64,000 nucleotides of DNA from Xestospongia muta (taxonomy: Eukaryota; Porifera; Demospongiae; Haplosclerida; Petrosiidae), in assembly GCA_963693285.1 (NCBI GenBank), contig OY848918.1, positions 21,339,484 to 21,403,483 on the forward strand. Reading direction: 5' to 3'. Positions 1 through 64,000 of this stretch are shown piece by piece. The first letter of the stretch is position 1; each line of letters opens with the position of its first letter. A model generated the notes under the pieces. It did not search any database. It was not told the origin of the DNA and saw only the letters and a list, made by a program, of their open reading frames with translations. The position numbers and the translations under genes were made by a program.

Positions 1-806
1 GTTCTGAGTTCATTTTGTCATGATAGTATGCGGAGTTTGTCTTAGATCTAAAAACCAAGTCTGTCCCAGGAACCCAACCTTCCACCCCACTGGCATGAAC
101 CACAATCAATCATTGACCTTTCCCACTTGGCACCTTCCATCCTTCTTTACCATCAACGTCTACCCAAATATGTTCTTTACAGTGATGTGTGTTTACCCAT
201 GTTTTGTCAGTATAGATTATTGTCCTGTTGTCATTTCTTAGTTTACCTATCATTTGCAAGTATGTATGTCTTTGTTCCAGTATATTACGTTGTTCATATA
301 TGTATTGTTTATTGTCTCTTTTCTTGTATGAAAACACCAACTCTCACAGAACCTTCCATACACAAAATGTACCACCTCCGAAAACTCCATCCTCTTTCAA
401 TTTAGCTAAAATAGTAGTCAATATGGGATATTGTTGGTGTGTGTAAAAGCTATGAACAGTACGTCCTATTACTTCTTTATTAAAAGAGTCTGGATTCACA
501 CATATCCTAGATGTTGTGTATTGTTTAACAAGAGTCAGTAATTTACCTTCTTGAGAAATATATTCATTATGAATGTTACGCACATTTATTATTGATACAC
601 CTGTAGCCTCTGCTGTACATTCTACAATTCTCTCTCTCTTAATTGAGCTTCCTTTTCTTTTCTCTTTCTCAAAGAACTGCCTTACATTTTCAATAACATT
701 TGGTTTGTAATGTCAATCTAATCCCCTTCCCAGGTTTCTTAGCTACCTTATGTATAGGTTGTGGCTCTTGATTAATGGAGAAAGATGAGCTGATTCCTTG
801 ATCCAT
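1..806 (-). pseudogene. Tc1/mariner-like (IS630 type) transposase, decayed, cut by window start
   Basis: Reading on the minus strand from an ATG at 806, the product has a basic N-terminus, a helix-turn-helix region (RERIVE.TAEATGVS type, about 580-700) and the start of a DDE catalytic domain (TDKTWVNTHH, about 150-190). The part with the DNASYH motif lies outside the window but is present in copies 2 and 3. A frameshift near 695-710 separates the ATG from the helix-turn-helix, and in-frame stops interrupt it near 350 and at about 110. The motifs match IS630/Tc1-type eukaryotic transposases that paste DNA at TA sites. This is the only copy that keeps the original N-terminus; copies 2 and 3 lose it to a MACPF fragment. 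It cannot make an active enzyme. Confidence 0.8.
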
Positions 807-1004
807 TGCTAGATAACTATTGCAAATTTTATTAATAATTTTTTACAACTTAATGTAGATATAATTCTAACTTAAAGATTTGGCAAGAAATTTTTTTTAC
901 GTGTGTAACTTCAAAGAATATCACTCACCACAAACATTTCATTTGTGATGGTGTGGTATGTGTTATGTATACTACTTACACCCACTACTAATTTCCGGCG
1001 GCAT

Positions 1005-1022
1005 GGTGAACGCGAACAGACT
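1005..1022. repeat. Terminal inverted repeat of the Tc1-like element (right end)
   Basis: The 18-mer here is the reverse complement, with one mismatch, of the 18 bases at 23900-23917 (AGTCTGTTCGTGTTCACC) that begin the second Tc1-like copy. It therefore marks the outer end of the element whose transposase lies at 1-806. The next bases read TTAG, so a clean TA target duplication is not visible here. Confidence 0.55.
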
Positions 1023-1139
1023 TTAGTTTTATAACTAGTATTATCATTAACAAAAGTAAGGATATGCACTGGAGTACTGTACAAATGGCAACTGTAAATA
1101 TATGTCCTTGTGATGACATAATTACAGATCAAGATGAAA

Positions 1140-1690
1140 TCCTCAAGTAATGTTGCGATTACTTGTTCCTATGCATGTTCCTAATACACGAAGGTTAGGA
1201 TCTGTTTGATGATGACTCTAGTATGAATAATTTAAAATTGACGAATATAAATGCATGTATCGATTGGACGTTATTACGCGGATAGCGTCAGTTTGGGAGG
1301 ACCAAAATCTTTTTGACAAACACTCGCATCAACAACATGTGCCATACAATACTCCAATGTAACCTTATGTAAATTTTCTTTCTTCTCATTAATGTTAGTG
1401 ATATTAGGGAAGTATTGTGAAGTAAAATATTTATACAGTTCAGTCAAACTGTATGATAATGGGATAGGATCATTTTTTACTGTTTGTGCCCATTCAAAAG
1501 CAGTTCTATTTTCATCCACAGGTGGATTTTCTCCAACTTGATACATTTTGTAGCTACGACGATGATCATTGAATAATTGAGCAGCTTTTTTCTGAATATC
1601 AGTTGTCAATGATGTACTAACATCAACTAATCCAGAGTATCCTGCAGAAGCTTTGACATTGATACTAGATATATATAGACATGTTTGTAG
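1140..1690 (-). pseudogene. MACPF type A fragment (central to C-terminal part)
   Basis: Minus-strand translation matches the type A proteins from the second membrane-insertion region (KASAGYSG) through the WAQTVKNDP block to the DPNLRVLGT motif. There is no signal peptide, no MACPF signature and no 3' end, and the reading frame is lost below about 1275. It is a partial, non-functional copy sitting just beyond the end of the Tc1-like element. It resembles the complete type A genes at about 80-90 percent by eye, so it is an older duplicate. Confidence 0.8.
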
Positions 1691-1722
1691 ATTATAAAGT
1701 AGGTCTTTCTCTTCCATGGTAA

Positions 1723-2924
1723 CAAGTACTTAGTTACCCAAGTCAACTATTTTGTACCTTAAATAGATGGATTCTTATGGATATTAAAACACTTAATTAT
1801 TCAGAAACAATTATTAACATGTTTTAATTTTAATAGGTAAGCTCATAAAAACTTTCTGCTTAATGATGGTAACAAGTGTCCTAGCAACGTATGCTAATTT
1901 TAGTAACATACAATTGTGTTACTATGTTTAGGATAAGTCATGTGTACAAGTTGATGACATAACACTATGAACAGTAGCACAGATAGAAACAGCCAAGTTA
2001 TTTCACTCCCATTATGTCAGGACACATTGCAAAGTGTAATGACAACAGATACTTTTATTTGTACTAGTAACACTATAAACACAGCATAGGGTATTGCAAT
2101 AGGTGTCGAGAGCAAGTCAAAAAATGCTATAGTCTACTACTCAAGCAAAATCTGTCAATGAATAAAGGTAGGTCTTGTACTAGTTATCAGCTATATGAGA
2201 CAATTATATATATATAAAATATATATATATATATATTTACCTGTATTAATAGGGCACATTCTACTTTCTTTCCTATACTTCCATAACAACAACAGGTATA
2301 TTGTCTCGTCTTCAGTTTCAAATAAAACAAACATTGGTTGTAATAAATCAAGTGTAACAATATCTTTTGGTTTTATTTTCTTTTTAATGTCTCTGACTAT
2401 CTCTTTTCTATACAATACCTCAGAGGAACTGTGTTAGGTGTAGAAACAAGTTAGTATCGACTTTGTATTAATTTTTTTACATATAAAGCAGATAATTCCA
2501 CCAATAAACTTGACATTCTTGTAAGTCCAATAAATTCTGTGCAATGTCTGTAATTAGTAAGGCAAACTTAGAAACAGACTATATAGATTAGTTATTCAAA
2601 CCCTCACTCCCAGGAAGGACTATTGCCTTTATATTGGGTACTTAAACTACATTAAAGAATTGAGGATATTTAGTAAATTTTCGTAATACTAAGTCCTTTG
2701 TATATATTTTACTCAGATATTAGAAGTAATCATTGACCTTATATCTTTAACGCCTTCATATAAAATTGCTTGGAAATTTACTTATGGTAATTGTTGTTTT
2801 CAGTAAAATAATTCTCTTTGTTTTTTTGGCTTCTTAGTCAGTAATAATAAGTAAGAAACATATGTGTTAAAGACTATTACCAAATCAAAGCTGAAACATT
2901 GACTTTTAGAACGCTATTATTCAA
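1723..2924. other. Intergenic, no gene seen
   Basis: AT-rich sequence with a (TA)n run at about 2203-2237. Parts of 2180-2440 and 2700-2840 are repeated, with divergence, at 25990-26615 and 46520-47140, so this stretch belongs to an old version of the duplicated unit. Short reading frames here are built on the TA run and look spurious. Confidence 0.6.
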
Positions 2925-3115
2925 GCATATATTGCTTCTGTTGAAATAGAAGCTGAATTATTGAATCCTGCATTTAAAAAAGCAGTGCAGAATTTGCCTT
3001 TAGAATCAACTACTTTAGTAGACTTTATACAACATTGGGGAACACGTGCTGTCACTACTTTGACTATGGGAGGTCGTTATGGAGGTTAGTCATCAATAAC
3101 AATTATAATAATAAT
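2925..3115 (+). pseudogene. MACPF type B fragment containing the signature
   Basis: Plus-strand translation gives the type B stretch from QAYIASVEIE to the MACPF signature (WGTRAVTTLTMGGRYG), then a stop. The signature histidine is arginine here (WGTH to WGTR). No upstream or downstream type B sequence is present. It lies head-on against the minus-strand type A fragment at 3155-3480, so this looks like the scar of a collapsed cassette. Confidence 0.75.
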
Positions 3116-3154
3116 AATAATAATTTTTAATCCTTGACATCTCATCATTGCTAC

Positions 3155-3480
3155 TTGGGTCAACTTTACTAGAGCAAACATACCCCAATGTTGTAAGCAG
3201 TTCTGTAATTATTAAACATGCAGTCACAATATGAGTTTTATATTTTTGAATAAATGCCAAATAATCAGTTTTTGTCGACAAGTTTAAAACCTCATGTAGA
3301 TACTGTACATCATTGACAAAACCATCTGAGAATGGAACATAATCTATTGAGGCACCATAAGCTTCACATTGTGACTGAGAACTGATGTATACTGTTTGAC
3401 AACTTTGTGTCAATTGATAACTTCTTGATAGTCTGCACAAGCAGAGAAGAAACTTGCTCCTTAGCTTAGCCCTTGAAACT
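3155..3480 (-). pseudogene. MACPF type A fragment with broken signature
   Basis: Minus-strand sequence matches type A from the SFSASADYQ region through SQSQCEAYGAS to the signature, where YGTH is changed to YKTH. After the signature the frame drifts into unrelated sequence with a TAA-repeat tail (3105-3125). The 5' side has further frame damage. It is a remnant, not a gene. Confidence 0.75.
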
Positions 3481-3889
3481 TGTATAATAAAAATCTATTG
3501 TTACTTGCATAATAAAAGTCTATTGTTAATCATGATCAGTACTGTTAAAGCTATTAGTCTATTGTCAACACAAACTTTAAAAACTCAATTAACCTAACAA
3601 TGTAAACTACTAGAACATTATGAAATATCACTTTCTTATTTATAGTTATTACTTATATCTTCGAGTATAGAGTTGAGATTAAAGATAGCTAGGAATATGT
3701 GATACCACATCTTCATTTCTCAGACAATTTGTTGGTTGCTAACAAAGATGAACTTTGAAATAAACCTTTTTTTTAACAATAGTGTATTTAAAGAACATAA
3801 GAAAGCAATGTATTAATTTTGCATAACTCGTATTGTATCAAAACCACTATGTAGTTAATCCTTCACAGGCTAACTAGCTATTATAATAG

Positions 3890-6279
3890 CTAATAAAAGC
3901 TCAAGCATTCATATGTTAGACACTTAAAAAGTTCATCAACAGGAGTTTTATCAACGAAACTAAGATTTCTAAAAAAGCTTCCTGTCTCCATCGATCCTGA
4001 ATTGCCAAGTTCAGGGAAACCATTCCCAATCAGATAAAGGTCTTCATTGGGAGTTTTAACTCTTGTACAATTTGTTAAGCAGTGATCAGCAACACAGACG
4101 TGTGTATCTGTCTGATGAAGTTGTAATAGATTAAAGCCATCAGAAAGAGTTGAGTAGCCATTCGGACATTGATACCGAAATGTCCCGAAATAGAATGGAT
4201 TGATCACTTTTGTTGGACCAGTAATGAGTTTTGAAGGTGCCCTACGAGAATCAACCAAAACAGTATTTCCAGTGATGTTATGACTTTCTCCTCCATAATA
4301 AGTTCCTAAAACACGAAGATTAGGATCTGTTTGATAGTGCGTCCAGAACCAAGTTTTAATAGTACTAAGGGGTATATTCATGTATTGATTGGAAGTAACT
4401 ACACGGATAACATCACTTTTAGCAGGACCAAAATCTTTTTGGCAAAGACTTGTATCAAGAGCATGTGCCATACAATAGTCTAATGTGACATTACGTAAAT
4501 TTTCTTTCTTCTCATTAATGTTAGTGATATTAGGGAAGTATTGTGAAGTAAAATACTTATACATTTCAGTCAAACTGTATGATAATGGAAGAGGATCGTT
4601 CTTTACTGTTTGTGCCCACTTAAAAGCAGTTCCATTTTGATCAACAGGTGGATCTCCTCCAACTTGATACATTTTGTAGCCATGACGTTGATCATTGAAT
4701 AATTGAGCAGCTTTCTTCTGAGCATCAGTTGCCAACGATGCACTGACATCAACTAATCCAGAGTATCCAGCAGAAGCTTTGATGTTGACACCAGAAGAAC
4801 AAAGGTTAGAGTAGTTTGTTGTAGAAAATTCTGAACGTACTCCAAATCGACCGCCCATTTTCAATGCTGTAACGATGTGAGTTCCATGTTCTTGAATAAA
4901 AGTCAAATAATCAAGTTTTGTTGATGAATTTAAAATCTCTGGAAGATAGTGTACAGCATTAAAGAAACCATCTGAGAATGGAGCATCATCTATTGAGGCA
5001 CCATAAGCTTCACATTGTGACTGAGAACTAATGTATAATGTCTGATGACTTTGTGTAGATTTATGAACTTCCTGATAATCAGCACTAGCAGAGAAACTTG
5101 CTGCCCAGCCCTTGAAACTTGTATCAACGTGTATTTTAAGTGAATCCATATATGAAGCTGTATCTTTGTCTATTCTGCTAGAAAATGAAAAGGAACAAGA
5201 CTGAGCATCATTGACAGTAGTATGATCTGGTATTGAATATCGACCATCAGCAGTAGTCAGACCTTGGTTATAAGTGAATCGAAAAATCCCTTGACCTAAA
5301 AACCCTGGGTCTAAACCACCTGTGTTTTGAGGATTCCCCCTAAAAATATCATAGCATGACCCCAGGTAACCAATGTTAGGATATTTTGGTGGTGAATTAG
5401 CTAAAGGTTCAAATATTACTAGAGAAAAAACATACACATAATAACTAAAATTACTATAATTATATGTCATTTAGCATAATAATAGTTAACAGTATATAAG
5501 ATAATTTTTAGCAGAAGACACATCAATTGTGACAATGCACTAGTCTATTATCATGTACATGTATAAGGTTTAGATCAATATTGCTATTTAATAATAAAAA
5601 TGTAATTTAATGAAGTCTTGTTGTTTGTATATTGTAGTAATGACAGACAGAAATTAGTTTATTATAATTTTTAACCAGTTAGTTATTTTGCCATGTACCA
5701 ATTATGTGTGGCTTGATTTCCTCCTTTCTCATCTGGAACATTTATGGCCATGTATCATACTTGTATTTTTCACTAGGTAAACAGTAAAATGATTCATAAA
5801 TGACCATCTTGATCAAGTTTATTCTTACACATTCAGTAATATTTTCTGGGCAAATGATTATCTTAAGAACTGCTCAACAACTTTTTATTTAAAAAGTTCA
5901 AACACATCCGCTACCATTGATAAGTCCGGAAGTGACATTACAATTATAAGTTACACCTAGTACAGAGAAAAGTGTCCCCTCAACTATGGCTTCCTACCGG
6001 AAGAATAAACACTGCCTAATAATTATGCACATACATAAATGTCTAAAACGTTTGGGACTAATTCGACTATGGTACAAATCGTTATGACGTTCCTTTAAAG
6101 ATATAGCTTTAAATGTTAAAAATGTTACCAAATTAAAGTTAATATAGTTTAAAATGTTAATGTAGTGGCTTACAGCACTTTTCTGTATCACATTGAGATA
6201 GTGATGACTGATCTGGAAAGAGCTGGCAGTTAACCAGTACTGGTAGAAGACATAGCACTAAAGCTTGACCGAAATCCAT
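3890..6279 (-). CDS. MACPF (perforin-like) secreted protein, type A, copy 0
   Basis: Two coding exons on the minus strand: exon 1 6279-6174 (106 bp) and exon 2 5418-3890 (1529 bp, TAG stop), joined over a 755-bp GT-AG intron in phase 1. The product is 544 aa. Exon 1 encodes a hydrophobic signal peptide and a short segment with two cysteines. Exon 2 starts with the conserved PKYPNIGYLGS block, then the MACPF core with GWAASFSASADY (about residue 140) and the signature HGTHIVTALKMGGRFG (about 213-228; Y or W is usual before GTH). After the core comes a domain with RVLGT, the FRYQCPNGYSTLSDGF motif and a terminal CLTYECLSFY. MACPF proteins oligomerise on membranes and insert beta-hairpins as pores; several N-glycosylation sequons fit secretion. 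The intron lacks the 1.5-kb insert of later copies, so this is the most ancestral copy. It is divergent with the type B gene at 6502. Confidence 0.88.
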
Positions 6280-6501
6280 TCTAAATTTTATTACGTCGTA
6301 TCAATCAACACATAGTCGCTATAATTTTTTACAAATTTATAATTCTGCAATTACAATAACGTTAAACGCAGGCAAGACTAACGATTAGTTGGCAATTCTG
6401 AATATTTATACATTGCAATACCAATCTAATATAAGCTCCTCCCTTTCCTGTAAAATATGTTAATTCATATAGTGGTATAGTTTTATCAGTAATTTGTAAA
6501 G
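6280..6501. promoter_or_regulatory. Shared bidirectional promoter of cassette copy 0
   Basis: This 222-bp interval separates the ATGs of the divergent type A and type B genes, so both promoters must lie in or near it. Two blocks are conserved with the promoters of the other cassettes: one around 6368-6392 (GCAGGC, then ACGATTAGT) and one at 6432-6453 (CTCCTCCCT followed by TGTAA). A TATAAATA-like box on the minus strand lies near 6403-6412. Start sites are inferred, not seen. Confidence 0.6.
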
Positions 6502-8178
6502 ATGTTTTTACTCTTGTGTGGATTGTTCTCGCTGTTGGTATTAAATAGTGCATTCGACGGTAAGTTGTTCCAGTTAGTACATTAAATAATTAACTTATTG
6601 CTAGAAGAATAAATATTCTATGTTGTGTTATTACATACAGATCTACCACCTCGTTTTCCAAATATTGGCTATGTTGGAAGTACTTATGACATCTTTAAAG
6701 GAAATCCTCACAGCACCACAGGGTTAGACCCTGGATTCACACTGCGCAATCTCTGCCAGTTTTCTTATAAAAAGAAAGTCACAACAGCTGATGGTCGTTA
6801 CTCAATACCAGATTACACACAAGCTACCACTTCTTCCTCGTGTAGCTTTGATTTTTCATCAGAAACAACCGACAGTATTTTCTCATATTACAATTCTTTA
6901 AAGGTGGACGTCAAGGCTGACTTCAGTGGCTGGGGTGCTAGTTTTAGTGCTAGTGCTGATTATAAAGAAGTTCATGGAAACTCTGTTTCTCACGAGTATA
7001 GATATGTGTCATCACATGCTACTTGTGAAGCATATATTGCTTCTGTTCAAATTAATACTGTTTCTCTGAATCCTGCATTTAAAAGAGCAGTGCAGAATTT
7101 GCCTTTAAAATCAACTACTTTAGAAAACTATATGGACTTCATACAACATTGGGGAACACATGCTGTCACTACTTTGACCATGGGGGGTCGTTATGGAGTT
7201 CAGTCATCAGTAACAAATAATGACTACACCACTATGGTATCAACTGGATTAGATATCAAAGCAGCTGCTAAGTATTCTGGTATTGTTAGTTTAAATGCTA
7301 ATGCAGCCACTAGCAGTCAGAAAGAACAAGCTGAACAATTTGAAAGTTATCGCACAGACTATCAGATTTATCAAATTGGTGGTAAACCCCCACTCAATGA
7401 AACAACTTCAACCTTTGAATGGGCACAGACTGTCAAAAATAACCCTCTACCTCTACTATATACTCTATTACCACTCACAGACTATTTTACATCACAATAC
7501 TTTCCTAATGACAAAAGTATATCAATAAAACAGTCTAACCTGTATAAAGCGACTATTGAATACTGTCAGTCACTGGAACTACCTGATATTACCTTCTGTA
7601 ATAATGATGGTCCCACATCTACTCCAAAAATTGAAGTTACCTTTGCAAGAAGCTTCAAATATTTACCATGCAGTCCATCTCATTGCTCAATTTATACTCC
7701 AATATTACATAACCCCAATCACAGAATTCTTGGGACAGCAAAAAAGATTTATGATAAAGATTCTGCAATTGTGATAGTAAATGGCAAAAATGCTCCTAAT
7801 AAGCTGATACGAAATGCAAAAGGCTGGGATAAAGTATATTCCAGTTCTGGTGGTCATGCTTCTGCCTTTAGACCAAAATGCGATGATGGGTTTTTAAGTG
7901 TATCTGACATTTTATGTTGTGGTAATAATACTGACTGTCTTAGTGATCTTCCATTTACTCTACCCTGTGTTGCTCTTGAATGTTTGACTGAGTGTGGATA
8001 TTATATACATACACTCAATCTTGATAATGGTAATATTCCTGTAATGACTTTTGGAAATGGAGTCTTTGGAAATAACTTTCGATATTTTGGTTATAACTTT
8101 ATTAGATTTATACAAAATCTCACACTTTCACACAATGAACATAAATGCTTAAATTTTAATTGTTTATTGTTTATATAA
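6502..8178 (+). CDS. MACPF (perforin-like) secreted protein, type B, copy 0
   Basis: Exon 1 6502-6559 (58 bp) encodes a 19-residue hydrophobic signal peptide. An 81-bp GT-AG intron in phase 1 follows, then exon 2 6641-8178, giving 531 aa. The ATG at 6502 is preferred over the one at 6625 because the latter lies inside the intron and would give no signal peptide. The MACPF core holds GWGASFSASADYKEV (about residue 115) and the signature HWGTHAVTTLTMGGRYG (about 189-205). A C-terminal domain follows with RILGT, a VIVNGKNAPNKLIR block, FRPKCDDGFLSVSD and the terminal CLNFNCLLFI. Overall order matches type A although identity is only about 40 percent by eye. It is the most divergent type B copy here, with no lesion. 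Confidence 0.88.
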
Positions 8179-8279
8179 TTAATCAGATACTAATTAATAT
8201 GTAATTTTTTATAAAAATTAGATAATTCAAAAGTCTACTAGCTAGTGATAGAAATCATCCATCCATAGTCTGCTCTGGT

Positions 8280-8283
<4 letters not shown>

Positions 8284-8317
<34 letters not shown>
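8284..8317. repeat. (TA)n microsatellite
   Basis: Uninterrupted alternating AT of about 34 bp just downstream of the type B copy 0 gene. Confidence 0.95.
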
Positions 8318-8319
<2 letters not shown>

Positions 8320-8699
8320 TCATTTAAACATGTATGCAATTAGTAACACATTATAACTTACAAAAGCAGATCCAATTTTTGTAGCTTAAGCAAACTAGGA
8401 CATGATCTCTATCAATTACTAATATACGGAATATTTAACAACTGTTCATTAAAAGGAATGAAGCCCAGAACTATAACGATAATATTTATAGCAACAGTAT
8501 TAAGAAAGGAAGCCCCAAGTGTTTTGATCATTACACTGACATCTAATTAGTTGTTGGTTAGCTTCAAGGTATTCTCTAGAAGAGTGTTAGCTTTTTAGAA
8601 GACTATTACTTAGACTAATGTCTAGACCCCTTCTTCCATAAAGTCAGAAATAGCATTGTGTGACTTAGCACAACTTCTTAGCATTTAAACAACTTTTCA
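8318..8699. other. Intergenic, nothing recognised
   Basis: AT-rich sequence without a convincing reading frame, RNA gene or repeat that I can match elsewhere in the window. Confidence 0.5.
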
Positions 8700-9515
8700 G
8701 CTAATAGTGTAATGGCAGTGGAAAACCAAGACATAATAGTGAGTTTCCTATCTAAAATTTACTTCAAATAAATTTATACATAGATGCTAGCCTATGATAA
8801 CTTTAACAGGTGTACATTTAGTAACAAAAAACCTGGGTGTAGTATAACACATGGTATATATTTAATTATTAATAACTGTGGCCAAACAGTTTTCTTAGTG
8901 GCAAACCTACAAAAAATGTTGTCCTTTGAGTCATCTTCCTACCTACTATGGAGAGACTCTTGCTAGAATCTCTCCATAGCAATAGGTTATTAAAACATTA
9001 TTTTTCCTGAATTGATAGTGTATTGACTTAACTCATCTTTATTTTTAATAAAACCTGTAGAGGCTTACAAAACTGAAAATATATTAACAAAATACTGTAA
9101 ATTTGTTGAGGCAATTGATACTATCAGAGTATTAGCAAACAATTCTTGTAACATGTCTAATGGCAGAAGAGAAGCAAGACATAATACTGAGTTTCATATC
9201 TAAAATTTAATTACTTTAAATAAATAAATACATAGATGCTATGACAACTTTAACATGTGTACATTTTGGTACAGAAAAATGGCTGTAGAATAACACATGG
9301 TATATTTAATTATCAATAATTGTGGGCAAACAGTTTTCTTAGTGGAAACCTACAAAACATCCTATCTACACACTATGGGAGACTCTTTTTAGAATCTCTC
9401 CATAGCAATAGGTTATTAAAACATTATTTTTTCTGAATTGATAGTGTATTGACTTAACTCATCTTTATTTTTAATCAAACCTGTAGAGGCTTACAAAACT
9501 GATAATATGTTAACA
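8700..9515. repeat. Direct tandem duplication of about 450 bp, two diverged copies
   Basis: The stretch 8708-9092 recurs at about 9158-9515 in the same order. Shared segments include AAGACATAATA.TGAGTTTC, TAACACATGGTATAT, CAAACAGTTTTCTTAGTGG and the hairpin CTATGGAGAGA..TCTCTCCATAG. Differences and small indels are frequent, so the duplication is old. No coding function is visible. Confidence 0.8.
8946..8979. repeat. Inverted repeat, 11-bp stem
   Basis: CTATGGAGAGA (8946-8956) and its exact reverse complement (8969-8979) flank a 12-base loop. The second tandem copy near 9375-9410 keeps the right arm, but its left arm has lost one base. Confidence 0.75.
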
Positions 9516-9718
9516 CAATCCCATAAATAACAAAGAGTACATGAATATGTAGGAGGGTGCCTCACGCTAGATTGGTTAGATTTAATGACAAAGCAGCTTT
9601 GCTGTTTAGTCTATCCATAATAATGCTAAACTATAGCATTTATGGCATTAATTTCTGTAACATAGCTTTTGACTTAGTCACTGGTCTTATTCACCTTCAA
9701 AATGCTCTAAATGTCTAC

Positions 9719-9751
9719 CAGGAGCACATGAGTGACGCTCATGTGCTCCTG
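9719..9751. repeat. Perfect hairpin, 14-bp stem, between 7-bp direct repeats
   Basis: CAGGAGCACATGAG (9719-9732) pairs perfectly with 9738-9751 across a 5-base loop (TGACG). The palindrome is flanked on each side by TGTCTAC (9712-9718 and 9752-9758), which looks like a target-site duplication around a tiny inserted palindrome. Confidence 0.75.
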
Positions 9752-9775
9752 TGTCTACTAATACACATCTTTTAA

Positions 9776-9928
9776 CTGTTTTAAATATGTTGGGTTTTCA
9801 ATTCTTATTGCATCACTAAACACTCGGTAAACACTTTTGCTGTGAACATAAATGATCATATGCTTTCGTTTTTTTGTAGTTCCAGGTTCTAGTAAAGCAA
9901 TTATTACATTCCTAAGTGTGATGGAACA

Positions 9929-9976
<48 letters not shown>

Positions 9977-11000
9977 AACTAAAATAAGATTTTTCAGCTC
10001 TGTTCAGATTAGCTGCCTTGTACTAAGGTTCTTGCCAACAAAGATAATATAAAAACACATGTTAACATGTACCTTCTATTCTATATACCCTAAGTGTTTC
10101 ATCAATTTCTCCTTTATTTATATTGATTAGTTTTAAATAACAGTCATAAACTTGTATACTTAAGTTGTCTATGAAAGATCCATAAAGATATAGAAGCAAA
10201 CATGGCTATGGTTCCTACTTGATATAGTAATATGTATAAACTATTACTTCATATGACATTTTAAACAATAAATAAATTTTAAAGTTTCTTTAATTGTGTA
10301 AGTTATTTATTGTTAATTAACTTTAATATTATAACAACAGGAAATTGATAGTTAGTAAAAAAGGTCATATACAGGATGATAATATAGTCAGATTAAAATT
10401 TCAATTAAACCAATATAGCCTGTAGCTATAGTTTCGTTTCAAGACACCCACTCATTAATTATTAGCGATTGAGCGTCTGGGGATAAGACTACAATACGTT
10501 AACCAATGTCTAGATTAGTATCTAGTAGATATTTCAGCGACTATAATAATACTTAGGCAATTTAAGAACAATATTACTTTACTTCCAAAAACCTAAATAT
10601 TACAGCATTAAAGACTCTAATATCAATGATAACAGCTTACCTTATCTGTTTTTTGTCTATGTAAAGCTCTTCTCCATAGATTCCATTTTAAACTGTTTTC
10701 AAAATGTTAGTTATAGACACACCTCATCACATGGCAAGAGAATACCTAGAACTGTCACACTTGATAATTAATTATAAGGTAATTAGACTTTATATATATT
10801 TTATATATATATTTGTACTACAGGATGTTTTCAAAGAACGTTTCATCTTCAAGTTACAATAAATTTTGTATATGAAATAATGATAAATATGACCACACCT
10901 TCTAGAATGTTAATAAATTTTCTTGCAATGCTACATAGCAACATCATAGCTAGGCCTAAGCTGACATACCATTTATAAATAACTTAGAAACTGCAGGGAG
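9776..11000. other. Intergenic with (TA)n and an interspersed repeat
   Basis: Contains a (TA)n tract at about 9931-9974 and a short one near 10790-10812. The segment 10085-10290 (around AACAGTCATAAACT and ACATGGCTATGG) is a diverged match to 22455-22710 and 43000-43240, so it is an interspersed repeat. No gene seen. Confidence 0.55.
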
Positions 11001-11513
11001 GTTCAACACTTTAGTGCCTTTCATTGTTGTTTTCAGTAAAATAATTCTCTCTTTTTGTTTTTGGCTTTTTATAATAACTAAGAAAGCTGAAACATTAAGT
11101 TTTTGAATTATAGAAAATTAGCAATTATGTACTGTGATTTATACTGTTAAATATTGCGTGCTTTTCCATAGTGTTAAAGCTATTAGACTATTTTTTTCAG
11201 TAGGTATTGTGCAACACAAACTTTAAGAACTCAATCAAGCTAATTATACAAACTAATAGAACATTATGGAATAGCACATAATAGATATCTTACATTAATA
11301 TACAGTTTACATAAGAGATAACTAGGGATACCACATCTTCATATCTCAAAAAATCTGTTGTTTGCTAGCAAAGATGAACTTTGAAATAATAATTTCTTTA
11401 AACAATAGTGTATTGTATTTAAAGAACGAAAGAAATTAATTTTGCTTAAAGTCCTATTGTATCAAAACCAATATGTAGTTAATCCTTCACAGACTAACTA
11501 GCTAATATAATAG
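11000..11513. repeat. 3' flank of type A, left part of the duplicated unit
   Basis: Shared with small changes with 26560-27181 and 47085-47706, and partly with 2785-2840 and 3580-3889. It includes the block TTGTTGTTTTCAG.AAAATAATTC. It marks roughly where the near-identical tandem unit begins. It would hold the type A 3' UTR, but I see no clear AATAAA signal. Confidence 0.65.
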
Positions 11514-14500
11514 TTAATAAAAGCTCAAGCAGTCATATGTTAGACACTTAAAAAGTTCATCAAAAGGAGTGTTATCATCTATATCAGGATCTCTAAAAAA
11601 GCTTCCAGTCTCCATCGATCCTGAATTGCCAAGTTCAGGATAACCATCCCCAATCATGAACATTCCAGATTCTTTGACTTCAATTTTTGTACATTTTGTT
11701 AAACACTGATCAGCAACACACACATGTGTATCTGCCTGATGAAGTTCATAAACATTAAAGCCATCAGAAAGAGTTGAGTAGCCATTCGGACATTTATACC
11801 GAAATGACATAGCAAATAATGGATTGATCACACCTATTGCACCAGTAATGAGTTTTGAAGGTGCCCTACGAGAATCAACTAAAGCAGTATATCCAGTAAT
11901 GTTTTTATTTGCTCCTCCATAATAAGTTCCTAAAACACGAAGGTTAGGATCTGTTTGATAATGAGTCCAGAATGCACTTTTAGCAATATATAAGGGTATA
12001 TTTATGTATTGATTGGACGTAACTACTCGGATAACGTCACTTTTAGCAGGACCAAAATCTTTATGACAAAGACTTGTATCAAGAGCATGTGCCATACAAT
12101 AGTCCAATGTGACATTACGTAAATTTTGTTTCTTCTTATTAATGTTAGGGATATCAGGGAAGTATTGTGAAGTAAAGTACTTATACATTTCAGTCAAAGT
12201 GTATGATAATGGAAGAGGATTGTCTTTTACTGTTTGTGCCCACTGAAAAGCAGTTCCATTTTCATCCACAGGTGGGTTTCCTCCAACTTGATATATTTTG
12301 TAGCTGCGGCGTTGATCATTGAATGATTGAGCAGCTTTTTTCTGAATATCAGTTGCCAACGATGCACTGACATCAACTGTTCCAGAGTATCCTGCAGAAG
12401 CTTTGACGTTGATACCAGAAGAACAAAGGTTAGAGTAGTTTGTTGCAGAAATTTCTGAACGCACTCCAAATCGACCGCCCATTTTCAATGCTGTAACAAT
12501 GTGAGTTCCATACTGTTCAATAAATGTCAAATAAACAGAATTTGTGGACGAGTTTAAAACCTCGGGAAGATAACGTACTCCATTGACAAAACCATCTGAG
12601 AATGGAGCATCATCTACTGAGGCACCATATGCTTCACACTGTGCCTGAGAACTGATGTATAATGTCTGACGACTTTGTGTAGATTGATGAACTTGCTGAT
12701 AATCTGCACTAGCAGAGAAACTTGCTCCCCATCCCTTGAAACTTGCATCAACGTGTATTTTAAGAGAATCCATGTATGAAGCTGTATCTTTGTTGACTCT
12801 GCTAGAAAATGAAAAGGAACAGGACTGAGCATCATTGACAGTAGTATGATCTGGTATTGAGTATCGACCATCAGCAGTAGTCAGACCTTGGTTATAACTG
12901 AATCGAAAAATCCCTAAACCTAAAAATCCCGAGTCCAAACCACCTGTGTTTTGAGGATTTCCCCTAAAAATATCATAGGATGACCCCAGATAACCAATGT
13001 TAGGATATTTTGGTGGTGATTCAGCTAAAGGTTCATATATTACTAGAGAAAAAAAGCACAATAAATAAAATTATTATAATTACATGTCATTAAACATAAT
13101 TATAGTTAGAAAGACAATGCATTACTCTTTTATTATCAAATACATGCTGAAGGTTAGATTAATTTTTAATAATAAAAGTATGTAGTTTCCTATAGTTTTG
13201 TTGTTCATTGCTAATTTGTTTGATGTAATTTCTAATTATTTAGCTTGTCATCATATGTTAACTATGTGAGGCTTTATCTCCTCACATTTTATCTAGAACA
13301 CTTGCAGGCATATATTATGTTTGTCTTTTTCACTACATAACTATGAAAAGATACATACATTAGCATTTTCATTACTGTTACTCACATCAATAGTTTATAC
13401 ATATATATATGATTAATCTCAAAAACTGCTCGACAATTTTCTTTCATTTAAAATTTTAAACAAGTTGAAAATATTGAATTTTCTATTTGTGCTCTTCAAA
13501 TAGATATGGACGGCTTGTGTAGAAAAAAGAAAGGAATTTAAACATGTTCGATACATTGATTAATCAGGAAGTGACATTTCTTTAACAATTACAGGTGTTC
13601 TAACAATTAACTATGGCTTCCTACCGGAAGAATAATATAACTAATAATAAATGAAAAAATGCACTAAAGTGCTCAACCTCGCTGCGGTGCCCAGTGTAAA
13701 TCTATACTGCAGAGTGCATGTAACATGTACATTTAAGACTGGACAAGGTGTGGTCAAATTATTGATGGAATCACATGATGCACATTGCAAATTGTTGTTT
13801 GATTTTTATTTTATTTTATTTATATTCTTTAGCTGCTCTAAGGTAAAACACTAAAGAAACAACTAGAAGAAAGTCTATTTATATAACAAAGCAAGAAACC
13901 TAAAAATAGAATATACCAAATAAGGAATATACTAAATATAAATAAAAGCTCTAAACTATGATATGGTAATGAAGTAAACAGTTCAGAAAGCAGTTTTATG
14001 TCTTGTTTAGGACGAATCTTCCCTCCGCCCGATTGGCGATAAGAATATTGACGGGGAGTGGGCGGGTTTAGATCTTGATTTCCTCCTGTTGCTCATCAGA
14101 GGAGTGTTTCGAGTTGTTTACGGATACTATCTTCAGTTACCTTCCGGAGTGAAATACCTTATTCTTGCTGGGGCACGTAGGCACACCAGCCACAGCAACT
14201 GAATGCTTATTATAGACAAGGCTCAGCAGCAAGACAGATTTTAGTCACAGAACTCACTCCAGGCTGTCCAGACACCTGAAGCGCAACTAACGAGATGGAA
14301 ACTGTGACAGTAATTCGACTAGCTTTTCTTATCTTTAGATTTAGATAAGCCTTCCTTCAAGAAGTGCTAACAAAGACCTGGTGCTTGTCCTAAAGAGAAA
14401 TAGCTCTAGGATGTAAAAATGCTTGAGTGCCTTTTAATGGCTCAGCATTTCTCTTCAATCAAAGGGAAAAAAGCTTTGTCGTTTACTGGGTACTTTGCAC

Positions 14501-15396
14501 TCTCATTGATATGTCTGTGAAGCTGTAACTGAGTAAGTAATAGTATCATTCAATTGACAAGCAAGATTAAGTGCTAGATTCGGTGATGAATGTTTCTCTG
14601 AGCCTTTACATGACGCTTTAAATGTTTCAATATTTCATATACAAAATTTATCTATTAGTAGCAGTTTTTTCAGTGCTTTGAGACGTTTCTTGAAAACGTT
14701 ACTTTGCAAGTCCACAAAACACTTTTCAGAACTTTTCTAACGATTGCTTCAACCAACGGCCTTCTGTCTTGCTAATCCCTATTCCTTTAAAATTCTCTAC
14801 AGCATACTAAAAAATCTCCACATTAATTTTTTTTTACTTTTCAAGAAACGGCACTTTACCTCTGCAGCCTGAAAATTCTTTTGCGAGTTTTAAGCTTTCA
14901 TTTTCTTTGACGATGTTCTTGATACTACTGTTGTAAAGTCTGCATGTTTTTCTATTCGTTGCTAAATGTTGGTAGCTGCTAACGCTTTGCTTGCCAATTT
15001 ATAGCAGTTCAAAAAAACAGGCAGTGCAGACACACACACACACAAACACACTGACTAACTATAGTACCCTCGCTTTGCGCCCACGCACAGCGAGGTTAAC
15101 TACCATAAAAATTCTGGTCCATCGTTTAGTGCATACAATACGCATGTACACGAAGAATGCGTAAAACGCCTGCAAGTAGTGTGCTAATGGTAGAAATCTT
15201 TACGCAGTTTCGTCAAAATAAAGTTTTAAATTTAAAAAATGTTATTAAATTAAGCTTCATATACTTTTAATTATTATTTTAGTGACTTACAGCACTCTTC
15301 TGTATCACATTGAGACAGTAATGATTGCTCTGGAAAGAGGTGGCAGTTAACCAGTACTGGTAGAAGACACATCATTAGAATTTGAGCGAAATCCAT
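11514..15396 (-). CDS. MACPF (perforin-like) secreted protein, type A, copy 1
   Basis: Exon 1 15396-15291 (106 bp) and exon 2 13042-11514 (1529 bp) join in phase 1 over a 2248-bp GT-AG intron, giving 544 aa. Exon 1 encodes a signal peptide of about 17 residues and a short stretch ending in a Cys pair (CDTEEC). Exon 2 carries PKYPNIGYLGS, GWGASFSASADYQ (about 139-151), the signature QYGTHIVTALKMGGRFG (about 212-228), the KASAGYSGTVDVSASL second insertion region, and a C-terminal domain (about 372-544) with RVLGTYYGG, FRYKCPNGYSTLSDGF and CLTYDCLSFY. The ATG near 13061 is intronic and not the start. Compared with copies 2 and 3 there are about a dozen amino-acid changes, for example an IAKSAF versus TIKSAF segment. 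The intron is enlarged by a 1.5-kb insert absent from copy 0. Confidence 0.9.
13655..15150. mobile_element. Intronic insertion of about 1.5 kb with imperfect inverted ends
   Basis: This stretch accounts for the growth of the type A intron from 755 bp (copy 0) to about 2.25 kb. Its ends carry related inverted motifs: TGCACTAAA and AACCTCGCTG at the left (about 13663-13686), and TTTAGTGCA and CAGCGAGGTT at the right (about 15088-15133). It is less AT-rich than its surroundings, with GC-rich patches (14025-14060) and a (CA)n run near 15033-15052. No transposase frame is recognised, so if mobile it is non-autonomous. The boundaries are estimates. Confidence 0.45.
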
Positions 15397-15582
15397 TCTG
15401 ATATTTATTGTATATATTCGTTTTAATGTTTAGGGCAGGCGCAGGCCAAACTGACGATTAGTCTTGGAAATACCTTATTATAAATTCGATTCCTCGTCTA
15501 AAATTGTTCGTCATAAACTCCTCCCTCTCTTGTAAGTCTATTTAAGAGAAAAACGCGTTTTATAATTTATTTCACTGACAAG
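15397..15582. promoter_or_regulatory. Shared bidirectional promoter of cassette copy 1
   Basis: A 186-bp gap separates the two ATGs. Conserved blocks are at 15441-15462 (GCAGGC, then ACGATTAGT) and 15514-15535 (AACTCCTCCCTCTCTTGTAA core). A TATTTAAG box at 15538-15545 sits about 40 bp before the type B ATG. A TATAAT-like box on the minus strand at about 15476-15484 could serve type A. Confidence 0.65.
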
Positions 15583-17264
15583 ATGTCTTTACTCTTTTAC
15601 GGATTGTTATCACTGCTAGCATTAGGGAGTACACTCGATGGTAAGTTGTTCTTTTGTTCACTCAGTATGTGTACACAAAGTAATTAAATTATTGCCTGGA
15701 GGATAAATCTTTCATTTTGCTTTACATACATACAGATTCACCACCTCGTTTTCCTAATATTGGTTATGTTGGAAGCACTTACAACATTTTCAAAGGAAAT
15801 CCTCGTAGCACCACAGGATTAGACCCTGGATTTACTCTGCGCAATCTCTGCAAATTTTCCTATCAAAATAACAACGAAACAGTTGATGGCCGTTATTCTA
15901 TTCCAGATAACACACGTGCTACCGCTTCTTCCACGTGTAGCTTTGATTTTACGTCAGAAACAACTGACAGTACTTCCTCATATTATGATTCTTTAAAGGT
16001 GGACGTCAGTGTTGACTTTGGTGGTTGGGGTGCTAGTTTTAGTGCTAGTGCTGATTACAAAGAAGTTCATGAAAACTCAGCTTCTCACGAGTATAGATAC
16101 GTGTCGTCACATGCTACTTGTCAAGCATATATTGTTTCTGTTGAAATAGAAGATAAGACTTTGAATCCTGCATTTAAAAAAGCAGTGCAGAATCTCCCGT
16201 CAGAAACAACTACTTTAGAAGACTATGTCGACTTAATACAACATTGGGGAACACATGTTGTCACTTCTGTGACTATGGGGGGTCGTTATGGAGTTCAGTC
16301 ATCAGTAACAAACAATGACTACACCTCTATGGTATCAACTGGATTAGATATCAAAGTAGCAGCTAAATACTCTGGTATTGTTAGTTTAAATGCTAATGCA
16401 ACAGCTAGCAGTGACAAAAAAAAAGCTAAAGAATTTGAAAGTTATCGTACAGACTACCAGATTTATCAGGTTGGTGGTAAACCCCCACTCAGTGAAACAA
16501 CGTCAACTTTTGAATGGGCACAGACCGTCAAAGATAACCCTCTTCCTTTACTATATACATTATTTCCGCTTAGAAACTATATTACATCACAATACTTTCC
16601 TAATGACAAAGATATATCAATAAAGCAGTCAAACCTGTATAAAGCGACTACTCAATATTGTCAGTCACTGGAACTACCTGATATTACCTTTTGTATAAAC
16701 AATGGTCCAACGTCTACTCCAAAAATCGAAGTCACCTTTGCAAAAAAATTTAGACCTCTACCATGTAGTGATTCTCATTATTCATTTTATACTCCAATTT
16801 TAGATAACCCTAATTACAGAATCCTTGGAACATTGAAAAAATCCCAAGAAAAAGATTCTACAGTTGTGATAGTAAATGGCCAAAACCATCCTAATGAGCT
16901 GATACGAAGTGCAAAAAGCTGGGATAAGATATACTCGAGGCCTGATGGTCGTATGTCTGCCTTTAGACCAAATTGTGATGATGGATTTTTAAGTGTCTCT
17001 GATACGTTTTGTTGTGGTCAAAACATTGACTGTTTTGACTCTCTTCCAACCACCCTTCCCTGCATTGCTGTTCAATGTTTGTCAGAGTGCGGACATTATG
17101 GATTTTATGATAATACTAATATTTCTATGATATCTTTCGGAAATGGAGTCCTAGGAAATAACTTTCGCTATTATGGTTATACGTTTGCTAGGTATATGCA
17201 AGATTTCGCAATGCCACCAAGTGCAAAGAAATGCTTGAATTATAATTGTTTAACATTTATATAA
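15583..17264 (+). CDS. MACPF (perforin-like) secreted protein, type B, copy 1
   Basis: Exon 1 15583-15640 (58 bp) encodes the signal peptide. A 95-bp GT-AG phase-1 intron follows, then exon 2 15736-17264 (1529 bp), giving 528 aa. The mature protein begins with the SPPRFPNIGYVGS block and has GWGASFSASADYKEV (about residue 116) and the signature HWGTHVVTSVTMGGRYG (about 189-205). The C-terminal domain has RILGT, VIVNGQNHPNELIR, FRPNCDDGFLSVSD, a cysteine cluster and the terminal CLNYNCLTFI. Secretion and membrane pore formation are inferred from the MACPF family. It differs from copy 2 at two residues only (T for M in SETTSTF, N for K in CCGQNID). The ATG near 15717 is intronic. Confidence 0.9.
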
Positions 17265-18822
17265 TTAATTTAATACTTGTTTATGTACCATCACAGCAAC
17301 AATCACCATGATAGAAACATATGTATCATCATAGTAACAATTACCATAGCAACATTATCATGATATTACGAATTGGTTGTTTTAAGACTGAAAGCAATAG
17401 CTTTATACATTATGATATCAATTTTGTTACAAACATTTTAAAACCTTCCAATTATTTTAAAACTTTCTATGCATAATTGGTAAATGTAAAATTTAAAGAT
17501 TATATGCATCAGTTTACTTATTTTTGAAACATAAATGATTTGATTATAATTATAAGGAATGATCAGGAAAGGTAGGCTAAGCTTTTATAAACTTATGGAT
17601 ACAACCGATAACTTTTGTGTACACCTCCTGACACATAGATTGACAAGTAAAGCACACCATGTTATATAAGTGCAAACTGTATACATACCATAGCCTATTT
17701 ACTTAAGTAATATACCTTTTATAGTTAAGATACTGTAAATGACTATCAAGAAAGATGACTAGTACTAGTGACATATATATGAAGTTCATTCCTGCATACA
17801 CTTCACTGTTTGTATGTAGTTAGACAATGTGATAGAGGAATTCAGTAGGATACATGGAGGACATCAACCAAATCCTCATTGTCTAGCTAGTTGTCAGACA
17901 ATGTGTCAACTAGGATATCATCATTAGCAGTTTATCAACAATGTTCATTGGATATTTAAGTACAAACATCAGTAAAATATAACAAGAAACTAATAAGAAA
18001 ATGACTAATTCCAAAGACTTAGTCCACCAAGACATTTGATACTGATGGGAGTTAATCTGTTCCTTTTTCTTTATAGTAAGAAATCTATTGCAATATCTCT
18101 TTTACAATGTAGTTATCAGTAATGGGAATTGATTTGCTGTTTTCTTCACTAAGTCCAATCCCAAAACCAACTCGATATTTAATTTATATCTATTGTTTAG
18201 TTTCCATGCATAATTACCATTCTATAAAGGACCAATAGAATCACAAATTCTAGGAATTATGTGGTCCATATAAAAAGCAACGGTACATATGTTACCATAA
18301 CAACAATTACCTTAGCAACAACATGTGTGTTCTCATAGCAATTATTACCATGGCAACGATTACAATTGATTTTTTAGTAATAACAATTATTATTATTATC
18401 AATGACGATGACCTTACAGCAGAGCTGAAGGTCTACAACAAAATTTTAGATGTTTTATGTATTCATATAGTATCAGTTACTATGGTGACAATAACCATAG
18501 CAACGATTGCCATCATACTGTAACAATTACCATGACAACATTACCATAGAGACAACATATACATCACCATATCAAGACTTACCAAAGCAACATCATTATG
18601 ACATTAATGTAAAGCCAAGTATCACTTTAGGACTTTAAAAATTGTATTGTAGCATTATCTTTCAACATTCTTACTGGCATTGTAAAACCTACCAGTTATT
18701 TAATAAATAACTGTTGTCAAACTTCCATGAAAAACTGCCAATAACAGAATTAAGATTTGATCTGGTGCTTTGTTTAGTATATTATGTAAGTCAATTGCCT
18801 ACTCTCGTTCACAGACTAGCTA
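17265..18822. repeat. Type B 3' flank: degenerate ACCATAGCAACAATT repeats and first copy of an internal block
   Basis: Degenerate units of about 15 bp related to ACCATAGCAACAATT recur at 17285-17355 and 18290-18600. Between them, 17580-18060 is the first copy of a block that recurs at 19190-20040. A 66-codon frame at 18323-18523 arises from the degenerate repeats and is not a credible gene. The whole stretch is repeated at 32936-34480, 53461-55015 and 61241-62800. Confidence 0.7.
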
Positions 18823-19180
18823 ACATTATATGGAATTGGTCTGTTGCTTCGTATAATAATTAAGCCCATTGACTTTTCTTGTTCACAGACTAGTTAACAG
18901 TAAAACAGTTAAGTAAATTTGTCTGTTGCTTCATATAATGAGGAAGCCCATTGCCTTCTCTTGTTGACAGAGTAGTTAACAGTATAGGAAATTGGTCTGT
19001 TGCTTCGTATAATGAGGAAGCCTATTGCCTTCTCTTGTTCACAGACTAGTTAACAGTAAAAGAAATTGGTCTGTTGTTTCGTATAATGAGGAAGCCCATT
19101 GCCTTCTCTTGTTCACAGACTAGTTAACAGTATAGGAAATAGGTCTGTTGCTTCGTATAATGAGGAAGCCCATTGTCTTC
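18823..19180. repeat. 74-bp minisatellite, 5 copies
   Basis: Units begin GGTCTGTTGCTTCGTATAAT and contain AGCCCATTGCCTTCTCTTG and CACAGACTAGTTAACAG. Starts at about 18838, 18920, 18994, 19068 and 19142 give a period of 74 bp after a longer first spacing. The units adjoin without unique spacers, so this is a tandem repeat and not a CRISPR array. Confidence 0.9.
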
Positions 19181-19189
19181 TCTTGTTAA

Positions 19190-20040
19190 AAGTTATACAT
19201 ACAACCGATAGCTCTTGTACACCTCCTGACATATAAACTGACCAGAAAAGCACACCATGTTATATAAATGCATACTGTATACTTACCATAGTCTATTTAC
19301 TTAAGTATTACATCCTTTTATAGTTAAGATACTGTAATTGACCTTTAAAGTAGTTGGACTATCAAGTAAGATGACTAGTGATATGTATATGAAGTTCATT
19401 CCTGCATACACTTCACTGTTTTATGTAGTTAGACAATGTGATAAAGCTATTACTAAACTATTACACCCTTCTACAGTTAAGATACTGTAATTGACCTTTA
19501 AAGTAGTTGGACTATCAACTAGTAATATGTATATGAAGTTCATTCCTGCTTACACTTCACTGTTTTACATAGTTACACTGTAAAAATTGTTTTGTTAATT
19601 TAACTAATATATTATTATACAAGTTGCATGTAGCAAACTTAATATAATGCGAAAGTAAAAATAACACTGTTTTTATTACTGATATACTAATAGCTACATA
19701 AATCAAAACAATGTTATGTCTATTTTCACATCATATTAGTTTACAACCTGCAAACTGTATAACAATACATCGGTTAAATCAACAAATCAATTTTTACAGT
19801 TTAGACAATGTGATAGAGGAATTTAGTAGGATACATGGAGGACATCAACCAAATCCTCTTTGTCTAGCTAGTTGTCAGACAATGTGTCAACTAGGATATC
19901 ATCATTAGCAGTTTGTCAACAATGTTCGTTGGACATTTAAGTACAAACATCAGTAAAAGGATAACAAGAAGCTCATAAGAAAATGACTAATTCCAAAGAC
20001 TTATTCTAGCAAGATATTTGATACTGATCATCAGTAATTT
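19190..20040. repeat. Second internal block copy with a conserved 65-codon frame
   Basis: Homologous to 17580-18060, and itself internally repeated (the AAGTTCATTCCTGC.TACACTTC segment occurs at about 19390 and 19535). A frame at 19711-19908 is kept in all four units with few changes (ending HGGHQPNPLCLASCQTMCQLGYHH). An upstream acceptor-like TTTTACAG precedes its second half. The same 34 codons occur in the first block copy (about 17820-17925), so it may be a piece of an old exon or transposon. I cannot name it. Confidence 0.5.
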
Positions 20041-21253
20041 TGGAGATGTATTAAGTCCATTAGAGGTAACCTTACTGATCTATAATAGCAGTTTACATAC
20101 ACCTATAACATTTCCCTATTAATGACATTGCCTCTTTGACTCATATTATGTATATTAATTTATAAGCACAAATATTGAATTATCTAAATTGATATTGATT
20201 GAAGGAATCATTTCTTGTAGAAACTATTTAAAAATTATAAAAATACTACCAAATGATAAATATTAAAATAATGAGGATTGTTTAATGACATACATAATAC
20301 AAATCTGGAATTTGACAAATGAATTCTTATTAATGTAACCATGTCTACTTTATTCTCTATGCAATTATATTATTTACTAATATTTATTTTGAAATTATCA
20401 GTATTGAGAGCTATTGTCTTCTCCTGCTGTCACTGTGATGAAGAGTGATGAAAGTTAATCTGTTGCCTTCTCAATATATTTAATATATATATATATATAT
20501 ATACATACATACATACACACACACACACATATATATATATATTATATTGCCTACTCAGGCTTAGAATTGTTATCAGTAATGGAGTTGATCTGCAAGTTCC
20601 TTTGTTTAGTGCATAATCTATTGCCTTCTTATGTTCACAGTGTGTGTAACTATCATCCTGTACTCTAGTTGTTATAGATTCTATTATGATACAGTCCTAT
20701 ATATCCAGAATTGTCTCCAGAGCATGCTAAAACTATGGTAGTTCAAAATTACGCATAAAGTATGAATATCGCCAAAGTTTTTGCAATACAGTACAGTGAT
20801 ACAATATAATTGTTAAGTAATTTTGTGTCACTATTAAACATTAATTGTTAGCATCATTTGAAAACTTTTTTGAAATAAATTATTAATGATTACTGCTATA
20901 CACAAATCTTATTGATATCATTACTGTTAGTATCCATCATTCTAATAGCAGAAGTTGTGCTTGATTCTTCTACTGTTATCTCTGTGTTCTTCTTTGAGCT
21001 ATATACATTAAAAACTTCTGTTACTATTATCTTCCTGATGTCTGTAAACTTTTCTACATGTAAAAGTCATAAAACATAATTATTATATTGAGAATGGTAA
21101 GTCTTACAGCAATTAATACTAATTGTGAATACATGGAATAATTCTAATAAATATATTTCTATTAAAAAGAAATTATCACAAGCAAACTGTATGCAAGTCA
21201 GACCATTTGATAGGTACTGCATTGAGGGTCAGTCCGTATTTTTAACTGTTAAA
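20041..21253. other. Intergenic; empty target site of the 3.9-kb transposon and a TA/CA microsatellite
   Basis: The hexamer CTTATT at 20326-20331 is the single-copy counterpart of the target duplication that flanks the transposon at 36288-40208. A (TA)n(CATA)n(CA)n patch lies at about 20478-20542. The rest (20560-21250) is duplicated at 40520-41213 and 57080-57771 and shows no gene. Confidence 0.7.
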
Positions 21254-21470
21254 TACGGAAGGGGCAGACGGACATTCCAATTCCGATTTCTTATATCTTC
21301 CAAGCACCTTTGCGTATTAAAAAATTCTAATTAACGACCAAGTTGATGAGATCAATTTCTTATTCATAATTCCATTTTTGGCACGTGCGCCATTACTAGG
21401 CTTTTCTTGTTACTTAATAAAACGCGGAGCGCGAGTACCACGAGCCGTCTCTTAGAATCGAGCGTCAGCG
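21254..21470. mobile_element. Non-autonomous IS3EU-like element, right half deleted
   Basis: Starts with the same TACGGAAG..GCAGACGGACATTCC end as the complete 377-bp copies at 41214 and 57772, with GTTAAA before it. It breaks off at 21470, where a 571-bp deletion relative to the third unit joins it directly to the transposase-like gene (the lost interval corresponds to 57989-58559). Confidence 0.75.
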
Positions 21471-21480
21471 TCGCTACCAA

Positions 21481-22345
21481 ATGGAGCTGAATTTCTCGAG
21501 TGATGCTGACAAAAAGAACTTTTTTCGACAACTAGAAATAGTGAAGTCAGTTTTGTCATCAAAGGAGTCACGACCACTCGACAATCGTGAGCTTCTTGGA
21601 TTGTTATTGGACATGGCGGATGTGGATGATGATGGTGGTGGCAATGAGACAGTCAACGAAAGTAGTGGTGGACCTCAGACGGATATTGTTAACCCAATGT
21701 TGGAATTTCAGGTAATATCTAATGACAAGGAATGACTGCCAATATTTAAGACATTATAGGTATTTTTACTGGTGGTGATGATGGAGACAATCAGTTGTTG
21801 TTTGATTGTGAGCAAAAGACATTTCATGAACTAGTAGCAGGACTGACTCAAGCATGTGACTGTCATGCTATAACGTGGGCAACATCATCTATAGTTCAGG
21901 TACAATGGCTTCATGTGTATTATAAGATATTTGTGATTTTGTGACTTGTAGATTGGACATGTACTATATACTAGTTGAGTTTCAGTGTCAGACTTGTCGA
22001 TTTAAGCAATGGTGGGCCAGTTCAAGAGTATTTGGAGGGCATTGCTTGGGCAACCAAACGTTAGTACTTATTAAGAAGTTATAATAATCAATGTTTTTGT
22101 GTACTAGATGTGTTCATGCTTTAACATGTGCTGGAATTATACCTAGCCAGTACATTAACTTCAGCTGCTTTTTTTGCATTGGAACTGTTGGCAAGTTGTA
22201 CATTAGATCAGGTATATTACATAATAAACCACAAGTCTAATGACTGTTTGGATTTGGTTTATAAATCACAAAGATATATAGTTGTTATATTTTTTAGATG
22301 GAGGAAACAATGTGGACTCATAGCTTCATCTTGGAGGGTATGGCA
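21481..22345 (+). pseudogene. Spliced transposase-like gene (Kolobok-like), 5'-truncated
   Basis: The first exon (MELNFSSDADKKNFFRQLE onward) lacks the upstream 19 codons and TATA box seen in the copies at 41946 and 58504. Later exon-like segments encode GDDGDNQL..CEQKTFHEL, a C..C finger followed by WWASSRVFGG (about 21990-22055), and HALTCAGIIPSQYINFSC (about 22112-22205), each bounded by plausible GT-AG sites. The CxxC-WW-GG-N layout resembles Kolobok-type transposases, which I recall rather than can prove. Exon phases do not join cleanly between exons 1 and 2, and a stop follows IGHVLYTS, so it looks decayed. Confidence 0.5.
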
Positions 22346-22349
22346 TTAG

Positions 22350-23899
22350 CATCTTATATCCACTTGAAACTATGTTGCCAACAATTTTATAATTAGTACC
22401 AGATCTGTTTATCATTAAACCACATTATGTTGACATCTACTTTCTAGTTCATATGACATTGTACCCTAAGTGATTTAACTTTAATAAAATCTTCTTATAC
22501 GGTCATTTAATGATATTTCATTAGAGAAGATGTAAATGAGTAGGCTCCTTAATTTAAATCTATTAGTTTTTAATAACAGTCATAAACTGCTAGAGTTAAG
22601 TTGTCTATGAAAGAGCCATAAAAATATAGAGGCAAACATGGCTATGGCTCCTACTTGATATAGCAATTATGTATAAATTATTACTTCTTATGACATTTTA
22701 ATACAGCACAAAGTAATTTTTCCAATTTTTTTAGTCATTTTCATAAAGTGACTTTATAACTACAGAAAACTGGAATTAATGATGTCATGGTGACATTAAT
22801 TAAAATTAAAATTATACTGTAGTTATTTATTAAAAAAGGAGGGTACAAACATGGCTTTGTAAAGATGTTATTTAGTTGAGACATAGGAAAGTCTAGTAAT
22901 GAAACATTTTGAAAAACTCCAAAGTAAAATGTGGCCAAGTCTAAAGAACAATTATTATAAATGTCACTTAATTTTCAATAGTTACGAAGTGCAAATGTAT
23001 GTTTAATCTCATTCTCATATCAAAACATGCATAACACAATAGGACAGTTTAGTGACTTTTATAGGCAATGACACAGCCAATTGAGGTAATCTATGTCGAC
23101 ATCTATAAATAGTGACAAATTAATTTATCAAATATATAAACATCATTTATTAATAAAATAAATATTACATATCTATTTCTAGTTACTATATAAGTTATTA
23201 AACTTTTCATCTGTATTACCTCTATAATTGCAATCATCGAGATAATCATAATGGAGTATTGAGCCACTATATATAACACTCTTCTTCCAGTAGAAGACAG
23301 TTAAAGTGACACACTCCAAATACAGTTTCTAAAGCCTTAAATTAGATCATTTAATATAATACTGTCTATCATAAAAATAAAGGAATATTAACAGCCCTAA
23401 AAAGGTATTGTGATGATAACAGAATAGGTGAAGTTTGAATTGAAGGAGAAAGAGACACAAGAAAACTACAGGAAAGAGAAAAGGACCATGACAATCAAAC
23501 AGAAGTATTAGAGAAGAATATTTACCTTTATTAACATTCCCATTACTTGTATATCTCAAAATCTGGGTGCTTGTTTGTATAACTTGACTGATGATGTAAG
23601 AATATGTCCTATGATGACATCACTATGTGTCATAAAGATAATAATGTTAGGTTTGGTTTAGGGATGTCATCATAGTCAAGTTACATCAAGAACCACCCCA
23701 AGATCTCACAATTGAAATACTAGACTTCACCCAAACCTCCGGCTCTTTGGAGTCAATACCTGGAAAAAACATCTTAGCTTACTGGATGGATGATGGATAG
23801 TATTATCAAAATAATGGACGAATACATGTATAGCGAATGAACAAATGAATGAATGGATGAATGGAAAATAGGTTGATATAATTTGACACAATGAACTAT
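22350..23899. other. Intergenic between transposase-like gene and Tc1-like element
   Basis: Contains the interspersed repeat shared with 10085-10290 (about 22455-22710), an AT-rich region, and a degenerate (ATGA/ATGG)n patch at about 23780-23872. Repeated at 42895-44431 and, with an internal deletion of about 240 bp near 59811, at 59520-60815. No gene seen. Confidence 0.55.
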
Positions 23900-25264
23900 A
23901 GTCTGTTCGTGTTCACCTTTCCGGTAGAAAAATTATCATAACTTTCTAATAACTCGACCAAATTCAAAATTTCAAAATCAGGTTGTCTCCTGACGACCAT
24001 CCGGTTCTTTTGATGTCATTTTTAATATGAATAGGACCCACAAGAACAAAATTTGTTGTACTTTCCATAAGCGAAGTATAGGAGATGCCAATGACCATGA
24101 GGAATGTGATCTCGTGAATTTCGTTAATCAACAAAATGGCTGCCGCTTGAAGAGAGAAACCAGTACGGTAAGAAATACATTCTAACTGTAAAAGTTTAAT
24201 CACATAGATAGGTAAAATAAATTGAATATAACTATTGTGTATGAGAATGAATGCAAACAGAAGTATTACTGAATTCAGACTTCGATAACCAATAAAATTA
24301 TAAAAGTTACGACAGTGGTAATACATTGTAAGGTACAAAGGTGCTGGTCTGTGTTGTTTTACTTTCTGTAGAAATGTCTTTTTAATGTCCTTGTAGTCAT
24401 ATTTTATGCTATGTTCATCTAACTATCTTTTAATATCATCTTTTCTGTTTGCAGTTGTTGGAGGTTTGTCCTTTTGTTTGTTGTGGTACGAAGCATTGTC
24501 TAAAACTATCACAGATGTAGGTGGAATGTTTGGAAGTAGCTGTTGTATAAACCACTCTATAAAGTGTTCTGAGTTCATTTTGTCATGATAGTATGCGGAG
24601 TTTGTCTTAGATCTAAAAACCAAGTCTGCACCAGGAACCCAACCTTCCACTCCACCAGCATGAACCACAATCAATCATTGACCTTTCCCACTTGGCACCT
24701 TCCATCCTCCTTTACCATCAACGTCTACCCAAATATGTTCTTTACAGTGATGTGTGTTTACCCATGTTTTGTCAGTATAGATTATTGTCCTGTTGTCATT
24801 TCTTAGTTTACCTATCATTTGCAAGTATGTATGTCTTTGTTCCAGTATATTATGTTGTTCATATATGTATTGTTTATTGTCTCTTTTCTTGTATGAAAAC
24901 GCCAACTCTCATAGAACCTTCCATACACAAAACGTACCACCTCCGAAAACTCCATCCTCTGTCAAGTTAGCTAAAATAGTAGACAATATGGGATATTGTT
25001 GGTGTGTGTAAAAGCTATGAACAGTACGTCCTATTACTTCTTTATTAAAAGAGTCTGGATTCACACGTACCCTAGATGTTGTGTATTGTTTAACAAGAGT
25101 CAGTAATTTACCTTCTTGAGAAATATATTCATTATGAATGTTACGCACACTTCTTATTGATACACCTGTAGCCTCTGCTGTACGTTCTACAATTCTCTCT
25201 CTCTTAATTGAGCTTCCTTTTCTTTTCTCTTTCTCAAAGAACTGCCTTACATTTTCAATAACAT
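23900..25264 (-). mobile_element. Tc1/mariner-like element, copy 2, truncated at its 5' coding end
   Basis: Begins at 23900 with the terminal repeat AGTCTGTTCGTGTTCACC and contains the transposase pseudogene at 24340-25277. The other terminus is missing: at about 25265 it runs straight into a MACPF type A fragment. The DNA between 23918 and 24340 shows no recognisable catalytic C-terminal part. Confidence 0.65.
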
Positions 25265-25277
25265 ATTCATTGATCAT
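24340..25277 (-). pseudogene. Tc1/mariner-like transposase, copy 2, with in-frame stops
   Basis: Minus-strand order: helix-turn-helix (RERIVERTAEATGVS), TDKTWVNTHH with the first catalytic Asp, VPSGKGQ, then HAGGVEGWVPGADLVF, NSEHFIEWFIQQLLPNIPP, and VLDNASYHNKQ with the second Asp. In-frame stops lie after VWKVL (about 24907), after SGKGQ (a TGA where a CGA codon is expected) and after DDIKR (a TAG where a Trp codon is expected). The downstream NPIE-type motif with the third acidic residue is absent. All three stops recur in copy 3, and copy 1 shares the two that lie inside the window. Copies 2 and 3 are therefore duplicates of an already dead element. Confidence 0.85.
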
Positions 25278-25745
25278 TGAATAATTGAGCAGCTTTTTTC
25301 TGAATATCAGTTGTCAATGATGTACTAACATCAACTAATCCAGAGTATCCTGCAGAAGCTTTGACATTGATGCTAGAAGAATAAGGGTTTAGAGTAGTTT
25401 GTTGTAGAAAATTCTGAACGTACTCAAAATCAACCACCCATTTTCAATGCTGTTACAATGTGAGTTCTGTATTGTTGAATAAATATCAAATAATCTTGTT
25501 TTGTTGACGAGTTTAAAACCTGGGGAAGATAATTTACAGCAGAGACAAAACTATCTGAGAATGGAGCATCATGTATTGAGGCACCATAAGCTTCACATTG
25601 TGACTGAGAACTGATGAATAATGTCCAGAAAAACTTGCTCCCCAGCCATTGAAACTTGCATCAACATGTATTTTAAGAGAATCCATATATGAAGCTGTAT
25701 CTCTGTTGATTCTACTAGAAAATGAAAAGGAACAGGACTGAGTGT
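25265..25745 (-). pseudogene. MACPF type A fragment fused to the dead transposase
   Basis: Minus-strand sequence matches type A from SCSFSFSSRIN through SYMDSLKIHVD and GWGASF to QKKAAQLFN, with frameshifts (for example just after GASFS) and a small deletion in the SASADYQ region. It stops within the FNDQ codons, where the transposase sequence begins. It has no exon 1 or 3' half. Confidence 0.8.
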
Positions 25746-26022
25746 TAAGGATAAGGCATGTCTACAGTAATACTAATAAATTCACGACATATTAAACTGT
25801 AGTACATAGAAATAGCCAATTGATATCACACCATTATATCAGGATATCATTGTAAAATGTAACAACAGCAGAAATCTTTATATGTAAACACAGCATAGAG
25901 TGTTGCTGTCTGGAACAAGTGAAATATTGCTATTCTCTACTACTCAAGTTACTCAAGCACGTGGTATTGTCTGTTATTGAACAAGGATAGGTCTTTTACT
26001 GGTTATCAGCTGTATATGAGAC

Positions 26023-26073
<51 letters not shown>

Positions 26074-27181
26074 TGTCTCATGGCTGACCACTAAGAGAGT
26101 CAACAAGTTATTTTTAGACTTCTATTACAAAAAGAAACCGCAAAAAGGCTTAAAATGGTAAGACAAGACAGTATATATATAGTTGATTCAAGCAATGATT
26201 GAATAACGAGTAATGATTGAATAACGCAGGGTTAATAGTGGACAGCTATAAGTCCACGTTCTTTCCTACTTTCATAACAACAAGAGGTATATTGTCTGGT
26301 CTTCAGTTAAAATAAAACAAACATTGGTTGTACTTATCAAGTATAATAATATCTTTTGGTTTTATTTTTTTTTACACCAACAATATCGTTATTCTGTCTT
26401 CTGACTGTCTCTTTTCTACAAATAACTTGGACAAACTATGGACTAGAAACAAGTTAGTGATGACTTCACCATGATATATATTTTATTCAGATATTAGAAG
26501 TAATCATTGACCTTAAATTTTTAATGCCTTCATATAAAATTGCTTAGAAGTTTTACTTATGGTAATTGTTGTTTTCAGCAAAATAATTCTCTTTGTTTAT
26601 GTTTGGCTTCTTGTGTTAAAGACAATTTGAGTTTTAGAATTATAGAAAATTAACAATTATATACTGTTTATACTGTTGATTTATACTGTTTAATAATGCA
26701 TGTTCTTCCATAGTGTTTGAAGAGAAAGAAGACTTAAAATGTTTCATATATACATACATACATATACATTGTATGGATCAAATACCATATTATAAAAGTC
26801 TATTGTTACTCAGTACTGTTAAAGCTATAAGACTATTGTATTCAGTAGATATTGTGCAACACAAACTTTAAGAATTCAATCAAGCTAATTTTTCAAACTA
26901 ATAGAACATTATGGAATAGCACTTTTTAATTTATTACATAATAGATATCTTAAATTAATATAAGGTTTGCATAAGAGATAACTAGGGATACCACATCTTA
27001 ATATCTCAAAAAATCTGTCGTTTGCTAGCAAAGATGAACTTTGAAATAATAATTTCTTTAAACAATAGTGTATTGTATTTAAAGAACAAAAGAAATTAAT
27101 TTATTAATTTTGCTTAAAGTCCTATTGTATCAAAACCAATATGTAATTAATCCTTCACAGACTAACTAGCTAATATAATAG
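25746..27181. other. Intergenic and type A 3' flank, copy 2
   Basis: Holds a (TA)n tract at about 26028-26071, a segment matching 2180-2440, and from about 26560 the block shared with 11000-11513. A (CATA)n patch is at about 26747-26770. No gene seen. Confidence 0.6.
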
Positions 27182-30100
27182 TTAATAAAAGCTCAAGCAG
27201 TCATATGTTAGACACTTAAAAAGTTCTTCAAAAGGAGTGTTATCATCTATATCAGGATCTCTATAAAAGGTTCCTGTCTCCATCGATCCTGAATTGCCAA
27301 GTTCAGGATAACCATCCCCAATCATGAACATTCCATATTCTTTGACTTCAATTTTTGTACATCTTGTTAAACATTGATCAGCAACACACACATGTGTATC
27401 TGCCTGATGAAGTTCATAAACGTTAAAGCCATCAGAAAGAGTTGAGTAGCCATTCGGACATTTATACCGAAATGACCCAGCAAATAATGGATTGATCACA
27501 CCTATTGCACCAGTAATAAGTTTTGAAGGTGCCCTACGAGAATCGACTAAAGCAGTATATCCAGTAATGTTTTTATTTGCTCCTCCATAATAAGCTCCTA
27601 AAACACGAAGGTTAGGATCTGTTTGATAATGAGTCCAGAATGCACTTTTAATAGTACTTAAGGGTATATTTATGTATTGATTGGACGTAACTACTCGGAT
27701 AACGTCACTTTTAGCAGGACCAAAATCTTTATGACAAAGACTTGTATCAAGAGCATGTGCCATACAATAGTCCAATGTGACATTACGTAAATTTTGTTTC
27801 TTCTTATTAATGTTAGGGATATCAGGGAAGTATTGTGAAGTAAAGTACTTATACATTTCAGTCAAAGTGTATGATAATGGAAGAGGATTGTCTTTTACTG
27901 TTTGTGCCCACTGAAAAGCAGTTCCATTTTCATCCACAGGTGGGTTTCCTCCAACTTGATATATTTTGTAGCTGCGACGTTGATCATTGAACGATTGAGC
28001 AGCTTTTTTCTGAATATCAGTTGCCAACGATGCACTGACATCAACTGTTCCAGAGTATCCTGCAGAAGCTTTGACGTTGATACCAGAAGAACAAAGGTTA
28101 GAGTAGTTTGTTGCAGAAATTTCTGAACGCACTCCAAATCGACCGCCCATTTTCAATGCTGTAACAATGTGAGTTCCATACTGTTCAATAAATGTCAAAT
28201 AAACAGATTTTGTGGACGAGTTTAAAACCTCGGGAAGATAACGTACTCCATTGACAAAACCATCTGAGAATGGAGCATCATCTACTGAGGCACCATATGC
28301 TTCACACTGTGCCTGAGAACTGATGTATAATGTCTGACGACTTTGTGTAGATTGATGAACTTGCTGATAATCTGCACTAGCAGAGAAACTTGCTCCCCAT
28401 CCCTTGAAACTTGCATCAACGTGTATTTTAAGAGAATCCATGTATGAAGCTGTATCTTTGTTGACTCTGCTAGAAAATGAAAAGGAACAGGACTGAGCAT
28501 CATTGACAGTGGTATGATCTGGAATTGAATATCGACCATCAGCAGTAGTTAGACCTTGGTTATAAGTGAATCGAAAAATCCCTAAACCTAAAAACCCCGA
28601 GTCCAAACCACCTGTGTTTTGAGGATTTCCCCTAAAAATATCATAGGATGACCCCAGGTAACCAATGTTAGGATATTTTGGTTTTGATTCAGCTAAAGGT
28701 TCATATATTACTAGAGAAAAAAAGCACAATAAATAAAATTATTATAATTGCATGTCATTAAACATAATTATAGTTAGAAAGACAATGCATTACTCTTTTA
28801 TTATCAAATACATGCTAAAGGTTAGATTAATTTTTAATAATAAAAGTATGTAGTTTCCTATAGTTTTGTCGTTCATTGCTAATTTGTTTGATGTAATTTC
28901 TAATTATTTAGCTTGTCACCATATGTTAGCTATGTGAGCCTTTATCTCCTCACATTTTATCTAGAACACTTGCAGGCATATATTATGTTTGTCTTTTTCA
29001 CTATATAACTATAAAAAGATACATACATTAGCATTTTCATTACTGTTACTCACATCAATAGTTTATACACATATATATGATTAATCTCAAAAACTGCTCG
29101 ACAATTTTCTTTCATTTAAAATTTTAAACAAGTTGAAAATATTAAATTTTCTATTTGTGCTCTTCAAATAGATATGGAAGACTTGTGTAGAAAAAAGAAA
29201 GGAATTTAAACATGTTCGATACATTGATTAATCAGGAAGTGACATTTCTTTAACAATTACAGGTGTTCTAACAATTAACTATGGCTTCCTACCGGAAGAA
29301 TAATATAACTAATAATAAATGAAAAAATGCACTAAAGTGCTCAACCTCGCTGCGGTGCCCAGTGTAAATCTATACTGCAGAGTGCATGTAACATGTACAT
29401 TTAAGACTGGACAAGGTGTGGTCAAATTATTGATAGAATCACGTGATGCACATTGCAAACTGTTGTTTGATTTTTATTTTATTTTACTTATATTCTTTAG
29501 CTGCTCTAAGGTAAAACACTAAAGAAACAACTAGAAGAAAGTCTACTTATATAACAAAGCAACAAACCTAAAAATAGAATATACCAAATAAGGAATATAC
29601 TAAATATAAATAAAAGCTCTAAACTATGATATGGTAATGAAGTAAACTGTTCAGAAAGCAGTTTTATGTCTTACTTAGGACGAATCTTCCCTCCTCCCGA
29701 TTGGCGATAAGAATATTGACGGGGAGTGGGCGGGTTTAAATTTCCTCCTGTTGCTCATCAGAGGAGTGTTTCGAGTTGTTTACGGATACTATCTTCAGTT
29801 ACCTTCCGGAATGAAATACCTTTTTCTTGCTAGGGCACGTAGGCACACCAGTCACAGCAACTGAATACTTATTATGGACAAGGCTCAGCAGCAAGACAGA
29901 TTTTAGTCACAGAACTCACTCCAGGCTGTCCAGACACCTGAAGCGCAACTAACGAGATGGAAACTGTGACAGTAATTCGACTAGCTTTTCTTATCTTTAG
30001 ATTTAGATAAGACTTCCTTCAAGAAGTGCTAACAAAGACCTGGTGCTTGTCCTAGAGAGAAATAGCTCTAGGATGTAAAAATGCTTGAGTGCCTTTTAAT

Positions 30101-30690
30101 GGCTCAGCATTTCTCTTAAATCAAAGGGAAAAAAGCTTTGTCGTTTACTGGGTACTTTGCACTCTCATTGATATGTCTGTGAAGCTGTAACTGAGTAAGT
30201 AATAGTATCATTCAATTGACAAGCAAGATTAAGTGCTAGATTCGGTGATGAATGCTTCTCTGAGCCTTTACATGACGCTTTAAATGTTTCAATATTTCAT
30301 ATACAAAATTTATCTATTAGTAGCAGTTTCTTCAGTGCTTTGAGACGTTTCTTGAAAACGTTACTTTGCAAGTCCACAAAACACTTTTCAGATCTTTTCT
30401 AATGATTGCTTCAACCAACGGCCCTCTGTCTTGCTAATCCCTATTCCTTTAAGATTCTCTACAGCATACTAAAAAATCTCCACATTAATTTTTTTTACTT
30501 TTCAAGAAACGGCACTTTACCTCTGCAGCCTGAAAATTCTTTTGCGAGTTTTAAGCTTTCATTTTCTTTGACGATGTTCTTGATACTACTGTTGTAAAGT
30601 CTGCATGTTTTTCTATTCGTTGCTAAATGTTGGTAGCTGCTAACGCTTTGCTTGCCAAGTTATAGCAGTTCAAAAAAACAGGCAGTGCAG

Positions 30691-30723
<33 letters not shown>

Positions 30724-31067
30724 GACAGACTACAGTACCCTCGCTTTGCACCCACGCACAGCGAAGTTAACTACCATAAAAATTCTGGTCCATCGTTTAG
30801 TGCATACAATACGCATGTACAAGAAGAATGCGTAAAACGCCTGCAAGTAGCGTGCTAATGGTAGAAATCTTTACGCAGTTTCGTCAAAATAAAGTTTTAA
30901 ATTTAAAAAATGTTATTAAATTAAGCTTCATATAATTTAAATTATTATTTTAGTGACTTACAGCACTCTTCTGTATCACATTGAGACAGTAATGATTGCT
31001 CTGGAAAGAGGTGGCAGTTAACCAGTACTGGTAGAAGACACATCATTAGAATTTGAGCGAAATCCAT
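27182..31067 (-). CDS. MACPF (perforin-like) secreted protein, type A, copy 2
   Basis: Exon 1 31067-30962 (106 bp) and exon 2 28710-27182 (1529 bp) are separated by a 2251-bp phase-1 GT-AG intron; the product is 544 aa. Architecture is as in copy 1: signal peptide and Cys pair in exon 1, PKYPNIGYLGS, GWGASFSASADYQ, QYGTHIVTALKMGGRFG, then the C-terminal domain ending CLTYDCLSFY. The protein of copy 3 is identical in exon 2; a few silent differences separate the two. Relative to copy 1 it has, among others, K for P in ESPPKY, T for S in FSYNQ, A for T in LGTYYGG, and FYRD for FFRD. No lesion is visible. Confidence 0.9.
29323..30820. mobile_element. Intronic insertion in type A, copy 2
   Basis: Same insert as at 13655-15150, with the (CA)n run near 30691-30720 longer. 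It contains small frames (29319-29522, 30406-30597) that have no recognisable product and differ in length between copies. Boundaries are estimates from comparison with the short intron of copy 0. Confidence 0.45.
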
Positions 31068-31253
31068 TCTGATATTTATTGTATATATTCGTTTTAATGT
31101 TTAGGGCAGGCGCAGGCCAAACTGACGATAAGTCTTGGAAATACCTTATTATAAATTCGATTCCTCGTCTAAAATTGTTCGTCATAAACTCCTCCCTCTC
31201 TTGTAAGTCTATTTAAGAGAAAAACGCGTTTTATCATTTATTTCACTGACAAG
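31068..31253. promoter_or_regulatory. Shared bidirectional promoter of cassette copy 2
   Basis: A 186-bp interval, nearly identical to 15397-15582. The first conserved block reads ACGATAAGT instead of ACGATTAGT. The CTCCTCCCTCTCTTGTAA block and TATTTAAG box are kept. Confidence 0.65.
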
Positions 31254-32935
31254 ATGTCTTTACTCTTTTACGGATTGTTATCACTGCTAGCATTAGGGAG
31301 TACACTCGATGGTAAGTTGTTCTTTTGTTCACTCAGTATGTGTACACAAAGTAATTAAATTATTGCCTGGAGGATAAATCTTTCATTTTGCTTTACATAC
31401 ATACAGATTCACCACCTCGTTTTCCTAATATTGGTTATGTTGGAAGCACTTACAACATTTTCAAAGGAAATCCTCGTAGCACCACAGGATTAGACCCTGG
31501 ATTTACTCTGCGCAATCTCTGCAAATTTTCCTATCAAAATAACAACGAAACAGTTGATGGCCGTTATTCTATTCCAGATAACACACGTGCTACCGCTTCT
31601 TCCACGTGTAGCTTTGATTTTACGTCAGAAACAACTGACAGTACTTCCTCATATTATGATTCTTTAAAGGTGGACGTCAGTGTTGACTTTGGTGGTTGGG
31701 GTGCTAGTTTTAGTGCTAGTGCTGATTACAAAGAAGTTCATGAAAACTCAGCTTCTCACGAGTATAGATACGTGTCGTCACATGCTACTTGTCAAGCATA
31801 TATTGTTTCTGTTGAAATAGAAGATAAGACTTTGAATCCTGCATTTAAAAAAGCAGTGCAGAATCTCCCGTCAGAAACAACTACTTTAGAAGACTATGTC
31901 GACTTAATACAACATTGGGGAACACATGTTGTCACTTCTGTGACTATGGGGGGTCGTTATGGAGTTCAGTCATCAGTAACAAACAATGACTACACCTCTA
32001 TGGTATCAACTGGATTAGATATCAAAGTAGCAGCTAAATACTCTGGTATTGTTAGTTTAAATGCTAATGCAACAGCTAGCAGTGACAAAAAAAAAGCTAA
32101 AGAATTTGAAAGTTATCGTACAGACTACCAGATTTATCAGGTTGGTGGTAAACCCCCACTCAGTGAAACAATGTCAACTTTTGAATGGGCACAGACCGTC
32201 AAAGATAACCCTCTTCCTTTACTATATACATTATTTCCGCTTAGAAACTATATTACATCACAATACTTTCCTAATGACAAAGATATATCAATAAAGCAGT
32301 CAAACCTGTATAAAGCGACTACTCAATATTGTCAGTCACTGGAACTACCTGATATTACCTTTTGTATAAACAATGGTCCAACGTCTACTCCAAAAATCGA
32401 AGTCACCTTTGCAAAAAAATTTAGACCTCTACCATGTAGTGATTCTCATTATTCATTTTATACTCCAATTTTAGATAACCCTAATTACAGAATCCTTGGA
32501 ACATTGAAAAAATCCCAAGAAAAAGATTCTACAGTTGTGATAGTAAATGGCCAAAACCATCCTAATGAGCTGATACGAAGTGCAAAAAGCTGGGATAAGA
32601 TATACTCGAGGCCTGATGGTCGTATGTCTGCCTTTAGACCAAATTGTGATGATGGATTTTTAAGTGTCTCTGATACGTTTTGTTGTGGTCAAAAAATTGA
32701 CTGTTTTGACTCTCTTCCAACCACCCTTCCCTGCATCGCTGTTCAATGTTTGTCAGAGTGCGGACATTATGGATTTTATGATAATACTAATATTTCTATG
32801 ATATCTTTCGGAAATGGAGTCCTAGGAAATAACTTTCGCTATTATGGTTATACATTTGCTAGGTATATGCAAGATTTCGCAATGCCACCAAGTGCAAAGA
32901 AATGCTTGAATTATAATTGTTTAACATTTATATAA
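31254..32935 (+). CDS. MACPF (perforin-like) secreted protein, type B, copy 2
   Basis: Exon 1 31254-31311 and exon 2 31407-32935 join in phase 1 over a 95-bp intron; 528 aa. Signal peptide, MACPF core with HWGTHVVTSVTMGGRYG and C-terminal Cys-containing domain are as in copy 1. Two residues differ from copy 1 (M in SETMSTF, K in CCGQKID). Divergent with the type A gene ending at 31067. Confidence 0.9.
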
Positions 32936-34480
32936 TTAATTTAATACTTGTTTATGTACCATCACAGCAACAATCACCATGATAGAAACATATGTATCAT
33001 CATAGTAACAATTACCATAGCAACATTATCATGATATTACGAATTGGTTGTTTTAAGACTGAAAGCAATAGCTTTATACATTATGATATCAATTTTGTTA
33101 CAAACATTTTAAAACCTTCCAATTATTTAAAAACTTTCTATGCGTAATTGGCAAATGTAAAATTTAAAGATTATATGCATCAGTTTACTTATTTTTGAAA
33201 CATAAATGATTTGATTATAATTATAAGGAATGATCAGGAAAGCTTTTATAAACTTATGGATACAACCGATAACTTTTGTGTACACCTCCTGACACATAGA
33301 TTGACAAGTAAAGCACACCATGTTATATAAGTGCAAACTGTATACATACCATAGCCTATTTACTTAAGTAATATACCTTTTATAGTTAAGATACTGTAAA
33401 TGACTATCAAGAAAGATGACTAGTACTAGTGACATATATATGAAGTTCATTCCTGCATACACTTCACTGTTTGTATGTAGTTAGACAATGTGATAGAGGA
33501 ATTCAGTAGGATACATGGAGGACATCAACCAAATCCTCATTGTCTAGCTAGTTGTCAGACAATGTGTCAACTAGGATATCATCATTAGCAGTTTATCAAC
33601 AATGTTCATTGGATATTTAAGTACAAACATCAGTAAAATATAACAAGAAACTAATAAGAAAATGACTAATTCCAAAGACTTAGTCCACCAAGACATTTGA
33701 TACTGATGGGAGTTAATCTGTTCCTTTTTCTTTATAGTAAGAAATCTATTGCAATATCTCTTTTACAATGTAGTTATCAGTAATGGGAATTGATTTGCTG
33801 TTTTCTTCACTAAGTCCAATCCAAAAACCAACTCGATATTAAATTTATATCTATTGTTTAGTTTCCATGTATAATTACCATTCTATAAAGGACCAATAGA
33901 ATCACAAATTCTAGGAATTATGTGGTCCATATAAAAAGCAACGGTACATATGTTACCATAACAACAATTACCTTAGCAACAACATGTGTGTTCTCATAGC
34001 AATTATTACCATGGCAACGATTACAATTGATTTTTTAGTAATAACAATTATTATTATTATCAATGACGATGACCTTACAGCAGAGTTGAAGGTCTACAAC
34101 AAAATTTTAGATGTTTTATGTATTCATATAGTATCAGTTACTATGGTGACAATAACCATAGCAACGATTGCCATCATACTGTAACAATTACCATGACAAC
34201 ATTACCATAGAGACAACATATACATCACCATATCAAGACTTACCAAAGCAACATCATTATGACATTAATGTAAAGCCAAGTATCACTTTAGGACTTTAAA
34301 AATTGTATTGTAGCATTATCTTTCAACATTCTTACTGTCATTGTAAAACCTACCAGTTATTTAATAAATAACTGTTGTCAAACTTCCATGAAAAACTGCC
34401 AATAACAGAATTAAGATTTGATCTGGTGCTTTGTTTAGTATAGTATGTAAGTCAATTGCCTACTCTCGTTCACAGACTAG
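32936..34480. repeat. Type B 3' flank, copy 2 (degenerate ACCATAGCAACAATT repeats and first internal block)
   Basis: Matches 17265-18822 almost base for base, with a short deletion near 33240 (GGTAGGCTA lost). No gene seen. Confidence 0.7.
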
Positions 34481-34482
34481 CT

Positions 34483-35150
34483 AACATTATATGGAATTGG
34501 TCTGTTGCTTCGTATAATAATTAAGCCCATTGCCTTTTCTTGCTCACAGACTAGTTAACAGTAAAACAGTAAAGTAAATTTGTCTGTTGCTTCATATAAT
34601 GAGGAAGCCCATTGCCTTCTCTTGTTGACAGAGTAGTTAACAGTATAGGAAATTGGTCTGTTGCTTCGTATAACGAGGAAGCCTATTGCCTTCTCTTGTT
34701 CACAGACTAGTTAACAGTAAAAGAAATTGGACTGTTGTTTCGTATAATGAGGAAGCCTATTGCCTTCTATTGTTCACAGACTAGTTAACAGTAAAAGAAA
34801 TTGGTCTGTTGCTTCGTATAATGAGGAAGCCTATTGCCTTCTCTTGTTCACAGACTAGTTAACAGTAAAAGAAATTGGTCTGTTGTTTCGTATAATGAGG
34901 AAGCCTATTGCCTTCTCTTGTTCACAGACTAGTTAACAGTAAAAGAAATTGGTCTGTTGCTTCGTATAATGAGGAAGCCTATTGCCTTCTCTTGTTCACA
35001 GACTAGTTAACAGTAAAAGAAATTGGTCTGTTGTTTCGTATAATGAGGAAGCCCATTGCCTTCTATTGTTCACAGACTAGTTAACAGTATAGGAAATAGG
35101 TCTGTTACTTCGTATAATGAGGAAGCCCATTGTCTTCTCTTGTTAAAAGT
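34483..35150. repeat. 74-bp minisatellite, 9 copies
   Basis: Same unit as at 18823-19180. Unit starts lie near 34499, 34580, 34655, 34729, 34802, 34877, 34951, 35025 and 35099. The extra units alternate TTGCTTCG and TTGTTTCG variants, which suggests expansion as a two-unit (148-bp) higher-order repeat. Confidence 0.88.
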
Positions 35151-36281
35151 TATACATACAACCGATAGCTCTTGTACACCTCCTGACATATAAACTGACC
35201 AGAAAAGCACACCATGTTATATAAATGCATACTGTATACTTACCATAGTCTATTTACTTAAGTATTACATCCTTTATAGTTAAAATACTGTAATTGACCT
35301 TTAAAGTAGTTGGACTATCAAGAAAGATGACTAGTGATATGTATATGAAGTTCATTCCTGCATACACTTCACTGTTTTATGTAGTTAGACAATGTGATAA
35401 AGCTATTACTAAACTATTACATCCTTCTACAGTTAAGATACTGTAATTGACCTTTAAAGTAGTTGGACTATCAACTAGTAATATGTATATGAAGTTCATT
35501 CCTGCTTACACTTCACTGTTTTACATAGTTACACTGTAAAAATTGTTTTGTTAATTTAACTAATATATTATTATACAAGTTGCATGTAGCAAACTTAATA
35601 TAATGCGAAAGTAAAAATAACACTGTTTTTATTACTGATATACTAATAGGTACATAAATCAAAACAATGTTATGTCTATTTTCACATCATATTAGTTTAC
35701 AACCTGCAAACTGTATAACAATACATCGGTTAAATCAACAAATCAATTTTTACAGTTTAGACAATGTGATAGAGGAATTTAGTAGGATACATGGAGGACA
35801 TCAACCAAATCCTCATTGTCTAGCTAGTTGTCAGACAATGTGTCAACTAGGATATCATCATTAGCAGTTTGTCAACAATGTTCGTTGGACATTTAAGTAC
35901 AAACATCAGTAAAAGGATAACAAGAAGCTCATAAGAAAATGACTAATTCCAAAGACTTATTCTAGCAAGATATTTGATACTGATCATCAGTAATTTTGGA
36001 GGTGTATTAAGTCCAATAGAGATAACCTTACTGATCTATAATAGCAGTTTACATACACCTATAACATTTCCCTATTAATGACATTGCCTCTTTGACTCAT
36101 ATTATGTATATTAATTTATAAGCACAAATATTGAATTATCTAAATTGATATTGATTGAAGGAATCATTTCTTGTAGAAACTATTTAAAAATTATAAAAAT
36201 ACTACCAAATGATAAATATTAAAATAATGAGGATTGTTTAATGACATACATAATACAAATCTGGAATTTGACAAATGAATT
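35150..36281. repeat. Second internal block, copy 2, with the 65-codon frame at 35667-35864
   Basis: Matches 19190-20325. The frame is kept, with H for L in PNPLCLAS. No recognised product. Confidence 0.5.
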
Positions 36282-36287
36282 CTTATT
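36282..36287. repeat. Left target-site duplication CTTATT
   Basis: Identical to 40209-40214 across the transposon, and present once at the empty sites 20326-20331 and 56816-56821. Confidence 0.9.
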
Positions 36288-36532
36288 TACGAAAGCCTCA
36301 GACGGACATTCCAATTCCTATTTCCTATTTCTTCCGGACATTCCAATTCCTATTTCCTATTTCTTCCGTCCACCTTCGCGTATTTGAAAAATTAATTATC
36401 GACCCTTTATAATTATTCTTTTTCTTCCGTATGAATCAGAACTTCCTTTTTAAAAATACACGAGGTTTCACATGTGCCATTTTCCTGTTTTAGCACGTGG
36501 TTGGTTAGTTTGTTTGTAAACAGATTGTTAGC

Positions 36533-36786
36533 ATGGACTCTGAATTCAGGGAATCTTTAGTCATGAGAGGTGTAAAACGAGAAAGTATAGATTTGCTTGA
36601 AAAAGAAGATATATTGGGAGAAGAGCAATTTTTTCATCTTCGCATGGATGATCTTAAACTGTTTCTGGATAGAGGAATAAAAATTGGACAATACTCCATC
36701 ATTGCTAGGCTATGGGAAGAAAAAGTGAAAGGTATATACAAGTAGCAACTTAATGTCTATGACGTCTTGTATCGTATATATATGTA

Positions 36787-36832
<46 letters not shown>

Positions 36833-37257
36833 AGTATAATTTATTGTGTGTGTAGTTACTAGAGATGTATCAGGCTTGGGTTCTGATACTAGCAGTACCA
36901 GTGGGACAAGTGGTGATGGGACAAGTATGTTAAAGTAATTATGTTTGCTTTATTATGAAAAAATTAAGGTACACTCTCAAGACAAGAGCTGTTTGAATCA
37001 TTTCATGCTAAAATGAAAACAATTAAGTCTAAAAAGTACAATCAAGAACCTTATTCTACAAAGTCTTGTGTAAAGAAATATGAAGAAAAACAATTAATTG
37101 CTGTAAGTAGTAATTATTAATTTACAAGCAGTCATATCCTGTATAGGGAACTGTTGTAGTTTATTGGTATATAATTAGAATTAGTTATGTATGTATGCAT
37201 ATATTTATATATATTTATATATATATACAAATATACCCACACACACACACACACATA

Positions 37258-37305
<48 letters not shown>

Positions 37306-38007
37306 TATATATATATTGTTTACTTTTCATACTAGATCCATTTTGGAGGAATGATTTATGTTTCTGAACTAGACAGAGGAGTAAAAAAGAAACACCTACC
37401 ATCACCTCGTATTGTAGATTTTATGAGATCAGCAAACTACGAAGATGTTATTAAACTTGGGAAAGAGCTATTCTTCAAGGAAGAAACTGATGACCTTGAA
37501 TTATACTGCCTATGTGGAACTTCAGGAATACTATTTCATATTGAAGACAAAGATAACTGGAATATCTATGATTTTATGAAAGATCATGGCTATCAACCTA
37601 GTAAATTTAAATTATATGTAATGCTTAAATCTACTGAAGTAAGTTACATACAAGAATGGTTCTATTATGATTTTATATTCTTAAAGCAACATACTAAATA
37701 CACTGTCACTGATTCTCCTGTATCAGCTCAAGATCAAGACAAAACAGAACCAATCAGTAAGAATATAATGTAACATATGAATGATGATATAATTTTAACA
37801 GGATACACCAAGCCTGTCATAAAAAATTGTGTCACCTGTCAAAAGGAGTTTCTTGCACCTTTAGAGGAGACAGATTGCATACTACCAGATGATACAATTG
37901 TTTATTATCGAGATCCAATTCTTGAGTGCCCATTATGTGATGAAAGGCAGTTTGGGTTCCAATTAAATCTGGACTTTATGCCAGAGTTGGCATACTTTAA
38001 GAATTAA
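36533..38007 (+). CDS. Transposon accessory protein: SAM-like N-terminus and C-terminal zinc ribbon
   Basis: Five exons join with consistent phases and GT-AG introns: 36533-36731, 36856-36924, 36970 minus one (36969)-37102, 37336-37756 and 37802-38007. The product is 342 aa. Residues 1-66 look like a SAM-type helical domain ([20 protein letters not shown], then [15 protein letters not shown]). A Ser/Thr/Gly-rich linker follows, then a lysine-rich stretch. The long exon 4 encodes an acidic globular segment ([27 protein letters not shown]). The last exon carries paired cysteines (CVTCQKEF and CPLCDERQF, about 25 residues apart or more), a likely zinc ribbon. It converges on the transposase gene inside the same element. 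Its role is unknown; a partner of the transposase or a target-choice factor is a guess. Confidence 0.72.
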
Positions 38008-38093
38008 ATTACTTTGTTAGCAATGTATTTGGATTAAAAGACATGACTCGGTACAATTCTGTATTTAATATCATTGAGTTTATTAATCAAAAA

Positions 38094-39843
38094 TTAGTTT
38101 TTCATAATTTCAATGTCTTGTAATAACTGCAAAAATAATTGGAGTGCTTCATTTGGTGTGGTGGGTGTACTAATACTTTCATCAAGTTTAAACTTGTCAG
38201 CATAGACTCTAAATTCATCTGAAACTAAAGATGATTTGTGTCCATAATTATTTTCTGCATACTGTAACAATGCATAATCGAGTATGCATTTATAGTCTGT
38301 GGTTCCTAGTTTAAGTTTTAAATTTATTATGACTGAAACATATAACACTCACCATATTGTTCTGGTAAAAAATAAAGTATCTCAGGAATTCCACCTATAG
38401 TTTCACAATATTTGCTTTTTCTAATATAGTGATGATTCCACTCATTCACAAGAACATCTAGTTCCTTCTCAATTATTGGTCCAAAGCAATAACGTGATGT
38501 CTCACTATAAATTTAACAAAAATGCGTTTGAGTAATTGCAAAGTATTTAGCATTATGAACTCACAGTGTGTATTCCAAAGAATCATCAAAGCAGCCATTG
38601 ATTTGCAAATCCTGGCAATTTATTATAATGAATTATAGCTCCTCCATATGCAAGATTTAGCTTACATGGAAAAATTGGATCCACCAGTCAGTCAATCTGC
38701 ATCTCAAGAAGGCCCACCAAGCTTCAATTCTCTATATAATTAGCAATGTTTTTAAGTTTTATTTAAAGTATTTACCTGATTAGAGCTAGATCGACCATAT
38801 CTAAAACTCATTTCAGCAGACAAGCTATCATTATGAATACTTCTTAATGTTGGTTGAACATAGGCAATTATTGAGTTTTCTGTCCCTCTGTCAGCTCTTA
38901 CTACTCTAGGAAGACCTAAATATGTTATCAATTTATATATATTATAGCTTATTTCATAACTTATACCATTAATTGCTTTTACTGTATCTAAATAGTACTG
39001 TGCAATAATGTGTGGATCATTGTTAGTACTTGCACATTTCATCCACATAATTCTTCTTGAGTACCTATGTTAAAAAATTTAAAAATAAAGGAATCATGCA
39101 TATCGCCAATATACCCATCAATGCAGCCGTGAATAGTGATACCAAATGGCTTTAATTTATCATAGCCATCACAGTGCCAAATAAAATTTGGACCCTAAAA
39201 GTTTTTATAAATTATATTGAATTATGGCAAATAGTTTACGTACCTTACTACGATATATCCTTCTTTTCAATCTCTGCCTACTCCTTTCTTGGGAACCTTC
39301 CGGATCCATTAAAGGTAACAAAACCATGACTGTATCTCTATAATATTATATAATCTGTAATAGCTACACTGGATATATATAAAGTATAACCTTCTGACAT
39401 TTAACTGATGAGTAATGCGCAATCGGTTCCACATACATCTATATCCCAATAATCCACCAGAAAATTGTAATTCTTTCTTATAATGGAATAAATGCTTTAA
39501 CATTTTAAGTATATAACTATATTATTGCTTATACCTGAATGGTATCACATATTTTCATAATAGATGACTCTTCTGACTTTTGGCTGACACCTAATTTGGC
39601 TCTAATCCTTCTTATATGTCTCTTAGTGATAGAGTAACCAGATTTTCCTGTCAGTATTTTTTCAATTGAATTAGTAGAAAGTCCACACATAGCAAAATAA
39701 TGTATTAGCTCATTTCTTGAAAATTCAGAGGAATTCATAAGAGGAGACATAGGAATGCCACTGACATCTCTTGAAAATTCAGATGAATTCATAAGAGGAG
39801 ATATAGGAATACCACTAAAAATAGCAAGCTCTGTACTAGCCAT
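38094..39843 (-). CDS. DDE integrase-type transposase (IS3EU-like), ten exons
   Basis: On the minus strand exons 39843-39535, 39494-39391, 39337-39244, 39194-39115, 39064-38967, 38915-38776, 38731-38666, 38611-38565, 38504-38353 and 38305-38094 join with consistent phases to a 433-aa protein without a stop. Introns are about 35-60 bp. The N-terminus has two near-identical 17-residue repeats (GIPISPLMNSSEFSR type), then a helix-turn-helix region (LSTNSIEKILTGKSGYSITK). The rve integrase core follows: WHCDGYD (first Asp, about 178), IHGCIDGYSR, VRADRGTEN (second Asp, about 237) and RIEAWW (Glu, about 278). Next come RLTDWWIQFF, EWNHHYIR and GGIPEILYFLP, which mark this eukaryotic integrase family. 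It should cut and insert its own element. No lesion is visible. Confidence 0.85.
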
Positions 39844-40208
39844 TTTATAAGAATAAAAATGTATAAGCACATGTTAAAAATGGAAATTTGAAATAAGAAA
39901 GTCTAATAAAAATTAGAAATGGCCCACGTGCCAAAAATGGAATAGGGAATAAGGAATTGGAACTCACCGACTTGGTAGTTAATTGGAATGGAAACCTATC
40001 AATTAGGTCTTTGAAACCCATCAACTGGGTCTTTAATTGGAATTTTCAAATACACGAAGCTGCGCGGAAGAATTTGGAAATAGGAATAAGAAATTGGAAA
40101 TAGGAATAAGAATGTCCGTCTGCGGCTTCCGAAGCTGCGCGGAAGAATTTGGAAATAGGAATAAGAAATTGGAAATAGGAATAAGAATGTCCGTCTGCGG
40201 CTTCCGTA

Positions 40209-40214
40209 CTTATT
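40209..40214. repeat. Right target-site duplication CTTATT
   Basis: Identical to 36282-36287 and directly abuts the right end (CCGTA) of the transposon. Confidence 0.9.
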
Positions 40215-40361
40215 AATGTAACCATGTCTACTTTATTCTCTATGCAATTATATTATTTACTAATATTTATTTTGAAATTATCAGTATTGAGAGCTATTGT
40301 CTTCTCCTGCTGTCACTGTGATGAAGAGTGATGAAAGTTAATCTGTTGCCTTCTCAATATA

Positions 40362-40428
<67 letters not shown>

Positions 40429-41213
40429 TAATTATACATACATACATACATACATATATATATATATATACATACATGTAATAATATATATACATATATA
40501 TATATATTGCCTACTCAGGCTTAGAATTGTTATCAGTAATGGAGTTGATCTGCAAGTTCCTTTGTTTAGTGCATAATCTATTGCCTTCTTATGTTCACAG
40601 TGTGTGTAACTATCATCCTGTACTCTAGTTGTTATAGATTCTATTACGATACAGTCCTATATATCCAGAATTGTCTTCAGAGCATGCTAAAACTATGGTA
40701 GTTCAAAATTACGCATAAAGTATGAATATCGCCAAAGTTTTTGCAATACAGTACAATGATACAATATAATTGTTAAATAATTTTGTGTCACTATTAAACA
40801 TTAACTGCTAGCATCATTTGAAAACTTTTTTGAAATAAATTATTAATGATTACTGCTATACACAAATCTTATTGATATCATTACTGTTAGTATCCATCAT
40901 TCTAATAGCAGAAGTTGTGCTTGATTCTTCTACTGTTATCTCTGTGTTCTTCTTTGAGCTATATACATTAAAAACTTCTGTTACTATTATCTTCCTGATG
41001 TCTGTAAACTTTTCTACATGTAAAAGTCATAAAACATAATTATTATATTGAGAATGGTAAATCTTACAGCAATTAATACTCATTGTGAATACATGGAATA
41101 ATTCTAATAAATATATTTCTATTAAAAAGAAATTATCACAAGCAAACTGTATGCAAGTCAGACCATTTGATAGGTACTGCATTGAGGGTCAGTCCGTATT
41201 TTTAACTGTTAAA
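40215..41213. other. Intergenic with a long TA/CATA microsatellite
   Basis: Continues the sequence of unit 1 from 20332. The (TA)n(CATA)n patch at about 40365-40507 is longer than in unit 1 and differs from unit 3. The rest is intergenic without a gene. Confidence 0.6.
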
Positions 41214-41590
41214 TACGGAAGGGGCAGACGGACATTCCAATTCCGATTTCTTATATCTTCCAAGCACCTTTGCGTATTAAAAAATTCTAATTAACGACCA
41301 AGTTGATGAGATCAATTTCTTATTCATAATTCCATTTTTGGCACGTGCGCCATTACTAGGCTTTTCTTGTTACTTAATAAAACGCGGAGCGCGAGTACCA
41401 CGAGCCGTCTCTTAGAATCGAGCGTCAGCGAGATGTTTTCACTTGGGTTGGGTTCCTGGTTTTGATTGTATATTGGCATTGGAACCCATCAATTGTACCT
41501 TTAATTGGAATATAAGGGTGTTTAATTAGAATATAAGGTGCGTGAAAAAATTGAAAACAGGAATACAAATGTCCGTCTGAGGCTTCTGTA
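41214..41590. mobile_element. Non-autonomous IS3EU-like element, 377 bp
   Basis: Left end TACGGAAG..GCAGACGGACATTCC; right end, on the minus strand, TACAGAAGCCTCAGACGGAC. It is flanked by a perfect GTTAAA duplication (41208-41213 and 41591-41596). The ends match the 3.9-kb autonomous element, so the latter's transposase could in principle act on it. It has no coding capacity. Confidence 0.82.
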
Positions 41591-41881
41591 GTTAAATGAC
41601 CTTCATCTGGAGAGAATTAAAAAGACAGTTAGCAGCTTAATAAGTTGTGGTGTTGTTAAATATAATAATTAGTTTAAATTTTGGGCACAAGACGTTTAAT
41701 TAGTACTCATTTAAGTAGTAATATAATATAAAATCTTAGAAATTACAAAATATTTCACCTTCCAATACACTTGTCCAATTATAGAGAAAACGTCATGACC
41801 TTCTCTTTAAAGCAATGGACAACAATTGAAAGAAATTTGCACAAGAGCTGAAGTAAGTGCTAGACAGTAGATCTGCGTGCT

Positions 41882-41889
41882 TATAAAAG
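41882..41889 (+). promoter_or_regulatory. TATA box of the transposase-like gene
   Basis: TATAAAAG, 57 bp before the ATG at 41946. The same box is at 58440-58447 in unit 3 and has been deleted in unit 1. Confidence 0.6.
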
Positions 41890-41945
41890 CGTTTGTCAGG
41901 TGTAAAAGGACGTCAAATGAGCGTCATTTCATTTGAAAAATTAAA

Positions 41946-42885
41946 ATGGCTACTTTTGGTGAGACTTGGTTTCCCAAGAAGAAGTGTGTGAGACATGGAG
42001 TTCGCTACCAAATGGAGCTGAATTTCTCGAGTGATGCTGACAAAAAGAACTTTCTTCGACAACTAGAAATAGTGAAGTCAGTTTTGTCATCAAAGGAGTC
42101 ACGACCACTCGACAATCGTGAGCTTCTTGGATTGTTATTGGACATGGCGGATGTGGATGATGATGGTGGTGGCAATGAGACAGTCAATGAAAGTGGTGGT
42201 GGACCTCAGAGAGAAATTGTTAAGCCAATGTTGGAATATTCATTTAATATTTAATGACAAGGAATGACTGGCATGCAATATTTAAGGTATTATAGGTATC
42301 TTTACTGGTGGTGATGATGGAGACAATCAGTCATTGTTTCTTTGTGAGCATAAGACATTTCATGAACTAGTAGTAGGACTGACGTGAGCATGTGACTGTC
42401 ATGCTATAATATGGGCGACATCATCTATAGTTCAGGTACAATGGCTTCATATGTATTATAAGATATTTGTGATTTTGTGACTTGTAGATTGGACATGTAC
42501 TATATACAAGTTGAGTTTCAGTGTCAGACTTGTTGATTTAAGCAATGGTGGGCCAGTTCAAGAGTATTTGGAGGGCATTGCTTGGGCAACCAAAAGTTAA
42601 TACTTGTTAAAAAGTTATAATAATCAATGTTTTGTGTACTAGATGTGTTCATGCTTTAACATGTGCTGGAATTATACCTAGCCAGTACATTAACTTCAGC
42701 TGCTTTTTTTGCATTGGAACTGTTGGCAAGTTGTACATTAGATCAGGTATATTACATAATAAACCACAAGTCTAGTGATTGTTTGGCTTTAGTTTATAAA
42801 TCACAAAGATATTATAGAAGTTGTTATATTTTTTAGATGGAGGAAACAATGTGGACACATAGCTTCATCTTGGAGGGTCATCAGG
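41946..42885 (+). pseudogene. Spliced transposase-like gene (Kolobok-like), unit 2 copy
   Basis: Starts at the full-length ATG (MATFGETWFPKKKCVRHGVR) missing in unit 1. The first splice donor after the PMLE codons is destroyed (TTCAG-GTAATATC in unit 3 reads TTCATTTAAT here). Downstream segments with the C..C and WWASSRVFGG finger and HALTCAGIIPSQY are present but contain frame breaks, including a stop within GLT.A in the second segment. The acidic DMADVDDDGGG stretch is kept. Likely dead. Confidence 0.5.
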
Positions 42886-42894
42886 ATCTTATAT

Positions 42895-44431
42895 CCACTT
42901 GAAACTATGTTGCCAACAATTTTATAATTAGTACCAGATCTGTTTATCATTAAACCACATTATGTTGACATCTACTTTCTAGTTCATGTGACATTGTACC
43001 CTAAGTGATTTAACTTTAATAAAATCTTCTTATACAGTCATTTAATGATATTTCATTAGAGAAGACGTAAATGAGTAGACTCCTTAATTTAAATCTATTA
43101 GTTTTTAATAACAGTCATAAACTGCTAGAGTTAAGTTGTCTATGAAAGAGCCATAAAAATATAGAGGCAAACATGGCTATGGTTCCTACTTGATATAGCA
43201 ATTATGTATAAATTATTACTTCTTATGACATTTTAATACAGCACAAAGTAATTTTTCCAATTTTTTTAGTCATTTTCATTAAGTGACTTTATAACTACAG
43301 AAAATTGGAATTAATGATGTCATGGTGACATTAATTAAAATTAAAATTATACTGTAGTTATTTATTAAAAAAGGAGGGTACAAACATGGCTTTGTAAAGA
43401 TGTTATTTAGTTGAGACATAGGAAAGTCTAGTAATGAAACATTTTGAAAAACTCCAAAGTAAAATGTGGCCAAGTCTAAAGAACAATTATTATAAATGTC
43501 ACTTTATTTTCAATAGTTACGAAGTGCAAATGTATGTTTAATCTCATTCTCATATCAAAACATGCATAGCATAATAGGACGTTTAGTGACTTTTATAGGC
43601 TATGACACAGCCAGTTGAGGTAATCTATGTCAACATCTATAAATAGTGACAAATTAATTATCAAATATATAAACATCATTTATTAATAAAATAAATATTA
43701 CATATCTATATCTAGTTACTATATAAGTTATTAAACTTTTCATCTGTATTACCTCTATAATTGCAATCATCGAGATAATTATAATGGAGTATTGAGCCAC
43801 TATATATAAACTCTTCTTCCAGTAGAAGACAGTTAAAGTGACACACTCCAAATACAGTTTCTAAAACCTTAAATTAGATCATTTAATATAATACCATCTA
43901 TGATAATAATAAAGGAATATTAACGGCCCTAAAAAAGGTATTGTGATGATAACAGAATAGGTGAAGTTTGAATTGAAGGAGAAAGAGACACAAGAAAACT
44001 ACAGGAAAGAGAAAAGGATCATGACAATCAAACAGAAGTATTAGAGAAGAATATTTACCTTCATTAACATTCCATTACTTGTATATCTCAAAATCTGGGT
44101 GCTTGTTGGTATAACTTGACTGATGATGTAAGAATTTGTCCTATGATGACATCCCTATGTGTCATAAAGATAATAATGTTAGGTTTGGTTTAAGGATGTC
44201 ATCATAGTCAAGTTACATCAAGAACCACCCCAAGATCTCACAATTGAAATACTAGACTTCACCCAAATCTCTGGCTCTTTGGAGTCAATACCTGGGAAAA
44301 AAATCTTAGCTTACTGGATGGATGATGGATAGTATTATCTAAATAATGGACGAATACATGTATAGCGAATAAACAAATGAATGAATGGATGAATGGAAAA
44401 TAGGTTGATATAATTTGACACAATGAACTAT
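42895..44431. other. Intergenic, unit 2
   Basis: Near-identical to 22350-23899, including the interspersed repeat at 43000-43240 and the degenerate (ATGA)n patch near 44310-44400. No gene seen. Confidence 0.55.
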
Positions 44432-45795
44432 AGTCCGTTCGTGTTCACCTTTCCGGTAGAAAAATTATCATAACTTTCTAATAACTCCACCAAATTCAAA
44501 ATTTCAAAATCAGGTGGTCTCCTGACGACCATCCGGTTCTTTTGATGTCATTCTTATATGAATAGGACCCACAAGAACAAAATTTGTTGTACTTTCCATA
44601 AGCAAAGTATAGGAGATGCCATTGACCACGAGGAATGTGATCTCGTGAATTTCGTTAATCAACAAAATGGCTGCCGCTTGAAGAGAGAAACCAGTACGGT
44701 AAGAAATACATTCTAACTGTAAAAGTTTAATCACATAGATAGGTAAAATAAATTGAATATAAATATTGTGTATGAGAATGAATACAAACAGAAGTATTAC
44801 TGAATTCAGACTTCGATAACCAAAAAAATTATAAAAGTTACGACAGTGGTAATACATTGTAGGGTACAAAGGTGCTGGTCTGTGTTGTTTTACTTTCTGT
44901 AGAAATGTCTTTTTAATGTCCTTGTAGTCATATTTCATGCTATGTTCATCTAACTATCTTTTAATATCATCTTTTCTGTTTGCAGTTGTTGGAGGTTTGT
45001 CCTTTTGTTTGTTGTGGTACGAAGCATTGTCTAAAACTATCACAGATGTAGGTGGAATGTTTGGAAGTAGCTGTTGTATAAACCACTCTATAAAGTGTTC
45101 TGAGTTCATTTTGTCATGATAGTATGCGGAGTTTGTCTTAGATCTAAAAACCAAGTCTGTCCCAGGAACCCAACCTTCCACTCCACTGGCATGAACCACA
45201 ATCAATCATTGACCTTTCCCACTTGGCACCTTCCATCCTTCTTTACCATCAACGTCTACCCAAATATGTTCTTTACAGTGATGTGTGTTTACCCATGTTT
45301 TGTCAGTATAGATTATTGTCCTGTTGTCATTTCTTAGTTTACCTATCATTTGCAAGTATGTATGTCTTTGTTCCAGTATATTATGTTGTTCATATATGTA
45401 TTGTTTATTGTCTCTTTTCTTGTATGAAAACGCCAACTCTCACAGAACCTTCCATACACAAAATGTACCACCTCCGAAAACTCCATCCTCTGTCAAGTTA
45501 GCTAAAATAGTAGACAATATGGGATATTGTTGGTGTGTGTAAAAGCTATGAACAGTACGTCCTATTACTTCTTTATTAAAAGAGTCTGGATTCACACGTA
45601 CCCTAGATGTTGTGTATTGTTTAACAAGAGTCAGTAATTTACCTTCTTGAGAAATATATTCATTATGAATGTTACGCACACTTCTTATTGATACACCTGT
45701 AGCCTCTGCTGTACGTTCTACAATTCTCTCTCTCTTAATTGAGCTTCCTTTTCTTTTCTCTTTCTCAAAGAACTGCCTTACATTTTCAATAACAT
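44432..45795 (-). mobile_element. Tc1/mariner-like element, copy 3, truncated
   Basis: Starts with AGTCCGTTCGTGTTCACC at 44432 and has the same structure and the same missing end as copy 2. Confidence 0.65.
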
Positions 45796-45808
45796 ATTCA
45801 TTGATCAT
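44871..45808 (-). pseudogene. Tc1/mariner-like transposase, copy 3
   Basis: Same motifs (RERIVERTAEATGVS, TDKTWVNTHH, VLDNASYHNKQ) and the same three in-frame stops as copy 2. Sequence differences are a handful of bases. It was duplicated as part of the large unit rather than transposed. Confidence 0.85.
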
Positions 45809-46276
45809 TGAATAATTGAGCAGCTTTTTTCTGAATATCAGTTGTCAATGATGTACTAACATCAACTAATCCAGAGTATCCTGCAGAAGCTTTGACATTG
45901 ATGCTAGAAGAATAAGGGTTTAGAGTAGTTTGTTGTAGAAAATTCTGAACGTACTCAAAATCAACCACCCATTTTCAATGCTGTTACAATGTGAGTTCTG
46001 TATTGTTGAATAAATATCAAATAATCTTGTTTTGTTGACGAGTTTAAAACCTGGGGAAGATAATTTACAGCAGAGACAAAACTATCTGAGAATGGAGCAT
46101 CATGTATTGAGGCACCATAAGCTTCACATTGTGACTGAGAACTGATGAATAATGTCCAGAAAAACTTGCTCCCCAGCCATTGAAACTTGCATCAACATGT
46201 ATTTTAAGAGAATCCATATATGAAGCTGTATCACTGTTGATTCTACTAGAAAATGAAAAGGAACAGGACTGAGTGT
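45796..46276 (-). pseudogene. MACPF type A fragment fused to the dead transposase, unit 3
   Basis: Near-identical to 25265-25745, with the same frameshifts and the same fusion point. Confidence 0.8.
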
Positions 46277-46553
46277 TAAGGATAAGGCATGTCTACAGTA
46301 ATACTAATAAATTCACGACATATTAAACTGTAGTACATAGAAATAGCCAATTGATATCACACCATTATATCAGGATATCATTGTAAAATGTAACAACAGC
46401 AGAAATCTTTATATGTAAACACAGAATAGAGTGTTGCTGTCTGGAACAAGTGAAATATTGCTATTCTCTACTACTCAAGTTACTCAAGCACGTGGTATTG
46501 TCTGTTATTGAACAAGGGTAGGTCTTTTACTGGTTATCAGCTGTATATGAGAC

Positions 46554-46598
<45 letters not shown>

Positions 46599-47706
46599 TG
46601 TCTCATGGCTGACCACTAAGAGAGTCAACAAGTTATTTTTAGACTTCTATTACAAAAAGAAACCGCAAAAAGGCTTAAAATGGTAAGACAAGACAGTATA
46701 TATATAGTTGATTCAAGCAATGATTGAATAACGAGTAATGATTGAATAACGCAGGGTTAATAGTGGACAGCTATAAGTCCACGTTCTTTCCTACTTTCAT
46801 AACAACAAGAGGTATATTGTCTGGTCTTCAGTTTCAAATAAAACAAACATTGGTTGTACTTATCAAGTATAATAATATCTTTTGGTTTTATTTTTTTTAC
46901 ACCAACAATATCGTTATTCTGTCTTCTGACTGTCTCTTTTCTACAAATAACTTGGACAAACTATGGACTAGAAACAAGTTAGTGATGACTTCACCATGAT
47001 ATATATTTTATTCAGATATTAGAAGTAATCATTGACCTTAAATTTTTAATGCCTTCATATAAAATTGCTTAGAAGTTTTACTTATGGTAATTGTTGTTTT
47101 CAGCAAAATAATTCTCTTTGTTTATGTTTGGCTTCTTGTATTAAAGACAATTTGAGTTTTAGAATTATAGAAAATTAACAATTATATACTGTTTATACTG
47201 TTGATTTATACTGTTTAATAATGCATGTTCTTCCATAGTGTTTGAAGAGAAAGAAGACTTAAAATGTTTCATATATACATACATACATATACATTGTATG
47301 GATCAAATACCATATTATAAAAGTCTATTGTTACTCAGTACTGTTAAAGCTATAAGACTATTGTATTCAGTAGATATTGTGCAACACAAACTTCAAGAAT
47401 TCAATCAAGCTAATTTTTCAAACTAATAGAACATTATGGAATAGCACTTTTTAATTTATTACATAATAGATATCTTAAATTAATATAAGGTTTGCATAAG
47501 AGATAACTAGGGATACCACATCTTCATATCTCAAAAAATCTGTCGTTTGCTAGCAAAGATGAACTTTGAAATAATAATTTCTTTAAACAATAGTGTATTG
47601 TATTTAAAGAACAAAAGAAATTAATTTATTAATTTTGCTTAAAGTCCTATTGTATCAAAACCAATATATAATTAATCCTTCACAGACTAACTAGCTAATA
47701 TAATAG
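46277..47706. other. Intergenic and type A 3' flank, copy 3
   Basis: Matches 25746-27181. A (TA)n tract is at about 46559-46595, shorter than in unit 2. No gene seen. Confidence 0.6.
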
Positions 47707-50700
47707 TTAATAAAAGCTCAAGCAGTCATATGTTAGACATTTAAAAAGTTCTTCAAAAGGAGTGTTATCATCTATATCAGGATCTCTATAAAAGGTTCCT
47801 GTCTCCATCGATCCTGAATTGCCAAGTTCAGGATAACCATCCCCAATCATGAACATTCCATATTCTTTGACTTCAATTTTTGTACATCTTGTTAAACATT
47901 GATCAGCAACACACACATGTGTATCTGCCTGATGAAGTTCATAAACGTTAAAGCCATCAGAAAGAGTTGAGTAGCCATTCGGACATTTATACCGAAATGA
48001 CCCAGCAAATAATGGATTGATCACACCTATTGCACCAGTAATAAGTTTTGAAGGTGCCCTACGAGAATCGACTAAAGCAGTATATCCAGTAATGTTTTTA
48101 TTTGCTCCTCCATAATAAGCTCCTAAAACACGAAGGTTAGGATCTGTTTGATAATGAGTCCAGAATGCACTTTTAATAGTACTTAAGGGTATATTTATGT
48201 ATTGATTGGACGTAACTACTCGGATAACGTCACTTTTAGCAGGACCAAAATCTTTATGACAAAGACTTGTATCAAGAGCATGTGCCATACAATAGTCCAA
48301 TGTGACATTACGTAAATTTTGTTTCTTCTTATTAATGTTAGGGATATCAGGGAAGTATTGTGAAGTAAAGTACTTATACATTTCAGTCAAAGTGTATGAT
48401 AATGGAAGAGGATTGTCTTTTACTGTTTGTGCCCACTGAAAAGCAGTTCCATTTTCATCCACAGGTGGGTTTCCTCCAACTTGATATATTTTGTAGCTGC
48501 GACGTTGATCATTGAACGATTGAGCAGCTTTTTTCTGAATATCAGTTGCCAACGATGCACTGACATCAACTGTTCCAGAGTATCCTGCAGAAGCTTTGAC
48601 GTTGATACCAGAAGAACAAAGGTTAGAGTAGTTTGTTGCAGAAATTTCTGAACGCACTCCAAATCGACCGCCCATTTTCAATGCTGTAACAATGTGAGTT
48701 CCATACTGTTCAATAAATGTCAAATAAACAGATTTTGTGGACGAGTTTAAAACCTCGGGAAGATAACGTACTCCATTGACAAAACCATCTGAGAATGGAG
48801 CATCATCTACTGAGGCACCATATGCTTCACACTGTGCCTGAGAACTGATGTATAATGTCTGACGACTTTGTGTAGATTGATGAACTTGCTGATAATCTGC
48901 ACTAGCAGAGAAACTTGCTCCCCATCCCTTGAAACTTGCATCAACGTGTATTTTAAGAGAATCCATGTATGAAGCTGTATCTTTGTTGACTCTGCTAGAA
49001 AATGAAAAGGAACAGGACTGAGCATCATTGACAGTGGTATGATCTGGAATTGAATATCGACCATCAGCAGTAGTTAGACCTTGGTTATAAGTGAATCGAA
49101 AAATCCCTAAACCTAAAAATCCCGAGTCCAAACCACCTGTGTTTTGAGGATTTCCCCTAAAAATATCATAGGATGACCCCAGGTAACCAATGTTAGGATA
49201 TTTTGGTTTTGATTCAGCTAAAGGTTCATATATTACTAGAGAAAAAAAGCACAATAAATAAAATTATTATAATTGCATGTCATTAAACATAATTATAGTT
49301 AGAAAGACAATGCATTACTCTTTTATTATCAAATACATGCTAAAGGTTAGATTAATTTTTAATAATAAAAGTATGTAGTTTCCTATAGTTTTGTCGTTCA
49401 TTGCTAATTTGTTTGATGTAATTTCTAATTATTTAGCTTGTCACCATATGTTAGCTATGTGAGCCTTTATCTCCTCACATTTTATCTAGAACACTTGCAG
49501 GCATATATTATGTTTGTCTTTTTCACTACATAACTATAAAAAGATACATACATTAGCATTTTCATTACTGTTACTCACATCAATAGTTTATACACATATA
49601 TATGATTAATCTGAAAAACTGCTCGACAATTTTCTTTCATTTAAAATTTTAAACAAGTTGAAAATATTAAATTTTCTATTTGTGCTCTTCAAATAGATAT
49701 GGAAGACTTGTGTAGAAAAAAGAAAGGAATTTAAACATGTTCGATACATTGATTAATCAGGAAGTGACATTTCTTTAACAATTACAGGTGTTCTAACAAT
49801 TAACTATGGCTTCCTACCGGAAGAATAATATAACTAATAATAAATGAAAAAATGCACTAAAGTGCTCAACCTCGCTGCGGTGCCCAGTGTAAATCTATAC
49901 TGCAGAGTGCATGTAACATGTACATTTAAGACTGGACAAGGTGTGGTCAAATTATTGATAGAATCACGTGATGCACATTGCAAACTGTTGTTTGATTTTT
50001 ATTTTATTTTACTTATATTCTTTAGCTGCTCTAAGGTAAAACACTAAAGAAACAACTAGAAGAAAGTCTACTTATATAACAAAGCAACAAACCTAAAAAT
50101 AGAATATACCAAATAAGGAATATACTAAATATAAATAAAAGCTCTAAACTATGATATGGTAATGAAGTAAACTGTTCAGAAAGCAGTTTTATGTCTTACT
50201 TAGGACGAATCTTCCCTCCTCCCGATTGGCGATAAGAATATTGACGGGGAGTGGGCGGGTTTAAATTTCCTCCTGTTGCTCATCAGAGGAGTGTTTCGAG
50301 TTGTTTACGGATACTATCTTCAGTTACCTTCCGGAATGAAATACCTTTTTCTTGCTAGGGCACGTAGGCACACCAGTCACAGCAACTGAATACTTATTAT
50401 GGACAAGGCTCAGCAGCAAGACAGATTTTAGTCACAGAACTCACTCCAGGCTGTCCAGACACCTGAAGCGCAACTAACGAGATGGAAACTGTGACAGTAA
50501 TTCGACTAGCTTTTCTTATCTTTAGATTTAGATAAGACTTCCTTCAAGAAGTGCTAACAAAGACCTGGTGCTTGTCCTAGAGAGAAATAGCTCTAGGATG
50601 TAAAAATGCTTGAGTGCCTTTTAATGGCTCAGCATTTCTCTTAAATCAAAGGGAAAAAAGCTTTGTCGTTTACTGGGTACTTTGCACTCTCATTGATATG

Positions 50701-51215
50701 TCTGTGAAGCTGTAACTGAGTAAGTAATAGTATCATTCAATTGACAAGCAAGATTAAGTGCTAGATTCGGTGATGAATGCTTCTCTGAGCCTTTACATGA
50801 CGCTTTAAATGTTTCAATATTTCATATACAAAATTTATCTATTAGTAGCAGTTTCTTCAGTGCTTTGAGACGTTTCTTGAAAACGTTACTTTGCAAGTCC
50901 ACAAAACACTTTTCAGATCTTTTCTAATGATTGCTTCAACCAACGGCCCTCTGTCTTGCTAATCCCTATTCCTTTAAGATTCTCTACAGCATACTAAAAA
51001 ATCTCCACATTAATTTTTTTTACTTTTCAAGAAACGGCACTTTACCTCTGCAGCCTGAAAATTCTTTTGCGAGTTTTAAGCTTTCATTTTCTTTGACGAT
51101 GTTCTTGATACTACTGTTGTAAAGTCTGCATGTTTTTCTATTCGTTGCTAAATGTTGGTAGCTGCTAACGCTTTGCTTGCCAAGTTATAGCAGTTCAAAA
51201 AAACAGGCAGTGCAG

Positions 51216-51248
<33 letters not shown>

Positions 51249-51592
51249 GACAGACTACAGTACCCTCGCTTTGCACCCACGCACAGCGAAGTTAACTACC
51301 ATAAAAATTCTGGTCCATCGTTTAGTGCATACAATACGCATGTACAAGAAGAATGCGTAAAACGCCTGCAAGTAGCGTGCTAATGGTAGAAATCTTTACG
51401 CAGTTTCGTCAAAATAAAGTTTTAAATTTAAAAAATGTTATTAAATTAAGCTTCATATAATTTAAATTATTATTTTAGTGACTTACAGCACTCTTCTGTA
51501 TCACATTGAGACAGTAATGATTGCTCTGGAAAGAGGTGGCAGTTAACCAGTACTGGTAGAAGACACATCATTAGAATTTGAGCGAAATCCAT
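47707..51592 (-). CDS. MACPF (perforin-like) secreted protein, type A, copy 3
   Basis: Exon 1 51592-51487 (106 bp) and exon 2 49235-47707 (1529 bp) join over a 2251-bp phase-1 intron; 544 aa. The exon 2 product is identical to that of copy 2, with a few silent or flanking changes only. It has the signal peptide, the signature QYGTHIVTALKMGGRFG and the terminal CLTYDCLSFY. Divergent with the type B gene at 51779. Confidence 0.9.
49848..51345. mobile_element. Intronic insertion in type A, copy 3
   Basis: Same insert as at 29323-30820, with the long (CA)n run at about 51216-51242. No transposase recognised. Confidence 0.45.
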
Positions 51593-51778
51593 TCTGATAT
51601 TTATTGTATATATTCGTTTTAATGTTTAGGGCAGGCGCAGGCCAAACTGACGATAAGTCTTGGAAATACCTTATTATAAATTCGATTCCTCGTCTAAAAT
51701 TGTTCGTCATAAACTCCTCCCTCTCTTGTAAGTCTATTTAAGAGAAAAACGCGTTTTATCATTTATTTCACTGACAAG
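51593..51778. promoter_or_regulatory. Shared bidirectional promoter of cassette copy 3
   Basis: A 186-bp interval that looks identical to 31068-31253, including the ACGATAAGT variant, the CTCCTCCCTCTCTTGTAA block and TATTTAAG. Confidence 0.65.
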
Positions 51779-53460
51779 ATGTCTTTACTCTTTTACGGAT
51801 TGTTATCACTGCTAGCATTAGGGAGTACACTCGATGGTAAGTTGTTCTTTTGTTCACTCAGTATGTGTACACAAAGTAATTAAATTATTGCCTGGAGGAT
51901 AAATCTTTCATTTTGCTTTACATACATACAGATTCACCACCTCGTTTTCCTAATATTGGTTATGTTGGAAGCACTTACAACATTTTCAAAGGAAATCCTC
52001 GTAGCACCACAGGATTAGACCCTGGATTTACTCTGCGCAATCTCTGCAAATTTTCCTATCAAAATAACAACGAAACAGTTGATGGCCGTTATTCTATTCC
52101 AGATAACACACGTGCTACCGCTTCTTCCACGTGTAGCTTTGATTTTACGTCAGAAACAACTGACAGTACTTCCTCATATTATGATTCTTTAAAGGTGGAC
52201 GTCAGTGTTGACTTTGGTGGTTGGGGTGCTAGTTTTAGTGCTAGTGCTGATTACAAAGAAGTTCATGAAAACTCAGCTTCTCACGAGTATAGATACGTGT
52301 CGTCACATGCTACTTGTCAAGCATATATTGTTTCTGTTGAAATAGAAGATAAGACTTTGAATCCTGCATTTAAAAAAGCAGTGCAGAATCTGCCGTCAGA
52401 AACAACTACTTTAGAAGACTATGTCGACTTAATACAACATTGGGGAACACATGTTGTCACTTCTGTGACTATGGGGGGTCGTTATGGAGTTCAGTCATCA
52501 GTAACAAACAATGACTACACCTCTATGGTATCAACTGGATTAGATATCAAAGTAGCAGCTAAATACTCTGGTATTGTTAGTTTAAATGCTAATGCAACAG
52601 CTAGCAGTGACAAAAAAAAAGCTAAAGAATTTGAAAGTTATCGTACAGACTACCAGATTTATCAGGTTGGTGGTAAACCCCCACTCAGTGAAACAATGTC
52701 AACTTTTGAATGGGCACAGACCGTCAAAGATAACCCTCTTCCTTTACTATATACATTATTTCCGCTTAGAAACTATATTACATCACAATACTTTCCTAAT
52801 GACAAAGATATATCAATAAAGCAGTCAAACCTGTATAAAGCGACTACTCAATATTGTCAGTCACTGGAACTACCTGATATTACCTTTTGTATAAACAATG
52901 GTCCAACGTCTACTCCAAAAATCGAAGTCACCTTTGCAAAAAAATTTAGACCTCTACCATGTAGTGATTCTCATTATTCATTTTATACTCCAATTTTAGA
53001 TAACCCTAATTACAGAATCCTTGGAACTTTGAAAAAATCCCAAGAAAAAGATTCTACAGTTGTGATAGTAAATGGCCAAAACCATCCTAATGAGCTGATA
53101 CGAAGTGCAAAAAGCTGGGATAAGATATACTCGAGGCCTGATGGTCGTATGTCTGCCTTTAGACCAAATTGTGATGATGGATTTTTAAGTGTCTCTGATA
53201 CGTTTTGTTGTGGTCAAAACATTGACTGTTTTGACTCTCTTCCAACCACCCTTCCCTGCATTGCTGTTCAATGTTTGTCAGAGTGCGGACATTATGGATT
53301 TTATGATAATACTAATATTTCTATGATATCTTTCGGAAATGGAGTCCTAGGAAATAACTTTCGCTATTATGGTTATACATTTGCTAGGTATATGCAAGAT
53401 TTCGCAATGCCACCAAGTGCAAAGAAATGCTTGAATTATAATTGTTTAACATTTATATAA
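51779..53460 (+). CDS. MACPF (perforin-like) secreted protein, type B, copy 3
   Basis: Exon 1 51779-51836 and exon 2 51932-53460 join in phase 1; 528 aa. It is identical to copy 2 except N for K in CCGQNID, so it combines the M of copy 2 (SETMSTF) with the N of copy 1. That mosaic suggests gene conversion or allelic mixing. Domains are as in copy 1. Confidence 0.9.
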
Positions 53461-55016
53461 TTAATTTAATACTTGTTTATGTACCATCACAGCAACAATC
53501 ACCATGATAGAAACATATGTATCATCATAGTAACAATTACCATAGCAACATTATCATGATATTACGAATTGGTTGTTTTAAGACTGAAAGCAATAGCTTT
53601 ATACATTATGATATCAATTTTGTTACAAACATTTTAAAACCTTCCAATTATTTAAAAACTTTCTATGCGTAATTGGCAAATGTAAAATTTAAAGATTATA
53701 TGCATCAGTTTACTTATTTTTGAAACATAAATGATTTGATTATAATTATAAGGAATGATCAGGAAAGGTAGGCTAAGCTTTTATAAACTTATGGATACAA
53801 CCGATAACTTTTGTGTACACCTCCTGACACATAGATTGACAAGTAAAGCACACCATGTTATATAAGTGCAAACTGTATACCTACCATAGCCTATTTACTT
53901 AAGTAATATACCTTTTATAGTTAAGATACTGTAAATGACTATCAAGAAAGATGACTAGTACTAGTGACATATATATGAAGTTCATTCCTGCATACACTTC
54001 ACTGTTTGTATGTAGTTAGACAATGTGATAGAGGAATTCAGTAGGATACATGGAGGACATCAACCAAATCCTCATTGTCTAGCTAGTTGTCAGACAATGT
54101 GTCAACTAGGATATCATCATTAGCAGTTTATCAACAATGTTCATTGGATATTTAAGTACAAACATCAGTAAAATATAACAAGAAACTAATAAGAAAATGA
54201 CTAATTCCAAAGACTTAGTCCACCAAGACATTTGATACTGATGGGAGTTAATCTGTTCCTTTTTCTTTATAGTAAGAAATCTATTGCAATATCTCTTTTA
54301 CAATGTAGTTATCAGTAATGGGAATTGATTTGCTGTTTTCTTCACTAAGTCCAATCCAAAAACCAACTCGATATTAAATTTATATCTATTGTTTAGTTTC
54401 CATGTATAATTACCATTCTATAAAGGACCAATAGAATCACAAATTCTAGGAATTATGTGGTCCATATAAAAAGCAACGGTACATATGTTACCATAACAAC
54501 AATTACCTTAGCAACAACATGTGTGTTCTCATAGCAATTATTACCATGGCAACGATTACAATTGATTTTTTAGTAATAACAATTATTATTATTATCAATG
54601 ACGATGACCTTACAGCAGAGTTGAAGGTCTACAACAAAATTTTAGATGTTTTATGTATTCATATAGTATCAGTTACTATGGTGACAATAACCATAGCAAC
54701 GATTGCCATCATACTGTAACAATTACCATGACAACATTACCATAGAGACAACATATACATCACCATATCAAGACTTACCAAAGCAACATCATTATGACAT
54801 TAATGTAAAGCCAAGTATCACTTTAGGACTTTAAAAATTGTATTGTAGCATTATCTTTCAACATTCTTACTGTCATTGTAAAACCTACCAGTTATTTAAT
54901 AAATAACTGTTGTCAAACTTCCATGAAAAACTGCCAATAACAGAATTAAGATTTGATCTGGTGCTTTGTTTAGTACAGTATGTAAGTCAATTGCCTACTC
55001 TCGTTCACAGACTAGC
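53461..55016. repeat. Type B 3' flank, copy 3
   Basis: Matches 17265-18822 and 32936-34480. It keeps the GGTAGGCTA missing from unit 2. No gene seen. Confidence 0.7.
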
Positions 55017-55685
55017 TAACATTATATGGAATTGGTCTGTTGCTTCGTATAATAATTAAGCCCATTGCCTTTTCTTGCTCACAGACTAGTTAACAGTAAA
55101 ACAGTAAAGTAAATTTGTCTGTTGCTTCATATAATGAGGAAGCCCATTGCCTTCTCTTGTTGACAGAGTAGTTAACAGTATAGGAAATTGGTCTGTTGCT
55201 TCGTATAACGAGGAAGCCTATTGCCTTCTCTTGTTCACAGACTAGTTAACAGTAAAAGAAATTGGACTGTTGTTTCGTATAATGAGGAAGCCTATTGCCT
55301 TCTCTTGTTCACAGACTAGTTAACAGTAAAAGAAATTGGTCTGTTGCTTCGTATAATGAGGAAGCCTATTGCCTTCTCTTGTTCACAGACTAGTTAACAG
55401 TAAAAGAAATTGGTCTGTTGTTTCGTATAATGAGGAAGCCTATTGCCTTCTCTTGTTCACAGACTAGTTAACAGTAAAAGAAATTGGTCTGTTGCTTCGT
55501 ATAATGAGGAAGCCTATTGCCTTCTCTTGTTCACAGACTAGTTAACAGTAAAAGAAATTGGTCTGTTGTTTCGTATAATGAGGAAGCCCATTGCCTTCTA
55601 TTGTTCACAGACTAGTTAACAGTATAGGAAATAGGTCTGTTACTTCGTATAATGAGGAAGCCCATTGTCTTCTCTTGTTAAAAGT
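55017..55685. repeat. 74-bp minisatellite, 9 copies
   Basis: Same unit and the same order of variants (GGACTG, TTGCTTCG and TTGTTTCG alternation, TTACTTCG last) as at 34483-35150. Confidence 0.88.
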
Positions 55686-56815
55686 TATACATACAACCGA
55701 TAGCTCTTGTACACCTCCTGACATATAAACTGACCAGAAAAGCACACCATGTTATATAAATGCATACTGTATACTTACCATAGTCTATTTACTTAAGTAT
55801 TACATCCTTTATAGTTAAAATACTGTAATTGACCTTTAAAGTAGTTGGACTATCAAGAAAGATGACTAGTGATATGTATATGAAGTTCATTCCTGCATAC
55901 ACTTCACTGTTTTATGTAGTTAGACAATGTGATAAAGCTATTACTAAACTATTACATCCTTCTACAGTTAAGATACTGTAATTGACCTTTAAAGTAGTTG
56001 GACTATCAACTAGTAATATGTATATGAAGTTCATTCCTGCTTACACTTCACTGTTTTACATAGTTACACTGTAAAAATTGTTTTGTTAATTTAACTAATA
56101 TATTATTATACAAGTTGCATGTAGCAAACTTAATATAATGCGAAAGTAAAAATAACACTGTTTTTATTACTGATATACTAATAGGTACATAAATCAAAAC
56201 AATGTTATGTCTATTTTCACATCATATTAGTTTACAACCTGCAAACTGTATAACAATACATCGGTTAAATCAACAAATCAATTTTTACAGTTTAGACAAT
56301 GTGATAGAGGAATTTAGTAGGATACATGGAGGACATCAACCAAATCCTCTTTGTCTAGCTAGTTGTCAGACAATGTGTCAACTAGGATATCATCATTAGC
56401 AGTTTGTCAACAATGTTCGTTGGACATTTAAGTACAAACATCAGTAAAAGGATAACAAGAAGCTCATAAGAAAATGACTAATTCCAAAGACTTATTCTAG
56501 CAAGATATTTGATACTGATCATCAGTAATTTTGGAAATGTATTAAGTCCATTAGAGGTAACCTTACTGATCTATAATAGCAGTTTATATACACCTATAAC
56601 ATTTCCCTATTAATGACATTGCCTCTTTGACTCATATTATGTATATTAATTTATAAGCACAAATATTGAATTATCTAAATTGATATTGATTGAAGGAATC
56701 ATTTCTTGTAGAAACTATTTAAAAATTATAAAAATACTACCAAAGATAAATATTAAAATAATGAGGATTGTTTAATGACATACATAATACAAATCTGGAA
56801 TTTGACAAATGAATT
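55685..56815. repeat. Second internal block, copy 3, with the 65-codon frame at 56202-56399
   Basis: Matches 19190-20325 and 35150-36281. The frame is intact. Confidence 0.5.
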
Positions 56816-56998
56816 CTTATTAATGTAACCCTGTCTACTTTATTCTCTATGCAATTATATTATCTACTAATATTTATTTTGAAATTATCAGTATTGAGAG
56901 CTATTGTCTTCTCCTGCTGTCACTGTGATGAAGAGTGATGAAAGTTAATCTGTTGCCTTCTCAATATATTTAATATATATATATATATATATACATAC

Positions 56999-57031
<33 letters not shown>

Positions 57032-57771
57032 CATACACACACACACACACATATATATATTATATTGCCTACTCAGGCTTAGAATTGTTATCAGTAATGG
57101 AGTTGATCTGCAAGTTCCTTTGTTTAGTGCATAATCTATTGCCTTCTTATGTTCACAGTGTGTGTAACTATCATCCTGTACTCTAGTTGTTATAGATTCT
57201 ATTACGATACAGTCCTATATATCCAGAATTGTCTCCAGAGCATGCTAAAAGTATGGTAGTTCAAAATTACGCATGAAGTATGAATATCGCCAAAGTTTTT
57301 GCAATACAGTACAGTCATACAATATATTTGTTAAGTAATTTTGTGTCACTATTAAACATTAACTGCTAGCATCATTTGAAAACTTTTTTGAAATAAATTA
57401 TTAATGATTACTGCTATACACAAATCTTATTGATATCATTACTGTTAGTATCCATCATTCTAATAGCAGAAGTTGTGCTTGATTCTTCTACTGTTATCTC
57501 TGTGTTCTTCTTTGAGCTATATACATTAAAAACTTCTGTTACTATTATCTTCCTGATGTCTGTAAACTTTTCTACATGTAAAAGTCATAAAACATAATTA
57601 TTATATTGAGAATGGTAAGTCTTACAGCAATTAATACTCATTGTGAATACATGGAATAATTCTAATAAATATATTTCTATTAAAAAGAAATTATCACAAG
57701 CAAACTGTATGCAAGTCAGACCATTTGATAGGTACTGCATTGAGGGTCAGTCCGTATTTTTAACTGTTAAA
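56816..57771. other. Intergenic; empty transposon site and microsatellite
   Basis: CTTATT at 56816-56821 is the empty site for the 3.9-kb element. A compound (TA)n(CATA)n(CA)n patch lies at about 56974-57062. No gene seen. Confidence 0.65.
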
Positions 57772-58148
57772 TACGGAAGGGGCAGACGGACATTCCAATT
57801 CCGATTTCTTATATCTTCCAAGCACCTTTGCGTATTAAAAAATTCTAATTAACGACCAAGTTGATGAGATCAATTTCTTATTCATAATTCCATTTTTGGC
57901 ACGTGCGCCATTACTAGGCTTTTCTTGTTACTTAATAAAACGCGGAGCGCGAGTACCACGAGCCGTCTCTTAGAATCGAGCGTCAGCGAGATGTTTCCAC
58001 TTGGGTTGGGTTCCTGGTTTTGACTGTATATTGGCATTGGAACCCATCAATTGTACCTTTAATTGGAATATAAGGGTGTTTAATTAGAATATAAGGTGCG
58101 TGAAAAAATTGAAAACAGGAATACAAATGTCCGTCTGAGGCTTCTGTA
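57772..58148. mobile_element. Non-autonomous IS3EU-like element, 377 bp, unit 3
   Basis: Same length and ends as 41214-41590. The left flank is GTTAAA and the right flank GTTGAA, so one target-duplication base has mutated. Confidence 0.8.
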
Positions 58149-58439
58149 GTTGAATGACCTTCATCTGGAGAGAATTAAAAAGACAGTTAGCAGCTTAATA
58201 AGTTGTGGTGTTGTTAAATATAATAATTAGTTTAAATTTTGGGCACAAGACGTTTAATTAGTACTCATTTAAGTAGTAATATAATATAAAATCTTAGAAC
58301 TTACAAAATATTTCACCTTCCAATACACTTGTCCAATTATAAAGAAAACGTCATGACCTTCTCTTTAAAGCAATGGACAACAATTGAAAGGAATTTGCAC
58401 AAGAGCTGAAGTAAGTGCTAGACAGTAGATCTGCGTGCT

Positions 58440-58447
58440 TATAAAAG
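58440..58447 (+). promoter_or_regulatory. TATA box of the transposase-like gene, unit 3
   Basis: TATAAAAG, 57 bp before the ATG at 58504. Confidence 0.6.
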
Positions 58448-58503
58448 CGTTTGTCAGGTGTAAAAGGACGTCAAATGAGCGTCATTTCATTTGAAAAATT
58501 AAA

Positions 58504-59500
58504 ATGGCTACTTTTGGTGAGACTTGGTTTCCCAAGAAGAAGTGTGTGAGACATGGAGTTCGCTACCAAATGGAGCTGAATTTCTCGAGTGATGCTGACA
58601 AAAAGAACTTTTTTCGACAACTAGAAATAGTGAAGTCAGTTTTGTCATCAAAGGAGTCACGACCACTCGACAATCGTGAGCTTCTTGGATTGTTATTGGA
58701 CATGGCGGATGTGGATGATGATGGTGGTGGCAATGAGACAGTCAACGAAAGTAGTGGTGGACCTCAGACGGATATTGTTAACCCAATGTTGGAATTTCAG
58801 GTAATATCTAATGACAAGGAATGACTGCCAATATTTAAGACATTATAGGTATTTTTACTGGTGGTGATGATGGAGACAATCAGTTGTTTGATTGTGAGCA
58901 AAAGACATTTCATGAACTAGTAGCAGGACTGACTCAAGCATGTGACTGTCATGCTATAACGTGGGCAACATCATCTATAGTTCAGGTACAATGGCTTCAT
59001 GTGTATTATAAGATATTTGTGATTTTGTGACTTGTAGATTGGACATGTACTATATACTAGTTGAGTTTCAGTGTCAGACTTGTCGATTTAAGCAATGGTG
59101 GGCCAGTTCAAGAGTATTTGGAGGGCATTGCTTGGGCAACCAAACGTTAGTACTTATTAAGAAGTTATAATAATCAATGTTTTTGTGTACTAGATGTGTT
59201 CATGCTTTAACATGTGCTGGAATTATACCTAGCCAGTACATTAACTTCAGCTGCTTTTTTTGCATTGGAACTGTTGGCAAGTTGTACATTAGATCAGAGC
59301 CGGTACATTAACTTCAGCTGCTTTTTATGCATTGGAACTGTTGGCAAGTTGTACATTAGATCAGGTATATTACATAATAAACCACAAGTCTAATGACTGT
59401 TTGGATTTGGTTTATAAATCACAAAGATATATAGTTGTTATATTTTTTAGATGGAGGAAACAATGTGGACTCATAGCTTCATCTTGGAGGGTATGGCATT
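58504..59500 (+). pseudogene. Spliced transposase-like gene (Kolobok-like), unit 3 copy, best preserved
   Basis: Exon 1 58504-58800 (99 codons, GT donor intact) begins MATFGETWFPKKKCVRHGVR and carries the acidic DMADVDDDGGG stretch. Exon-like segments follow at about 58849-58985 (GDDGDNQLFDCEQKTFHEL), 59038-59143 (C..C finger, WWASSRVFGG) and 59193-59364 (HALTCAGIIPSQYINFSC). Exon 1 ends in phase 0, but the second segment needs phase 1. A one-base shift is also needed after IGHVLYTS, and a 67-bp tandem duplication breaks the last segment. The CxxC/WW/GG pattern suggests Kolobok-type origin; this assignment is from memory. Alternative: a fast-evolving host gene with unusual splicing. Confidence 0.5.
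59231..59364. repeat. 67-bp tandem duplication
   Basis: AGCC.GTACATTAACTTC at 59231 recurs at 59298 with the next 50 or so bases nearly identical. It is absent from units 1 and 2. Since 67 is not a multiple of three it shifts the frame. Confidence 0.85.
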
Positions 59501-59519
59501 AGCATCTTATATCCACTTG

Positions 59520-60816
59520 AAACTATGTTGCCAACAATTTTATAATTAGTACCAGATCTGTTTATCATTAAACCATATTATGTTGACATGTACTTTCTAG
59601 TTCATATGACATTGTACCCTAAGTGATTTAACTTTAATAAAATCTTCTTATACGGTCATTTAATGATATTTCATTAGAGAAGATGTAAATGAGTAGACTC
59701 CTTAATTTAAATCTATTAGTTTTTAATAACAGTCATAAACTGCTAGAGTTAAGTTGTCTATGAAAGAGCCATAAAAATATAGAGACAAACATGGCTATGG
59801 CTCCTACTTGATAATGAAACATTTTGAAAAACCCCAAAGTAAAATGCGGCCAAGTCTAAAGAACAATTATTACAAATGTCACTTAATTTTCAATAGTTAC
59901 AAAGTGCAAATGTATGTTTAACCTCATTCTCATATCAAAACATGCATAACACAATAGGACAGTTTAGTGACTTTTATAGGCAATGACACAGCCAATTGAG
60001 GTAATCTATGTCGACATCTATAAATAGTGACAAATTAATTTATCAAATATATAAACATCATTTATTAATAAAATAAATATTACATATCTATATCTAGTTA
60101 CTATATAAGTTATTAAACTTTTCATCTGTATTACTTCTATAATTGCAATCATCGAGATAATTATAATGGAGTATTGAGCCACTATATATAATACTCTTCT
60201 TCCAGTAGAAGACAGTTAAAGTAACACACTCCAAATACAGTTTCTAAAGCCTTAAATTAGATCATTTAATATAATACTATCTATGATAAAAATAAAGGAA
60301 TATTAATGGCCCTAAAAAAGGTATTGTGATGATAACAGAATAGGTGAAGTTTGAATTGAAGGAGAAAGAGACACAAGAAAAGTACAGGAATGAGAAAAGG
60401 ATCATGACAATCAAACAGAAGTATTAGAGAAGAATATTTACCTTTATTAACATTCCCATTACTTGTATATCTCAAAATCTGGGTGCTTGTTGGTATAACT
60501 TGACTGATGATGTAAGAATATGTCCTATGATGACATCACTATGTGTCATAAAGATAATAATGTTAGGTTTGGTTTAGGGATGTCATCATAGTCAAGTTAC
60601 ATCAAGAACCACCCCAAGATCTCACAATTGAAATACTAGACTTCACCCAAACCTCCGGCTCTTTGGAGTCAATACCTGGAAAAAACATCTTAGCTTACTG
60701 GATGGATGATGGATAGTATTATCAAAATAATGGACGAATACATGTATAGCGAATGAACAAATGAATGAATGGATGAATGGAAAATAGGTTGATATAATTT
60801 GACACAATGAACTATA
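59520..60816. other. Intergenic, unit 3, ending at a rearrangement junction
   Basis: Matches 22350-23900 but lacks about 240 bp near 59811 (the text jumps from CTACTTGATA to ATGAAACATTTTG). It ends at 60816, the exact base where the Tc1-like element begins in units 1 and 2. No gene seen. Confidence 0.6.
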
Positions 60817-61240
60817 ATCCCAAGAAAAAGATTCTACAGTTGTGATAGTAAATGGCCAAAACCATCCTAATGAGCTGATACGAAGTGCAAAAAGCTGGGA
60901 TAAGATATACTCGAGGCCTGATGGTCGTATGTCTGCCTTTAGACCAAATTGTGATGATGGATTTTTAAGTGTCTCTGATACGTTTTGTTGTGGTCAAAAC
61001 ATTGACTGTTTTGACTCTCTTCCAACCACCCTTCCCTGCATTGCTGTTCAATGTTTGTCAGAGTGCGGACATTATGGATTTTATGATAATACTAATATTT
61101 CTATGATATCTTTTGGAAATGGAGTCCTAGGAAATAACTTTCGCTATTATGGTTATACGTTTGCTAGGTATATGCAAGATTTCGCAATGCCACCAAGTGC
61201 AAAGAAATGCTTGAATTATAATTGTTTAACATTTATATAA
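60817..61240 (+). pseudogene. MACPF type B 3' stump (C-terminal domain only)
   Basis: From 60817 the sequence equals type B exon 2 from the KKSQEKDST codons to the stop (counterpart 53037-53460). It encodes VIVNGQNHPNELIR, FRPNCDDGFLSVSD and CLNYNCLTFI. The signal peptide, MACPF core and promoter are missing. A frame from an internal ATG at 60842 (132 codons) stays open, but nothing supports its expression. Silent differences resemble copy 1 rather than copies 2 and 3. Confidence 0.9.
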
Positions 61241-62800
61241 TTAATTTAATACTTGTTTATGTACCATCACAGCAACAATCACCATGATAGAAACATATGT
61301 ATCATCATAGTAACAATTACCATAGCAACATTATCATGATATTACGAATTGGTTGTTTTAAGACTGAAAGCAATAGCTTTATACATTATGATATCAATTT
61401 TGTTACAAACATTTTAAAACCTTCCAATTATTTAAAAACTTTCTATGCGTAATTGGCAAATGTAAAATTTAAAGATTATATGCATCAGTTTACTTATTTT
61501 TGAAACATAAATGATTTGATTATAATTATAAGGAATGATCAGGAAAGGTAGGCTAAGCTTTTATAAACTTATGGATACAACCGATAACTTTTGTGTACAC
61601 CTCCTGACACATAGATTGACAAGTAAAGCACACCATGTTATATAAGTGCAAACTGTATACCTACCATAGCCTATTTACTTAAGTAATATACCTTTTATAG
61701 TTAAGATACTGTAAATGACTATCAAGAAAGATGACTAGTACTAGTGACATATATATGAAGTTCATTCCTGCATACACTTCACTGTTTGTATGTAGTTAGA
61801 CAATGTGATAGAGGAATTCAGTAGGATACATGGAGGACATCAACCAAATCCTCATTGTCTAGCTAGTTGTCAGACAATGTGTCAACTAGGATATCATCAT
61901 TAGCAGTTTATCAACAATGTTCATTGGATATTTAAGTACAAACATCAGTAAAATATAACAAGAAACTAATAAGAAAATGACTAATTCCAAAGACTTAGTC
62001 CACCAAGACATTTGATACTGATGGGAGTTAATCTGTTCCTTTTTCTTTATAGTAAGAAATCTATTGCAATATCTCTTTTACAATGTAGTTATCAGTAATG
62101 GGAATTGATTTGCTGTTTTCTTCACTAAGTCCAATCCCAAAACCAACTCGATATTAAATTTATATCTATTGTTTAGTTTCCATGCATAATTACCATTCTA
62201 TAAAGGACCAATAGAATCACAAATTCTAGGAATTATGTGGTCCATATAAAAAGCAACGGTACATATGTTACCATAACAACAATTACCTTAGCAACAACAT
62301 GTGTGTTCTCATAGCAATTATTACCATGGCAACGATTACAATTGATTTTTTAGTAATAACAATTATTATTATTATCAATGACGATGACCTTACAGCAGAG
62401 CTGAAGGTCTACAACAAAATTTTAGATGTTTTATGTATTCATATAGTATCAGTTACTATGGTGACAATAACCATAGCAACGATTGCCATCATACTGTAAC
62501 AATTACCATGACAACATTACCATAGAGACAACATATACATCACCATATCAAGACTTACCAAAGCAACATCATTATGACATTAATGTAAAGCCAAGTATCA
62601 CTTTAGGACTTTAAAAATTGTATTGTAGCATTATCTTTCAACATTCTTACTGGCATTGTAAAACCTACCAGTTATTTAATAAATAACTGTTGTCAAACTT
62701 CCATGAAAAACTGCCAATAACAGAATTAAGATTTGATCTGGTGCTTTGTTTAGTATATTATGTAAGTCAATTGCCTACTCTCGTTCACAGACTAGCTAAC
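61241..62800. repeat. Type B 3' flank, unit 4
   Basis: Matches the other three flanks. Diagnostic bases (CAGAGCTGAAG, TACTGGCATTG) agree with unit 1, others (TATTTAAAAACTTTC) with units 2 and 3. No gene seen. Confidence 0.7.
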
Positions 62801-63165
62801 ATTATATGGAATTGGTCTGTTGCTTCGTATAATAATTAAGCCCATTGCCTTTTCTTGTTCACAGACTAGTTAACAGTAAAACAGTTAAGTAAATTTGTCT
62901 GTTGCTTCATATAATGAGGAAGCCCATTGCCTTCTCTTGTTGACAGAGTAGTTAACAGTATAGGAAATTGGTCTGTTGCTTCGTATAATGAGGAAGCCTA
63001 TTGCCTTCTCTTGTTCACAGACTAGTTAACAGTAAAAGAAATTGGTCTGTTGTTTCGTATAATGAGGAAGCCCATTGCCTTCTCTTGTTCACAGACTAGT
63101 TAACAGTATAGGAAATAGGTCTGTTGCTTCGTATAATGAGGAAGCCCATTGTCTTCTCTTGTTAA
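62801..63165. repeat. 74-bp minisatellite, 5 copies
   Basis: Unit starts near 62814, 62897, 62973, 63046 and 63119. Copy number and variant order equal those of unit 1, not units 2 and 3. Confidence 0.88.
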
Positions 63166-64000
63166 AAGTTATACATACAACCGATAGCTCTTGTACACCT
63201 CCTGACATATAAACTGACCAGAAAAGCACACCATGTTATATAAATGCATACTGTATACTTATCATAGTCTATTTACTTAAGTATTACACTCTTTTATAGT
63301 TAAAATACTGTAATTGACCTTTAAAGTAGTTGGACTATCAAGAAAGATGACTAGTGATATGTATATGAAGTTCATTCCTGCATACACTTCACTGTTTTCT
63401 GTAGTTAGACAATGTGATAAAGCTATTACTAAACTATTACACCCTTCTACAGTTAAGATACTGTAATTGACCTTTAAAGTAGTTGGACTATCAACTAGTA
63501 ATATGTATATGAAGTTCATTCCTGCTTACACTTCACTGTTTTACATAGTTACACTGTAAAAATTGTTTTGTTAATTTAACTAATATATTATTATACAAGT
63601 TGCATGTAGCAAACTTAATATAATGCGAAAGTAAAAATAACACTGTTTTTATTACTGATATACTAATAGGTACATAAATCAAAACAATGTTATGTCTATT
63701 TTCACATCATATTAGTTTACAACCTGCAAACTGTATAATAATACATCGGTTAAATCAACAAATCAATTTTTACAGTTTAGACAATGTGATAAAGGAATTT
63801 AGTAGGATACATGGAGGACATCAACCAAATCCTCTTTGTCTAGCTAGTTGTCAGACAATGTGTCAACTAGGATATCATCATTAGCAGTTTGTCAACAATG
63901 TTCGTTGGACATTTAAGTACAAACATCAGTAAAAGGATAACAAGAAGCTCATAAGAAAATGACTAATTCCAAAGACTTATTCTAGCAAGATATTTGATAC
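63166..64000. repeat. Second internal block, unit 4, cut by window end
   Basis: Matches 19190-20020. The 65-codon frame at 63687-63884 is kept, with two substitutions. The duplicated unit continues beyond the window. Confidence 0.5.

What the first reader, a model, noticed from the sequence alone, without database searches (positions are those of the whole stretch)
3890..53460. Amplified head-to-head pair of two different secreted MACPF genes
Every complete cassette (3890-8178, 11514-17264, 27182-32935, 47707-53460) keeps one type A and one type B gene in the same divergent orientation, with ATGs 186-222 bp apart. The two types share architecture but only about 40 percent identity by eye, so the pair is older than the duplications and has been kept together. 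Inference: A and B may be co-expressed subunits of one hetero-oligomeric pore. Two-component MACPF systems are known elsewhere (for example pleurotolysin A/B, where only B is MACPF), but a pair of two MACPF subunits from one promoter would be notable.
Basis: partly seen in the sequence, partly recalled or inferred. Interest (0 to 1): 0.9.

Follow-up and report, generated by a model that had tools for sequence, protein, structure and literature searches.

The report
Ancient head-to-head pair of perforin-like genes
An animal genome, probably a sponge's, carries about fifteen copies of a back-to-back pair of two different secreted perforin-like genes, a pairing that is old and seems to be shared with other species, so the two proteins probably work together, perhaps as two subunits of one pore, which has not been tested.

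Summary
All 4 complete cassettes in the window have a type A gene on minus and a type B gene on plus, start codons 186-222 bp apart. The surrounding 263 kb hold 15 such pairs, all in that orientation, plus 2 lone B genes. A and B are about 35-43% identical. In a 71-row tree they form two groups (support 100/100 and 100/99), each with genes from other assemblies, and their distances mirror each other (r = 0.94, 16 linked pairs). Of 28 A-bearing contig lengths in the protein listings, 13 also bear a B (inference from equal lengths). Six gaps tested share a 10-base element; one old pair (p1) lacks it. Both proteins model as complete MACPF proteins, nearest TgPLP1, MPEG1 and perforin. The C-terminal domain changes faster than the MACPF part. 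Joint function is likely; one mixed A-B pore is plausible but untested. Against it: an intact A gene elsewhere beside what looks like a dead B, and two lone B genes. Stonustoxin and CDCL toxins already show two MACPF/CDC-type subunits working together, so this is a new variant of a known kind.

The parts
3890..5418 (-). Pair 1, type A main exon (MACPF plus C-terminal domain)
   Evidence: splice acceptor read by eye from the sequence
6174..6279 (-). Pair 1, type A exon 1 (signal-like peptide, predicted)
6280..6501 (.). Pair 1, 222-bp region between the two start codons; CTCCTCCC element at 6436-6443 (+)
6502..6559 (+). Pair 1, type B exon 1 (signal-like peptide, predicted)
6641..8178 (+). Pair 1, type B main exon
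   Evidence: acceptor read by eye
11514..13042 (-). Pair 2, type A main exon
15291..15396 (-). Pair 2, type A exon 1 (predicted)
15397..15582 (.). Pair 2, 186-bp region between start codons; CTCCTCCC element at 15518-15525 (+)
   Evidence: element position from the identical gap type p8
15583..15640 (+). Pair 2, type B exon 1 (predicted)
15736..17264 (+). Pair 2, type B main exon
27182..28710 (-). Pair 3, type A main exon
   Evidence: boundary by homology with pair 2
30962..31067 (-). Pair 3, type A exon 1 (predicted)
31068..31253 (.). Pair 3, 186-bp region between start codons; CTCCTCCC element at 31189-31196 (+)
   Evidence: element position from the identical gap type p9
31254..31311 (+). 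Pair 3, type B exon 1 (predicted)
   Evidence: start codon; end by homology with pair 2
31407..32935 (+). Pair 3, type B main exon
   Evidence: boundary by homology with pair 2
47707..49235 (-). Pair 4, type A main exon (modelled as P0109)
   Evidence: boundary by homology with pair 2
51487..51592 (-). Pair 4, type A exon 1 (predicted)
51593..51778 (.). Pair 4, 186-bp region between start codons; CTCCTCCC element at 51714-51721 (+)
   Evidence: element position from the identical gap type p9
51779..51836 (+). Pair 4, type B exon 1 (predicted)
   Evidence: start codon; end by homology with pair 2
51932..53460 (+). Pair 4, type B main exon (modelled as P0110)
   Evidence: boundary by homology with pair 2
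1274..1729 (-). Type A fragment, second half of the MACPF domain only
3093..3494 (-). Type A fragment, part of the MACPF domain
60818..61240 (+). Type B C-terminal fragment, identical over 140 residues to the pair-4 B

Best explanation
A and B are two anciently diverged, secreted MACPF proteins that are expressed together from one short shared promoter region and act as one effector. Shown by sequence: fixed divergent pairing, complete MACPF domains in both, a conserved element between the start codons in most pairs, co-duplication as a unit, and constrained MACPF parts with a faster-changing C-terminal domain. Predicted: secretion. Inferred: A and B are expressed and secreted together, the variable C-terminal domains recognise a target surface, A and B assemble in one mixed ring (alternating, or initiator and propagator), and both contribute strands to a beta-barrel pore, in defence against microbes or competitors. 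The roughly fifteen pairs would be a repertoire of variants that differ mainly in targeting.
Against: No expression, biochemical or interface data. An intact A gene on C1 stands beside only a weak B-like relic, and 2 of 17 B genes in the array are alone. Only 4 of 484 aligned positions are sharply class-specific, so no clear subunit specialisation; each protein looks able to form a pore alone. Tandem duplication copies a linked pair as a unit without any need for functional coupling. p1 lacks the intergenic element. Net charges of A and B are both negative in all 16 pairs, not complementary. 15 of 28 A-bearing contig lengths show no B, though the listings are incomplete.
Confidence: 0.5

Rival explanations
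1. A and B are co-expressed from the shared region but form separate homomeric pores with different targets, two weapons fired together.
For: Each protein has all MACPF parts and models as a complete MACPF protein; only 4 of 484 positions are class-specific; the C-terminal part is the most variable and changes fastest; an A gene persists without an adjacent intact B.
Against: Does not by itself explain why the two classes stay in one-to-one pairs over such depth, though co-regulation could suffice.
Confidence: 0.27
2. Passive linkage: the inverted pair spreads by tandem duplication as a unit and tight linkage is rarely broken, so no functional coupling is needed.
For: Recent block duplications of 50.9, 14.25 and 14.8 kb carry whole pairs; lone B genes exist.
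Against: Old pairs keep both members open and constrained; an intergenic element is conserved in most pairs; A and B seem to share contigs in other assemblies.
Confidence: 0.12
3. One member is a regulator: it caps, blocks or chaperones the other, for example to protect the producer.
For: Near-constant pairing of two paralogues; some two-component CDCL operons carry a separate immunity protein (PMC11169675, passages), so protection from own pores is a real need.
Against: Neither class has lost the MACPF core columns, and both membrane-inserting segments are less variable than the C-terminal part in both classes.
Confidence: 0.07
4. The proteins have a MACPF fold but do not form pores (structural, developmental or storage role), as suggested for astrotactin.
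For: A shared fold does not show lysis.
Against: The closest folds are pore formers; gene amplification and a fast-changing C-terminal part suit defence.
Confidence: 0.04

Closest known systems
MPEG1 / perforin-2 and TgPLP1 (perforin-like MACPF proteins)
   Different: A and B show no C-terminal hydrophobic anchor by eye, have a different Cys-rich C-terminal part, and come as two paired paralogues. This genome also has separate MACPF ORFs of 732-752 aa with an apparent anchor
GNIP1Aa (bacterial MACPF protein, 6fbm)
   Same: Foldseek's top match of both models (E 1.1e-20 and 2.2e-20)
   Different: Alignment over both domains has rmsd about 12, so the domain arrangement differs or is not comparable
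Stonustoxin alpha/beta of stonefish
   Same: Two paralogous MACPF/CDC subunits acting together as a heterodimer (PMC8704401, passages)
   Different: About 700 residues with FAT, THX and PRYSPRY domains; sntx genes described as clustered or tandem (PMC10566576, passages), the word head-to-head not occurring there
Two-component CDC-like toxins (CDCL long/short) of Bacteroidota
   Same: Two related MACPF/CDC-superfamily subunits from adjacent genes, with a mechanism like the complement MAC (PMC11169675, passages)
Aegerolysin/MACPF pairs of fungi (pleurotolysin A/B)
   Same: 5'-5' gene pair for a two-component pore, 672-1121 bp apart in the species quoted (PMC9505663 and PMC8624791, passages)
   Different: Only one partner is MACPF
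Complement C6-C9
   Same: Hetero-oligomer of several MACPF paralogues (established knowledge)
   Different: No TSP1, LDLRA or EGF match in the four A and B proteins scanned

Membership tests
MACPF superfamily | PF01823 above the curated cut-off | tested here: met
   4 of 4 proteins scanned, 93.9-125.2 bits against 21.5
MACPF superfamily | GTH...GG core and two membrane-inserting segments (motif recalled) | tested here: met
   G, T, H and first G columns invariant, second G nearly so, in alignments of 64 and 60 rows; both segments present in A and B
MACPF superfamily | MACPF fold | tested here: met
MPEG1 / perforin-2 | C-terminal transmembrane anchor | tested here: not met
   No hydrophobic anchor at the C-terminus of A or B (read by eye, no predictor run)
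Perforin-1 | EGF-like and C2 domains | tested here: inconclusive
   MACPF is the only Pfam family over its cut-off, but the fold of the C-terminal domain was barely tested
Complement C6-C9 | TSP1, LDLRA, EGF modules | tested here: not met
   None in the Pfam scan at E up to 1
Stonustoxin-type toxins | C-terminal PRYSPRY domain | tested here: not met
   None in the Pfam scan at E up to 1
Two-subunit MACPF pore (functional class) | Both subunits are MACPF paralogues encoded together | tested here: met
Two-subunit MACPF pore (functional class) | Mixed assembly in one oligomer | not testable with these tools
   No complex prediction or biochemistry was available
Bidirectional gene pair | Transcription starts less than 1 kb apart on opposite strands (abstracts of PMC2648788 and PMC7817982 in the listing) | tested here: inconclusive
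   Start codons are 177-222 bp apart, but transcription starts were not mapped

The most novel reading that the evidence does not exclude
An early-branching animal carries an obligate two-subunit MACPF pore without the extra domains of complement, encoded as divergent A/B pairs and amplified to a repertoire of pairs whose targeting domains diversify in step while the pore machinery stays fixed: an independent complement-like attack system.
Probability: 0.33. Interest if true: 0.85.

Novelty: new variant of a known kind. Interest (0 to 1): 0.62.

Why it matters
Hetero-oligomeric MACPF pores are known from complement, fish venom and gut bacteria, but how a second subunit arises and becomes fixed is hard to see in those systems. 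Here two paralogous subunits have stayed in one divergent unit through many duplications and apparently across species, with the pore part constrained and the C-terminal part changing quickly. If A and B co-assemble, this gives many natural A/B combinations in which partner specificity can be tested directly, and a candidate lytic immune or competition system in what is probably an early-branching animal.

Tried and rejected
Prokaryote genome contigs and viral contigs were scanned with the 64-row alignment A1: 70 and 161 pattern matches, none confirmed, so the orientation of A and B in other species could not be read. The linkage there rests on equal contig lengths in the listings, which is inference. 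I left out of that count the window's own P0003 (contig 61627) and P0101 (basal, long branch); 15 of the 28 A-bearing contig lengths show no B. One of the 13 shared lengths, 272587, holds proteins nearly identical to array members and is probably this species; several others may be near relatives or the same species as each other.

A third protein search with A1 gave 82 hits, one of them new (P0111). The organism was not identified. A PF00112 search and three short exons, two of them with a YAF form that I recall from silicatein-like proteases of sponges, are weak support for a sponge; none of the three shows the silicatein serine.

Net charge of A and B covaries over 15 pairs (Pearson 0.68, p 0.005; the pair c10457 was left out, and A of c12294 is a partial protein), but phylogeny was not controlled, so I do not use it as evidence of contact. 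Class-specific residues gave 4 of 484 positions and no pattern. The first exon finder picked wrong B starts in several pairs and was replaced; in turn chose a later donor for B in seven pairs (p6, p8, p9, p10, p12, p13, p14). For these I use the donor (p6, p8, p12) and of the sequence, the others by homology. One search also proposed an A exon 1 for the lone B s2; it does not resemble A exon 1 and I dropped it. The first tree (127 rows) warns of long branches; I rely, 71 rows that I chose from the same set, leaving out near-copies and the longest branches, though it too lists four long rows. In one search contigs with several copies (867554, 1608662, 813199, 272587) were left out as ambiguous. 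In one search the dN/dS of distant pairs rests on near-saturated dS; dS is also higher in the C-terminal part in many comparisons, which gene conversion in the MACPF part could cause. No formal test of positive selection was made. The six gaps of the motif test were chosen by me; p1 (which lacks the element), p6 and p9 (near-copies of p8) were not in it, nor was p7.
Full report
What is there. The window is part of contig C2 of a 158-Mb genome in 28 contigs. Four of the eight proteins were scanned with Pfam and all four match MACPF well above the cut-off. A PF01823 search of the genome gave 56 matches, 38 of them in one cluster on C2 (the count is a lower bound). I read C2:21200001-21463000 from adjacent pieces and sorted its MACPF ORFs by similarity to one A and one B of the window. 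There are 15 couples, 15 of 15 with A on minus and B on plus, two lone B genes (starting near 21215330 and 21226551), and several fragments.

Gene structure. Both A and B have a short first exon with a hydrophobic, signal-like peptide, an intron, and one long exon that holds the rest. In pair 2 I read donors and acceptors by eye and both introns are in phase 1; for the others a script that required this phase found matching first exons. The two first exons face each other, start codons 177-222 bp apart in 14 of 15 couples; in p7 the B splice donor is lost. Some B homologues in other assemblies start with a signal-like peptide joined directly to the mature start, which supports secretion. Six gaps share AAGCTCCTC and AGCTCCTCC within one mismatch, while 0 of 500 shuffled sets did. 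An exact CTCCTCCC is in 7 of the 9 distinct A-B gaps, three of these being near-copies; p17 has a variant and p1 lacks it.

Age of the pair. In a tree of 71 rows A (33 rows) and B (30 rows) are each one side of a branch with support 100/100 and 100/99. Both contain genes from this genome and from other assemblies, and their subgroups largely mirror each other. For 16 linked pairs, 7 from this genome and 9 joined by equal contig length, A and B distances correlate at 0.94 (permutation value 0.00005). In the listings, 13 of 28 A-bearing contig lengths also bear a B, among them seven contigs of 4.9-12.3 kb; one of the 13 (272587) is probably this species. So A and B separated before these lineages did and seem to have travelled together. 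Orientation outside this genome could not be read.

Recent history. A 50.9-kb block carrying three pairs is repeated at 99.93% identity, a 14.25-kb block at 99.94%, and 14.8-kb blocks at 98.96%. These may be very young or partly an assembly artefact; the older pairs do not depend on them. Between old pairs dS is about 0.9-1.6 and dN/dS about 0.2-0.4. Among four younger A genes the MACPF part has dN/dS 0.32-0.52 and the C-terminal part 0.69-0.88 (6 comparisons); among the B genes of the same four pairs 0.22-0.41 and 0.38-0.70 (6 comparisons), in some of these by a small margin; over all 21 comparisons the C-terminal value is the higher one each time. No formal test for positive selection was made. 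Two couples are damaged, and in both A and B are both damaged; separate A and B fragments also exist.

Structure. Models of A and B have mean pLDDT 92.0 and 91.8. By Z the best matches of A are TgPLP1 (5own 24.9, rmsd 2.9, 261 aligned), MPEG1 (6u2l 24.5, 3.3, 309) and perforin (3nsj 23.3, 3.4, 297), and of B 5own 23.9 (3.2, 260) and MPEG1 (6u2l 23.6, 3.5, 300), with 3nsj at 22.0 (3.6, 295); rows within 1 of each other are tied. Foldseek's first match of both is bacterial GNIP1Aa. The C-terminal domain is barely tested by these. Both proteins keep the core and both membrane-inserting segments; variability is highest in the C-terminal part, and only 4 of 484 positions are sharply class-specific.

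What speaks against an obligate mixed pore. An A gene on C1 (L029) has an open frame of 526 codons and no intact B in the 5.5 kb read or in the genome search nearby; a weak B-like stretch (best E 0.003) lies on the other strand about 0.9 kb upstream, where a partner would be, and looks like a decayed B. Two of 17 array B genes have no A. Partners could act in trans, but these cases show that adjacency is not strictly needed. Tandem duplication of a linked unit explains much of the array without any functional coupling.

Reading. The best account is a co-regulated, two-protein secreted MACPF effector with a constrained pore part and a variable C-terminal part that probably sets the target. Mixed assembly is my favoured but untested step. 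Relatives in kind exist: stonustoxin alpha/beta (PMC8704401), CDCL long/short (PMC11169675), and 5'-5' aegerolysin/MACPF pairs in fungi (PMC9505663, PMC8624791); of these papers I saw passages only. In the rows shown by ten full-text searches (several matched hundreds of papers, of which 8-25 were listed) I saw no report of a divergent pair of two MACPF genes; the library lacks most subscription journals and preprints. The organism is not identified; a sponge is likely but not shown.

Noticed in passing
C2:21286295-21337146 and 21347926-21398780 (the second lies in the window at 8443-59297): A 50.9-kb block repeated at 99.93% identity, and C2:21407237-21421484 / 21421571-21435823 at 99.94%: very recent duplication or assembly artefact.
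   Followed up: partly
window 18794-19187, 34455-35144, 54990-55679, 62770-63163: A 74-bp tandem repeat with 5.2 or 9.2 copies, in the repeated part downstream of three cassettes and of the lone B fragment.
   Followed up: no
L029:4236-4388 (C1, + strand): Weak B-like relic beside an open lone A gene, in the orientation expected of a former pair.
   Followed up: partly
window 38755-39069 (-): ORF with a sub-threshold match to an integrase core domain, possibly a mobile element.
   Followed up: no
C10:5116803, C13:2828458 (L030, L031): Longer MACPF ORFs of 752 and 732 aa with an apparent C-terminal membrane anchor by eye, resembling MPEG1.
   Followed up: partly
homologues P0058, P0060, P0064, P0067, P0070 and others: In other assemblies the B gene appears to lack the intron between signal peptide and mature protein.
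   Followed up: no
C2:21303234, 21323765, 21364868, 21385399 (-): Broken type A fragments, one in each of four repeated units.
   Followed up: no
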